The notes under the pieces: generated by a model
The model's input: the letters and a program-made list of their open reading frames with translations, nothing else
What the model was told of the DNA's origin: nothing
Databases searched by the model: none
Program-made: the position numbers and the translations under genes
From: Tachypleus tridentatus
Taxonomy: Eukaryota > Arthropoda > Merostomata > Xiphosura > Limulidae
Direction of reading: 5' to 3'
Assembly (NCBI RefSeq): GCF_004210375.1
Contig: NW_027467782.1
Coordinates: forward strand, 38,181,771 to 38,245,770
Length of the DNA stretch: 64,000 bases
Part shown: one piece after another, positions 1 to 64,000 of the stretch
Layout: every line of letters begins with the position of its first letter
Numbering within the stretch: the first letter of the stretch is position 1

Positions 1-1180
1 CAAGCCCATGACTCTTCTTCTGGGTGGTGATGTCCAAACCATGATGAAAACTGTGCTCGTGTATCTTAGGATGGCTGGTTCGGGTGTTAAAACTTTTATT
101 AAAATAAAGTAGAGAACAACATTTAAACCTTCTTAGGTCATGTTAATAAATGTTTTAATATCCACAAAGGCTGCCTTGAGATACATTTTTACTTCAAGTA
201 AGTTTCTTGTCATCACAAAAAACTGCTCAATCTTGTTGTGAAACCAGATATATAGAAAACATTGAATACAAAGCTCAAATTGGATTGATATAAATTGCAG
301 GAAGATGATCTCTTGGCTTATAATAAAATCGGCATTAGGTTTTCTTCAACAAGGCTTCTTTCTTAACTAGAACTAAGTGACAAGCACAAAAATGGTGTTC
401 AGAATACAGTATAGAACAGAATTACTAGCAATGGCCAAGACGTTGTTGAAAAAGTGCTAATTATAATAAACTGTAGTAAGAAACAATATCTGCTTTTTCC
501 CAGCAAGTCTTGCTGTTGTAAAGTGTTACATTTAAAGGAAATTGAATAGGATTCTCAACTCCTTTGTTGAGTTAGTTAAAATAAACACTGATGAAATCAC
601 AGAAGAGTTTACTCAGTTTCTTCACAATTAGTTCATGGCTAATTTCAGTACATTTAGTGATTTCAACTCGGAGAATAAAAGAGCAGATGCATTTTGGAAA
701 AGCACTTTTATAAAGTATCCAAATTTGTAGAGTGTGATGGAAGATTTTTCTGTCTTGTCATATGGACAAACTAGTTTGGAGACTGGAATCTCAGTGAACT
801 CCAAGGTGAGAATGTCCTAAGCAAAAGGATACACACACAACACAAAACTAGTTTATGATGCTAATAAGCATGCTGTAAGTCTAGATCATTCTGCAAATTA
901 TTATATTTGTGAAAGGGGTGAGAAAAGCATTTGGAAACAGAAAAGTTTGGTAGAAAAGTGAGAAAACCTAGATTAACTGAAAAAAGAGAAAAACGATTGT
1001 ACTTTGACATACAAACCCAAGAAGTCTCAAGTGATGAAAATGTGAAACCTGCAGCAGTAGAGATGAAACTGAATCTATTCTGAAAGGTCATTAAGAGAAA
1101 ACCATGATTGGATCAAGTCAAAGAAGAAATGGAAATGTGACACAGACTGGGACATTGATCTTTTTGTGCATAGAATATTT
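1..1180 (+). pseudogene. Decayed hAT-like transposase, C-terminal part (left copy)
   Basis: Plus-strand frames, broken by several stops, give segments like the C-terminal end of a hAT-related transposase family common in invertebrate and fish genomes. There is an FW-containing stretch, then LSYGQTSLETGISVNSK near 750-810, which matches the family's LSHGQxxVERGFSVNK block. That block is equivalent to the hAT dimerisation motif. It is followed by HNTKLVYDANKHAV and a lysine-rich tail. The family is recalled from memory, and frame jumps are needed. A short Penelope-like terminal piece (about 71-150) lies inside the 5' part. A second copy sits in the right arm. Confidence 0.5.
71..150 (-). mobile_element. 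Penelope-like terminal fragment with degenerate hammerhead-like segment
   Basis: The segment begins ATGGCTGGTTCGGGTGTTAA and runs to ACCTTCTTAGGTCATG. It is closely related to 56820-56905 and shares the GGCTGGTATGGGT-type start with the fold-back at 43901. Read in reverse it keeps a GACCTAAGAAGGT stem, which in intact Penelope-like terminal repeats belongs to a hammerhead ribozyme with a CTGANGA...GAAA core. That core is not preserved here. The family call is from memory. Confidence 0.4.
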
Positions 1181-2232
1181 ATGTCAGTGAAAATTATTCC
1201 ACACATTTGTGAAATTGAAAACATGGCTTGGATAGTTGACGTTTTATTGATACACATATAATATATTTTATTAAATAATTAGAAATACACCAAAATAGTT
1301 TCTGAATACTGTCTTTATTTATTTTGCAAATTAAGCTCTTAACATTAATACTGTGTACTCATTTGTCAATTTAAAGCACAATTATAATCATATTGTTAAA
1401 ATGGTAGCTTTCCTGGCCCTTGAAACCCAAAAGAAAGTCTTTATAAAGTTCTGGAATTTGTTCTGCCAAGTTTTATCCATTGACTTTATCTCATCATTCT
1501 TTATCCTCTGTTGTTTCCATTCTTATCCCTCCTATTCTTTCTTATATTTGTCTAAGGCAATGTCAAACCTTTTGGGCAAAGTTACTGTCAAAAGGATTTA
1601 TCACCCTCTCCAAGATTTATTTTCATCTGTTTCTCACATCCCGAAGCACTGGGGGATTTGGTCATCATTCTGTCCTATGTTTCTAGACCTTCCTGAGTTT
1701 ATAGTGATGAGTTTTCTCACTTTTCAATGTTCTTTTTTGTTTGAAACTTTGGATGACCAAGATTGATGTTTCTTCATATTCCCATTTTTGCAGCATCCAT
1801 ATTTTTTGTTAGTTGAGTTAAGAAAGTTGAAAATGACAGCAGGTAGAGTTACTAGTTTTGTCACAAATATAAATGGGAAGTAATTATAAACATCTGAAAA
1901 TAAGTTGTCTAATAAAAAATTTATAATTACTGTTATAAGGTAAAACCTGTCAAGTAATATAGAATTGAAAATAAAGACAGCTGTATGTTTCACATGTATT
2001 TGCAAAAAAAAACCCAAAAAACTTGTCTTTGCTTTTGTCAATTCTGTAATTATGGAGTTTCTCCAAACATTAATAGTTTCAGTTCTTAATCATATATTAA
2101 GTGATATGTTACTTCTTTACACATGTATACAAAATTTGACTTGCCATAGATTTTTGTATTAGCTATGGAAACATTTATTTAGTTATAGGCAGGTTATTAA
2201 TTAACTATTGTGTTTTCTTTCTTTGAACATAG

Positions 2233-2278
2233 GGTGTATTCATTCATCTGTAAATCTGTTACTTTTGGTGGTTACAAG
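2233..2278 (+). pseudogene. Left-arm copy of the 46 bp host exon at 50175-50220
   Basis: The 46 bases are identical to the right-arm exon, with the same pyrimidine-rich acceptor ending in ACATAG and a donor AAG|GTGTGT. In the frame used by the right copy it reads V-Y-S-F-I-C-K-S-V-T-F-G-G-Y-K after one carried base. By itself the exon is intact. The next exon copy (5260) is frameshifted, so this gene copy looks non-functional unless the difference is an assembly or base-calling error. Confidence 0.45.
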
Positions 2279-4389
2279 GTGTGTATAAATTTGATATATA
2301 ATGTTTAGTAATTATTTGTATACTCTAGTTCTTACTAACAGATAAATAATTGTTTGCATTTATAATATTTAATATTTGTAATGAAAGAGGGGTATATATA
2401 CTTTCACACTAACAACAAACTAATTTGCTATAAAAATTACATCAAGGTGCAGGAACATAAATTTAGCCAAACCAGTTTATCAAATGTAAAGTGTGTAAGA
2501 CAGAAAACATGTGAGCAGTGATACATCTGAATTTCAGTTTGTATTGAACAAACAACTGTGGGTAGTTTACTACAAGACTGTTACAAGTGTATATTTGGTG
2601 CATTAACATGTCTTAAGAAGCTCTGTTATGTTTTAAATAAAAATATAATTTCAAAGTTCTTGCTTACTGCCTTAAGGAAGTTTAACTGTTTTATTATAAT
2701 TGCACAAAGTTGTTTTTTATAAAGATTTCAGTTTTTGTCATAAGCATTTGATAGCATGACAAGTGGTGAATATCAGTAACGTAGATATAATATACTTTAA
2801 ACTTGATGTTATTTCTCGAAACTTTGTAATAGAAAAAAATAGTTGAAAATCATTTGTTTTTTCTTTAATTCATTCATAAAATCTAAATTGAAAATTGAAA
2901 AATGTAATATAAGAAAGAAAGAAACATATCAGGAATTTAAAATTTACTGAAAATACTATATCTTTCTTTTCTCAAAATTAATTTTTGTCAACTCTTAGTT
3001 TAGTTCAGCAACACTTTCACAATTAGCCTTTTTTTCTCTGTTCAGAAGTCTGAAACAATATATGATACTAGGATGTATTTTATTAGAATAAGATATTTAT
3101 GTTTGTTTATATACTAAGAAATAAAATTTTGATCACTCTAAAATATTATTAGAAATAAAAATGAATCATGAAGCAAGGTGCTTAAGTTTAACTCTTTCAA
3201 TCTGGCTATTGTTTACTATGGATGATGGAAGAGTTTGTTATACCAGTTACTATGGCATGAAAACTTAGCCAATAATCTATATCTTAATACTATGTAAGTT
3301 TTAAGTTCTAATTCTGTAAGGAAATATGTTTTGAAATATCCTGAATTCCCTAGTGTTACACAGTAACATATTTTCTTTTTATGTAAAAGTCTATGGTTGG
3401 TCTTGCTTAGTGGTTTGTGTAACACCAGTTAATGGCAGTTACAAAACAATGTTTCTCCAGACTTTGGGAACATAGTTGCACTCTAAGAATCATGGTCTCT
3501 ACTTGGTCTTATATCAATAGACCATTATTAGATACTGTGTATTAGCTGTTTTCTGTCATGTAAAAGTTAGGGACAGATAGTTTAGATAACCTCTGTTTAG
3601 CTTTCAAAAATATATAAAATAAAAATAAAATGAATAAGCAATGTCTATTAAAACCCTTTTTACAACTTTTAGTTAAAAGGTAGGAAACCAGTTGAGTCTT
3701 AATAAAAGTTGTTTTTTCAGATTTTTAAAAAAAATGTCACCATTCTAGCTACTTGAGTTTTAGAGATCATAGTCATTAATAAATGTATATGTATATATCT
3801 TGTTGTACATAGTTAATTCTCTTGACTCAGTTGCAGTATTCATGCTGACATGTAGTTTACAGATTTAATACCATTCTTATCATGTTGGCCAGTTGTTAAT
3901 GAATTCACTAGTTACATCCTGTTATCACAAAATCTGCTCCATACCTTTGCTTTGTAGGTTTATTACAAGAGTATCAGTTGAAAAGAATAACCTGAAACTT
4001 TGCTGTTGACCAGCTGCTTTCCCTCTTTATCTGTCAGTTTCAAAATTAGGGACATATATATTGCTGTGCTTGAAAATGTTTAAGACTGGAACAACAATTT
4101 TTAATCTCCTCATCAAGACTTGAATTCTAAGTTTGATCTCAGTATTTTGCAAATGTTAAATGCTTTTCTGACTTTTGTCCTATAGGTAATATAGTTTAAT
4201 TTTTTTTTGTTGGAACAAATGTTAAACAGCTTTTATTAAATTCAGGTACTCCAATTTATAAATTGTACTCCCTTTCCAGGCCAATTCAATTGAACAAAAT
4301 TAAAATAAGGTAGCTGCTATAGGATTTTAAAATCATACCCCTTAACTGTATGTAAGAAAAATTAATTGTTAGTTTTACATACAAATGTT

Positions 4390-4515
4390 ATCAGTGTGTG
4401 TTGTTATTACCTGTTGTAACGTTTGTTATCAGTCACCTGCCAACATTTGTTATTAGTCACCTGTTGTAACGTTTGTTATTAGTCACTGTTGTATCGTTTA
4501 TTATTAGTTACCTGC
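4390..4515 (+). repeat. Short tandem repeat, about 26-30 bp unit, four copies
   Basis: The unit is close to ACCTGTTGTAACGTTTGTTA followed by TTAGTC, repeated about four times with substitutions. The right-arm counterpart (about 47935-48045) has a different copy number, so this array is one place where the two arms can be told apart. Confidence 0.75.
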
Positions 4516-4929
4516 TGTAACTAGATAATTTTAAAAATACTATTATGCTGTGTAAATACTATTTATGTATTAATAATATTGAATAATTTTATAGTTGTTT
4601 CTGTTACAACTATCAGACAAAAAGAGCTTACCACAAGTTTTGGAGAATCACTCATCTTCTGTGTAAAGACAATGTGATATTAACTACAATATTAATGATA
4701 TTTTGGTTAATTGTTTTCTGGGAAGGTCGTAGGCTCACAAGTAATATGATGGATAAATAGTTTAGAAAAATGTATTAAAAGGGTACATGTGGTTCATGGA
4801 CACTTAGTAATTAGAGGATTAAAAATTATCATTTTTTCTTAAATTATCCTTTCATTTATTTCACCTCATGGATAGGCCATTTGGCATAGTTTGTATTAAG
4901 ATATGACAAACAGTGCAACAATATGATAA

Positions 4930-5065
4930 TTCTGAGCTTCTTTAATATATCTTCACAATGCCTGGCAAAATTGTTAAAGATTACAAATAATTTGTAAAAC
5001 CAAAAATAATATTATTTTAATTAAAGGTTCTTTATTTTGTATTCTAGTTATTTGCACTCAGATTT
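4930..5065 (+). repeat. Diverged copy of a dispersed repeat also at 57930 and 59281
   Basis: The run from TATCTTCACAATG through AAAGATTACAAATAATTTGT to the TTTGCACTCAG region follows the order of landmarks in the repeats at 57930-58260 and 59281-59640. Similarity is patchy. The right arm carries the duplicate at about 47385-47525 on the minus strand. Confidence 0.4.
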
Positions 5066-5259
5066 TGAATATTTTGAGTGTTATCATCAACATATTGTGC
5101 AATGAAATATTTAAAATTAAAAGTAGAAAAAAATATACATGCATTTTAACTTTTCATCAAAGTTGATGTTATATTCTTAATAGTAAGTTTTTACTTGTCA
5201 CAAAATTTAATATTTTTATGTTTTAGAATCCAAAGAAATTTATTTCTCTTTCCTTCCAG

Positions 5260-5334
5260 TGTCTCCTAAGTAGCTTGAACAAAGACTGTGTAAGCAGAAC
5301 AATTAATCTAGCTCTCTGTACTTGCTATATCTAA
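5260..5334 (+). pseudogene. Left-arm copy of the last host exon, frameshifted
   Basis: A strong acceptor (CTCTTTCCTTCCAG, ending at 5259) is followed by an exon that starts C-L-L-S-S-L-N-K-D-C, as in the right-arm exon 47059-47175. A net loss of five bases in the CT/GT-rich middle shifts the frame and brings a stop at 5332, giving 24 codons instead of 38. This may be a real pseudogenising change or a consensus error in the contig end. It is one of the clearest functional differences between the two arms. Confidence 0.5.
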
Positions 5335-6671
5335 CTCACAGCTAGAAAATCTAACAGTTAAAACTTTGTGAAATGTTCATCAAACTGAATTTTAAGATTT
5401 TCCCTTAAGGGTTGTTTTTAAATAAAGAAATTAAAACATAGATAATATAAAACTTTGGACTAGAATGTAAACTGTGATACTAACTTCATTGATAATAAGA
5501 TTGTTTTATTAATTTTGAATGTTAGAACATATGTTCCAGTATGGGTGCCTGTAATTATGGTTAATGTGTTTTATATATTTATATTTAAGATACAAATTGT
5601 AAAACTTTGTGCTTCTGTTATGTAACAAAGAGAGGTTTGCTTGAGGCAGAAGATGTGATTTCATGACAGGTTAAGTCAGCTAAGTTTTAATATGCAGACA
5701 CTAGTCTTTGTTAAGATAACATTAAATTTGTCAATAAAACCCTTAAAATGTTCAAGAACATATGCAGTAAAATTAATGCTTCACATTTACACCTATCAGC
5801 TTATGTTTTCATATGTGGTATAATTTGCTTTTAGGTGTATATATATGCTAAATTTACACACACTACTATTTATATTTATAAGCAACATTATTTTTTAATA
5901 GGTTCAAAACCATAACGATTCAGATCTGTGGGTTGATTTTAACCTGATGGTCAGAGTTTATCAATAGTAGACCTTAATTGGATGAAGATGTGAGTTTTTG
6001 TGTAAAGTATTAATTTTTTTAGTGTGAATTTCTTTAGTTTAATATAACAATCATGCAGTTTTACTAAGTGCATTATAAGTGTAAATGTGTGAATTCCTTT
6101 GTTATAAATATCTATTGGATCTATGAATTTAATTTTGAATAAAAATCACACCAGCCAACTTGTTTTATTTTCACTTCTAAAGTCTAAAAGGCTTTTGGTG
6201 TACTTATTACAAACTGCTTGGACATTCTGAGTTTAATTTCCTCTCAAGTGATTCAACAAACATTTGGAAAAGGGAAAACAAATATTGAGAGTTTTTCATG
6301 TATACTTGTCACCCTATGATCTATTGAAGACTGCACTTGTTTTAATAAGTTCTAAATTGTTCAAGCATTTTTGTAGGTTTGTTCACTCATGTAGTTTTGT
6401 CAATGAATGCTTATTCTCAGTTATACAATGAGAATAACAACTACCCCATATTTTTGAAAAGTTTAAATAAAAAACTCAACCCAGATTATGGAGCTTTTAT
6501 TAAAGAAAGCCTCTAAAAACATCAACCCTTCATATTTAACCATTAACAGTTTCTTGTTGTTTTATTTGGTTGCTATTATTATTTTAAAAGATGCAATATT
6601 TGTACTTATCTTTGATCCTCTTTTATAATATCTTCTCTTAAAAAATATTGAATCAGGTGTATGTATTATAT

Positions 6672-7171
6672 NNNNNNNNNNNNNNNNNNNNNNNNNNNNN
6701 NNNNNNNNNNNNNNNNNNNNNNNNNNNNNNNNNNNNNNNNNNNNNNNNNNNNNNNNNNNNNNNNNNNNNNNNNNNNNNNNNNNNNNNNNNNNNNNNNNNN
6801 NNNNNNNNNNNNNNNNNNNNNNNNNNNNNNNNNNNNNNNNNNNNNNNNNNNNNNNNNNNNNNNNNNNNNNNNNNNNNNNNNNNNNNNNNNNNNNNNNNNN
6901 NNNNNNNNNNNNNNNNNNNNNNNNNNNNNNNNNNNNNNNNNNNNNNNNNNNNNNNNNNNNNNNNNNNNNNNNNNNNNNNNNNNNNNNNNNNNNNNNNNNN
7001 NNNNNNNNNNNNNNNNNNNNNNNNNNNNNNNNNNNNNNNNNNNNNNNNNNNNNNNNNNNNNNNNNNNNNNNNNNNNNNNNNNNNNNNNNNNNNNNNNNNN
7101 NNNNNNNNNNNNNNNNNNNNNNNNNNNNNNNNNNNNNNNNNNNNNNNNNNNNNNNNNNNNNNNNNNNNNNN
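6672..7171. other. Assembly gap of exactly 500 N
   Basis: Five hundred consecutive undetermined bases. The round length suggests a placeholder of unknown true size joining two contigs. The left inverted arm stops at this gap, so order and orientation across it are uncertain. Confidence 0.99.
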
Positions 7172-8581
7172 ACTTTTAAAGTTCTCGTCCATTGTCAGAT
7201 AAAGTGATTTCAATCGCATGTTAGAAGTATGTACTATTAAAGCTATAATTTTAAAAAGCCATACTTCATACATGTAAGCTGAATTATGAATGTATGTATT
7301 TTGAAATACCAATGTCTTCTGAAAGTAAGTTCATAAGATTTTCTAGTTATCATTACATTACCTTAATTTAAACTACTGTTTTAACAGGTTTTCTTTTATT
7401 TTTACATTCCAAATACGATTTTCTTTGTTTTATAAATTCACGCTTTTACGTGAATAACAGAAGCGTAATGCTTCATTTTTTTGTAAAATTACAACGATAA
7501 GAGTGTAAGCACCAACATTTTGAGCAACAAAATTTGTGTTTGTTAGAACTACAGTTTCGTTCCCTGAGAGCTAATGGACAGAAAAAGACTCGTTAGGTTA
7601 GAAACGTGGAAGTTCGATCACATTTGGAAGAAGCCATCAGTGGCAAATGGTGTTGGCTTGAGAGAAGTGATACATGGTCAGTCGAAGTATTAAGTAATGT
7701 GGAACAAAAGATTGTGCATTTCATTCTGTAATGAAGTCTGTTCTGTATAACTGAAGAACAAAGTTGCTTTATGAAACTTCATATTATGTAAAACTAGAAT
7801 TCAGTAAGTTTTTATTGCCAATATTACTTGGCTTGTATAAGTTTTATAGTTGCAATAAATACTAGAACGAATTTGGTTTGGGGGTTATCAAATTACAGTT
7901 TTGCCATTTAAATAGTTTTGCTTTGAAAACACTGTAGACCAGTAACTCCTGTGATTTTTCAGATGATGGCCGCGTAAGTCAGGCTGAAAATGTGTTTCTT
8001 GATGAATACATTATTCCTTAAATAGAGTTTTCTTTAGTATGCAATGTTTAATAATACAGTCCACGAATCAAGTTTTAGAGGACCTGATGTGGTTCCAGTA
8101 TTGTGGGTCATTGTGGTGCGTGAAGAAAATTTTGAGATAAATATTTAAATATCACATAGTAAGAAATAAACGATAACTATTGTTAAGAGAGTTTTAAGGC
8201 TTTGGTAACAGTCATTAAAGTGTGTCACTTACAAATAGCAATAATAACCAGAAACCTTAACTATAGTTATGAAAGTAACCTCGCGTCATAAATGGTAAGG
8301 GTACTTAGTATATTTGTGATAGTGATAGTTTCAAGTGTTTTCGTACTTTGTCGCATGTTTAGTCTGATTCAAGATATTTTAAAAGTTCTGATCAACACTA
8401 CATGTATGGGGATAAATAAAACCTCAAGGTTATCTCACATAAAAGTATTAAATATCCTGTTATTTAAAAACGTCCATGTTTATTACAATAATAGGAAATT
8501 AAATCTATAATAAAAGATTGATACTACAGTGTTTCGCTAACGTGTTTTGAAAGTCAAAGTAATGAAATAAAAAAGGTGTAA
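7172..8581. other. Start of second contig, no recognised feature
   Basis: AT-rich sequence upstream of the first visible PDZ exon. I see no exon with convincing borders and no known repeat. The 72-codon open frame near 8292 has no features supporting a real protein. Confidence 0.5.
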
Positions 8582-8696
8582 TTCACGTTTCGAACTCTAG
8601 ATAATTTACAGTTTGTATGTACTTCACGTTCCAAACTCTAGATAATTTACAGTTTGTATGTACTTCACGTTTCGAACTCTAGATAATTTACAGTTA
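8582..8696. repeat. 41 bp tandem repeat, about 2.8 copies
   Basis: Three successive copies of a unit starting TTCACGTTTCGAACTCTAGA and ending GTTTGTATGTAC, the last one cut short. It lies 120 bases before the PDZ exon, in the intron. Confidence 0.9.
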
Positions 8697-8814
8697 TTCA
8701 TAGTTAAATTTGTTGCAGTTTTCTTTTAGTTTCAGTTTTATGAAACTGTATAATTTTTTTTTTTCATTTTTCCATGAACAATAACAACATTTGTATTTTT
8801 TTCTCAACATCCAG

Positions 8815-8915
8815 CTGTCACCACTATTGAGGATTTTGTAGATACAACTATTGTCTTCAAGAAAGACAACAATGAACTGGGGATTAGTGTCACCGGGGGA
8901 AATGACACCTATTTG
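8815..8915 (+). CDS. PDZ-domain gene, third-last exon (first half of PDZ domain)
   Basis: Acceptor TTTTCTCAACATCCAG precedes and donor TTG|GTAAGA follows. Two carried bases are followed by 33 codons containing F-K-K-D-N-N-E-L-G-I-S-V-T-G-G-N-D. ELGISVTGG is the PDZ carboxylate-binding loop with its following strand (the GLGF position reads ELGI). The exon ends in phase 0, which agrees with the start of the exon at 20219. PDZ domains bind short C-terminal peptides and build scaffolds at membranes and junctions. The N-terminal part of the protein is not visible in the window, so I cannot say which PDZ protein this is. Confidence 0.85.
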
Positions 8916-9429
8916 GTAAGATATTAAAAACTGATGACCAATTCTTAGGTCGGGTTAAGTTTGTAAGTCTACTGTAAGTGACGTCACCAAATGTCTACAA
9001 TAACGAGACATTTATAACTGTAGTAGTCTGCTTCAGAAGAACAATCTATAAAATAACATTGTTTACTTACTTTAAGCATAGAGATTCACAATGGTCCATC
9101 CTCATTGTATTTCCACAGGAGTGAACCCTGAAATTTAGCATTTTTAAGCCCTTATATTTACTGTTCAGCTGCTGGCAGTATTATATTTATTAACGAAATT
9201 TAAATTAGTCTGAGATTTCTCATGGAGACTTCATTCTTAACTCTTTAAGAAACCCACACTGAGGAGATTGAAACTTAATAAATTTGAACCAAATTAGGGT
9301 AATTCTTTAGATATCAGTAACAATACTTGTCACTTCTGTATATTTAAGAGTAAAATGTTTTGCTTGAAACTTTATGAAACACAGTTTGCGAACTACATTT
9401 TGTCTCGTATTTTCATGCAAGGTTACAAA

Positions 9430-9690
9430 AAGGGTTACCTACGTATAGCACTCTTTAATTTTTGACCTGATAGACAGGAGAGAAAGCAACACTCGCCACC
9501 AAATCTTAGGCTACTGTAATTTTGTTTGACAAAATATTTGGATTGGACCGACACTTGTATAGTGCACTCATGGGCGTAAAGTGTGAACATGTTTGTTTGT
9601 ACGGTGAATCATTAACCATGAGGTTCACAGTCCGTATAATCCAGCTACATGGTTACACTCAGCCTCAAACCCCAGATTTGTAAACAATAC
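9430..9690 (-). mobile_element. Strongly degraded tRNA-derived SINE
   Basis: Weak resemblance to the minus-strand SINE body (CAACACTCGCCACCAA, CTTAGGCTACT) and to the head region seen near 29620 (GGTTCACAGTCCG). Old and eroded. The boundaries are rough. Confidence 0.3.
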
Positions 9691-9711
9691 ATACACTTCG
9701 TAAAGATTAGG

Positions 9712-10145
9712 AAATATCCGTATGCGAGTAAAGAACTCCACTAAACTCCTGTAGGGATTTAAGGAAATATCTGTATACCAGTAAAGAACTCCACTAAACT
9801 AGTACTATCCTGTAGAGATTTAAGGAAATATCTGTATACCAGTAAAGAACTCCACTAAACTAGTACTATCCTGTAGAGATTTAAGGAAATATCTGTATAC
9901 CAGTAAAGAACTCCACTAAACTAGTACTGTCCTTTAGAGATTTAAGGAACTATCTGTATACCAGTAAAGAACTCCACTAAACTAGTACTATCCTTTAGAG
10001 ATTTAAGGAACTATCTGAATACCAGTAAAGAACTCCACTAAACTAGTACTATCCTTTAGAGATTTAAGGAAATATCTGTATACCAGTAAAGAACTCCACT
10101 AAACTTGTGCTATCCTGCAGAGATTCTAGTGCTATCCTGTAGAAA
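9712..10145. repeat. 61 bp minisatellite block (unit 1 of the macro-repeat)
   Basis: About seven copies of a 61 bp unit containing CCAGTAAAGAACTCCACTAA and a TACTATCCTGTAGAGATTTA stretch. Later units carry about five copies each, starting near 11238, 12724 and 14209. Confidence 0.9.
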
Positions 10146-13100
10146 TTTAATACTGACGAGAATACTTATTTGAATTAAAACAGAACCATTCTGCTGGAAG
10201 AGGGTCTAACATTTCAAATATTGTCTCAAATGTAATCAACCCTCGTGCTAGTGAGACAATTAAAAGTAATACTTCTTACTCTGACATTGAAAAGACGTCA
10301 AAACTGAAACCTTACGATGTTAGCGCCAGGAAGCGCGTGACGTTAGTAGGAGTTTGTTGACAAAAACTGTGGCTCCTGCCTGTGTTGATTAATTACCACA
10401 TCAAAAGCTATTGGGAAACAGCAACAAGTCGCTGCTAAAAGTGATTTTATTGACTGTACATCATATTGAAAGTCAGAATACCCCATTTGAAAATAGGCTA
10501 AATATAACTTTTCAACACAACTTCTTCTGGTATCTACACCTATGAGATGGTTAAATAAAACTTAAAAGTGAACCATCAACAATGTGTTTGTACTTTTACT
10601 TGAGAACTCTATTGATGCAGAAATCCTACAGAAAAACCTATGTCTTGTAGGTTAGTAAAGGCCGCTACGTGACCTAAAGGTAAAGAAACGTTGTACATAA
10701 AAACTCTGCTTCATCATTAAATATTACACAGTATTCACTATATTTAACCTCCATTTCATTTGACTATTTCAGTTGTGCCACATTTTCGTTTCCTCAACTT
10801 ATAATTATATATTCAAGTTCTTTATTCTTGTGTGTTGTAATTATTCTGTTGTAATTACAAATATTGTTTGCTTGTTTTCTATCCCACGTTACTGTTGATG
10901 AAATTGTGAGAATTCCCACACATTTAATAAATGTTTCTTGTTTTCACACTTGTGCTTTGTTTTATCATTAAGTTATGTTTTATTTTGATGATTCCCAAAC
11001 ATTTAATAAATGTTTCCTGTTATCTCGTTTGTGCTTTGTTTTATTATTTTGTTTTATTGTGAGGATTCCCAAACATTTAATAAATGTTTCATGTTATCAC
11101 GTTTGTGCTTTGTTTTATTATTATGTTTTATTGTGAGGATTCCCAAACATTTAATAAATGTTTCCTGTTACCACGTTTGTGCTTTGTTTTATTATTATAT
11201 CTTATTAATAAATAATATATAATATCTTATACCTTTATAGAAATATCTGTATACCAGTAAAGAACTCCACTAAACTCCTGTAGAGATTTAAGGAACTATC
11301 TGTATACCAGTAAAGAACTCCACTAAACTAGTACTATCCTTTAGAGATTTAAGGAACTATCTGTATACCAGTAAAGAACTCCACTAAACTATTACTATCC
11401 TTTAGAGATTTAAGGAACTATCTGAATACCAGTAAAGAACTCCACTAAACTAGTACTATCATTTAGAGATTTAAGGAAATATCTGTATACCAGTAAAGAA
11501 CTCCACTAAACTTGTGCTATCCTGCAGAGATTCTAGTGCTATCCTGTAGAGATTTAATACTGACGAGAATACTTATTTGAATTAAAACAGAACCACTCTG
11601 CTGGAAGAGGGTCTAACATTTCAAATATTGTCTCAAATGTAATCAACCCTCGTGCTAGTGAGACAATTAAAAGTAATACTTCTTACTCTGACATTGAAAA
11701 GACGTCAAAACTGAAACCTTACGATGTTAGCGCCAGGAAGCGCGTGACGTTAGTAGGAGTTTGTTGACAAAACTGTGGCTCCTGCCTGTGTTGATTAATT
11801 ACCACATCAAAAGCTATTGGGAAACAGCAACAAGTCGCTGCTAAAAGTGATTTTATTGGCTGTACATCATATTGAAAGTCAGAATACCCCATTTGAAAAT
11901 AGGCTAAATATAACTTTTCAACACAACTTCTTCTGGTATCTACACTTATGAGATGGTTAAATAAAACTTAAAAGTGAACCATCAACAATGTGTTTGTACT
12001 TTCACTTGAGAACTCTATTGATGCAGAAATCCTACAGAAAAACCTATGTCTTGTAGGTTAGTAAAGGCCACTACGTGACCTAAAGGTAAAGAAACGTTGT
12101 ACATAAAAACTCTGCTTCATCATTAAATATTACACAGTATTCACTATATTTAACCTCCATTTCATTTGACTATTTCAGTTGTGCCACATTTTCGTTTCCT
12201 CAACTTATAATTATATATTCAAGTTCTTTATTCTTGTGTGTTGTAATTATTCTGTTGTAATTACAAATATTGTTTGCTTGTTTTTTATCCCACGTTACTG
12301 ATGATGAAATTGTGAGAATTCCCACACATTTAATAAATGTTTCTTGTTTTCACACTTGTGCTTTGTTTTATCATTAAGTTATGTTTTATTGTGAGGATTG
12401 CCAAACATTTAATAAAGGTTTCCTGTTTTCACACTTGTGCTTTGTTTTATCATTAAGTTATGTTTTATTTTGATGATTCCCAAACATTTAATAAATGTTT
12501 CCTGTTATCTCGTTTGTTCTTTGTTTTATTATTTTGTTTTATTGTGAGGATTCCCAAACATTTAATAAATGTTTCATGTTATCACGTTTGTGCTTTGTTT
12601 TATTATTATGTTTTATTGTGAGGATTCCCAAACATTTAATAAATGTTTCCTGTTACCACGTTTGTGCTTTGTTTTATTATTATATCTTATTAATAAATAA
12701 GATATAATATCTTGTACCTTTATAGAAATATCTGTATACCAGTAAAGAACTCCACTAAACTCCTGTAGAGATTTAAGGAACTATCTGTATACCAGTAAAG
12801 AACTCCACTAAACTAGTACTATCCTTTAGAGATTTAAGGAACTATCTGTATACCAGTAAAGAACTCCACTAAACTAGTACTATCCTTTAGAGATTTAAGG
12901 AACTATCTGAATACCAGTAAAGAACTCCACTAAACTAGTACTATCATTTAGAGATTTAAGGAAATATCTGTATACCAGTAAAGAACTCCACTAAACTTGT
13001 GCTATCCTGCAGAGATTCTAGTGCTATCCTGTAGAAATTTAATACTGACGAGAATACTTATTTGAATTAAAACAGAACCATTCTGCTGGAAGAGGGTCTA

Positions 13101-15284
13101 ACATTTCAAATATTGTCTCAAATGTAATCAACCCTCGTGCTAGTGAGACAATTAAAAGTAATACTTCTTACTCTGACATTGAAAAGACGTCAAAACTGAA
13201 ACCTTACGATGTTAGCGCCAGGAAGCGCGTGACGTTAGTAGGAGTTTGTTGACAAAAACTGTGGCTCCTGCCTGTGTTGATTAATTACCACATCAAAGCT
13301 ATTGGGAAACAGCAACAAGTCGCTGCTAAAAGTGATTTTATTGACTGTACATCATATTGAAAGTCAGAATACCCCATTTGAAAATAGGCTAAATATAACT
13401 TTTCAACACAACTTCTTCTGGTATCTACACTTATGAGATGGTTAAATAAAACTTAAAAGTGAACCATCAACAATGTGTTTGTACTTTTACTTGAGAACTC
13501 TATTGATGCAGAAATCCTACAGAAAACCTATGTCTTGTAGGTTAGTAAAGGCCGCTACGTGACCTAAAGGTAAAGAAACGTTGTACATAAAAACTCTGCT
13601 TCATCATTAAATATTACACAGTATTCACTATATTTAACCTCCATTTCATTTGACTATTTCAGTTGTGCCACATTTTCGTTTCCTCAACTTATAATTATAT
13701 ATTCAAGTTCTTTATTCTTGTGTGTTGTAATTATTCTGTTGTAATTACAAATATTGTTTGCTTGTTTTTTATCCCACGTTACTGATGATGAAATTGTGAG
13801 AATTCCACACATTTAATAAATGTTTCTTGTTTTCACACTTGTGCTTTGTTTTATCATTAAGTTATGTTTTATTGTGAGGATTGCCAAACATTTAATAAAG
13901 GTTTCCTGTTTTCACACTTGTGCTTTGTTTTATCATTAAGTTATGTTTTATTTTGATGATTCCCAAACATTTAATAAATGTTTCCTGTTATCTCGTTTGT
14001 TCTTTGTTTTATTATTTTGTTTTATTGTGAGGATTCCCAAACATTTAATAAATGTTTCATGTTATCACGTTTGTGCTTTGTTTTATTATTATGTTTTATT
14101 GTGAGGATTCCCAAACATTTAATAAATGTTTCCTGTTACCACGTTTGTGCTTTGTTTTATTATTATATCTTATTAATAAATAAGATATAATATCTTGTAC
14201 CTTTATAGAAATATCTGTATACCAGTAAAGAACTCCACTAAACTCCTGTAGAGATTTAAGGAACTATCTGTATACCAGTAAAGAACTCCACTAAACTAGT
14301 ACTATCCTTTAGAGATTTAAGGAACTATCTGTATACCAGTAAAGAACTCCACTAAACTAGTACTATCCTTTAGAGATTTAAGGAACTATCTGAATACCAG
14401 TAAAGAACTCCACTAAACTAGTACTATCATTTAGAGATTTAAGGAAATATCTGTATACCAGTAAAGAACTCCACTAAACTTGTGCTATCCTGCAGAGATT
14501 CTAGTGCTATCCTGTAGAGATTTAATACTGACGAGAATACTTATTTGAATTAAAACAGAACCACTCTGCTGGAAGAGGGTCTAACATTTCAAATATTGTC
14601 TCAAATGTAATCAACCCTCGTGCTAGTGAGACAATTAAAAGTAATACTTCTTACTCTGACATTGAAAAGACGTCAAAACTGAAACCTTACGATGTTAGCG
14701 CCAGGAAGCGCGTGACGTTAGTAGGAGTTTGTTGACAAAAACTGTGGCTCCTGCCTGTGTTGATTAATTACCACATCAAAAGCTATTGGGAAACAGCAAC
14801 AAGTCGCTGCTAAAAGTGATTTTATTGGCTGTACATCATATTGAAAGTCAGAATACCCCATTTGAAAATAGGCTAAATATAACTTTTCAACACAACTTCT
14901 TCTGGTATCTACACTTATGAGATGGTTAAATAAAACTTAAAAGTGAACCATCAACAATGTGTTTGTACTTTCACTTGAGAACTCTATTGATGCAGAAATC
15001 CTACAGAAAAACCTATGTCTTGTAGGTTAGTAAAGGCCGCTACGTGACCTAAAGGTAAAGAAACGTTGTACATAAAAACTCTGCTTCATCATTAAATATT
15101 ACACAGTATTCACTATATTTAACCTCCATTTCATTTGACTATTTCAGTTGTGCCACATTTTCGTTTCCTCAACTTATAATTATATATTCAAGTTCTTTAT
15201 TCTTGTGTGTTGTAATTATTCTGTTGTAATTACAAATATTGTTTGCTTGTTTTCTATCCCACGTTGCTGATGATGAAATTGTGA

Positions 15285-15890
15285 GAATTCCCACACATTT
15301 AATAAATGTTTCTTGTTTTCACACTTGTGCTTTGTTTTATCATTAAGTTATGTTTTATTGTGAGGATTGCCAAACATTTAATAAAGGTTTCCTGTTTTCA
15401 CACTTGTGCTTTGTTTTATCATTAAGTTATGTTTTATTTTGATGATTCCCAAACATTTAATAAATGTTTCCTGTTACCACGTTTGTGCTTTGTTTTATTA
15501 TTATATCTTATTGTGAGGACTCCCAAACATTTAACAAATGTTTCCTGTTATGACGTTTGTGTTTTCTTTTATCATTAAATTATGTTTTATTGTGAGGATT
15601 CCCAAACATTTAATAAATGTTTCCTGTTACCACGTTTGTGCTTTGTTTTATTATTCAATTTTATTGTGAGGATTCCCAAACATTTAATAAATGTTTCATG
15701 TTATCACGTTTGTGCTTTGTTTTATTATTATGTTTTATTGTGAGGATTCCCAAACATTTAATAAATGTTTCCTGTTATGACGTTTGTGTTTTCTTTTATC
15801 ATTAAATTATGTTTTATTTTGAGGATTCCCAAACATTTAATAAATGTTTCCTATTATCACGTTTGTGTTTTGTTTTATCATTAACTGTGA
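15285..15890. repeat. 74 bp AT-rich minisatellite block (unit 4, the longest)
   Basis: About eight copies of a 74 bp unit carrying CCCAAACATTTAATAAATGT. Within it AAACATTTA-A-TAAATGTTT is an inverted repeat with 9-base arms. Shorter blocks lie at about 10915-11225, 12310-12715 and 13795-14200. Confidence 0.9.
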
Positions 15891-16371
15891 AGGTTTATAA
15901 ATATCAAGTCGGAGTTTGATCGACTCACCACAGTTTGTCGATAGAGTAATCAACAAGAGACAAACAAAAGTACAACATTTAGTTTTCTAAAATTTTCATT
16001 CAATTATTAAAAAAGTGAAGCATACTTTGTTTGAAAACAATGACGACCATTAATATGTCAAAGGAAAATTATTTTTATTCTTCAAAAGAATCAAGGAATT
16101 TGTGTTTACGTTTCGAGTTCTATTTGATGTGGTCGTTTTCGAAATGCCAGTAACGTGCAGCAACGTGCAAATGATTTTTTTCAAAGTATTGATGGCACGA
16201 GCGACTCTTTAGAGACAACATGAATCAAATGAACAACGGGGAAATCAAACTCAAATAGATTTAAACTAATTATACGATTGTCTCTCAGTTTAACACTTCG
16301 CAAAACACAAATTTACATAAGTTTTGTGAAACATTTCATCAAAGAAACAGGTGAAGGGTGATTAGTTAGAA

Positions 16372-17820
16372 TTAAAAGTAAAATGTTAGAGTTTCAAGAC
16401 GCTGATCTTTGTTGGTGCTTCGAGTTTCAAGACGCTGATCTTTGTTGGTGCTTCGAGTTTCAAGTCGCTGACCTTTGTAAGTGATTAGAGTTTCAAGACG
16501 CTGACCTTTCTTGGTGATTAGAGTTTCAAGACGCTGACCCTTGTTAGTGATTAGAGTTTCAAGTCGCTGTCCTATGTTGGTGATTAGAGTTTCAAGACGC
16601 TGACCTTTGTTGGTGATTAAAGTTTCAATACGCTCACCTTTGTTAGTGATTAGAGTTTCAAGACGCTGACCTTTGTTGGTGATTAGAGTTTGAAGACATT
16701 GACCTTTGTTGGTGATTAGGGTTTCAAGACGCTGATCTTTGTTGGTGATTAGAGTATCAAAACGCTGACCTTTGTTGGTGATTAGAGTTTCAAGACACTG
16801 ACCTTTTTTAGTGATTAGAGTTCTAAGACGCTGACCTTTGTTGGTGATTAGAGTTTCAAGACGCTCACCTTTGTTGGTGATTAGAGTTTCAAGACGTTGA
16901 TCTTTGTTGGTGATTAGAGTTTCAAGACGTTGATCTTTGTTGGTGATTAGAGTTTCAAGTCGCTGTCCTATGTTGGTGATTAGAGTTTCAAGACGTTGAT
17001 CTTTGTTGGTGATTAGAGTTTCAATACGCTCACCTTTGTTAGTGATTAGAGTTTCAAGACGCTGACCTTTGTTGGTGATTAGAGTTTGAAGACATTGACC
17101 TTTGTTTGTGATTAGAGTTTCAAGACGCTGCCCTTTGTTGATACTTATAGTTTCAAGACGCTGACCTTTGTTGGTGATTAGAGTTTCAAGACACTGACCT
17201 TTGTTGGTGATTAGAGTTCTAAGACGCTGACCTTTGTTGGTGATTAGAGTTTCAAGACGCTCACCTTTGTTGGTGATTAGAGTTTCAAGACGTTGATCTT
17301 TGTTGGTGATTAGAGTTTCAATACGCTCACCTTTGTTAGTGATTAGAGTTTCAAGACGCTGACCTTTGTTGGTGATTAGAGTTTCAAGATATTGACCTTT
17401 GTTGGTGATTAGAGTTTCAAGACATTGACCTTTGTTGGTGATTAGAGTTTCATGACGCTGACCTTTGTTGGTGATTAGTGTTTGAAGACATTGACCTTTG
17501 TTGGTGATTAGAGTTTCAAGACGCTGACCTTTGTTGGTGATTAGAGTTTCCATACGCTGTCCTTTGTTTATGCTTAGAGTTTCAAGACGCTGACCTTTGT
17601 TGGTGATTAGAGTTTCAAGACGCTGACCTGTGTTTATGCTTAGAGTTTCAAGACGCTGACCTTTGTTGGTGATTAGAGTTTTAAGACGCTGACACTTGTT
17701 GGTGTGTAACATGACAATAGGAATGATAAAATCCTGTTTAGAATGAAATTGATTCTTTACCGGTTTTATTTCGAACGTAGGTTGTTTGGTGACGATTAGT
17801 GAGAAGGAAGACATCTTCAT
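16372..17820 (-). CDS. Open frame of 482 codons made of forty 11-residue repeats, coding status unknown
   Basis: A start at 17820 opens about 43 non-repetitive residues (MKMSSFSLIVTKQPTFEI...), with no clear signal peptide or membrane segment. Forty tandem units follow, consensus T-L-I-T-N-K-G-Q-R-L-E. The frame ends with LTFYF and a stop. All forty units are exactly 11 residues, with no frameshift or internal stop. Changes cluster at the G/D, Q/E, R/C and E/Q/R positions. Eleven-residue spacing of hydrophobic residues could fit a hendecad coiled coil or a solenoid, but that is inference. It lies antisense in an intron of the PDZ gene. A 33 bp period is divisible by three, so an open frame could persist by chance. 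I know no family for it. Confidence 0.35.
   Translation of the reverse strand: MKMSSFSLIVTKQPTFEIKPVKNQFHSKQDFIIPIVMLHTNKCQRLKTLITNKGQRLETLSINTGQRLETLITNKGQRLETLSINKGQRMETLITNKGQRLETLITNKGQCLQTLITNKGQRHETLITNKGQCLETLITNKGQYLETLITNKGQRLETLITNKGERIETLITNKDQRLETLITNKGERLETLITNKGQRLRTLITNKGQCLETLITNKGQRLETISINKGQRLETLITNKGQCLQTLITNKGQRLETLITNKGERIETLITNKDQRLETLITNIGQRLETLITNKDQRLETLITNKDQRLETLITNKGERLETLITNKGQRLRTLITKKGQCLETLITNKGQRFDTLITNKDQRLETLITNKGQCLQTLITNKGQRLETLITNKGERIETLITNKGQRLETLITNIGQRLETLITNKGQRLETLITKKGQRLETLITYKGQRLETRSTNKDQRLETRSTNKDQRLETLTFYF
16381..17690 (-). repeat. 33 bp minisatellite, forty copies
   Basis: Plus-strand unit close to GACGCTGACCTTTGTTGGTG followed by ATTAGAGTTTCAA. 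Variant units recur in the same order: the GQCLQ-GQRLE-GERIE series appears as repeats 19-21 and 31-33, and GERLE-GQRLR-GQCLE as 14-16 and 26-28. The array therefore grew partly by duplicating blocks of about a dozen units. Confidence 0.95.
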
Positions 17821-18135
17821 ACTTCTCGACGGAACTGTTCGTGACCAGAAGCAAGCTACCTAATAATAAAAATCAGAACGAGAAAGAAATTTGATATTTA
17901 AAGATACTAGTCTCCGTGACAGGCTGATAAAAGATACTTAACGTTCCTAGTCAATATCAGAAAACTATCATAATTAGAATGCATTAGTTGGGAACAATTA
18001 CTGTTAACGACATTTTTGGCCGTAATTCCAATAATATCTATTCGTTCTGGGTGAAACATAGTGGTTAGCTTACCAAGATTAGAAATGCGACGATTTCTGG
18101 TCGAGTTCCATTGCTGAAAAAAACAACAAATTCCA

Positions 18136-18390
18136 GTGTAGATAGGTGGTTAGGGCATTCAATTCGTAATCTCAGGGTTACGGGTTTGAATCCCCATCCT
18201 ACCAAGCGTGCTCGCCCTTTCAGCCGTGGGACGTTGTGATGTTATGGGCAATCTCATTCTTAGTTGATAAAAAACTAGCCCAAAAGTTGGTGATGATGAC
18301 TAGCTACCTTCCCTTTACTTTTACACTGTTAAATTAAGGACAGCTAGCGCAGATAGCGCTCGTGTAGCTCTGTGTGAAAGTCAAAAACCG
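18136..18390 (+). mobile_element. tRNA-derived SINE, full-length but diverged
   Basis: A tRNA-like head (GGTGGTTAGGGCATTC; B-box GGGTTTGAATCCCC) is followed by the family body with GACTAGCTACCTTCCCTTT and the tail block CGTGTAGCTCTGTGTGAAAG. Same family as the copies at 23837 and 30102. Such elements move by borrowing LINE reverse transcriptase. Confidence 0.8.
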
Positions 18391-18556
18391 TTAACTCTAG
18401 GGCTACTCTTTTACCAACGAACAGTGAGATTGACCGTGACATTATAAGGCCTTTACGGTTAAAAAGACGAGCATGTTTGGTGTGGTGGGGCATTCGAACC
18501 CGCGACCCTCGGATTACGAGTCGAGCGTACTAACCACCTAGCTATTCCAGGACAGA
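18389..18556 (-). mobile_element. Truncated tRNA-derived SINE, opposite orientation
   Basis: Starts mid-body (CTACTCTTTTACCAACGA) and runs to a head in reverse (CATTCGAACCCGCGACCCTC with TACGAGTCGAGCGTACTAAC). It abuts the plus-strand copy, making a tail-to-body inverted pair. The 3' portion is missing. Confidence 0.75.
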
Positions 18557-19784
18557 CAATAATATATCACTATATTCGGACATCTTAAGAGATATACATT
18601 AGTTCCAAATTCTATGGTAAAACAATGTTGAATATTCTTTAAAATGTACTTTTAAAAATATTTAAACATTGCAGAAAAACAATTAATCCAAATATCTATA
18701 AAGAAAAATAGGTTTGGTTCTTATATACAAAACACTAGTACAAGAAAGTGCGTAAATTACTAGTTAAGACTAACGATTTGGCAATTTGTTGTTTTTACGC
18801 ACATTGCTATGATGACAGAAAAGTGTGCGTAGTTTGTTAAAACCAATAACTGTCAAGATTTTACTGTATGTAAATTATTAGCCACTGGGCTCACACAACC
18901 TTAAATCCGCCACTGCACACTTGGCTTATGACAGCTAACGTTAGTTCAGGACATGTTATATATAACTTGTCGGTGTATGACATACTAGGTTTAATGAAAG
19001 TGAACGTTATTTGAAGACATCTTATAACTTGTCATGTGTGACACACTAGGCTTGTGACACAAAATTCAAAAAATATGCTATGTAAGTCAATATAAAACCA
19101 AAAACTAGAGAATAAATGAATTAGTGAAATGTTTAATACATATAATGATAGATGCAGGGTAAATTATTGGTTATAAAGAATGTCTCATTCAAATATTGGA
19201 CAAATTAAGATAATACGTGTGATAAAAACTGATAACAGTGTCATAATAGTTGTCACACTGAAATAATAAAATAAGTTTTATTTGTAAATTATAGGACACA
19301 TAATTAATTTGTAAATTATAGAACACATAATTAAGTCTAGACTAAATTGTTTGATGTAATCACATCTTAAGACACCCCACAATGGGCCTTTGTCCAATTT
19401 AATAATTTACCAAATAATACCTTCTGCCTATGAAAGCACCGTCCACTTTTGTAAGACCAATGCAGGTAAATATATTAAAACTGTAAACATAAGTTGAGAA
19501 CAACTGAAATCTATAAGCAGTTCTACGAAAGTAATAGTTTCCAATCCCATATAAGCTTGGTAATAACATCTACTAATTGATCTCTTGGTTTCAATATCTG
19601 TTTCTAGGAGTGCACCTTCTGTTACTAGTTCGTCGCCTAGCAACACGCTCTATGTTGAATAACCCTTAACTATATTATCACATGGCATCTCCTAGCAACG
19701 CATTATTTGATACTACTTCCTAACATAATCGTATCTGGTTTGTAGGACAATGAGATCGTTACACGTGTCACTCTCTGGTGGCGG

Positions 19785-19975
19785 ACCATGAAACACTCGC
19801 CCTAATTACAACACCACCTACCGTTAACTCTTTCCGTGAAAGAGTAGTAGGATTGACTGTGGCTCTGTAAACCCCATAACTGAAAGGGCAAGCACGTTCA
19901 GAAACGCGGTTTCGAAGTCGTGGCCTACAGATTGCGAGTTAGGAGCTCTAATTACCAAACTATGCACGGCCTGTA
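19785..19975 (-). mobile_element. Degraded tRNA-derived SINE
   Basis: Body landmarks in reverse (CACCTACCGTTAACTCTT, GTAGGATTGACTGTGGCTC, AAGGGCAAGCACGTTCAG), then an eroded head ending in ACGGCCTG. Same family as the other SINEs, with an older look. Confidence 0.65.
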
Positions 19976-20218
19976 TTAAATAAAAACAAAACTATAGATT
20001 TATAATTGAATGGCATAACTAGAATTAATTAAACGTTATATGGCTTATTTTAAATATTAACTCTACGTTATAGATCAGAATTTGTTTTACAAGTAAATTA
20101 TTCGCTTGGAGAATAAACAGTTTAAGATCTTTAGTGAGAAAGCAGCTTATCAATAGAACTTGTCGTGAGTCTAATACAATAATAATTGTTATTTAATAGC
20201 TCACATCTTATCTTATAG

Positions 20219-20302
20219 GTGGCCATAGTTGTAACAGATGTTCTTCGCTATGGTGCAGCTTTCCAAGATGGCCGTCTAAAGAGGGGAGATGTTTTGTTGG
20301 CT
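20219..20302 (+). CDS. PDZ-domain gene, second-last exon (middle of PDZ domain)
   Basis: Acceptor ATCTTATCTTATAG and donor GCT|GTAAGT flank exactly 28 codons, phase 0 on both sides. The peptide contains V-A-I-V-V-T-D-V then G-A-A-F-Q-D-G-R-L-K-R-G-D-V-L-L-A. This matches the PDZ pattern of a strand, then GAAxxDGRLKxGDxLLxVN, which covers the first helix and the next strand. The final A is followed in the next exon by V-N-D-V. The intron before it is about 11.3 kb and repeat-filled; the one after is 99 bases. An open frame running past the donor is intron read-through. Confidence 0.9.
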
Positions 20303-20401
20303 GTAAGTCGAATCATTTTATTAGTTTCAAAGTTTATTCCAGCACGATTTAATATGAAAAAAATACAACAACATTTCTTTTGTCTCCTACGGATTTTCTA
20401 G

Positions 20402-20506
20402 GTGAACGACGTGTCACTGCGGGACATCTCCTTCAAAGAGGCTGTGAAACTGTTACGCGAGACAGCATCGCCCGTTCGACTGTTGGTTGTTATAGAAAAT
20501 CGCTAA
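20402..20506 (+). CDS. PDZ-domain gene, terminal coding exon
   Basis: Acceptor ACGGATTTTCTAG is followed by 34 codons and a TAA at 20504. The peptide starts V-N-D-V-S-L-R-D-I-S and continues F-K-E-A-V-K-L-L-R-E-T, then P-V-R-L-L-V-V-I-E-N-R. This is the end of a PDZ fold, with the second helix (EAVKLLR) and last strand, so the protein stops about four residues after its final PDZ domain. A donor-like GA|GTAAGT lies at 20529, 22 bases after the stop, so the 3' UTR may be spliced. Candidates are multi-PDZ scaffolds or small single-PDZ proteins. I do not assign a symbol. Confidence 0.9.
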   Translation: MNDVSLRDISFKEAVKLLRETASPVRLLVVIENR

Positions 20507-20944
20507 ACCTTATTTACAACTCACCAGAGTAAGTTATTTAGCAGTCTAAGCTTTTATATAATCTTAGCAACTGTTAATTCAAACTTTTATATGTCTGGTT
20601 CCAAAGTCAGGCTTAGCGTTGCCTCCCGCCAACATTACTTTTTAGCCTTTGTCTAGTTCAATACTTTCAGTAATTTTGTTTTATAGGGAGTCGAGGCTAG
20701 ATAAAATGAGAATTTACACAGAACGTAGTAATACTTTATTATAAGAATTACTACAAGTACTGTTTGGATTAAAATTCAAAATAATGTAAGTCTGAGTTTT
20801 TTACGTAACGAAAGGTGATCTTATGAACTTTTAGATCAACCTCAAACATTCTGGAAAATCAATACGCTTATTTTTTTATTATAAATAGCTCTTTGTGGCT
20901 AAACATTTTACCTTTTATTATGTTTAATTTTTTAGATTTCAAAT

Positions 20945-20998
20945 GTTGTTTTGTTTTGAATTTCACGCAAAGCTACACGAGGGCTGTCTGCGCTCACA
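20945..20998 (-). mobile_element. SINE tail fragment
   Basis: TTGAATTTCACGCAAAGCTA and CACGAGGGCTGTCTGCGCT are the reverse of the SINE 3' block. Only the tail is present. Confidence 0.65.
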
Positions 20999-21167
20999 CG
21001 TTGCTTCATTCCACTATTCGATTTGCTTCTATTATTAATTTTATTTAGTTTTCTGCATTTGCAGCAGGTTTTCTTCTGCTGTTATATTTTCTCCTATTAT
21101 TATGCTTAACTTTTTTAGCTTTCATGTATTATTTTCTTCTGTTAATTTATGTTGATATCAGGTTTAC

Positions 21168-21366
21168 TACTTTGTTCATTGTGGTAGTTTTATTCCATTC
21201 ATTGTTTTATCTGCTTTACTACTGTGTTTATTGTGGTAGTTTTATTCCATTGTTTTGTCTGCTTTGCTACTTTGTTCATTGTGGTAGTTTTATTCCATTG
21301 TTTTGTCAGCTTTGCTACTTTGTTCATTGTGGTAGTTTTATTCAATTCATTGTTTTGTCTGCATTT
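21168..21366 (+). repeat. 48 bp tandem repeat, four copies
   Basis: GTGGTAGTTTTATTCCATTG recurs at 21181, 21233, 21281 and 21329 (spacing 52, 48, 48). Because 48 is divisible by three, it produces an 84-codon hydrophobic open frame that I do not regard as a gene. Confidence 0.9.
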
Positions 21367-21641
21367 TTTTTTCTATAACTAAATTCATTTCATTTTTTTA
21401 TTATTTTATAAAGCTTTCAGAAAAGTAAAGCTAACCAGAACACTTTATAAACAAGTATAAAAAATAAAATCCATATAGTGATTAACATGGGCATTTTTTA
21501 AAAAAAACTTTGATCAAATAACAATGAAAATTGATATGTCTGGTTAAGTAATATAGTTTATTACGGACGAGCGTCCGATTTATTATCTTATGTATTATGA
21601 TTTTAAACAGCCAGAAATATTAATTTAGAAGTTATATGAGA

Positions 21642-21780
21642 AAAAACGGCTCGTTTGGGTTGAGAAAATATTTTACATAGAAGAGCGAACAACGTTTCGA
21701 CCTTCTATGTAAAATATTTTCTCAACCCAAACGAGCCGTTTTTGCGTATAAATTTCTCAACAAGTGGGTTTCTCGACATC
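21642..21780 (+). mobile_element. Fold-back element, likely Penelope-derived
   Basis: Near-perfect inverted arms of about 39 bases (21642-21680 and 21705-21743, starting AAAACGGCTCGTTTGGGTTG) surround a 24-base loop. The loop contains GAACAACGTTTCGACCTT. A tail with TTTCTCAACAAGTGGGTTTC follows. The loop in reverse (AAGGTCGAAACGTTG) equals the 3' half of the hammerhead ribozyme known from Penelope-like terminal repeats. A related element is at 43901. The family assignment is from memory. Confidence 0.55.
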
Positions 21781-22261
21781 ACTGATAATTTAGAAGTTAA
21801 TTGAATCCTGGTATTTATTAAATTTATGATATTTACCAACTAGATTGATACACAGTTTTTTTTCTTAAGACAGATAAATTGAATATACAAACAATACAAT
21901 TTATAATAATGGTTATTACAACAAGTTATTACAAATAATATTTTTAAAAAAGTTTACAAACAGTGCTGGTTCTTCTATCTGATCTGGAATTGAATCTTTT
22001 AGCGGCAGTTCATGATGAACAAATGAATTCTCTGTTGATATACAGGTACAATTCACTTGACGGGAAGCTAGCTAGTTCTATTCTTAGCTGACCTTAAAAG
22101 ATTTATATGCTAATTTTTCATCAAGGAAGATATGTCATGCCTTCATAGAAATACTGACGTCCGAAGTTAATTTTCTGAAGTTGATTGGTTGTAATGTTCT
22201 AAATCTGTAAATATTCCTTGTCATATATCTGTAGTTTTCCGATTAATAAACGTTTATCAAT

Positions 22262-22475
22262 TATCAAGTCATCCCGTAAATGTCTGAAAAGCTAGTACAG
22301 GAAGTTCATCATCATTTTTATCTTTGTAAAAAAGCTTTAATGACAAAAATATGTAGTAGAACATGCATAAAAATGTTCAAACAAATAGAAGAAACTAACC
22401 CAATACACTTTTTCAGATCATTAATCAAATAACCATTATGAAGATGGATGTGTCTGAGGAGCACATAAGACATAT
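22262..22475 (+). mobile_element. Mariner 5' fragment, second copy
   Basis: Parallel to the first 200 bases of the mariner at 22601: terminal ATCCCGTAAATGTCTG, the CTTTAATGAC and CAGATCATTAATCAA blocks, then the transposase start M-K-M-D-V-S-E-E. It stops after about ten codons. The gap to the next element is only about 125 bases. Confidence 0.75.
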
Positions 22476-22600
22476 AAGTAACTGGTGATGTCGTCCCACA
22501 AACACATTAATTTCATTTAATAGTTTCCCTTTATAATTTAGGTGTTTCTATATATATTTATCAATAAGTTGATGACATCTAATTTGTTTCGACCAGTATA

Positions 22601-23836
22601 TATCAAACCATCCCAAAAGTAATGTCCAAAAATTTAATACAGAAAGTGTATCATCATTTCTTCTTTATATAAGGCTTTAATGACTAAAATATATAGCAGG
22701 ACGTGTATAGAAATGTTCAGACAAATAAAAGAAACTAACCCAACTCCACTTTTTCAGATCATTAATCAATTACACCCTTATAAAGATGGATGTGTCTGAG
22801 GAGCCCATTAGGCATATAATGCTTTATGAGTTTAAGAAAAGCAATAGTGCGGTAGAAACTACACAAAACATTCAAGGTATTTATGGTGCAGAGTCTCTAA
22901 ATGAAAGAAAATGTCGAAGGTGGTTTCAGAAGTTCAGATCAGGTGACTACAGCTTAAGTGATTCGCCATGTTTGAGTCGTCCTGTTGAGTTTAATGATGA
23001 CTTGTTACTGGCTGCACTTGATGAAGATTATGCTGTAACAGTTGAACTAGTACAGAAGTGTGATTTAACCCATTTAACAGTTCACTGTCATCTGCAAGAG
23101 CTTGGAAAGGTGTTAGAATTTGGAAAATGTGTCCCCCATGATTTGAGAGAAGCCAACCTCAGAGCAAGAGTACACATTTGCACTTCTCTGCTCTATCTTG
23201 AACATAGCTCACCTTTACTGAGCAAGATAGTGACTGGAGATGAAAGATGGATATTTTATAAAAATGTTAAGTGCCGTAGACAATGACTCATTGCAGGTAA
23301 ACTGGCTAAAGCACAGCCCAAAATGAACATCCACCCTAGGAAAGTCTTGCTAAACGTTTGGGAGATATTGTTGGTGTGATTCACTGTGAGTTGCTTTCAT
23401 TCAATGTAATGATTTCATCAAACTTCTACTATCAACAGGTAGAGTGCTTGAATGTTGCACTGAAAGAAAGGAGCCATCCTTTGATCAGTCATAAAGGTGT
23501 TGTGTTAAATCAGGATAATGCATGGCCCCATACAGCAAGGATTACATCTGCAAAGACTGAAGAGCTAGACTGGTAAAAACTTCCACATCCTCCTTATTCT
23601 CCAGACCTTGCTACATCTGATTATCTATTCCAATGAAGATGTCAAAATTATTTTCTCTGTATTCTTTTCCTACAGACCCTATGAATTTTACAGAAGTGAC
23701 ATTCAGAAGCTTGTGAATCGTTGGTAGGAAGTAATGAATAATAATGGAACATACATTATTGATTAAGTAACATTAAAATTGCTTGAAATACTCTCTCTTT
23801 TTCTGAACCCAAAAATGGGACATTACTTATGGGATA
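22601..23836 (+). mobile_element. Mariner (Tc1/mariner) DNA transposon
   Basis: Left inverted terminal repeat has ATCCCAAAAGTAATGTCC; the right end, in reverse, reads TATCCCATAAGTAATGTCCC. Between them is a broken DD34D transposase. The right end is directly abutted by a SINE at 23837, so the last bases of the right terminal repeat may be lost. Cut-and-paste element, inactive here. Confidence 0.9.
22786..23635 (+). pseudogene. Mariner transposase, disrupted
   Basis: A 166-codon frame starts M-D-V-S-E-E-P-I-R-H and includes the helix-turn-helix DNA-binding region, C-V-P-H-D-L (family WVPHEL) near residue 115, and T-G-D-E-R-W-I with the first catalytic D at residue 152. It stops at 23284. A second frame (23358-23576) holds N-Q-D-N-A-W-P-H-T-A-R, the second catalytic D. 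Another frame just after it gives P-P-Y-S-P-D-L-A-T-S-D-Y with the third D. The family is normally about 345 residues. At least one internal stop and two frame changes break it. Confidence 0.9.
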
Positions 23837-24100
23837 GGCCCGGCATGGCCAAGCGTGTTAAGGCATGCGACTCGTAATCTGAGGGTCGCGGGTTCTGATC
23901 CCCGTCGTGCCAAACATGCTCGCCCTCCCAGCCGTGGGGGCATTATAATGTGACAATCAATCCCACTATTCATTGGTAAAAAAGTAGCCCAAGAGTTGGT
24001 GGTGATGACTAGCTGCCTTCCCTCTAGTCTTACACTGCTAAATTAGGGACGGCTAGCACAGATAGCCCTCGTGTAGCTTTGCGTGTAATTCAAAACAAAC
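23837..24100 (+). mobile_element. tRNA-derived SINE, complete, best-preserved plus-strand copy
   Basis: Head GGCCCGGCATGGCCAAGCGT with A-box region, B-box GGGTTCTGATCCCC, body with ATGACTAGCTGCCTTCCCTC, and 3' block GATAGCCCTCGTGTAGCTTT ending in a CAAAACAAAC tail. It starts exactly at the mariner end and is followed at once by LINE sequence. Confidence 0.9.
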
Positions 24101-24107
24101 TTCTTGA

Positions 24108-26340
24108 ATCAATGGATTAGCATTTCTAGTCTGATGAAGTTGCTTAATCCCAGAAATGTTACTATGATTCCACTCTGTAAGGCACAGGAGAAGTCTTAAT
24201 ATAAGCACATCTCCAATCTGTTGAGAGACAATGGTCAGGTATCCTCAGACATTACTGACATCCTCAACACGTGCCTCAAGTACTATAGCTGACTATATTC
24301 GGCTTCGACTGTGGGTGAGGATATTTGGCGAGACATCATTCAGTTCTTGCCAACCCTCAATCCATCACGGTCTGACGACGTTTTGAAACCCATTACACTA
24401 AATGAATTTTGGGTGGCTATCTGGTAAGTGTCTGGGACTGGATGGCTTACCAGTGGAATTCTATCACCATGTATGGCATATTACTGGGCCCCTTTTAATT
24501 AGATTTTTTTAACTACTGTCTGACCCGTGGGTCCATGCCTTCGGGTACGCTGGATGGATTAATTATGTTAATCTCTAAGGATCTCTCCCAGTCCAAAGAT
24601 ATGGCATACCATATCACTCTTGAGTGTGGATGGAAAGATTATTTCTGAAACCCTGTATACCCATTTCAGTGTTGTCATGCCGTCTTGTCCTTGACATTGA
24701 AATGTGTGAGGAAGAAGTATCCATCAAAACTTGGTACTTCTATATGACCTGTTACATTATATCACGGACAGAAGCATCCCTAAAAGTTTTGTGTCACTTA
24801 ATCAGAGTAAGGCCTTTGATTGAGTTACCACAAATATTTGCGGTACGTTCTGGAGAGGTTTGGTTTTTACTCCAGCTTATGTACGAACTTTCTATACGTC
24901 TTCTTCGAGCATGTTCTTAGTGAATGGATACTTGATGCCCCTTTTAACATCTGTCAGGGTGTTCGTCAAGGACGTCCATTATCGCCATCTCTTTATGTGT
25001 TAGTGATCGTACCTGCTCTCTCATCTGTATCACTAGGTTTCAATGTGTGGCCTTCGTTTCCCAGGTGGGGCATCCATCAAGTATGTAAGTTATGCAGATG
25101 ATATGAACTGATTTCTAGAAAACCAAACATACCTGGGTTCAACAAGGGCGATTGTTAACAAGTACTCTCAGGGTAGTGCAGCTCAGCTCAACTACACTAA
25201 GTCTAGGGCTCGGGAGTTGGGCAAGTGGGCCTCATCTGCAGATACTCCATTTGATTTGGCATGGGCTTCCTCTCCAGTCAAGTGTTTTGGGATTCCCTTC
25301 ATTGCCAGTCCTGAGGCTGCCTGTGGGAAGATGGTATAACGTGTCAGTTTGGCAGTTCAAGATTGTTACAGCCCTGCTAACTTGTTTGACAGAAGCGGTG
25401 AAGAGGAGGCTTCTCCACTTGTTATGGTATCTTGGTGAGATACTTCCTCTGAACGACTGCTGTGCGCGAGCTGTTGAGAGACATGTCTGTGGAGTGGTAA
25501 GACTGAGACAGTGTCTTGGTTGTCTTTAGTTAAGCCACCCTTCATGAGAGGAGTGGACATCCCACGTGTCTGGACCGAGTCCCTTTCTTGTCCACCACTA
25601 TATGCTGTCTCTCTTGGGAGGATCATCCCTGTAGCTAACTGGCTCATTTCCTGATTGGTTCAGACATTTTTGTGTTTCACCTGGCCTGAATAAACCAATG
25701 TGTTTTAATTCTCCCACTTGGTATGCTGACACTGTTGCAGCGATCAGACGTTGTCACGCTATGCCACGTGATATTCCGGCGAATTCCAATACTCTCTGCC
25801 GTCTGCTTCCTCCAGACTGTATTCACAGGATAGAGCAACACCACCCGCTCTTCCATGGAATGTTGTGTCATGTTGATATTTACATTCAGGGTTTCATGAC
25901 ATTTTACCGGTGAGAGAACGATTATACCTGTCCAGTATCAGTGTCGCCAAGTCATGTCATACTCAGGTATAGTGCCCTTTACATGTTGGTCCTTTGTTCG
26001 ACATCGGATGGAAGAAGGTGGCTCACCTTTTCCGTGTCCCATCGATCTCGGCTGAGACCGTTTTGATCACTTGCTGATCCCCGTTCACAGTGTCCTGGCC
26101 TTTACCTTTCACATCCCCATATCAGGGTCATCTGGCTTACCTGTACTCAATTCCTTTTTGAGGGGGCTCCAGTGTTGTTCTGTAAAATAAGACCAGGTAC
26201 AAACTGTTATTCCGCCTTGATGCGAACTATTAGTTACTGAATCGGAGGGACTCTTTATCATTGTTGGTGCCCGGACGTCTCACCGGTGTGCACGCTTGAG
26301 GGTAGCGGAACCAGACTGATTTTCTAGATTGTCTGTTCTA
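24108..26340 (+). mobile_element. 5'-truncated LINE, Tx1/L1-like, reverse transcriptase remnant
   Basis: Frames in order give the linker (D-I-T-D-I-L-N-T-C-L, then I-I-Q-F-L-P-T-L-N-P), N-Q-S-K-A-F-D near 24806, G-V-R-Q-G-R-P-L-S-P-S-L-Y-V-L near 24958, and K-Y-V-S-Y-A-D-D with the YADD catalytic pair at 25091-25102. A long C-terminal region follows to about 26340. The endonuclease is absent. Many stops and frame changes split it into the small open frames seen here (24624, 24820, 25152, 25698). The GVRQGCPLSP-type motif and element length fit Tx1-like LINEs; the clade is inferred. Confidence 0.8.
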
Positions 26341-26854
26341 TGTAATTATTGTTTATTTGTATTTTCATAATTTGTTTATCTATTTTGTGTGTACTTTTTT
26401 GTACATATTGTATATTATGTGGAATGTTTGTTTGTATGGCTGTTTTTTTGTAATTAAATCCTTCTTAATTTTTGGGTTTTTAAATTTTTTCTTTAAGCTT
26501 TGTATTTCATTTTTTTTTCTGTAATTCTCTTTAGTCATTTGTAATTTTCTACTTTCATTTCTGTTGTTTGTTTTTTGGATTTAGTTACTTGTACATATCA
26601 GTACATATTGTTTTATGCGCCGATTCATTTTTTAATTTAATATTTAGTGTACAGATGCATGTGTGTATACATATCTTTTTTCTAATTTCTCCTTTTGTAA
26701 TTTTCGTGTTCACTTACATAGCTGTATGTACTGTATATTTATGTTTTTGTTATTTCATTCCATATCATTGTTGTACATTTTTGTATACACTTGGTGTTTT
26801 GTTCCTTGTATTGTTATTGTGTATAATAAATTGAAAATCTGGAATGCTAACTTC
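26341..26854. other. T-rich low-complexity stretch after the LINE
   Basis: Sequence dominated by T with repeated TTTTTGTACATATTG-like words, possibly the LINE 3' untranslated region. The 88- and 66-codon open frames inside are composition artefacts. Confidence 0.5.
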
Positions 26855-27130
26855 AAGAGGTAAGTTTTATCTTACCACCAGATGTCAGTACCTTTCATTT
26901 TTATTTATTTCATTTTAATGTTTATATTTTTCTTATTCTCTCATGGGAGAGTAGTCACCTTCCCACAACAGGCAGTGAAGGGTGATACAGATGTGGGATG
27001 TTGAGCACCCACATCTCACTCTTCTAATTTCTAATTTTCTTATGTGAGACTAGCGAATTGGAGCTGCAATGTGGGTCCTATTTCAACAGTCATTTCCAAA
27101 ATATAGGATACATTTTATAATCTCACGTTG
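26855..27130 (+). repeat. Dispersed repeat, copy 1 (partner at 57235-57575)
   Basis: Landmarks GTAAGTTTTATCTTACCACC, AGTCACCTTCCCACAACAG, GTGATACAGATGTGGGA, CAATGTGGGTCCTATTTC and GATACATTTTATAATC recur in the same order, reversed, at 57235-57575. It may be the 3' end of the LINE just upstream, with the second copy a 5'-truncated insertion. Confidence 0.65.
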
Positions 27131-27479
27131 TAACACGTACTCTAGAATCACTTTTTTGAGAAAAAAAAAATTTGCAGCGAATATTGTATGGTTTTAATAT
27201 TTACATATTTTCCACTAGTTATTTTTTTCATTAGAGTGGTAATATCATAATGGTTCCTATTACATTGTTTTTACCTGTAAATAGATGTTTAATAATTAGT
27301 TAACACTTATTTAAATGTTTCATGGATCTGTTACTTATCTAATAATTGCCACCAGGAGGTCAGATTGGCTGATTGACATACCATTATCACATTTTGTTTA
27401 TAATTAATATTGCAATGTTCTGTCTTTCTTTGTTCAAACCTCTTATTCTTCAAATAGTGAACCCTGTACGAACTTATCT

Positions 27480-27610
27480 GACACAATAGTTACGCTTCAC
27501 TGTCAGATTTACTCACTAATTCGAAATGCAGAGTTTGTTTTAAGGGCAACGGGACATGAACTTTGTAATCCACAGTCTTGATACGTTAACCACTAGAACA
27601 GTTTTCTATA
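27480..27610 (-). mobile_element. Highly degraded tRNA-like SINE head
   Basis: In reverse it reads TAGTGGTTAACGTATCAAGA, then a B-box-like AAGTTCATGTCCC. The spacing fits a tRNA-derived head, but no body is recognisable. Confidence 0.3.
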
Positions 27611-27791
27611 GAGTCCGAAGAAATTGTGTGTATAGTTTTGTTTCGTGAACGAGATGCTGGTAGGTTAAGTTACATTTCATGGAAGCAGACATGTGCATAA
27701 CAATTAATTAAAGACATTTTAATAAATTAAGTCTGTGTTGTAGTACACATAAGAAAGGCATTGAAACTAGAGAACAAAATAGAATAAAAAT

Positions 27792-29275
27792 AAATCATCT
27801 CTATGAGGTTCTTCCTGTTTCACAGATGACCACATAGCTATTTTAAATACACCTGTAAATCATCTCTATGAGGTTCTTCCTGTTTCACACATGTTCACAT
27901 AGCTCTTTTAAATACACCTGTAAATCATCTCTACGAGGTTCTTCCTGTTTCACACATGTTCACATTTCTCTTTTAAATACACCTGTAAATCATCTCTATG
28001 AGGTTCTTCCTGTTTCACAGATGATCACATAGCTCTTTTAAATACACCTGTAAATCATCTCTACGAGGTTCTTCCTGTTTCACACATGTTCACATTTCTC
28101 TTTTAAATACAACTGTAAATCATCTCTATGAGGTTCTTCCTGTTTCACAGATGATCACATATCTCTTTTAAATACACCTGTAAATCATCTCTGTGAGGTT
28201 CTTCCTGTTTCACACATGTTCGCATAGCTCTTTTAAATACAACTGTGAATCATCTCTGTGAGGTTCTTCCTGTTTCTCACATGTTCACATAGCTCTTTTA
28301 AATACAACTGTGAATCATCTCTGTGAGGTTCTTCCTGTTTCACACATGTTCGCATAACTCTTTTAAATACACCTGCAAATCATCTCTATGAGGTTCTTCC
28401 TGTTTCACAGATGATCACATAGCTCTTTTAAATACACCTGTAAATCATCTCTATGAGGTTCTTCCTGTTTCACACATGTTCGCATAGCTCTTTTAAATAC
28501 AACTGTGAATCATCTCTGTGAGGTTCTTCCTGTTTCTCACATGTTCACATAGCTCTTTTAAATACACCTGTAAATCATCTCTATGAGGTTCTTCCTGTTT
28601 CACACATGTTCACATAGCTCTTTTAAATACACCTGCAAATTATCTCTATGAGGTTCTTCCTGTTTCACACATGTTCACATAGCTCTTTTAAATACACCTG
28701 TAAATCATCTCTATGAGGTTCTTCCTGTTTCACAGATGTTCACACATCACTTTTAAATACACCTGTAGATCATCTCTATGAGGTTCTTCCTGTTTCACAC
28801 ATGTTCGCATAGCTCTTTTAAATACAACTGTGAATCATCTCTGTGAGGTTCTTCCTGTTTCTCACATGTTCACATAGCTCTTTTAAATACACCTGTAAAT
28901 CATCTCTGTGAGGTTCTTCCTGTTTCTCACATGTTCACATAGCTCTTTTATATACACCTGTAAATCATCTCTATGAGGTTCTTCCTGTTTCACACATGTT
29001 CACATAGCTCTTTTAAATACACCTGTAAATCATCTCTATGAGGTTCTTCCTGTTTCACACATGTTCACATATCTCTTTTAAATACACCTGTAAAACATCT
29101 CTATGAGGTTCTTCCTGTTTCACACATGTTCACATAGCTCTTTTAAATACACCTGTAAATCATCTCTATGAGGTTCTTTCTGTTTCACACATGATCATAT
29201 ACCCCATTTAAATACACCTGTAAATCATCTCTATGAGGTTCTTCCTGTTTCACAGATGATCACATATTCACCTGT
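27792..29275. repeat. 65 bp minisatellite, about 23 copies
   Basis: Unit contains AAATCATCTCTATGAGGTTC, TTCCTGTTTCACACATGTTC and ACATAGCTCTTTTAAATACA. Variant bases (A/G in TCTRTGAGG; CACAGATGATCAC against CACACATGTTCAC) occur in recurring combinations, which points to block duplication. Confidence 0.95.
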
Positions 29276-29389
29276 ATAGATCTGTGAACTACTTTTAACC
29301 ATTTTTTGTAGCTTATAATATGTTTCATCCCAACAAAATATTATCAAAAGATTTGTTTTAATAAAATAACAGATGATTTTGTTTATTTT

Positions 29390-29660
29390 TTGTTTCAGAG
29401 TTTCGCACAGGCAACACTAGGGCATTTATGTAATACCATTCCTACTTTTTGACTGATAGTCCCGAATGAAAGCGGCTAGACAACATTAAACGCCATCTAT
29501 TGCGCTACCATTTGATGATTGAATAGTGAGATTTGACTGTCATACACAATACACCTATGACGCATGAAATTAGGAAGCCTCTTTGGTGGGTAACTGTAAC
29601 GAACCGTGAATCGTTGGATTCACAGTCCGGGCTTGGCAGTAGCTGTTCTAAACTCGGGCT
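29390..29660 (-). mobile_element. Degraded tRNA-derived SINE
   Basis: Eroded tail (GTTTCGCACAGGCAACACTAG) and a head reading in reverse CGGACTGTGAATCC with GGTTCGTTAC. Resembles the degraded copy at 9430. Confidence 0.4.
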
Positions 29661-30101
29661 GATATTTTACTACAACCAAATCTTCCAGTGACCGCTTCGA
29701 CATTAAAGTCACATGTATGCATACTTTCAACAAAATATTAGTGCTAACTGGTTACAGAACATTGATAACGACCAATACTGAACTCTACAATATTATATAT
29801 TCCTTATTGTTTTTGCTTGTTTGAAGTTAAATATTCGAGTAATGTGAATGACAAAACTATCTTTTCACCTGAGAACTCATTCAAGTGCAGTTTGTATTCT
29901 TATAGGTTAAAAAAACTACTGCTTCTTTTCATTAGTAAAATATTTGATAAGAGTTGAAAATTTAGGCTTTGGGTCAAAACTCCTCAATATAGAATTAGTT
30001 ATTTGACAAAAGATCAAACTGTTAATTATTTATTATAACAAGAATAAACTGTGAAGAATTTCTATAGTTATTAAGGCCCTCCAGGGGGGGGGGTATTAAA
30101 T

Positions 30102-30357
30102 TGTTTGTTTGTTTTTAATTTCGAGCAAAACTACTCGAGGGCTATCTGTACTAATTTAGCAGTGTAATACTAGAGGGCAGGCAGCTAGTCATCACCACCC
30201 ACCGCCAACTCTTAGGCTACTCTTTTACCAACGAATAGTGGGATTGACCGTCACGTTATAAAGCCTCCACGGCTGGAAAGGGTGTGACAGGGATTCGAAC
30301 CCGTGATCCCTAGATTATGAGTCGCATGCCTGAACCCACCTGGCCATGCCAGGCCCA
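30102..30357 (-). mobile_element. tRNA-derived SINE with target-site duplication
   Basis: Complete minus-strand copy, from the GTTTGTTTGTTTTTAATTTC tail to the GGCCATGCCAGGCCC head, with B-box GGATTCGAACCCGTGATCCC. It is flanked by a 9-base direct repeat GTATTAAAT (30093-30101 and 30358-30366), so the insertion ends are exact and fairly young. Confidence 0.92.
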
Positions 30358-30600
30358 GTATTAAATATATAAACTGGAAAGATAAAATCCTTGGTTATAT
30401 TCCTGCTAAAACATAAACGGTGTTATATTAATATTGTCTTTAACTGATATTTTACCAGTGATCTTAAAGAAATCTGTTCGCTTTTTCAATTCATGTAAAA
30501 CTTCTGCTGTTCATTCATCAAACAAATTTGTTTAGATAAAAACAAAGTACCGTAGAACAAAAATCATATATAAAAACAAGCTTATTACGTTGTTTTACAG

Positions 30601-33600
30601 GTTTATAGATGACAACCAACATTTCCATTACCAGGTTTATAGATAACCAACTCTCATATTACCAGGTATATAGATAACCAACTTTCCCATTACCAGGTTT
30701 TATAGATAACCAACTCTCCCATTACCAGGTTTTATAGATAACCAACTCTCCCATTACCAGGTTTATAGATAACCTACTCTCCCATTACCAGGTTTATAGA
30801 TAACCAACTCTCCCATTACCAGGTTTATAGATAACCAACTCTTCCATTGCCAGGTTTATAGATAACCAACTCTCACATTACCAGGTTTATAGATAACCAA
30901 CTCTCCAACTACCAGGTTTATAGATAACCAACTCTCCAAGTACCAGGTTTATAGATAACCAACTCTCATATTACCAGGTTTATAGATAACCAACTTTCCC
31001 ATTACCAGGTTTATAGATAACCAACTTTCCCATTACCAGGTTTATAGATAACCAACTCTCCAATTCCCGGGTTTATAGATAACCAACTCTTCCATTGCCG
31101 GGTTTATAGATAACCAACTCTTCCATTGCTGGGTTTATAGATAACCAACTCTTCCATTGCCGGGTTTATAGATAACAAACTCTTCCATTGCCGGGTTTAT
31201 AGATAACCAACTCTCCCATTACCAGGTGTTATAGACAACTAACTCTCCCATTACCAGGTGTTATAGACAACTAACTCTCCCATTACCAGGTTTATAGACA
31301 GCCAACTCTTTCATTGCTAGGTTCATGGATAGCCAACTCTTCCATTGCTAGGTTCATGGATAGCCAACTCTTCCATTGCCAGGTTTATAGATAACCAACT
31401 CTCATATTACCAGGTTTATAGATAACCAACTCTCCCATTACCAGGTTTAAATATAACCAACTTTCCCATTACCAGGTTTTATAGATAACCAACTTTCCCA
31501 TTACCAGGTTTATAGATAACCAACTCTCCCATTACCGGGTTTATAGATAACCAACTCTCCCATTACCAGGTTTATAGATAACCAACTCTTCCATTGCCAG
31601 GTTTATAGATAACCAACTCTTCCATTGCCAGGTTTATAGATAACCAACTCTTCCATTGCCAGGTTTATAGATAACCAACTTTCCCATTACCAGGTTTATA
31701 GATAACCAACTCTCCCATTACCACTTTTTTGTAGATAACTAACTCTCCCATTACCAGGTTTATAGACAGCCAACTCTTTCATTGCTAGGTTCATGGATAA
31801 CCAACTCTTCCATTGCTAGGTTTATAGATAACCAACTCTTCCATTACCAGGTTTATAGATAACCAACTCTCCAATTACCAGGTTTATAGATAACCAACTC
31901 TCATATTACCAGGTTTATAGATAACCAACTCTCCCATTACCAGGTTTATAGATAACCAACTTTCCCATTACCAGGTTTATAGATAACCAACTCTCCCATT
32001 ACCAGGTTTATAGATAACCAACTCTCCCATTACCAGGTTTATAGATAACCAACTCTCCCATTACCAGGTTTATAGATAACCAACTCTCCCATTACCAGGT
32101 TTATAGATAACCAACTCTTCCATTACCAGGTTTATAGATAACCAACTCTTCCATTACCAGGTTTATAGATAACCAACTCTCCAATTACCAGGTTTATAGA
32201 TAACCAACTCTCATATTACCAGGTTTATAGATAACCAACTCTCCCATTACCAGGTTTATAGATAACCAACTCTTTCATTGCCAGGTTTATAGATAACCAA
32301 CTCTTCCATTGCCAGGTTTATAGATAACCAACTCTCCCATTACCAGGTTTATAGATAACCAACTCTCCAATTACCAGGTTTATAGATAACCAACTCTCCC
32401 ATTACCAGGTTTATAGATAACCAACTCTCCCATTACCAGGTTTATAGATAACCAACTCTTCCATTACCAGGTTTATAGATAACCAACTCTCCATTACCAG
32501 GTTTATAGATAACCAACTCTCCATTACCAGGTTTATAGATAACCAACTTTCCCATTACCAGGTTTTATAGATAACCAACTTTCCCATTACCAGGTTTATA
32601 GATAACCAACTCTCCCATTACCAGGTTTATAGATAACCAACTCTCCCATTACCAGGTTTATAGATAACCAACTCTCCCATTACCAGGTTTATAGATAACC
32701 AACTCTCCCATTACCAGGTTTATAGATAACCAACTCTCCCATTACCAGGTTTATAGATAACCAACTCTCCAATTACCAGGTTTATAGATAACCAACTATC
32801 CCATTACCAGGTTTATAGATAACCAACTTTCCCATTACCAGGTTTATAGATAACCAACTCTTTCATTGCCAGGTTTATAGATAACCAACTCTTCCATTAC
32901 CAGGTTTATAGATAACCAACTCTCCAATTACCAGGTTTATAGATAACCAACTCTCCAATTACCAGGTTTATAGATAACCAACTCTCCCATTACCAGGTTT
33001 ATAGATAACCAACTCTCCCATTACCAGGTTTATAGATAACCAACTCTTCCATTGCCAGGTTATAGATAACCAACTCTCCCATTACCAGGTTTATAGATAA
33101 CCAACTCTCATATTACCAGGTTTATAGATAACCAACTTTCCCATTACCAGGTTTATAGATAACCAACTCTCCCATTACCAGGTTTATAGATAACCAACTC
33201 TCCAATTACCAGGTTTATAGATAACCAACTCTCCCATTACCAGGTTTATAGATAACCAACTTTCCCATTACCAGGTTTATAGATAACCAACTCTCCCATT
33301 ACCAGGTTTATAGATAACCAACTCTCCAACTACCAGGTTTATAGATAACCAACTCTCCCATTACCAGGTTTATAGATAACCAACTCTCCCATTACCAGGT
33401 TTATAGATAACCAACTCTTCCATTGCCAGGTTTATAGATAACCAACTCTCACATTACCAGGTTTATAGATAACCAACTCTCCAATTACCAGGTTTATAGA
33501 TAACCAACTCTCATATTACCAGGTTTATAGATAACCAACTCTCCCATTACCAGGTTTATAGATAACCAACTCTCCCATTACCAGGTTTATAGATAACCAA

Positions 33601-36600
33601 CTCTCCATTACCAGGTTTATAGATAACCAACTCCCCAATTCCCGGGTTTATAGATAACCAACTCTTCCATTGCCAGGTTTATAGATAACCAACTCTTCCA
33701 TTGCCAGGTTTATAGATAACCAACTCTCCCATTACCAGGTTTATAGATAACCAACTCTCCCATTACCAGGTTTATAGACAACCAACTCTCCCAATACCAC
33801 TTTTTGTAGATAACCAACTCTCCCATTACCAGGTTTATAGACAACCAACTCTTTCATTGCTAGGTTCATGGATAGCCAACTCTTCCATTGCCAGGTTTAT
33901 AGATAACCAACTCTCCAATTACCAGGTTTATAGATAACCAACTCTCATATTACCAGGTTTATAGATAACCAACTCTCCCATTACCAGGTTTATAGATAAC
34001 CAACTTTCCCATTACCAGGTTTTATAGATAACCAACTTTCCCATTACCAGGTTTATAGATAACCAACTTTCCCATTACCAGGTTTTATAGATAACCAACT
34101 TTCCCATTACCAGGTTTATAGATAACCAACTTTCCCATTACCAGGTTTATAGATAACCAACTCTCCCATTACCAGGTTTATAGATAACCAACTCTCCCAT
34201 TACCAGGTTTATAGATAACCAACTCTCCCATTACCAGGTTTATAGATAACCAACTCTCCCATTACCAGGTTTATAGATAACCAACTCTCCATTACCAGGT
34301 TTATAGATAACCAACTCTCCCATTACCAGGTTTATAGATAACCAACTCTCCAACTACCAGGTTTATAGATAACCAACTCTCATATTACCAGGTTTATAGA
34401 TAACCAACTTTCCCATTACCAGGTTTATAGATAACCAACTCTCCCATTACCAGGTTTATAGATAACCAACTCTCACATTACCAGGTTTATAGATAACCAA
34501 CTCTCCAATTACCAGGTTTATAGATAACCAACTCTTCCATTACCAGGTTTATAGATAACCAACTCTCCCATTACCAGGTTTATAGATAACCAACTCTCCC
34601 ATTACCAGGTTTATAGATAACCAACTCTCCCATTACCAGGTTTATAGATAACCAACTCTCCCATTACCAGGTTTATAGATAACCAACTCTTCCATTACCA
34701 GGTTTATAGATAACCAACTCTCACATTACCAGGTTTATAGATAACCAACTCTCCAATTACCAGGTTTATAGATAACCAACTCTCCAATTACCAGGTTTAT
34801 AGATAACCAACTCTTCCATTACCAGGTTTATAGATAACCAACTCTTCCATTACCAGGTTTATAGATAACCAACTCTTCCATTACCAGGTTTATAGATAAC
34901 CAACTCTTCCATTACCAGGTTTATAGATAACCAACTTTCCCATTACCAGGTTTATAGATAACCAACTCTCCCATTATCAGGTTTATAGATAACCAACTCT
35001 CCCATTACCAGGTTTATAGATAACCAACTCTCCCATTACCAGGTTTATAGATAACCAACTCTCCCATTACCAGGTTTATAGATAACCAACTCTCCCATTA
35101 CCAGGTTTATAGATAACCAACTCTCCCATTACCAGGTTTATAGATAACCAACTCTTTCATTACCAGGTTTATAGATAACCAACTCTTCCATTGCCAGGTT
35201 TATAGATAACCAACTCTTCCATTGCCAGGTTTATAGATAACCAACTCTCCAATTACCAGGTTTATAGATAACCAACTCTCATATTACCAGGTTTATAGAT
35301 AACCAACTCTCCCATTACCAGGTTTATAGATAACCAACTCTCCCATTACCAGGTTTATAGATAACCAACTTTCCCATTACCAGGTTTATAGATAACCAAC
35401 TTTCCCATTACCAGGTTTTATAGATAACCAACTCTCCCATTACCAGGTTTATAGATAACCAACTCTCCCATTACCAGGTTTATAGATAACCAACTCTTCC
35501 ATTACCAGGTTTATAGATAACCAACTCTTCCATTACCAGGTTTATAGATAACCAACTCTCCCATTACCAGGTTTATAGATAACCAACTCTCCCATTACCA
35601 GGTTTATAGATAACCAACTCTCCCATTACCAGGTTTATAGATAACCAACTCTTTCATTGCCAGGTTTATAGATAACCAACTCTTCCATTGCCAGGTTTAT
35701 AGATAACCAACTCTTCCATTACCAGGTTTATAGATAACCAACTCTCCAATTACCAGGTTTATAGATAACCAACTCTCCCATTACCAGGTTTATAGATAAC
35801 CAACTCTCCCATTACCAGGTTTATAGATAACCAACTTTCCCATTACCAGGTTTTATAGATAACCAACTTTCCCATTACCAGGTTTATAGATAACCAACTT
35901 TCCCATTACCAGGTTTTATAGATAACCAACTCTCCCATTACCAGGTTTATAGATAACCAACTCTCCCATTACCAGGTTTATAGATAACCAACTCTCCCAT
36001 TACCAGGTTTATAGATAACCAACTCTTCCATTACCAGGTTTATAGATAACCAACTCTCCCATTACCAGGTTTATAGATAACCAACTCTCCAATTACCAGG
36101 TTTATAGATAACCAACTCTCCCATTACCAGGTTTATAGATAACCAACTCTCCCATTACCAGGTTTATAGATAACCAACTCTTCCATTGCCAGGTTTATAG
36201 ATAACCAACTCTTCCATTACCAGGTTTATAGATAACCAACTCTCCCATTACCAGGTTTATAGATAACCAACTCTCCCATTACCAGGTTTATAGATAACCA
36301 ACTCTCCCATTACCAGGTTTATAGATAACCAACTCTCCCATTACCAGGTTTATAGATAACCAACTCTTCCATTACCAGGTTTATAGATAACCAACTCTCC
36401 CATTACCAGGTTTATAGATAACCAACTCTCCCATTACCAGGTTTATAGATAACCAACTCTCCCATTACCAGGTTTATAGATAACCAACTCTCCCATTACC
36501 AGGTTTATAGATAACCAACTCTCCCATTACCAGGTTTATAGATAACCAACTCTCCCATTACCAGGTTTATAGATAACCAACTCTTCCATTGCCAGGTTTA

Positions 36601-39600
36601 TAGATAACCAACTCTCACATTACCAGGTTTATAGATAACCAACTCTCCAATTACCAGGTTTATAGATAACCAACTCTCCCATTACCAGGTTTATAGATAA
36701 CCAACTCTCCCATTACCAGGTTTATAGATAACCAACTTTCCCATTACCAGGTTTATAGATAACCAACTCTCCCATTACCAGGTTTATAGATAACCAACTC
36801 TCCCATTACCAGGTTTATAGATAACCAACTCTTCCATTGCCGGGTTTATAGATAACCAACTCTTCCATTGCCAGGTTTATAGATAACCAACTCTCCCATT
36901 ACCAGGTTTATAGACAACCAACTCTCCCATTACCACTTTTATAGATAACCAACTCTCCCATTACCAGGTTTATAGATAACCAACTCTTTCATTGCCAGGT
37001 TCATGGATAGCCAACTCTTCCATTGCCAGGTTTATAGATAACCAACTCTTCCATTACCAGGTTTATAGATAACCAACTCTCCAACTACCAGGTTTATAGA
37101 TAACCAACTCTCATATTACCAGGTTTATAGATAACCAACTCTCCCATTACCAGGTTTATAGATAACCAACTTTCCCATTACCAGGTTTTATAGATAACCA
37201 ACTTTCCCATTACCAGGTTTATAGATAACCAACTTTCCCATTACCAGGTTTATAGATAACCAACTCTCCCATTACCAGGTTTATAGATAACCAACTCTCC
37301 CATTACCAGGTTTATAGATAACCAACTCTTCCATTACCAGGTTTATAGATAACCAACTCTCCCATTACCAGGTTTATAGATAACCAACTCTCCAATTACC
37401 AGGTTTATAGATAACCAACTCTCCCATTACCAGGTTTATAGATAACCAACTCTCCCATTACCAGGTTTATAGATAACCAACTCTTTCATTGCCAGGTTTA
37501 TAGATAACCAACTCTTCCATTACCAGGTTTATAGATAACCAACTCTCCATTACCAGGTTTATAGATAACCAACTCTCCCATTACCAGGTTTATAGATAAC
37601 CTACTCTCCCATTACCAGGTTTATAGATAACCAACTCTCCCATTACCAGGTTTATAGATAACCAACTCTTCCATTGCCAGGTTTATAGATAACCAACTCT
37701 CACATTACCAGGTTTATAGATAACCAACTCTCCCATTACCAGGTTTATAGATAACCAACTCTCCCATTACCAGGTTTATAGATAACCAACTCTCCCATTA
37801 CCAGGTTTATAGATAACCAACTCTCCCATTACCAGGTTTATAGATAACCAACTCTCCCATTACCAGGTTTATAGATAACCAACTCTTCCATTGCCAGGTT
37901 TATAGATAACCAACTCTCCCATTACCAGGTTTATAGATAACCAACTCTCCAACTACCAGGTTTATAGATAACCAACTCTCATATTACCAGGTTTATAGAT
38001 AACCAACTTTCCCATTACCAGGTTTATAGATAACCAACTCTCCCATTACCAGGTTTATAGATAACCAACTCTCCAATTACCAGGTTTATAGATAACCAAC
38101 TCTTCCATTGCCGGGTTTATAGATAACCAACTCTTCCATTGCCGGGTTTATAGATAACCAACTCTTCCATTGCCGGGTTTATAGATAACCAACTCTTCCA
38201 TTGCCAGGTTTATAGATAACCAACTCTCCCATTACCAGGTGTTATAGACAACTAACTCTCCCAATACCACTTTTTGTAGATAACTAACTCTCCCATTACC
38301 AGGTTTATAGACAGCCAACTCTTTCATTGCTAGGTTCATGGATAGCCAACTCTTCCATTGCCAGGTTTATAGATAACCAACTCTCCAATTACCAGGTTTT
38401 ATAGATAACCAACTTTCCCATTACCAGGTTTTATAGATAACCAACTTTCCCATTACCAGGTTTTATAGATAACCAACTCTCCCATTACCAGGTTTTATAG
38501 ATAACCAACTCTCCCATTACCAGGTTTATAGATAACCAACTCTCCCATTACCAGGTTTATAGATAACCAACTCTCCCATTACCAGGTTTATAGATAACCA
38601 ACTCTCCCATTACCAGGTTTATAGATAACCAACTCTCCCATTACCAGGTTTATAGATAACCAACTCTCCAATTACCAGGTTTATAGATAACCAACTCTCC
38701 AATTACCAGGTTTATAGATAACCAACTCTCCCATTACCAGGTTTATAGATAGCCAACTCTTTCATTGCCAGGTTTATAGATAACCAACTCTCCCATTACC
38801 AGGTTTATAGATAACCAACTCTCCCATTACCAGGTTTATAGATAACCAACTCTCCCATTACCAGGTTTATAGATAACCAACTCTCCCATTACCAGGTTTA
38901 TAGATAACCAACTCTCCCATTACCAGGTTTATAGATAACCAACTCTCCCATTACCAGGTTTATAGATAACCAACTCTTCCATTACCAGGTTTATAGATAA
39001 CCAACTCTCCCATTACCAGGTTTATAGATAACCAACTCTCCAATTACCAGGTTTATAGATAACCAACTCTCCATTACCAGGTTTATAGATAACCAACTCT
39101 CCCATTACCAGGTTTATAGATAACCAACTCTCCCATTACCAGGTTTATAGATAACCAACTCTCCCATTACCAGGTTTATAGATAACCAACTCTCCCATTA
39201 CCAGGTTTATAGATAACCAACTCTTCCATTACCAGGTTTATAGATAACCAACTCTTCCATTGCCAGGTTTATAGATAACCAACTCTTCCATTGCCAGGTT
39301 TATAGATAACCAACTCTCCCATTACCAGGTTTATAGATAACCAACTCTCCCATTACCAGGTTTATAGATAACCAACTTTCCCATTACCAGGTGTTATAGA
39401 CAACTAACTCTCCCATTACCAGGTGTTATAGATAACCAACTCTCCCATTACCAGGTGTTATAGACAACTAACTCTCCCATTACCAGGTGTTATAGACAAC
39501 TAACTCTCCCATTACCAGGTTTATAGACAGCCAACTCTTTCATTGCTAGGTTCATGGATAGCCAACTCTTCCATTGCTAGGTTCATGGATAGCCAACTCT

Positions 39601-40247
39601 TCCATTGCCAGGTTTATAGATAACCAACTCTCCCATTACCAGGTTTATAGATAACCAACTCTTCCATTGCCAGGTTTATAGATAACCAACTCTCACATTA
39701 CCAGGTTTTATAGATAACCAACTTTCCCATTACCAGGTTTTATAGATAACCAACTTTCCCATTACCAGGTTTTATAGATAACCAACTTTCCCATTACCAG
39801 GTTTTATAGACAACTAACTCTCCCATTACCAGGTTTATAGATAACCTACTCTCCCATTACCAGGTTTATAGATAACCTACTCTCCCATTACCAGGTTTAT
39901 AGATAACCAACTCTCACATTACCAGGTTTATAGATAACCAACTCTCATATTACCAGGTTTATAGATAACCAACTTTCCCATTACCAGGTTTATAGACAGC
40001 CAACTCTTTCATTGCCAGGTTTATAGATAACCAACTCTCACATTACCAGGTTTATAGATAACCAACTCTCCAACTACCAGGTTTATAGATAACCAACTCT
40101 CCAACTACCAGGTTTATAGACAGCCAACTCTTTCATTGCTAGGTTCATGGATAGCCAACTCTTCCATTGCCAGGTTTATAGATAACCAACTCTCCAATTA
40201 CCAGTTTTATAGATAACCATCTCTCCCATTACCAGGTTTATAGATAT
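30601..40247. repeat. Giant 31 bp minisatellite, about 311 copies over 9.6 kb
   Basis: Consensus unit is ACCAGGTTTATAGATAACCA followed by ACTCTCCCATT. Units of 30 and 32 bases occur, so no open frame survives. Variants are TTCCATTGCC, TCATATT, TCCAATT and TTTCCCATT. A distinctive module (AGGTTCATGGATAGCCAAC, often near a CACTTTTTGTAGATAA unit) recurs near 31320, 31790, 33860, 37005, 38335, 39548 and 40140, marking large block duplications. Confidence 0.98.
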
Positions 40248-40554
40248 TTGGTATCATTTGTTTGAATAACTTTAAATTATACAACTGTTGATCATTCAGT
40301 ATACATCGTAAATCAAAGACATTGAAGTAACTTTTCTCAAGTTAATTTTCTTCGTATGATCCTTCTCTAGTGGCAGTAATTAGTCTTTTGTAAATTGAAC
40401 ACGCTTATCTCATAAAGGGTTACCCATGGATGTAGTTCCGTATCTCTGACCAGTGCTTTCTACATGTAGTGTTAAAATATATACGGATTTTACATACCAT
40501 CACTGTGTCCCAAGTTAAGGTTCAACATCCAGGATTACTCAAGTAATTAATATC

Positions 40555-40674
40555 ACCCACTAGTACAGCGGTATGTCTACGGATTTACAACGCTAAAATC
40601 AGGGGTTTGATTTCCCCTCGGTGGGCTCAGCAGATAGCCCGATGCGGCTTTGCTATAAGAAAACACACACAAAC
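40555..40674 (+). mobile_element. Short SINE, second family
   Basis: CACCCACTAGTACAGCGGTA, TTTACAACGCTAAAATCAGG, a GGGTTTGATTTCCCC B-box-like element, GGTGGGCTCAGCAGATAGCC, and an ACACACACAAAC tail. Same family as 63338-63460. No CTAGCTGCC body block. Confidence 0.75.
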
Positions 40675-40684
40675 ATTTAATAAA

Positions 40685-41515
40685 GTCAACACCACAACGA
40701 TGTTACTAAACTATAATGCAATCAACTGTGGTATTTTATTAAGACAACAATGTTAGTAAACTATAATACAACCAGCTTTCGTAATTTTAAAGACAACGAT
40801 GTTACTAAACTATAATACAACCAACTTTAGTATTTTATTTAGACAACGATGTTACTAAACTATAATACAACCAACTTTAGTATTTTATTCAGACAACAAT
40901 ATTACTAAACTATAATACAACCAACTTTAGTATTTTATTTAGACAACGATGTTACTAAACTATAATACAACCAACTTTAGTATTTTATTTAGACAACGAT
41001 GTTACTAAACTATAATACAACCAACTTTAGTATTTTATTTAGACAACGATGTTACTAAACTATAATACAAGCAGCTTTCATATTTTATTGAGACAACGAT
41101 GTTACTAAACTATAATACAACCAACTTTAGTATTTTATTTAGACAACGATGTTACTAAACTATAATACAACCAACTTTAGTATTTTATTTAGACAACGAT
41201 GTTACTAAACTATAATACAAGCAGCTTTCATATTTTATTGAGACAACGATATTACTAAACTATAATACAACCAACTTTAGTATTTTATTTAGACAACGAT
41301 GTTACTAAACTATAATACAACCAACTTTAGTATTTTATTTAGACAACGATGTTACTAAACTATAATACAACCAACTTTAGTATTTTATTTAGACAATGAT
41401 GTTACTAAACTATAATACAAGCAGCTTTCATATTTTATTGAGACAATGATGTTACAAAAGTAAAATACAACCAGGTTTCTTATTTTATTAAGACAGCGTT
41501 GTCACTGAACTTTTA
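40685..41515. repeat. 50 bp minisatellite, about 16 copies
   Basis: Unit AGACAACGATGTTACTAAAC followed by TATAATACAACCAACTTTAG and TATTTTATTT. A GCAGCTTTCA variant appears every few units. Confidence 0.95.
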
Positions 41516-41611
41516 TGCAACGTTAGCACTTTTGTAAATAATGCTTTCGTTTGAGTTTCTGAAACTGTTTGTATCACTCGTAATGTAACTGCTGGGTTTA
41601 ATTATAGTCAC

Positions 41612-42405
41612 AGATCATAATGAGATCATAATGGAATACAGCAATATGCTATTCTCTATCACACACAAGTGAGATCCTAATGAAATACAGCAATATGCTA
41701 TTCTCTATCACACACAAGTGAGATCCTAATGGAATACAGCAATATGCTGTTCTCTATCACACACAAGTGAGATCCTAATGGAATACAGCAATATGCTATT
41801 CTCTCTCACACACAAGTGAGATCCTAATGGAATACAGCAATATGCTATTCTCTATCACATACAAGTGAGATCCTAATGGAATACAGCAATATGCTATTCT
41901 CTATCACACACAATTGTGAGATCCCAATGGAATACAGCAAAATACTATTCTCTATCACACACAAGTGAGATCCCAATGGAATACAGCAATATGCTATTCT
42001 CTATCACACACAAGTGAGATCCTAATGGAATACAGCAATATGTTATTCTCTATCACACACAAGTGAGATCCTAATGGAATACAGCAATATACTATTCTCT
42101 ATCACACACAAGTGAGATCTTTATGGAATACAGCAATATGCTGTTCTCTATCACACACAAGTGAGATCCTAATGGAATACAGCAATATGCTATTCTCTAT
42201 CACACACAAGTGAGATCATAATGGAATACAGCAATATGCTATTCTCTATCACACACAAGTGAGATCCTAATGGAATACAGCAATATGCTATTCTCTATCA
42301 CACACAAGTGAGATCCTAATGGAATACAGCAATATGCTATTCTCTATCACACACAAGTGAGATCCTAATGTAATACAGCAATATGCTATTCTCTATCACA
42401 CATAA
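41612..42405. repeat. 49 bp minisatellite, about 16 copies
   Basis: Unit GTGAGATCCTAATGGAATAC then AGCAATATGCTATTCTCTATCACACACAA, very uniform. It starts only about 100 bases after the 50 bp array but is unrelated to it in sequence. Confidence 0.95.
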
Positions 42406-43900
42406 GACACCTTTCTTTTAACACCTTTCTTCACTTACAGGAGGCTACTATTTAGAATACTTTGGTGTCTTCTTCAACTGCCATCTCAGCTGAGCTTAGC
42501 CTTTTCTCCTTTGCTTGCAAATTGTGGAGTGCAATTGCTGTAATTTTAATAGCAAGCTAAAAATTAGCTAGTCTTTATGTGAGTCTTCAGAATACAAACA
42601 GTGATCTTTCTTTACCTTTGTTTGGTAGTAATTATAATATTTTACAGTCTAAAGTTTTGGAAATAATTATATGAAAATGAACTGCACTGTAGTTGGTTGT
42701 TATGTAATAAATTTAAAGTTCAACACCTATAAAAATGCAAGCAATCATACTCTCTTCAGTAGTAATGGTAATAATCCCCTAATAGCTCATAATACTGGAG
42801 ATCAAAGTTGTAGTTGGCTAAGAATATTCTATGCAAAACATTGTGGTTAGGCTTTCTATTTTTGTAGAATATGGTATGTGATACTGGTGTTGTTAATAAC
42901 AAAAGTTGAGGTAGAAAACTAAAATGAAGTATTTTAGTGTATATTCTTTATGTGATAGGTGAAGGTTGAATACAGATCTTTTCACTGTGTTACCCCAGCT
43001 GGAAATGGATTAAGAGGAGCTACTCTTCAATGTAGAAATGGAATCTCAGTTCCATGCTGTAAAGGTTGCATGTGAGGGTCTTCCTCATTCAATTTATCAT
43101 ATGAGGAGCAAGAATTGTGCTGAAGGGAAGAGCATAAAATTGAAAAACACAATTGTGATGAACAAACTGTATCAAATGTCTAGAGGATGGAGCAATCAGG
43201 ATGTGGTCATCCACAGTTCAGGTGAAAATGGCCAATGGAGAGAAAAGAAATCTTCTATCTAAAATTATGGAACAGCCAAAGATCAGTTGAAGGACAATAG
43301 GTGTTACTGGACACCAGCCCATGGTCTTCTTAAGGAGCACAATGAGACAAAAGTAAAACCCAAAAAAAGTTTTATACTTCCTTGACAGTATCTTTGGCCA
43401 CAAGATCTTTTATCACATCCTTGAAAACAAAGATAGATTGTGGGTCTGAAGGAGTAGAAAATAAAATGAGAAGAGAAAAATGAAGTGGAAAGAAAGAAGG
43501 TGGATGAGAACTTGTAGAATTAACATGTAAGTGCAGAAGAGTGACAAACAGATGTGTGTCTATTGGGCATGACCAAACAGGATAGTTGCTGACAAGAAAT
43601 GCAACAAAGCTGACACTGAGTAGTGGGAGGACAGGAAGAAGGGGAAAGTTTTAGAGGTGAAACAAATATATTAGAATAGACTGAGCCTGTCAAGGAACAG
43701 CAAGGCTGTGAAAGATGAGAAATCAGAGAAAGTAAATAAGGCTGATGCCAAGCTGCTTTGGCCCATGGACTCCAGATAATTAAGAACACCACTAAAAACA
43801 TCAGGTCAAAAAAAGGATAAGAAGTAGGTAGTCATGCAATGGTAAGGAGTGTATCCTGACCGAACAGGTCTCAACAGTAGAACTAAGTAAGTAGGGTACA

Positions 43901-44035
43901 ATATATATGTAAAAATGGCTGGTATGGGTTGAGAAAACTCTATGTTGTTCGCTCCTCTACATAGAATTTTCTCAACCCATACCAGCCATTTTAACATATA
44001 TATTTTTCTCTACAAGTGGGTTTTCTCATCATCAT
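43901..44035 (+). mobile_element. Fold-back element, likely Penelope-derived, second copy
   Basis: Inverted arms of about 43 bases (43901-43945 and 43959-44000, containing ATGGCTGGTATGGGTTGAGA) surround a 13-base loop TGTTCGCTCCTCT. The tail has TTTCTCTACAAGTGGGTTTT, like the tail at 21760. The loop runs opposite to that of the 21642 element relative to the tail. Confidence 0.55.
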
Positions 44036-44479
44036 GAATCAAACAGGGTACAGGTCATCATGGTCAAAAGAGGGGAATAAATCTCTAAAAATCATTCTGA
44101 AGCACAATGAAGTACCTCAGACAAAGTATAGAAAGGAAAAATACCATAGAAGGGTGCAGAAAAAGAAATTGCAAAAACTGGGAACTAAAGAGCTAAACAG
44201 AGGAGAAGGGTTCACTCTCTAAGCAGATACAGATCTCAAAACAGATAATCTAAAAAGGGAAAGAACAAACAGTTGTAAGTTAGGACATGGAAGTGTGAAG
44301 GTCAAGGCATGTGGGAACATATGCAAAGCTATTCAAAAGAGGAATCAGCATGAACCCTACTGTCAGGTGAGGTAGAAAGCATTAAATAATCACAAGGATT
44401 ATAATCATTGAGCAAAGAACATGATGATCACAACACAAAGGTTGAAGAGAATGAAAGCAATATGATGCATGATGGATTC

Positions 44480-44585
44480 CACAAAATGCTGTACAATGGT
44501 AGCAACCTCCTCCACAATAAACAAGCTTCCCCACAAAATGCTGTACAATGGTAGTAACCTATTCCATGATAAACAAAGTATAAAT
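44480..44585. repeat. 52 bp direct repeat, two copies
   Basis: ACAAAATGCTGTACAATGGT starts at 44481 and 44533, with AGYAACCT and a CCAYRATAAACAA end in both. Confidence 0.85.
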
Positions 44586-44799
44586 AAAACTTGTGTGCAT
44601 AACACATCGCCCATACAAGACATATTTGAAGTAATTATTCCTTGAAAATTCAGGACAAAAATTAAAGTTTTTGTAACAACAACAACAACCAAAAAAAAAG
44701 CAAATCAATGTTTCATAAAGAAATAAAAATCTCATCCAATTCAACTCAAAAAAGTTTTAACAGGTCTGCTGAGGAAATGAATGAAGTTATCACGAGTGC

Positions 44800-45701
44800 A
44801 AGCATATAGGGAATTTACTGCACGTGTATGTTGTGTTGCCCTCCTTTTGTTGGAGAACTATTGTTTCATGATGTCATCATGCACCTTCATAGTCCACATT
44901 AAACACACAACTTTAGATAGGATTTAGCATAAGGCTAGTGGCATGTAAATCTGATAGACTGAAATGTGAGCGAAATAGCAGTTTTGTGTATGATAGCAAG
45001 TATTCTCTCAGTAACTGTCATGTTGTGCTCAAAGCAAATTTAGTAACTATTTTAACTTGTGTTCTCACTTGGGAATGCATTGGTCCTATTAAATGAGCAT
45101 ACAAATTTACATATAAATTATATTTAGGTAAAAATACTAGATACATGTGTTAACCTAAATGTGGTTGTTCATAAGGAGTTTTGAGCATTAGGAAAATTTT
45201 AATATAATTAATATTGAAAGGATACACTTACAAGCAGTTCTACAGCAAACAACATTGTTTTTCTCCAACATGATAGTTTCCCATAAGCTCTGAGAGTTAG
45301 ACACCTAATATAAAAGATTAATTTTAATATTAGAGATATTTTATTTCATGGGTACATCAACAATGTAATAAGTTTTACAATACATGACAAATGTGTGTTA
45401 TGAGTCATAAAGATATATATATAAATAGTTTATGTTCTAGTTTCTATAAAAACAAAGATATACTGGACATTTAGTCAACAGCTTCAAAACAAATCAAGTT
45501 TTTGCATCTGATTCAACAAGCAGAAATAAAATTTTATAATAAATATTAAAAACACAGTAATATCAAAATACATCTTTCATTACAGTATTGCCTTAAAACT
45601 CCAACACCAACATTAAAACCTGAAACAGTTGGATCACAATATTCTGATTAACTTAAAAATAAACATTATTAAGTGTAACAATATAATGATAGGTACAATA
45701 A
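44800..45701. other. No recognised feature
   Basis: AT-rich sequence between the unidentified region and the right inverted arm. I see no exon or repeat. Its left-arm equivalent would fall in the N gap. Confidence 0.5.
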
Positions 45702-47058
45702 ACATAATACATACACAGATTCAATATTTTAAGAGAAGATATTATAAAGAAAGGATCAAAGATAAGTACAAATATTGCATCTTTTAAAATAATAATAGCA
45801 ACCAAATAAAAACAACAAGAAACTGTTAATGGTTAAATATGAAGGGGTTGATGTTATTAGAGGCTTTCTTTAATAAAAGCTCCATAATCTGGAGTTGAGA
45901 ATTTTTATTTAAACTTTTCAAGAAATATGGGGTAGTTGTTATTCTCATTGTATAACTGAGAATAAGCATTCATTGACAAAACTACATGAGTGAACAAACC
46001 TACAAAAATGCTTGAACAATTTAGAACTTATTAAAACAAGTGCAGTCTTCAATAGATCATAGGGTGACAAAAGTATACATGAAAAAAGCTCTCAATATTT
46101 GTTTTCCCTTTTCCAAATGTGTTGTTGAATCACTTGAGAGGAAATTTAAACTCAGAATGTCCAAGCAGTTTGTAATAAGTACACCAAAACCTTTTAGACT
46201 TTAGAAAGTGAAAATAAAAACAAGTTGGCTGGTGTGATTTTTATTCAAAATTAAATTCATAGATCCAAATAGATATTTATAACAAAGGAATTCACACATT
46301 TACACTTATAATGCACTTAGTAAAACTGCATGATTGTTATATTAAACTAAAGAAATTCACACTAAAAAATTAATACTTTACACAAAAAAACTCACATCTT
46401 CATCCCAATTAAGGTCTGCACACTAAAGTGATAAACTCTGACCATCCAGGTTAAAATCAACCCACAGATCTGAATCGTATGGTTTTTGAACCTATTAAAA
46501 ATAATGTGTTGCTTATAAATATAAATAGTAGTGTGTGTAAATTTATGCATATATACACCCACCCCTAAAAGCAAATTATACCACATATGAAAACATAAGC
46601 TGATAGAATTGTAAATGTGAAACGTGGTACACACTGCATATGTTCTTGAACATTTTAAGGGTTTTATTGACAAATTTAATGTTATCTTAACAAAGACTAG
46701 TGTCTGCATATTAAAACTTAGCTGACTTAACCTGTCATGAGAAATCACATCTTCTGCCTCCAACGCAAACCTCTCTTTGTTACATAACAGAAGCACAAAG
46801 TTTTACAGAAATTTGTGTATCTTAAATATAAATATATAAAAACACATTAACCTTATAATTACAGGCACCCTTATACTGTGCACATCATAAGAATTTATGT
46901 TCTAACATTCCAAAATTAATAAAGCAATCTTATTATCAATGAAGTTAGTATCACAGTTTACATTCTAGTCCAAAGTTTTATATTATCTATGTTTTAATTT
47001 CTTTATTTAAAAACAACCCTTAAAGGAGAAATCTTAAAATTCAGTTTGATGAACAATT

Positions 47059-47175
47059 TCACAAAGTTTTAACTGTTAGATTTTCTAGCTGTGAGTTAGA
47101 TATAGCAAGTACACAGAGAGAAGCTAGATTAATTGTTCTGTTTACACAGTCTTTGTTCAAGCTACTTAGGAGACA
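47059..47175 (-). CDS. Unidentified host gene, apparent terminal coding exon
   Basis: In reverse, a strong acceptor (CTCTTTCCTTCCAG) leads into 38 codons and TGA. The peptide starts C-L-L-S-S-L-N-K-D-C and continues V-N-R-T-I-N-L-A-S-L and C-V-L-A-I-S-N-S-Q. It begins in phase 0, which matches the phase-0 end of the exon at 50175. Leucine-rich and helical-looking, perhaps part of a HEAT/ARM-like protein, but I recognise no family. The exon could instead splice before the stop, since a weak GT lies near the end. The left-arm copy at 5260 is frameshifted. Confidence 0.5.
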   Translation of the reverse strand, partial: CLLSSLNKDCVNRTINLASLCVLAISNSQLENLTVKTL

Positions 47176-47384
47176 CTGGAAGGAAAGAGAAATAAATTTC
47201 TTTGGATTCTAAAACATCAAAATATTAAATTTTGTGACAAAGTAAAAACTTACTATTAAGAATATAACATCCTTTGATGAAAAGTTAAAATGTATGTATA
47301 TTTTTTCTACTTTTAATTTTAAATATTTCATTGCACAATATGTTGATGATAACACTCAAAATATTCAAAATCTGAGTGCAAATA

Positions 47385-47525
47385 ACTAGAATACAAAAAT
47401 AAAGAACCTTTAATTAAAATAATATTATTTTCGGTTTGCAAATTATTTGTAATCTTTAACAAAATTTTGCCAGGCATTGTGAAGATATATTAAGAAAGCT
47501 CAGAATTATCATATTGTTGCACTGT
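47385..47525 (-). repeat. Dispersed repeat, right-arm duplicate of 4930-5065
   Basis: Reverse complement of the left-arm copy; see the 57930 and 59281 family. Confidence 0.4.
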
Positions 47526-47934
47526 TTGTCATATCTTAATACAAACTATGCCAAATGGCCTATCCATGAGGTGAAATAAATGAAAGGATAATTTAAGAAA
47601 AATGATAATTTTTAATCCTCTAATTACTAAGTGTCCATGAACCACATGTACCCTTTTAATACATTTTTCTAAACTATTTATCCATCATATTACTTGTGAG
47701 CCTACAACCTTCCCAGAAAACAATTAACCACAAATATCATTAATATTGTAGTTAATATCACATTGTCTTTACACAGAAGATGAGTGATTCTCCAAAACTT
47801 GTGGTAAGCTCTTTTGTCTGATAGTTGTAACAGAAACAACTATAAAATTATTCAATATTATTAATACATAAATAGTATTTACACAACATAATAATTATTT
47901 TTAAAATTATCTAGTTACAGCAGGTAACTAATAA

Positions 47935-48045
47935 TAAACGTTACAACAGGTGACTAATAACAAACGTTACAACAGGTGACTAATAACAAATGTTACAACA
48001 GGTGACTGATAACAAACGTTACAACAGGTAATAATAACAAACACT
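47935..48045 (-). repeat. Short tandem repeat, right-arm counterpart of 4390-4515
   Basis: About four units of AACGTTACAACAGGTGACTA plus ATAACA. Copy number and point changes differ from the left arm. Confidence 0.75.
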
Positions 48046-50174
48046 GATAACATTTGTATGTAAAAACTAACAATTAATTTTTCTTACATACAGTTAAGGG
48101 TATGATTTTTAAAATCCTATAGCAGCTACCTTATTTTAATTTTGTTCAATTGAATTGGCCTGGAAAGGAGTACAATTTATAAATTGGAGTACCTGAATTT
48201 AATAAAAGCTGTTTAACATTTGTTCCAACAAAAAAAATTAAACTATATTACCTATAGGACAAAAGTCAGAAAAAGCATTTAACATTTGCAAAATACTGAG
48301 ATCAAACTTAGAATTCAAGTCTTGATGAGGAGATTAAAAAATTGTTGTTCCAGTCTTAAACATTTTCAAGCACAGCAATATATATGTCCCTAATTTTGAA
48401 ACTGACAGATAAAGAGGAAAGCAGCTGGTCAACAGCAAAGTTTCAGGTTATTCTTTTCAACTGATACTCTTGTAATAAACCTACAAAGCAAAGGTATGGA
48501 GCAGATTTTGTGATAACAGGATGTAACTAGTGAATTCATTAACAACTGGCCAACATGATAAGAATGGTATTAAATCTGTAAACTACATGTCAGCATGAAT
48601 ACTGCAACTGAGTCAAGAGAATTAACTATGTACAACAAGATATATACATATACATTTATTAATGACTATGATCTCTAAAAACTCAAGTAGCTAGAATGGT
48701 GACATTTTTTTTAAAAATCTGAAAAAACAACTTTTATTAAGACTCAACTGGTTTCCTACCTTTTAACTAAAAGTTGTAAAAAGGGTTTTAATAGACATTG
48801 CTTATTCATTTTATTTTTATTTTATATATTTTTGAAAGCTAAACAGAGGTTATCTAAACTATCTGTCCCTAACTTTTACATGACAGAAGACAGCTAATAC
48901 ACAGTATCTACTAATGGTCTATTGATATAAGACCAAGTAGAGACCATGATTCTTAGAGTGCAACTATGTTCCCAAAGTCTGGAGAAACATTGTTTTGTAA
49001 CTGCCATTAACTGGTGTTACACAAACCACTAAGCCACGACCAACCATAGACTTTTACATAAAAAGAGAAAATATGTTACTGTGTAACACTAGGGGAATTC
49101 AGGATATTTCAAAACATATTTCCTTACAGAATTAGAACTTAAAACTTACATACTATTAAGATATAGATTATTGGCTAAGTTTTCATGCCATAGTAACTGG
49201 TATAACAAACTCTCCATCATCCATAGTAAACAATAGCCAGGTTGAAAGAGTTAAACTTAAGCACCTTGCTTCATGATTCATTTTTATTTCTAATAATATT
49301 TTAGAGTGATCAAAATTTTATTTCTTAGTATATAAACAAACATAAATATCTTATTCTAATAAAATACATCCTAGTATCATATATTGTTTCAGACTTCTGA
49401 ACAGAGAAAAAAAGCTAATTGTGAAAGTGTTGCTGAACTAAACTAAGAGTTGACAAAACTTAATTTTGAGAAAAAGAAAGATATAGTATTTTCAGTAAAT
49501 TTTAAATTCCTGATATGTTTCTTTCTTTCTTATGGCCACATTTTTCAATTTTCCATTTAGATTTTATGAATGAATTAAAGAAAAACAAATGATTTTTCAA
49601 CTATTTTTTTTCTATTACAAAGTTTCAAGAAATAACATCAAGTTTAAAGTATATTATATCTACGTACTGATATTCACCACTTGTCATGCTATCAAATGCT
49701 TATGACAAAAACTGAAACCTTTTACTAAAAAACAGCTTTGTGCAATTATAATAAAACAGTTAAACTTCCTTAAGGCAGTAAGCTAACAAGAACTTAGAAA
49801 TTATATTTTTATTTAAAACATAACAGAGCTTCTTAAGACATGTTAATGCACCAAATATACACTTGTAACAGTCTTGTAGTAAACTACCCACAGTTGTTTG
49901 TTCAATACAAACTGAAATTCAGATGTATCACTGCTCACATGTTTTCTGTCTTACACACTTTACATTTGATAAACTGGTTTTGGCTAAATTTATGTTCCTG
50001 CACCTTGATGTAATTTTTATAGCAAATTAGTTTGTTGTTAGTGTGAAAGTATATATACCCCTTGTCTTTCATTACAAATATTAAATATTATAAATTCAAA
50101 CAATTATTTATCTGTTAGTAAGAACTAGAGTATACAAATAATTACTAAACATTATATATCAAATTTATACACAC

Positions 50175-50220
50175 CTTGTAACCACCAAAAGTAACAGATT
50201 TACAGATGAATGAATACACC
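50175..50220 (-). CDS. Unidentified host gene, internal exon (46 bp)
   Basis: Reverse strand: acceptor TTTCTTTCTTTGAACATAG, donor AAG|GTGTGT. One base completes a codon carried from the previous exon (AG+G gives R with the exon at 55099). Then V-Y-S-F-I-C-K-S-V-T-F-G-G-Y-K follows, ending in phase 0. The phases therefore fit both neighbours. The left arm has an identical 46 bp copy at 2233-2278. Confidence 0.5.
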
Positions 50221-51289
50221 CTATGTTCAAAGAAAGAAAACACAATAGTTAATTAATAACCTGCCTATAACTAAATAAATGTTTCCATAGCTAATACAAA
50301 AATCTATGGCAAGTCAAATTTTGTATACATGTGTAAAGAAGTAACATATCACTTAATATATGATTAAGAACTGAAACTATTAATGTTTGGAGAAACTCCA
50401 TAATTACAGAATTGACAAAAGCAAAGACAAGTTTTTTTGGTTTTTTTTGCAAATACATGTGAAACATACAGCTGTCTTTATTTTTCTCAATTCTATATTA
50501 CTTGACAGGTTTTTACCTTATAACAGTAATTATAAATTTTTTATTAGACAACTTATTTTCAGATGTTTATAATTACTTCCCATTTATATTTGTGACAAAA
50601 CTAGTAACTCTACCTGCTGTCATTTTCAACTTTCTTAACTCAACTAACAAAAATATGGATGCTGCAAAAATGGGAATATGAAGAAACATCAATCTTGGTC
50701 ATCCAAAGTTTCAAACAAAAAAGAACATTGAAAAGTGAGAAAACTCATCACTATAAACTCAGGAAGGTCTAGAAACATAGGACAGAATGATGACCAAATC
50801 CCCCAGTGCTTCGGGATGTGAGAAACAGATGAAAATAAAATCTTGGGAGAGGGTGATAAATCCTTTTGACAGTAACTTTGCCCAAAAGGTTTGACATTGC
50901 CTTAGACAAATATAAGAAAGAATAGGAGGGATAAGAATGGAAACAACAGAGGATAAAGAATGATGAGATAAAGTCAATGGATAAAACTTGGCAGAACAAA
51001 TTCCAGAACTTTATAAAGACTTTCTTTTGGGTTTCAAGGGCCAGGAAAGCTACCATTTTAACAATATGATTATAATTGTGCTTTAAATTGACAAATGAGT
51101 ACACAGTATTAATGTTAAGAGCTTAATTTGCAAAATAAATAAAGACAGTATTCAGAAACTATTTTGGTGTATTTCTAATTATTTAATAAAATATATTATA
51201 TGTGTATCAATAAAACGTCAACTATCCAAGCCATGTTTTCAATTTCACAAATGTGTGGAATAATTTTCACTGACATAAATATTCTATGC

Positions 51290-52460
51290 ACAAAAAGATC
51301 AATGTCCCAGTCTGTGTCACATTTCCATTTCTTCTTTGACTTGATCCAATCATGGTTTTTTCTCTTAATGACCTTTCAGAATAGATTCAGTTTCATCTCT
51401 ACTGCTGCAGGTTTCACATTTTTCATCACTTGAGACTTCTTGGGTTTGTATGTCAAAGTACAATCGTTTTTCTCTTTTTTCAGTTAATCTAGGTTTTCTC
51501 ACTTTTCTACCAAACTTTTCTGTTTCCAAATGCTTTTCTCACCCCTTTCACAAATATAATAATTTGCAGAATGATCTAGACTTACAGCATGCTTATTAGC
51601 ATCATAAACTAGTTTTTGTGTTGTGTGTATCCTTTTGCTTAGGACATTCTCACCTTGGAGTTCACTGAGATTCCAGTCTCCAAACTAGTTTGTCCATATG
51701 ACAAGACAGAAAGAATCTTCCATCACACTCTACAAATTTGGATACTTTATAAAGTGCTTTTCCAAAAATGCATCTGCTCTTTTATTCTCCGAGTTGAAAT
51801 CACTAAATGTACTGAAATTAGCCATGAACTAATTGTGAAGAAACTGAGTAAACTCTTCTGTGATTTCATCAGTGTTTATTTTAACTAACTCAACAAAGGA
51901 GTTGAGAATCCTATTCAATTTCCTTTAAGAAATGTAACACTTTACAACAGCAAGACTTGCTGGGAAAAAGCAGATATTGTTTCTTACTACAGTTTATTAT
52001 AATTAGCACTTTTTCAACAACGTCTTGGCCATTGCTAGTAATTCTGTTCTATACTGTATTCTGAACACCATTTTGTGCTTGTCACTTAGTTCTAGTTAAG
52101 AAAGAAGCCTTGTTGAAGAAAACCTAATGCCGATTTTATTATAAGCCAAGAGATCATCTTCCTGCAATTTATATCAATCCAATTTGAGCTTTGTATTCAA
52201 TGTTTTCTATATATCTGGTTTCACAACAAGATTGAGCAGTTTTTTGTGATGACAAGAAACTTACTTGAAGTAAAAATGTATCTCAAGGCAGCCTTTGTGG
52301 ATATTAAAACATTTATTAACATGACCTAAGAAGGTTTAAATGTTGTTCTCTACTTTATTTTAATAAAAGTTTTAACACCGAACCAGCCATCCTAAGATAC
52401 ACGAGCACAGTTTTCATCATGGTTTGGACATCACCACCCAGAAGAAGAGTCATGGGCTTG
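51290..52460 (-). pseudogene. Decayed hAT-like transposase (right copy)
   Basis: Reverse-complement partner of 1-1180 with the same broken frames, including the GQTSLETGISVNSK-like block near 51660-51700. It lies on the same strand as the host exons, downstream of the exon at 55099, in a presumed intron. Confidence 0.5.
52315..52392 (+). mobile_element. Penelope-like terminal fragment (right-arm copy)
   Basis: Partner of 71-150. On this strand it reads ATGACCTAAGAAGGTTTAAA, a hammerhead-like stem without an intact core, and ends near ACCAGCCAT. Confidence 0.4.
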
Positions 52461-53129
52461 TCTGATTGCATTTTCTCAAGATAAGGTTGAACTAGCTGCT
52501 GACAAGGGGTGATTGCTGCAGTGTGTTTTATTAAACTGTACCAAAATAATCAGACAAAGACTATTTTAAGAAAAGGCCTATTGAGTTCCTTTTACAAACC
52601 ATCAGACATATATTAGGCCTAAACACAGGTTCGTGATACAGGTTGATTTATTTGATACAATGTAGAAAAAAATTATTATTTTTTTATGATATATATGTAT
52701 GTATATCATCAGTGAGTGAACACACCGAAAATGTCTACTCAAAACCACTAATAACAGACCTACAACAAACAGATCTATTTGAAAAACGAATAAGTTAATG
52801 ATTTACTGGGCCTAACAACAATACATTGGAATGAGCAGCACACATGTGTGGCTTCACAGTTCCCTGCCTAAACTGATAACTCTTATCATTCAGTATCAAA
52901 TAAAATTGATGTTGAAAGGTTTCATGCAAGCAATAAAAAAAACAAAAAAAATTGGACACATCTTAACTCTTAACATCCAAGTGCCAAATTGAGAGGCAGT
53001 ATGGAGGCAGCCAGCTGCATTAGGATGTGATGTTGTAATAGGGACAATTACTAAAAGGAATGAATGTGTTTTTCTGACATGAACTGTAACCTGTTAGGAT
53101 TGAAAATATAAAACACTGGTCACGATGTT
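52461..53129. other. No recognised feature
   Basis: AT-rich, beyond the paired part of the right arm. The left counterpart would lie outside the window. Confidence 0.5.
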
Positions 53130-54000
53130 GAATACATATGGTATATTATATGATGAGATCAAAATTGTTACTGATAAGAAAACTGATTCAATAATCATGG
53201 AAGATTTTAATTTTACACATTTAATGGAATCATATAGAATGTAACAGAGAGAAAATTTATTGAAGTGGTTCAGATTTTCTATACCAACTGGTGCTGTTTT
53301 AGGTTCTAGAAGTACTTCAGGGATTAATGCTTGAGTTATCTTTTAAGTGTATAATTAGCAATTTATCTTAATTTGTTGGTGAAATTAATCTTTGGGTACA
53401 TCTAACTGTATTGAAGATTCTGAGGTATTACAGAATGAACTAAGTAAAATGGTAAGTTGAACAAATGTTTGTTAAATGATATTTAAATACAGTAAGTACA
53501 GGATAATTCATTTGACTTAAGTTAGATCACACATTCAATAAAGATGGAAACTAGCTCAAAGCATGAATAAAGAAAAGGTCTTTACATGGTAGAAAACAAT
53601 TCACACAAGCCATTCAAAAAGTACTTCTTTTTGCTATAAATATAGCGAATATAATTTATGATGTATTTTAAAACATCACAATTAAACGATTTAAAGGATA
53701 CCTCCTTATGTTAAGTCTCACTTGGCATTCCAAGTGAACAATTTTGGTCTTGTTATCCAAGATACTGACTTAATGAAATGTGTTCAACTAGGATTATTCC
53801 AGGGATGGAAGGATTACTTTATAGGGGCAGGGTAAGATCTTTCATCTTATTTTGTTGAGCTATACTCTGATGATAACTTAAAAGGACAACAGATTAGGTC
53901 TTGGAATGGACCAAATGAATTACATTTAAGGTAATTTCATTTTTCTAACAGGATCATTGAGTTATGGAACGAGTTGTTGTGAGTAATTACTTACAGTAAT
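53130..54000 (+). mobile_element. Decayed, internally deleted LINE remnant
   Basis: Near 53150-53300 the frame gives I-V-T-D-K-K-T-D-S-I-I-M-E-D-F-N-F-T-H, matching the endonuclease motif IIMGDFNFP of CR1/Jockey-type LINEs. Near 53945-53990 it gives H-F-S-N-R-I-I-E-L-W-N-E-L-L, matching the FFSQRVVxxWNSLP motif at the C-terminal end of such reverse transcriptases. The catalytic middle is missing, so most of the element has been deleted. Confidence 0.55.
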
Positions 54001-55098
54001 AATACTTCTTTAAAATCTGAGATGTAATACTACAAGCAACATCTTATAGCTACATTGAATTTGCAATAAAATACCTGTGTATAGTAATTAAAATCTACCT
54101 TGCATATCAACACTAATTTTAATACTACTACAAAAAGAATTCTTACATTATACTCGAGGTTTCCTTGCCAATGTCAAAGAATGCAGATAAAGCCTGTTTT
54201 GATCTGATTTGCACACACCATAGTCTGTAGTAAAAATTATATCCAAATTAAAAAAATTTAATAACAAATTATACAAATCAGAGCACCTGAGTAAAAGCAA
54301 AATTTATTTATTTGATACTAAAGTATTGGATGTTTCAATATTATTTTAATCTAAACAACTCAAAACTGACCCAAATGTCAAAATCCATAAACACACACAG
54401 TTAAGATTATAATTTGACTACTTGTAATTTATGCTTGAATTTTTTTTAACTTATCAACTTTTAAATTGGAAGGAACAACAACATGATGTAGTCATTATTA
54501 ACCTGGTAAAAGAGCATTCTAAACAACAATTTTTCTTTCTGATGACCCACAAGTTTATGAACAAAATTATAAATACCTTGTACTTAAACTGATTACATGA
54601 AAAGTTATTTCAACAACTATAAAACTTGTTGTATAATATTACACAAACAAAGATTATTAACACAAACTAGCTCACCATTGGCAGTGCTATGGCTCAACTT
54701 TGAACTTTCCAATAAGAATATGACACAGAAGTTGTTTTATTAAAATAAGTTTTTAACTTGATTGATAACTCTGAATTTCAGTTTTGCCTTAAAAACCTGA
54801 GAATCAATTAAACCAACAGGTTTTTATGATTGTCTTCAAAATATATACACTAATTACAGAAACAATATGAACTGTTCATCACATAAATGTTCTTAAGTTC
54901 TAGAAGCATCACTCTGTCTGGTTTAAATTTTGAGGATGAAATAAATATTTTACTATTAATATTTCAAAACATCTGTTGGTACAGAAGTTAAGCTGTTTTA
55001 AGATCTACCATTACTATGATTACAATTAGTAAAATTTGTATTTCTCTACCAAACCCCTTTCTCTAGTTACAACAATAACTGACTCCAATGTCACTGAC
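54001..55098. other. No recognised feature
   Basis: AT-rich intronic or intergenic sequence. A minus-strand GTGAGC donor near 54670 has no convincing acceptor or open exon. Confidence 0.5.
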
Positions 55099-55148
55099 CT
55101 TCCAAGAATGTGTGGAAATAATCCTGTTATAACATTAATCCATGATAT
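55099..55148 (-). CDS. Unidentified host gene, internal exon (50 bp)
   Basis: Reverse strand: acceptor AATGTGCACAACAG, donor TTGGAAG|GTCAGT. Reads I-S-W-I-N-V-I-T-G-L-F-P-H-I-L-G plus two carried bases. Phase 0 at the start matches the end of the exon at 56631; the two leftover bases fit the single-base start of the exon at 50175. Confidence 0.5.
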
Positions 55149-55870
55149 CTGTTGTGCACATTTCAAACAGTTATAAACAGGACTTACAAAATCAGAGTTA
55201 TGCATGACTCTTTTATCATAATTTAATTACCACATTCTTTGTTATTATTATTCAATATGTTCTATGACCATTCTTGCACGTAAATTTCATAAAATAAGAA
55301 CATTCATTTCATGTTACTATTATTAATTTATGTGCATAAAGAATGTATTTTCCATAAATGCATTGCTCATAAGTTTGATCCTTGGTGTTAAATGAAAACA
55401 AGAGAACATAAACAATGTAGAAAAAATATACAATCCAAAAGTGAACAATAAAATGATTACAAACCAGAATATACAAAAAGGAGGAATTAGTAAAATTACA
55501 CTTTTCAAACAATTTTAATTAAATGATGAACTTATATGTAGTATTTTGATTTGTATTTTACTAACTAAAGAGAAGCTATATTCATATAGGATTTTCTATA
55601 ACTCAATGACAATTAGTAAATCAAATAGGCTTTACATTTATATTTAATATTGTGATGAATTAGGTGTAATACCTGAAGAAAACGTTATTTTATTTTATAT
55701 ATTTCAGAATGAAAATGTTTATTTTGGTACAAAAGTTTAAAAACAAAATATAATGTTGTCTTTATGTACTAAATTAATTTATATTAAGCATATTTCAAAT
55801 ATAGGAGTTACTTAGAATAAGAAAGAGTAATACCATTGTCACCATTTTATTATGTTTAAATAAAATTAAT

Positions 55871-56305
55871 TCTCTTCTTAGTAGCAAATTATTTAAAATT
55901 TTTATTCAGATATCAAAATCATGAAATTCAGTATATAATTAAAAATGAAATATAAATTATGATAGTATATAGTCTAATTCTCTTCTTAGTAGTAAAATAT
56001 TTAAAATTTTTATTCAAAAGATCAAAATCGTAAAATTCAGTATATAATTAAAAATGAAATATAAATTATGATAGTATATAGTTTAGTCCTCTTCTTAGTA
56101 GCAAAATATTTAAAATTTTTATTCAAAAGATCAAAATCCTAAAATTCAGTACATAATTAAAATGAAATATAAATTATGACAATATATAGTTTAGTCCTCT
56201 TCTTAGTAGCAAAATATTTAAAATTTTTATTCAAAAGATCAAAATCCTAAAATTCAGTATAGAATTAAAAATGAAATATAAATTATGACAATATATGGTT
56301 TACTT
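55871..56305. repeat. 108 bp tandem repeat, four copies
   Basis: TCTTCTTAGTAGCAAAATAT with ATTTAAAATTTTTATTCAAA recurs at 55873, 55981, 56090 and 56198 (spacing 108, 109, 108). Very AT-rich. Confidence 0.95.
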
Positions 56306-56630
56306 TGACTATTTAAATTTAAAATAAAAATCCTTTTAATCAAAAGTGACCATGTTCATATTTTAAATTTCATACCTAATTTCTTATTTATTTTGCACAC
56401 AAAAAACAACCTTAAAATACTGCAAATAATTTGTTTTCATCTACCACTGTTCAATATTTTGTCCATAAAAAATCTACAATTTGTACAATAACATTAATGA
56501 GTTAAATACTGATCAAGAAGAATTCTCTTGGCCTAGCTGTCAACACACAGCTACACAGAGAAATACCATCTAAAGTATAAATTAACCCAATTCATAAAGC
56601 TGGTTTTTTATAATGTTCACAGTTACATAC

Positions 56631-56713
56631 CTGTCTAAGCAGCTGGACTGGACAATTGTTTTCTAATGCTAACATCAGCAAAGAATAAATCAAGGAACCT
56701 CCATCATCTCTAC
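56631..56713 (-). CDS. Unidentified host gene, internal exon (83 bp)
   Basis: Reverse strand: acceptor TTTATTTTCTCAG, donor CAG|GTATGT, both strong. Two bases complete a carried codon, then R-D-D-G-G-S-L-I-Y-S-L-L-M-L-A-L and E-N-N-C-P-V-Q-L-L-R-Q, ending in phase 0. The hydrophobic helix and the clean splice borders make this one of the more convincing exons. No family recognised. Confidence 0.6.
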
Positions 56714-56819
56714 CTGAGAAAATAAATGTATATGATAAATAACAAATTTTGTTCATGTAAAAATCCATAGAAGTAAAACTGTTAGATAAGCACACTCATT
56801 GTTAAAATTTATCTTAAGA

Positions 56820-56905
56820 TGGCTGGTATGGGTATTAAAACTTTTATTAAAATAAAGTAGAGAACAACATTTCAACCTTCTTAAGCCTTAACCTTCTTTA
56901 GGTTA
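56820..56905 (-). mobile_element. Penelope-like terminal fragment
   Basis: ATGGCTGGTATGGGTATTAA, AGAGAACAACATTTCAACCT and CTTAACCTTCTTTAGGTT match the segment at 71-150. No intact hammerhead core. Confidence 0.45.
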
Positions 56906-57234
56906 AAAAAAAGAGAGTTTTGAGAAGTGAAATTCAAGTGAATTTCTCATCACAAAACACTCATTGTTAATTCACTGTTCTTTTGGGGGATTACATACAT
57001 ACTATATTATCAAAAGTACTGTAATATAAATATATGACAAGGTGGTTATGTTTCATTTTTGAGATTTCATTTAATAGGATATGAAATTACAGCTGACAAT
57101 AGTTAATAACACTTAATACCAACCATTGACAAACATCTGATAAAATATTTTTATTCCAGTGTTTGTGTGTGTGTGTAAGTATATATTTTCTAATAAACAA
57201 AAATAAAAAACTGAACAAATCAGAAGAATCCCTA

Positions 57235-57575
57235 TGGTACAGACATGGGATATAAAATGTATCATAGGTTTCAGAGGTGACTGAAGAAGTGGGACCCACA
57301 CTGTGATGGGGATAAATGAATTGTCAGTTTCAAACTCAACTGTGAGTTTCACAAAAAGAAATACATAAATAAATAATAATAAAATAATCAAAATAAATAA
57401 AAATTAGGAGAGCAAGATATGAGTACTCAAGCCCATAATGTCTCACATCTGTATCATCCTTTACTACCTGCAAACTGTTGTGGGAAGGTGACTGTTCTCC
57501 AAAGTAAAGAAAATGTAATAATAATAATAAGGTACTAACACTTGAGTGTAAGCAAGATAAACTGCAGCATTTTTT
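57235..57575 (-). repeat. Dispersed repeat, copy 2 (partner at 26855-27130)
   Basis: Reverse complement shares TACACTCAAGTGTTAGTACC, CAGTCACCTTCCCACAACAG, GATGATACAGATGTGAGA and CAGTGTGGGTCCCACTTC with the first copy, in the same order and at similar spacing. Confidence 0.65.
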
Positions 57576-57902
57576 ATTTTTGTTTGGGTTTGTTTTTAAT
57601 GCAGTTTTTTCCTACTAATTTTATTTTACTTGACAATCAAGTATTAATCTTTATTTATATGTAGACAGGCTGGTGGTCCTACACATGCAAGGAAAGATAT
57701 CAACAGTAACTATTAAAAATCACTCACATAACATTTTTTTGCAGAAAATAAAAAAGGGAATCTCAGTATATTAGAAAGCATACAAATGAAAAGTTACATA
57801 CCGAACAAGTTTCTTCCCACCACACACAACAAAAAAATGAATACGTATACATATCCTAACATAAATATCTAGAGTGTATCTCTACATAGCACTAATACTT
57901 AC

Positions 57903-57924
57903 TTAGTGTAAAACATGCTTCTAA
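57903..57924 (-). CDS. Possible 22 bp microexon of the unidentified host gene
   Basis: Reverse strand: acceptor TTTCTGCTTTTTAAG, donor CTAA|GTAAGT. It reads L-E-A-C-F-T-L plus one base. That base would join the two-base start of the exon at 56631 and make the phases agree with 61676-61747. Such a short exon could be chance; it is listed only because it fills a phase gap. Confidence 0.2.
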
Positions 57925-57929
57925 CTTAA

Positions 57930-58260
57930 AAAGCAGAAACCTTACCACTGAATATTATTATTCACATCAGGTTAACCATTTTGCTATGGGCTCAGTGTAA
58001 TATACAAGTTCATCTATACAACTGCACACATTAAGTATTTGCACTATAACTTTTGATGCAGCATGTATCTTCACAAAATTTGGTAAAGATTACAAATATT
58101 TTGTGTATAAAGATATCAGATTTTAATTTTATTAAAGATTCTTTGTGAATCTGAGTGCAAACTGATTTCATGTTATGATTAAAAAAATTATTATTTGTTT
58201 AAAAATCTCAGATATTATTTTCACAATCTCTAAAACCTCCTAAGTACTTTCAAACACTTA
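57930..58260 (+). repeat. Dispersed repeat, forward copy of an inverted pair
   Basis: Order of landmarks: GCTATGGGCTCAGTG, ATTAAGTATTTGCACTATAA, ATCTTCACAAAATTTGGTA, TGATTTCATGTTATGA and AAACCTCCTAAGTA. The same order appears reversed at 59281-59640, and a weaker copy is in each arm of the large duplication. Confidence 0.75.
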
Positions 58261-59280
58261 TTTTCAGCAAGACTTTGTTTTATGTTATTTTCTCTACTCT
58301 AACTATGTGTGATCTGTCATTTGACCAACCTCGCAACCATCATAAAAACTTTGGAAATAAATGTAAATGAAGTTTTTCATGCTAGAATGACTACATATTA
58401 TAACACAAAAAGACAGTAATATAAAACTGACCTTTAGTCTTTCCTGTCTTGGCTGCATTTTAGTGGACTAATATTTTATAATACAGTCACATTTCAATTA
58501 TTGTACATTATACTCATAACTAATTACTATTTAGAAATAAGTTATGGAGCTTATTTTTCTTAAATATTGAATGATAAAAAATAAAGAAGTAAAGCAAACA
58601 ATTATCTCTTCTTGCTACAATTTTTGTACTCAGTTGCTGCTCTAAGTCTTTTAAAATTTTGCATATAAAGGATAACTGAACTGATACCATAGAATTTAAC
58701 TGTAATTTATTAAGCTTAGTACCTAAAATGTATTTAGATTTAGTAAAACATGAAATTTCAATCAGACTAAAGACACAACCTATCTTGAAATTTTGGTTTG
58801 AAAGAACGTGGCAGCTTTTTTACAGATTAAAAGAGCTGAGTAAACTACTCTGGAGGATATTCTAAACTTTTGATTGGTTATTCACATATCATTTTGAAGT
58901 AAGTGTACATAACTAACCATATGGTGAAAGAAGCCGCTAGGTTTGATTCAGTATGCAAGTCGTATCTCAGCAAAATAAAAGATATAAGGTTCTCATTTTT
59001 CATTCTAGCCTGATAATATTAATAATTTGAGTTTCTAATTAGTATGAAACTATAGACTTAGTATTTTGGGATCACAGTCATCTGATTTTAACCAATGCTG
59101 CATTCAAAATACTACACAACTCACTGAAATCTATATTCAGATTCTTTAAATATTTAACCTTTAACTTAAGAAATTAACTTATGTATGTACATAGTATTAA
59201 AGTTTGAATTATAATCTACAATGTGATTCCAAATTTATTGACCTAAATTCATAAAATAGTAGTTCAATAAAATTTTGAAT

Positions 59281-59640
59281 GTAAGCCAACAAACACAATG
59301 ACATCACGTTTGAGATGTATTTAGGAGGTTTTAAGAGATTATGCAAAAAGATTTGAGATTTTGGCAATGAAAAGTAGTTTTTTCAGTCATAACATGAAAT
59401 CACTTTGCACCCTATTTTCACAAGCAAATCTTTAGTAAAGATATTTCATTAAAAAGTTTGATTTTTTTTGTATACAAAATACTTGTAATATTTAGTAAAA
59501 GTCTACCAAATTTTGTGAAGATACACATGCAATACCAAAAGTTATAGTTCAAATACTTAACATGTGCAAATTTGAAGGTGAAGTCGTATATAATACCGAG
59601 CCAGTAGCTAAAGGATTAAATAATTCTCCTTTTCATCAAA
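59281..59640 (-). repeat. Dispersed repeat, reverse copy of an inverted pair
   Basis: In reverse it reads GCTACTGGCTCGGTATTATA, TGTTAAGTATTTGAACTATA, TCTTCACAAAATTTGGTAGA, GTGATTTCATGTTATGACTG and AAACCTCCTAAATACATC. About 1 kb of unrecognised sequence separates it from the forward copy. Confidence 0.75.
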
Positions 59641-60299
59641 GTCCACAAGACAGATTCAATAACTTCAGAATGCCATTCAATAAGACAATTTATTTCTTCT
59701 CTATATCTGTTATTACAAGCTATGAAACTCACTTTAGAAATTGTCCATTATGACTTAAACCAAAAGTCAATCTAACTTCACTTTTACAAACATACTTGCA
59801 TTAATTTGAGACATTATGATGTAACAGTACTCAATTTAAGCAACAAGAAAAATTCAGAAGGTTTGAGTAATGTGACATTAATTCATAACTGGTTTTTAAA
59901 GAGTTAGGTAAACAAATCTGCAATAAACTATTTCTTCCAAGTTATACATTTCCTGTAATGAAAATATATTTGTGATAGGTATTTATCTCCTCTCTCAAAT
60001 ATAGCAATATGGTTCAGTGCTACCCTCTATATGCAAAATTCTTTGCATGCCACAAGTCTTCAACTTTCACAAACCACACAATCAATGTGATTCAACTGCA
60101 CCTCACATGTAAATCAAGTGACAGCACTCTACTAATACAAGTGCAACACACCCTCCCTCTATTCCATTTCTACTGTTTTGACAGAAATTGTAATCACCAG
60201 TTTTCAGTATAAAGGAGGTGTGACAAGTATCTATAGGATATATATTTTCAATATATTCTTCTCACATATACAACTGGAATCTCACACTAAACAAGTAAT

Positions 60300-61560
60300 T
60301 TTTCTTGATTAGTACAAGAAAAAAAGAAGCATCCATCACAAGCTTCTGAAGAACATGCAAAAAAACAGGAGATCATCAAAGTAGAAGATCCTATGTAGGA
60401 GACCACACAACTTCTGTTACAGGTATATTCTACACCCAATGTTGTACCCATGCATTACTTCCACTAAAATGTGTAACTAGAATAGGCAGAGTCCAGTGAT
60501 AATGATAGAAATAAGTATCCTTCAAAAGCATATGACAGACACCATAAGTGTGATCCCAACAAGGAACACACATGGGAAACCACACCACTTCTGTACCAGG
60601 TATACACTATGCAAAGTGTGGAAACAGGTGTCACATATATGGGTGGAAAGTGAGAAGAGCACAATCAAATGGGAGAGAAAGAAAGAAACACTAAGTGAGT
60701 TTGAATCCAAACAACAATACACTGGAATCTCAGTCCCCATGAAGAAAGACTAGACAAGAACCATCTACAATCAGATATGTGAGGAATGTACTCAAAATGT
60801 GTTGAGTCGCTAAGGCAAGTGGCTCATCAACTCCAGTCCAAACCCAAGCAGCATCAGGATTACTACTTCTGACTTGTGATTGGAGGAGGATCCCCACCAT
60901 CTTTATCTCAAGGTTAGTAGAACAGTATTATACACATACCTAACCAATCTACTAAAAGAAGCAAAAGAGCAAATCCACAACCACACACACATACAACAGT
61001 CCAACACTCAAATGATGGTGTGAAGGGACGTACCAGTGTGGCATTTTGCATTGCAGGAAAAAAACAAACACTGTTAGGAGAAAAAAGACACCTCTTATAA
61101 CAACCAATCTCCCAACAGTTTAAAACTAGGAAACCCTCTGTTGAGACACTCAGACCTGAAAACAGTAATGGTGCTCAAAGCAACAATAATAATTTCAGAA
61201 ATTGTAAAACAAACTTAAGAAGTCATATTAAACCATGAAGAATTCAAAAGAGAAAACAAAATTAATAAACAAAGGTAAATTATCTCTGCAAACGACTACA
61301 GAAACAATTAACTGTAGCAAATCAAGTTAATCATTACTTCACAAAAGAAATGGAATGAACACTTGAAGGAAAAGAGTTAACAACTGAAAAACATCTGCTC
61401 TCAATCACTGTCTAATAAGAAGTAAAAGTTCATTGTAAAGGGAGTCGCACAAGTCAGGAGGGTGTGTCACACTCCTATTGGGAGTTTACATGACAATTTA
61501 CATGCCAGACACAGTTGAGCCACATGGAAGTTCAAGGATTATGGCATGACAAACATTTCT
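60300..61560. other. Unidentified stretch with short open frames
   Basis: Contains a loosely repeated pair of segments (ACCACACAACTTCTGTTACA near 60400 and ACCACACCACTTCTGTACCA near 60580). The 66- to 85-codon frames on both strands overlap and have no recognisable domain. Probably decayed repeat. Confidence 0.3.
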
Positions 61561-61675
61561 GCACACAGAAGGCAGCACTGAATGAAAATAATTATACATG
61601 TGAAAAGAAGTACTGTACTACACCACAAACTTCACAATCTGGATTCAATCTATAATCAAAACATATTCAACTTAC

Positions 61676-61747
61676 CCACAACACATCTAGAATTCCATAT
61701 GCAAAGTCTTTGTTCCCTAACAGATCATCTAGGACTAGGTTAACAAC
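61676..61747 (-). CDS. Unidentified host gene, internal exon (72 bp)
   Basis: Reverse strand: acceptor TGTACATTTGTCAG, donor TGG|GTAAGT. Exactly 24 codons, phase 0 at both ends: V-V-N-L-V-L-D-D-L-L-G-N-K-D-F-A then Y-G-I-L-D-V-L-W. It joins in frame with the exon at 63769, giving C-R-A-I-N/V-V-N-L. Helical, leucine-rich, no family recognised. Confidence 0.6.
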
Positions 61748-61749
61748 CT

Positions 61750-63330
61750 GACAAATGTACAAAAAATACATGTATATACACACTATTTTATTATGCCATC
61801 CCACATTATGTTCAACATATAAAGCACTTAAATTCAAACTAACATACAGAACTCATATTCTTAATTTTCCATGGTCTTTTTCAATTTCTTATAACAATAC
61901 ATGCATAGTTCATTCATAAAGTTCATTTACTGTTTATTGTACTTTTTAATCAGTCAAAATGATTCATTTTATAATCATGCTATTCTTTATAACACACTAC
62001 ATTAGTTCTTGTAGATGATTATAAGCAGCTACACATCTTCCTTAAGCATTCGTGATGAGCCCAATCAAGTTCACAGATTAATCCCACACTCTTTAAATGA
62101 AAGTAGTTTTATGGGTTTTATTAAATATTGGACCAAATAAAGTGTGGAAAAACCCCATAAAACTCTACCCTTTCATAAAAAAAGATATTACTTTATGGTA
62201 AGTAACCAGAACTATTATACAGCCAATCAAATTTTATTTAACAATACCAAACTGATTCACGCTACAACGTGTAACATTGACATCCACTGCATTAATGATC
62301 ACATGCCTAGAAAGTACTAGTTTATTCCATTCTTTCTCCTCCATAAATTGTGAAACAAAGTTACCCTGTCTATTATAAATTGTATATGTGATTACTTAGT
62401 AAGTTACTTAGTTGTAGCATTTCTATGTTTGAAACCTGCTATAAGAATAGTTTTACTAAAGTTAATTTTATTTATTTATACAATAGTCATAAATTGTAGG
62501 AAAAGACATCATATTACTCATCATCAAATGCAATTACAAACAATGATTTATTTATAAAACAAACTCATAATATATAAGGGTGTCAATAATAAACTCTTAT
62601 TCACTGTGCTATATGTAATACTCCCATTAATTTATGGGGCAGCCAAAACAATAAAGATTACAAACAATGTATATGAGCATGTTAGATGGATGTGGCTAAA
62701 TCAGTCAATATAAGAATTAAATGTATGATCTTCTATCAAAGCATGTTACAACTATACTTCAAATATTTTATAATACATAAACAGTACTGAATACCTTCTT
62801 TATAAGGTGCATATGGTGACATAAATGCCATGTACACAGAGTAAGTTTTCAGTTTATCACTATTGATACATTTATAAATAGTGGTGTTATAAAAACAGAT
62901 ACTTTTCTTCATACCTCACTTATATTTCTGAGTTTTTATACAAGTCTTTACAAAAAGTCTTCACACTTAGCCTATAATTGCTGGCCTCTCAAAAGTAAAA
63001 TGTATGTATCAGGAATTGACAGTAAAAAAAATGAACTTAACTGGTCAATATGCTGATGATGGATGGTTTGGCTTTAAGAAAATATGTATTAAAATCAGCA
63101 GAATCTACAATAAACAGGAACAATAGACCAGACATCAAGTACTTGCCCACCAGAATGGTTCTCACAGCTCCCATTCTCTGTGCAGTTAATCAATAAGAAA
63201 ATTGAATCACAAGTTTTTGGAAGTATTTCTGTTACAGTGGGCAGCCATAAAGCATTCTCTATGCACAAGGTAATATAGGACATAACATACAATTACCCAA
63301 TAAAAAAATTCACAGATGTTGAAATAATTT
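61750..63330. other. No recognised feature
   Basis: AT-rich, presumed intron between the exons at 61676 and 63769. The 65-codon minus frame near 63095 lacks supporting features. Confidence 0.5.
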
Positions 63331-63337
63331 AAGAGGA

Positions 63338-63460
63338 GCCCCCAGTGGCACAGCTGCATTTCTGCGGGTTTATACTGCTAAAATCCTGGTTTCCATACCC
63401 GTGGTGAGCAATGCATGGATACCCCTTGTGTAGCTTTGTGCTTAAAACAAATAACAACAA
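63338..63460 (+). mobile_element. Short SINE, second family
   Basis: CCCCCAGTGGCACAGCTGCA, a TTTATACTGCTAAAATCCTG block, GGTTTCCATACCCGTGGTGA, and 3' TTGTGTAGCTTTGTGCTTAA. Same family as 40555-40674. Confidence 0.8.
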
Positions 63461-63768
63461 GTTTACGAAGAATTGTTTAAAGTATAACACAGTACTGTTC
63501 CTCAACATACAGATGAAAAATTATTCCTGTTTACAAAAATGGAAACTGTCTGACAGAATATTTCTTAATCATTTCTCTAATATGTCAATGTATGTATAAC
63601 CACAACAATCTGACTATAATTCTTAAGCCTCTTGAACTGACTAAAAGAACAACAGTGGGAAATTATCATTACTTAAACTTAAGTCAAATTATTTACTGAC
63701 AAACTAACTCAGTGTAAAATCTGTGTGAAATTAGATTTAAACCAAAAACATGAACTTTTTTCTCACAC

Positions 63769-63836
63769 GTTTATTGCTCGACAGATGACCCAAATGACCA
63801 CACGTGGAGCTCCATGAAGTTCAGGCATAGCTCTCG
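63769..63836 (-). CDS. Unidentified host gene, internal exon (68 bp)
   Basis: Reverse strand: pyrimidine-rich acceptor ending TTTCTAAATTAG, donor AAC|GTGTGAG (moderate). Two bases, then R-A-M-P-E-L-H-G-A-P-R-V-V-I-W-V-I-C-R then A-I-N, ending in phase 0 like the start of 61676-61747. The frame is also open upstream (F-V-S-K-L-A), so the true 5' border may lie further right. No family recognised. Confidence 0.45.
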
Positions 63837-64000
63837 CTAATTTAGAAACAAATGTAGACAGAAATATTTGATTTTGAGAATGCATGTTTTATTAAATTCA
63901 CAGAAGTTTCTCCTAGCATTAAGGTTCACATATCAATTCGCAATATTACGAAAATTACGGGGTCACATAAGATGTAACCTCATGTTTTCACCAATGAATA

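Follow-up and report, generated by a model that had tools for sequence, protein, structure and literature searches.

The pair of inverted arms found in a 64,000-nucleotide stretch of the Tachypleus tridentatus genome (the window; C19:38181771-38245770 in an assembly of 2.167 Gb and 205 contigs) raises the question of whether it represents a real inverted duplication, two haplotypes of one locus or an error of assembly. We addressed this question by comparing the extent of the homology with the positions of contig ends, the distribution of differences between the arms and the arrangement of related copies elsewhere in the genome.

Extent of the homology and its relation to contig ends

Self-comparison of the window aligns positions 1-6669 with 45704-52460 on the minus strand at 97.07% identity over 6784 columns (57 mismatches and 92 gap openings). 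This match, which is far beyond chance, agrees with a preliminary description of 1-6671 and 45702-52460 as reverse complements that differ by roughly 1-4%. A MAFFT alignment of the two arms contains 91 substitutions in 6649 aligned columns; gap events number 62 on the left (including two end overhangs from cutting) and 20 on the right.

The duplication had been described as 6.7 kb long, which proves too small. When 100 kb is added on either side of the window (a 264 kb stretch, in which negative coordinates lie to the left of window position 1), homology passes both window edges: with flanks included, the left contig from -29282 to 6669 matches the right contig from 81923 to 45704, reversed, over approximately 36 kb. 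The outer limits of the match are C19:38152488 (-29282) and C19:38263693 (81923), and the apparent outer end of the left arm is the window edge rather than a biological boundary. The contigs, gaps and shared segments are arranged as follows.

-52918..6671: left contig, whole, 59590 bases, bounded by 500-N gaps
1..6671, plus strand: terminal (3') part of the left contig, comprising the inner 6.7 kb of the 36 kb overlap, with consensus quality low towards 6671
6672..7171, no strand: scaffolding gap of 500 N, the sole N run inside the window
7172..81923: right contig, whole, 74752 bases, bounded by 500-N gaps
7172..64000 and on to 81923, minus strand (its probable real orientation with respect to the left contig): right contig, apparently placed in reverse
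7172..45703, no strand: inter-arm sequence as scaffolded; lies directly beyond the arm in other copies and is the putative true continuation of the left contig
45704..64000 and on to 81923, minus strand: right contig's share of the overlap; same sequence as the left contig from 6669 down to -29282
45704..52460: the part of this share visible in the preliminary description
81924..82423: 500-N gap beyond the right contig

The two ends of the homology fall within about 2 bases of contig ends (6669 of 6671 for the left contig; 81923 of 81923 for the right). Homology that reaches a contig end on both contigs has the geometry of a dovetail overlap, and an end-to-end overlap will look like an inverted repeat when one contig is written in reverse. 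The left arm had been described as cut by the gap; its counterpart, thought to be embedded in continuous sequence, is so inside the window only, and its far end is the last base of its contig, at the 500-N gap that follows.

Four 500-N gaps occur in the 264 kb stretch, namely the one between the arms and three more. Two of the four are associated with unmerged overlaps and the other two lack them, the outer two contigs being partly covered by the stretch. The second overlap is direct and spans 11 kb at 98.3% identity (-64353..-53420 and -52918..-41970; C19:38117417-38139800). It flanks the gap at -53418..-52919, such that the end of the preceding contig equals the start of the left contig, and both contig ends are reached. 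This direct overlap supports the placement of the left contig relative to its left neighbor; the contig laid down in reverse is probably the right one rather than the left.

False duplications are separated, in the part of PMC9516828 that concerns them, into homotype cases, which stem from read errors and under-collapsed sequence, and heterotype cases, which stem from uncollapsed alleles, and a gap between duplicates on one scaffold is given as a mark of false duplication. The two copies studied here lie on one scaffold, with the 500 N of the scaffolding gap between them.

Distribution of differences between the two copies

We found that the differences between the copies are concentrated towards one contig end. 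After masking of tandem arrays, the long matching pieces between -28596 and -3857 are 99.5-100% identical, and identity then drops to 98.4% at -3426..4395 and to 94.6% at 4522..6669. Unmasked BLAST identity over -29282..-15045 is lower (about 98%) because of tandem arrays, masked pieces in this interval being 99.6-100% identical. In 1-kb bins, which step over the stretch at about -20112 to -11597 with its large tandem array, the count is 0-1 substitutions at -11596..-6597 and rises irregularly to 29 substitutions and 23 left-arm gap events at 5404-6403; the bin at -23282, with 11 substitutions, lies inside a tandem array. Near-identity in part of this core (-9999..-6500) is not unique to the arm pair, since the copy at C19:3664680 nearly equals the right contig in its match to the left contig (6270 versus 6278 bits).

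To assign the differences to one arm or the other, we aligned positions 4540-6669 of the left arm with the right arm and the six best of 22 other genomic copies, a set that does not include the C19:3664680 copy. Taking these six paralogs as reference, the right arm agrees with the majority in 152 of the 154 columns at which the arms differ. Private columns number 144 in the left arm (68 substitutions, 67 deleted and 9 inserted), 0 in the right arm and 9, 24, 10, 2, 14 and 24 in the six paralogs. Once private substitutions are removed, about 2 substitutions separate the left arm from the right arm, and about 6-16 separate it from the other six copies. Since nearly all of the differences belong to the left arm alone and become denser towards the end of its contig, they look like consensus errors at a contig end, as in homotype false duplication, rather than marks of age or haplotype.

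This distribution bears on the earlier proposal of an alternative haplotype, in which the two contigs would be alleles of one locus, one of them scaffolded backwards, and the differences would be real variants. Heterotype false duplication of the kind described in part of PMC9516828 would produce the same overlap geometry and gap, and some residual differences do occur in the core. In most of the neighboring 11 kb direct overlap, moreover, there are 2-8 substitutions per kb, and the portion of PMC7210998 that deals with heterozygosity gives a value of 0.8% for another horseshoe crab, Carcinoscorpius rotundicauda. Allelic variants, however, should be spread over both copies at a density near the heterozygosity of the genome. 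The differences observed are instead one-sided and rise to one contig end, the right arm having none of the deleted or inserted private columns seen in the left, and the 0-1 substitutions per kb of the core fall far under 0.8%, a benchmark taken from that other species and not from this individual. An allelic copy is thus disfavored by the one-sided distribution of differences, and we consider it improbable that the contigs represent two haplotypes, including two haplotypes of very low divergence.

Order and orientation of the segment elsewhere in the genome

The arm sequence is multicopy. A left-arm probe identified at least 24 arm loci, 15 on C19 (the two arms included) and the others on C4, C3, C8 and C14, where a copy was counted if it matched over roughly 580 bases or more at 90% identity or more. 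The best 40 of 245 candidates were scored for this probe, and the genome searches in general score the best candidates only, so that all copy numbers are lower bounds. Multiple copies were likewise detected with probes from the left flank, from the core of the overlap and from the start of the right contig.

These copies provide a means of asking whether the ends of the homology are breakpoints. A probe that spans the inner end (45704) has matches extending to either side of it at 22 other places, which argues that this position is not a duplication breakpoint. The sole long match that starts at 45704 is the left arm, the only other being a 195-base fragment on C8. Six other places match across the outer end of the overlap, where the sequence is partly repetitive. 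Breakpoints within assembled sequence and independent of contig ends, as expected of a real inverted duplication, were thus not observed at either end.

We then compared the order of the four probes among the copies, in a table compiled by hand from 24 of 91 arm rows, 21 of 28 right-contig-start rows, 19 of 54 core rows and 21 of 41 left-flank rows, short pieces and distant repeats being left out. In the 22 arms other than the pair itself, the start of the right contig lies downstream on the same strand, at a distance of 29-60 kb, in 12 cases and on the opposite strand in none, with no copy within 75 kb in the remaining 10. The core probe is found upstream in the same orientation in 13 arms and in the opposite orientation in 1 (assigned via a neighboring copy), and 8 arms lack it; the left-flank probe is found upstream in the same orientation in 6 arms, and 16 lack it. 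The sole exception to the orientation rule is the left arm, which has the start of the right contig 2.2 kb away on the opposite strand. At C14 7.16-7.24 Mb, all four probes are in line and match the prediction for the left contig joined to a reversed right contig. The merged order of left flank, overlap and reversed remainder of the right contig is thus the order seen in other copies, and flipping the right contig restores the arrangement of 12/12 checkable copies.

The other explanation to be weighed against these observations is that a segment of 36 kb or more was truly duplicated in inverted orientation, the arms being 39 kb apart and the contigs broken at the repeat boundaries. Assemblers can break contigs at true repeat boundaries, which counts against an artefact. 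High identity, inverted arms and a multicopy neighborhood, all properties of the arm pair, are those of inverted segmental duplications and ampliconic palindromes. The segment does exist in many copies, recent ones at 97-100%, and a genuine inverted pair would not be out of character, since inverted pairs of the segment occur elsewhere by position (C4:60.40-60.48, C19:3.68-3.77 and C19:45.19-45.20 Mb; for example, C4:60396826 on the plus strand and 60480696 on the minus strand). Here, however, the homology terminates at a contig end on either side, at positions that are not breakpoints in other copies; the left copy would be missing the 38 kb of continuation present in every checkable copy; and the changes in the left arm resemble errors rather than evolution. 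A real inverted duplication is thus highly improbable, and a true palindrome whose arms are kept alike by gene conversion is rejected as first choice given the contig-end boundaries and the left copy without its usual continuation.

Facing copies of the right-contig start occur at both C4:60.40-60.48 and C4:21.22-21.28 Mb with similar scores (about 94% and 96-97%), which would be consistent with duplication, or double placement, of an entire inverted pair.

A probably misassembled locus and its multicopy family

The explanation that we favor, and regard as very probable from the sequence, is that the arm pair is a false duplication produced by an unmerged overlap at a single locus, with one of the two contigs reversed. 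One genomic stretch of about 36 kb would have been assembled twice, once at the 3' end of each contig, and the two versions would have escaped merging, probably owing to the many consensus errors in the last few kb of the left contig. Scaffolding of the Hi-C type would then have set the two contigs side by side, as expected of one locus, but with the right contig laid in reverse, such that a head-to-tail overlap takes on the appearance of an inverted repeat with a 500-N gap inside it. On this reading, reads and Hi-C contacts would be expected to bear out the reversed overlap. The artefact with backward scaffolding that had been preferred at the outset is in this respect upheld, by the coincidence of both homology ends with contig ends and by the order that flipping restores; the rearrangement hotspot that a real duplication would have formed is most likely an assembly error.

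Flipping the right contig would also create a new join to the next contig. One paralog was read for this join, at C19:26.3 Mb; it extends about 2.7 kb past the start of the right contig, and this extension has no match in the 264 kb stretch, so the paralog lends the putative join no positive support.

The arm pair appears to fit the homotype kind of false duplication described in part of PMC9516828, with a reversal added. It shares with that kind the placement of both copies on one scaffold at either side of a gap, error-like differences and a duplicate beside its source. It differs in that the second contig is reversed, so that the result looks inverted rather than tandem, and in that it lies within a truly multicopy segment; the class is assigned here on grounds other than depth or k-mer criteria.

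The segment itself includes two exon-like open frames within the inter-arm sequence.

8778..8924, plus strand: open frame encoding the first part of an InaD-like PDZ domain, exon-like; alone it has no Pfam match
20219..20398, plus strand: open frame encoding the next part of the PDZ domain, exon-like; Pfam PDZ at E 0.0018 and 19.1 bits, under the cut-off of 23.2

Joined by hand, the two frames match the InaD-like protein 6ird_C at 2e-14. They are amplified with the segment on C19, C4, C12, C14 and elsewhere, some copies having stops or being partial. Less similar PDZ matches are found on C1, C2, C4 and C13, and the parent gene may be among them.

Several other features were observed in and around the window. 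A tandem array of about 310 copies of a 31-base unit occupies 9.6 kb at 30598-40246, and the next contig, outside the window, opens with an array of a 55-base unit that extends over approximately 34 kb by self-matches (82424-116639). A 33-base minisatellite of 40 copies at 16386-17704 is free of stops for 482 codons on the minus strand; matches of the 482-amino-acid frame (16372-17820) to Pfam were judged spurious, since the frame lies on this minisatellite and no stretch passes alone. Mariner-like transposase pieces are present at 22786-23286 (HTH_48, E 5.9e-19) and 23340-23573 (Transposase_1, E 0.00068, below cut-off), along with a weak reverse transcriptase match at 24820-25098 (RVT_1, E 0.0016, below cut-off). 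Searches for RNA families at gathering score and for tRNAs found none. The Coagulin family (PF02035), which marks horseshoe crabs, has 19 matches over cut-off in this genome versus 0 in 14 control genomes.

Because probes match with extents and breakpoints that differ between places, the multicopy segment seems more like a segmental duplication than a discrete mobile element. Of the 22 other arm copies, 13 are on C19, which makes up 3% of the assembly. We raise as a doubtful suggestion that the artefact sits within a real ampliconic family, comprising a segment of about 90 kb with InaD-like PDZ exons and large tandem arrays and several inverted pairs by position, and that C19 is a candidate sex-linked or otherwise unusual chromosome with palindrome-like amplicons. 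Information on horseshoe-crab sex chromosomes is described as lacking in the part of PMC7210998 that touches on them.

Taken at face value, the arm pair would enter the record as a hotspot of rearrangement, and counts for this genome would be inflated by a spurious copy of about 36 kb together with any genes that it holds. Homology bounded on both sides by contig ends, combined with private errors on one arm, is a general warning sign of such cases. As a biological finding the arm pair is ordinary, and the surrounding multicopy family alone is of further interest: it is a real family that is worth study, but after errors of this kind have been removed.
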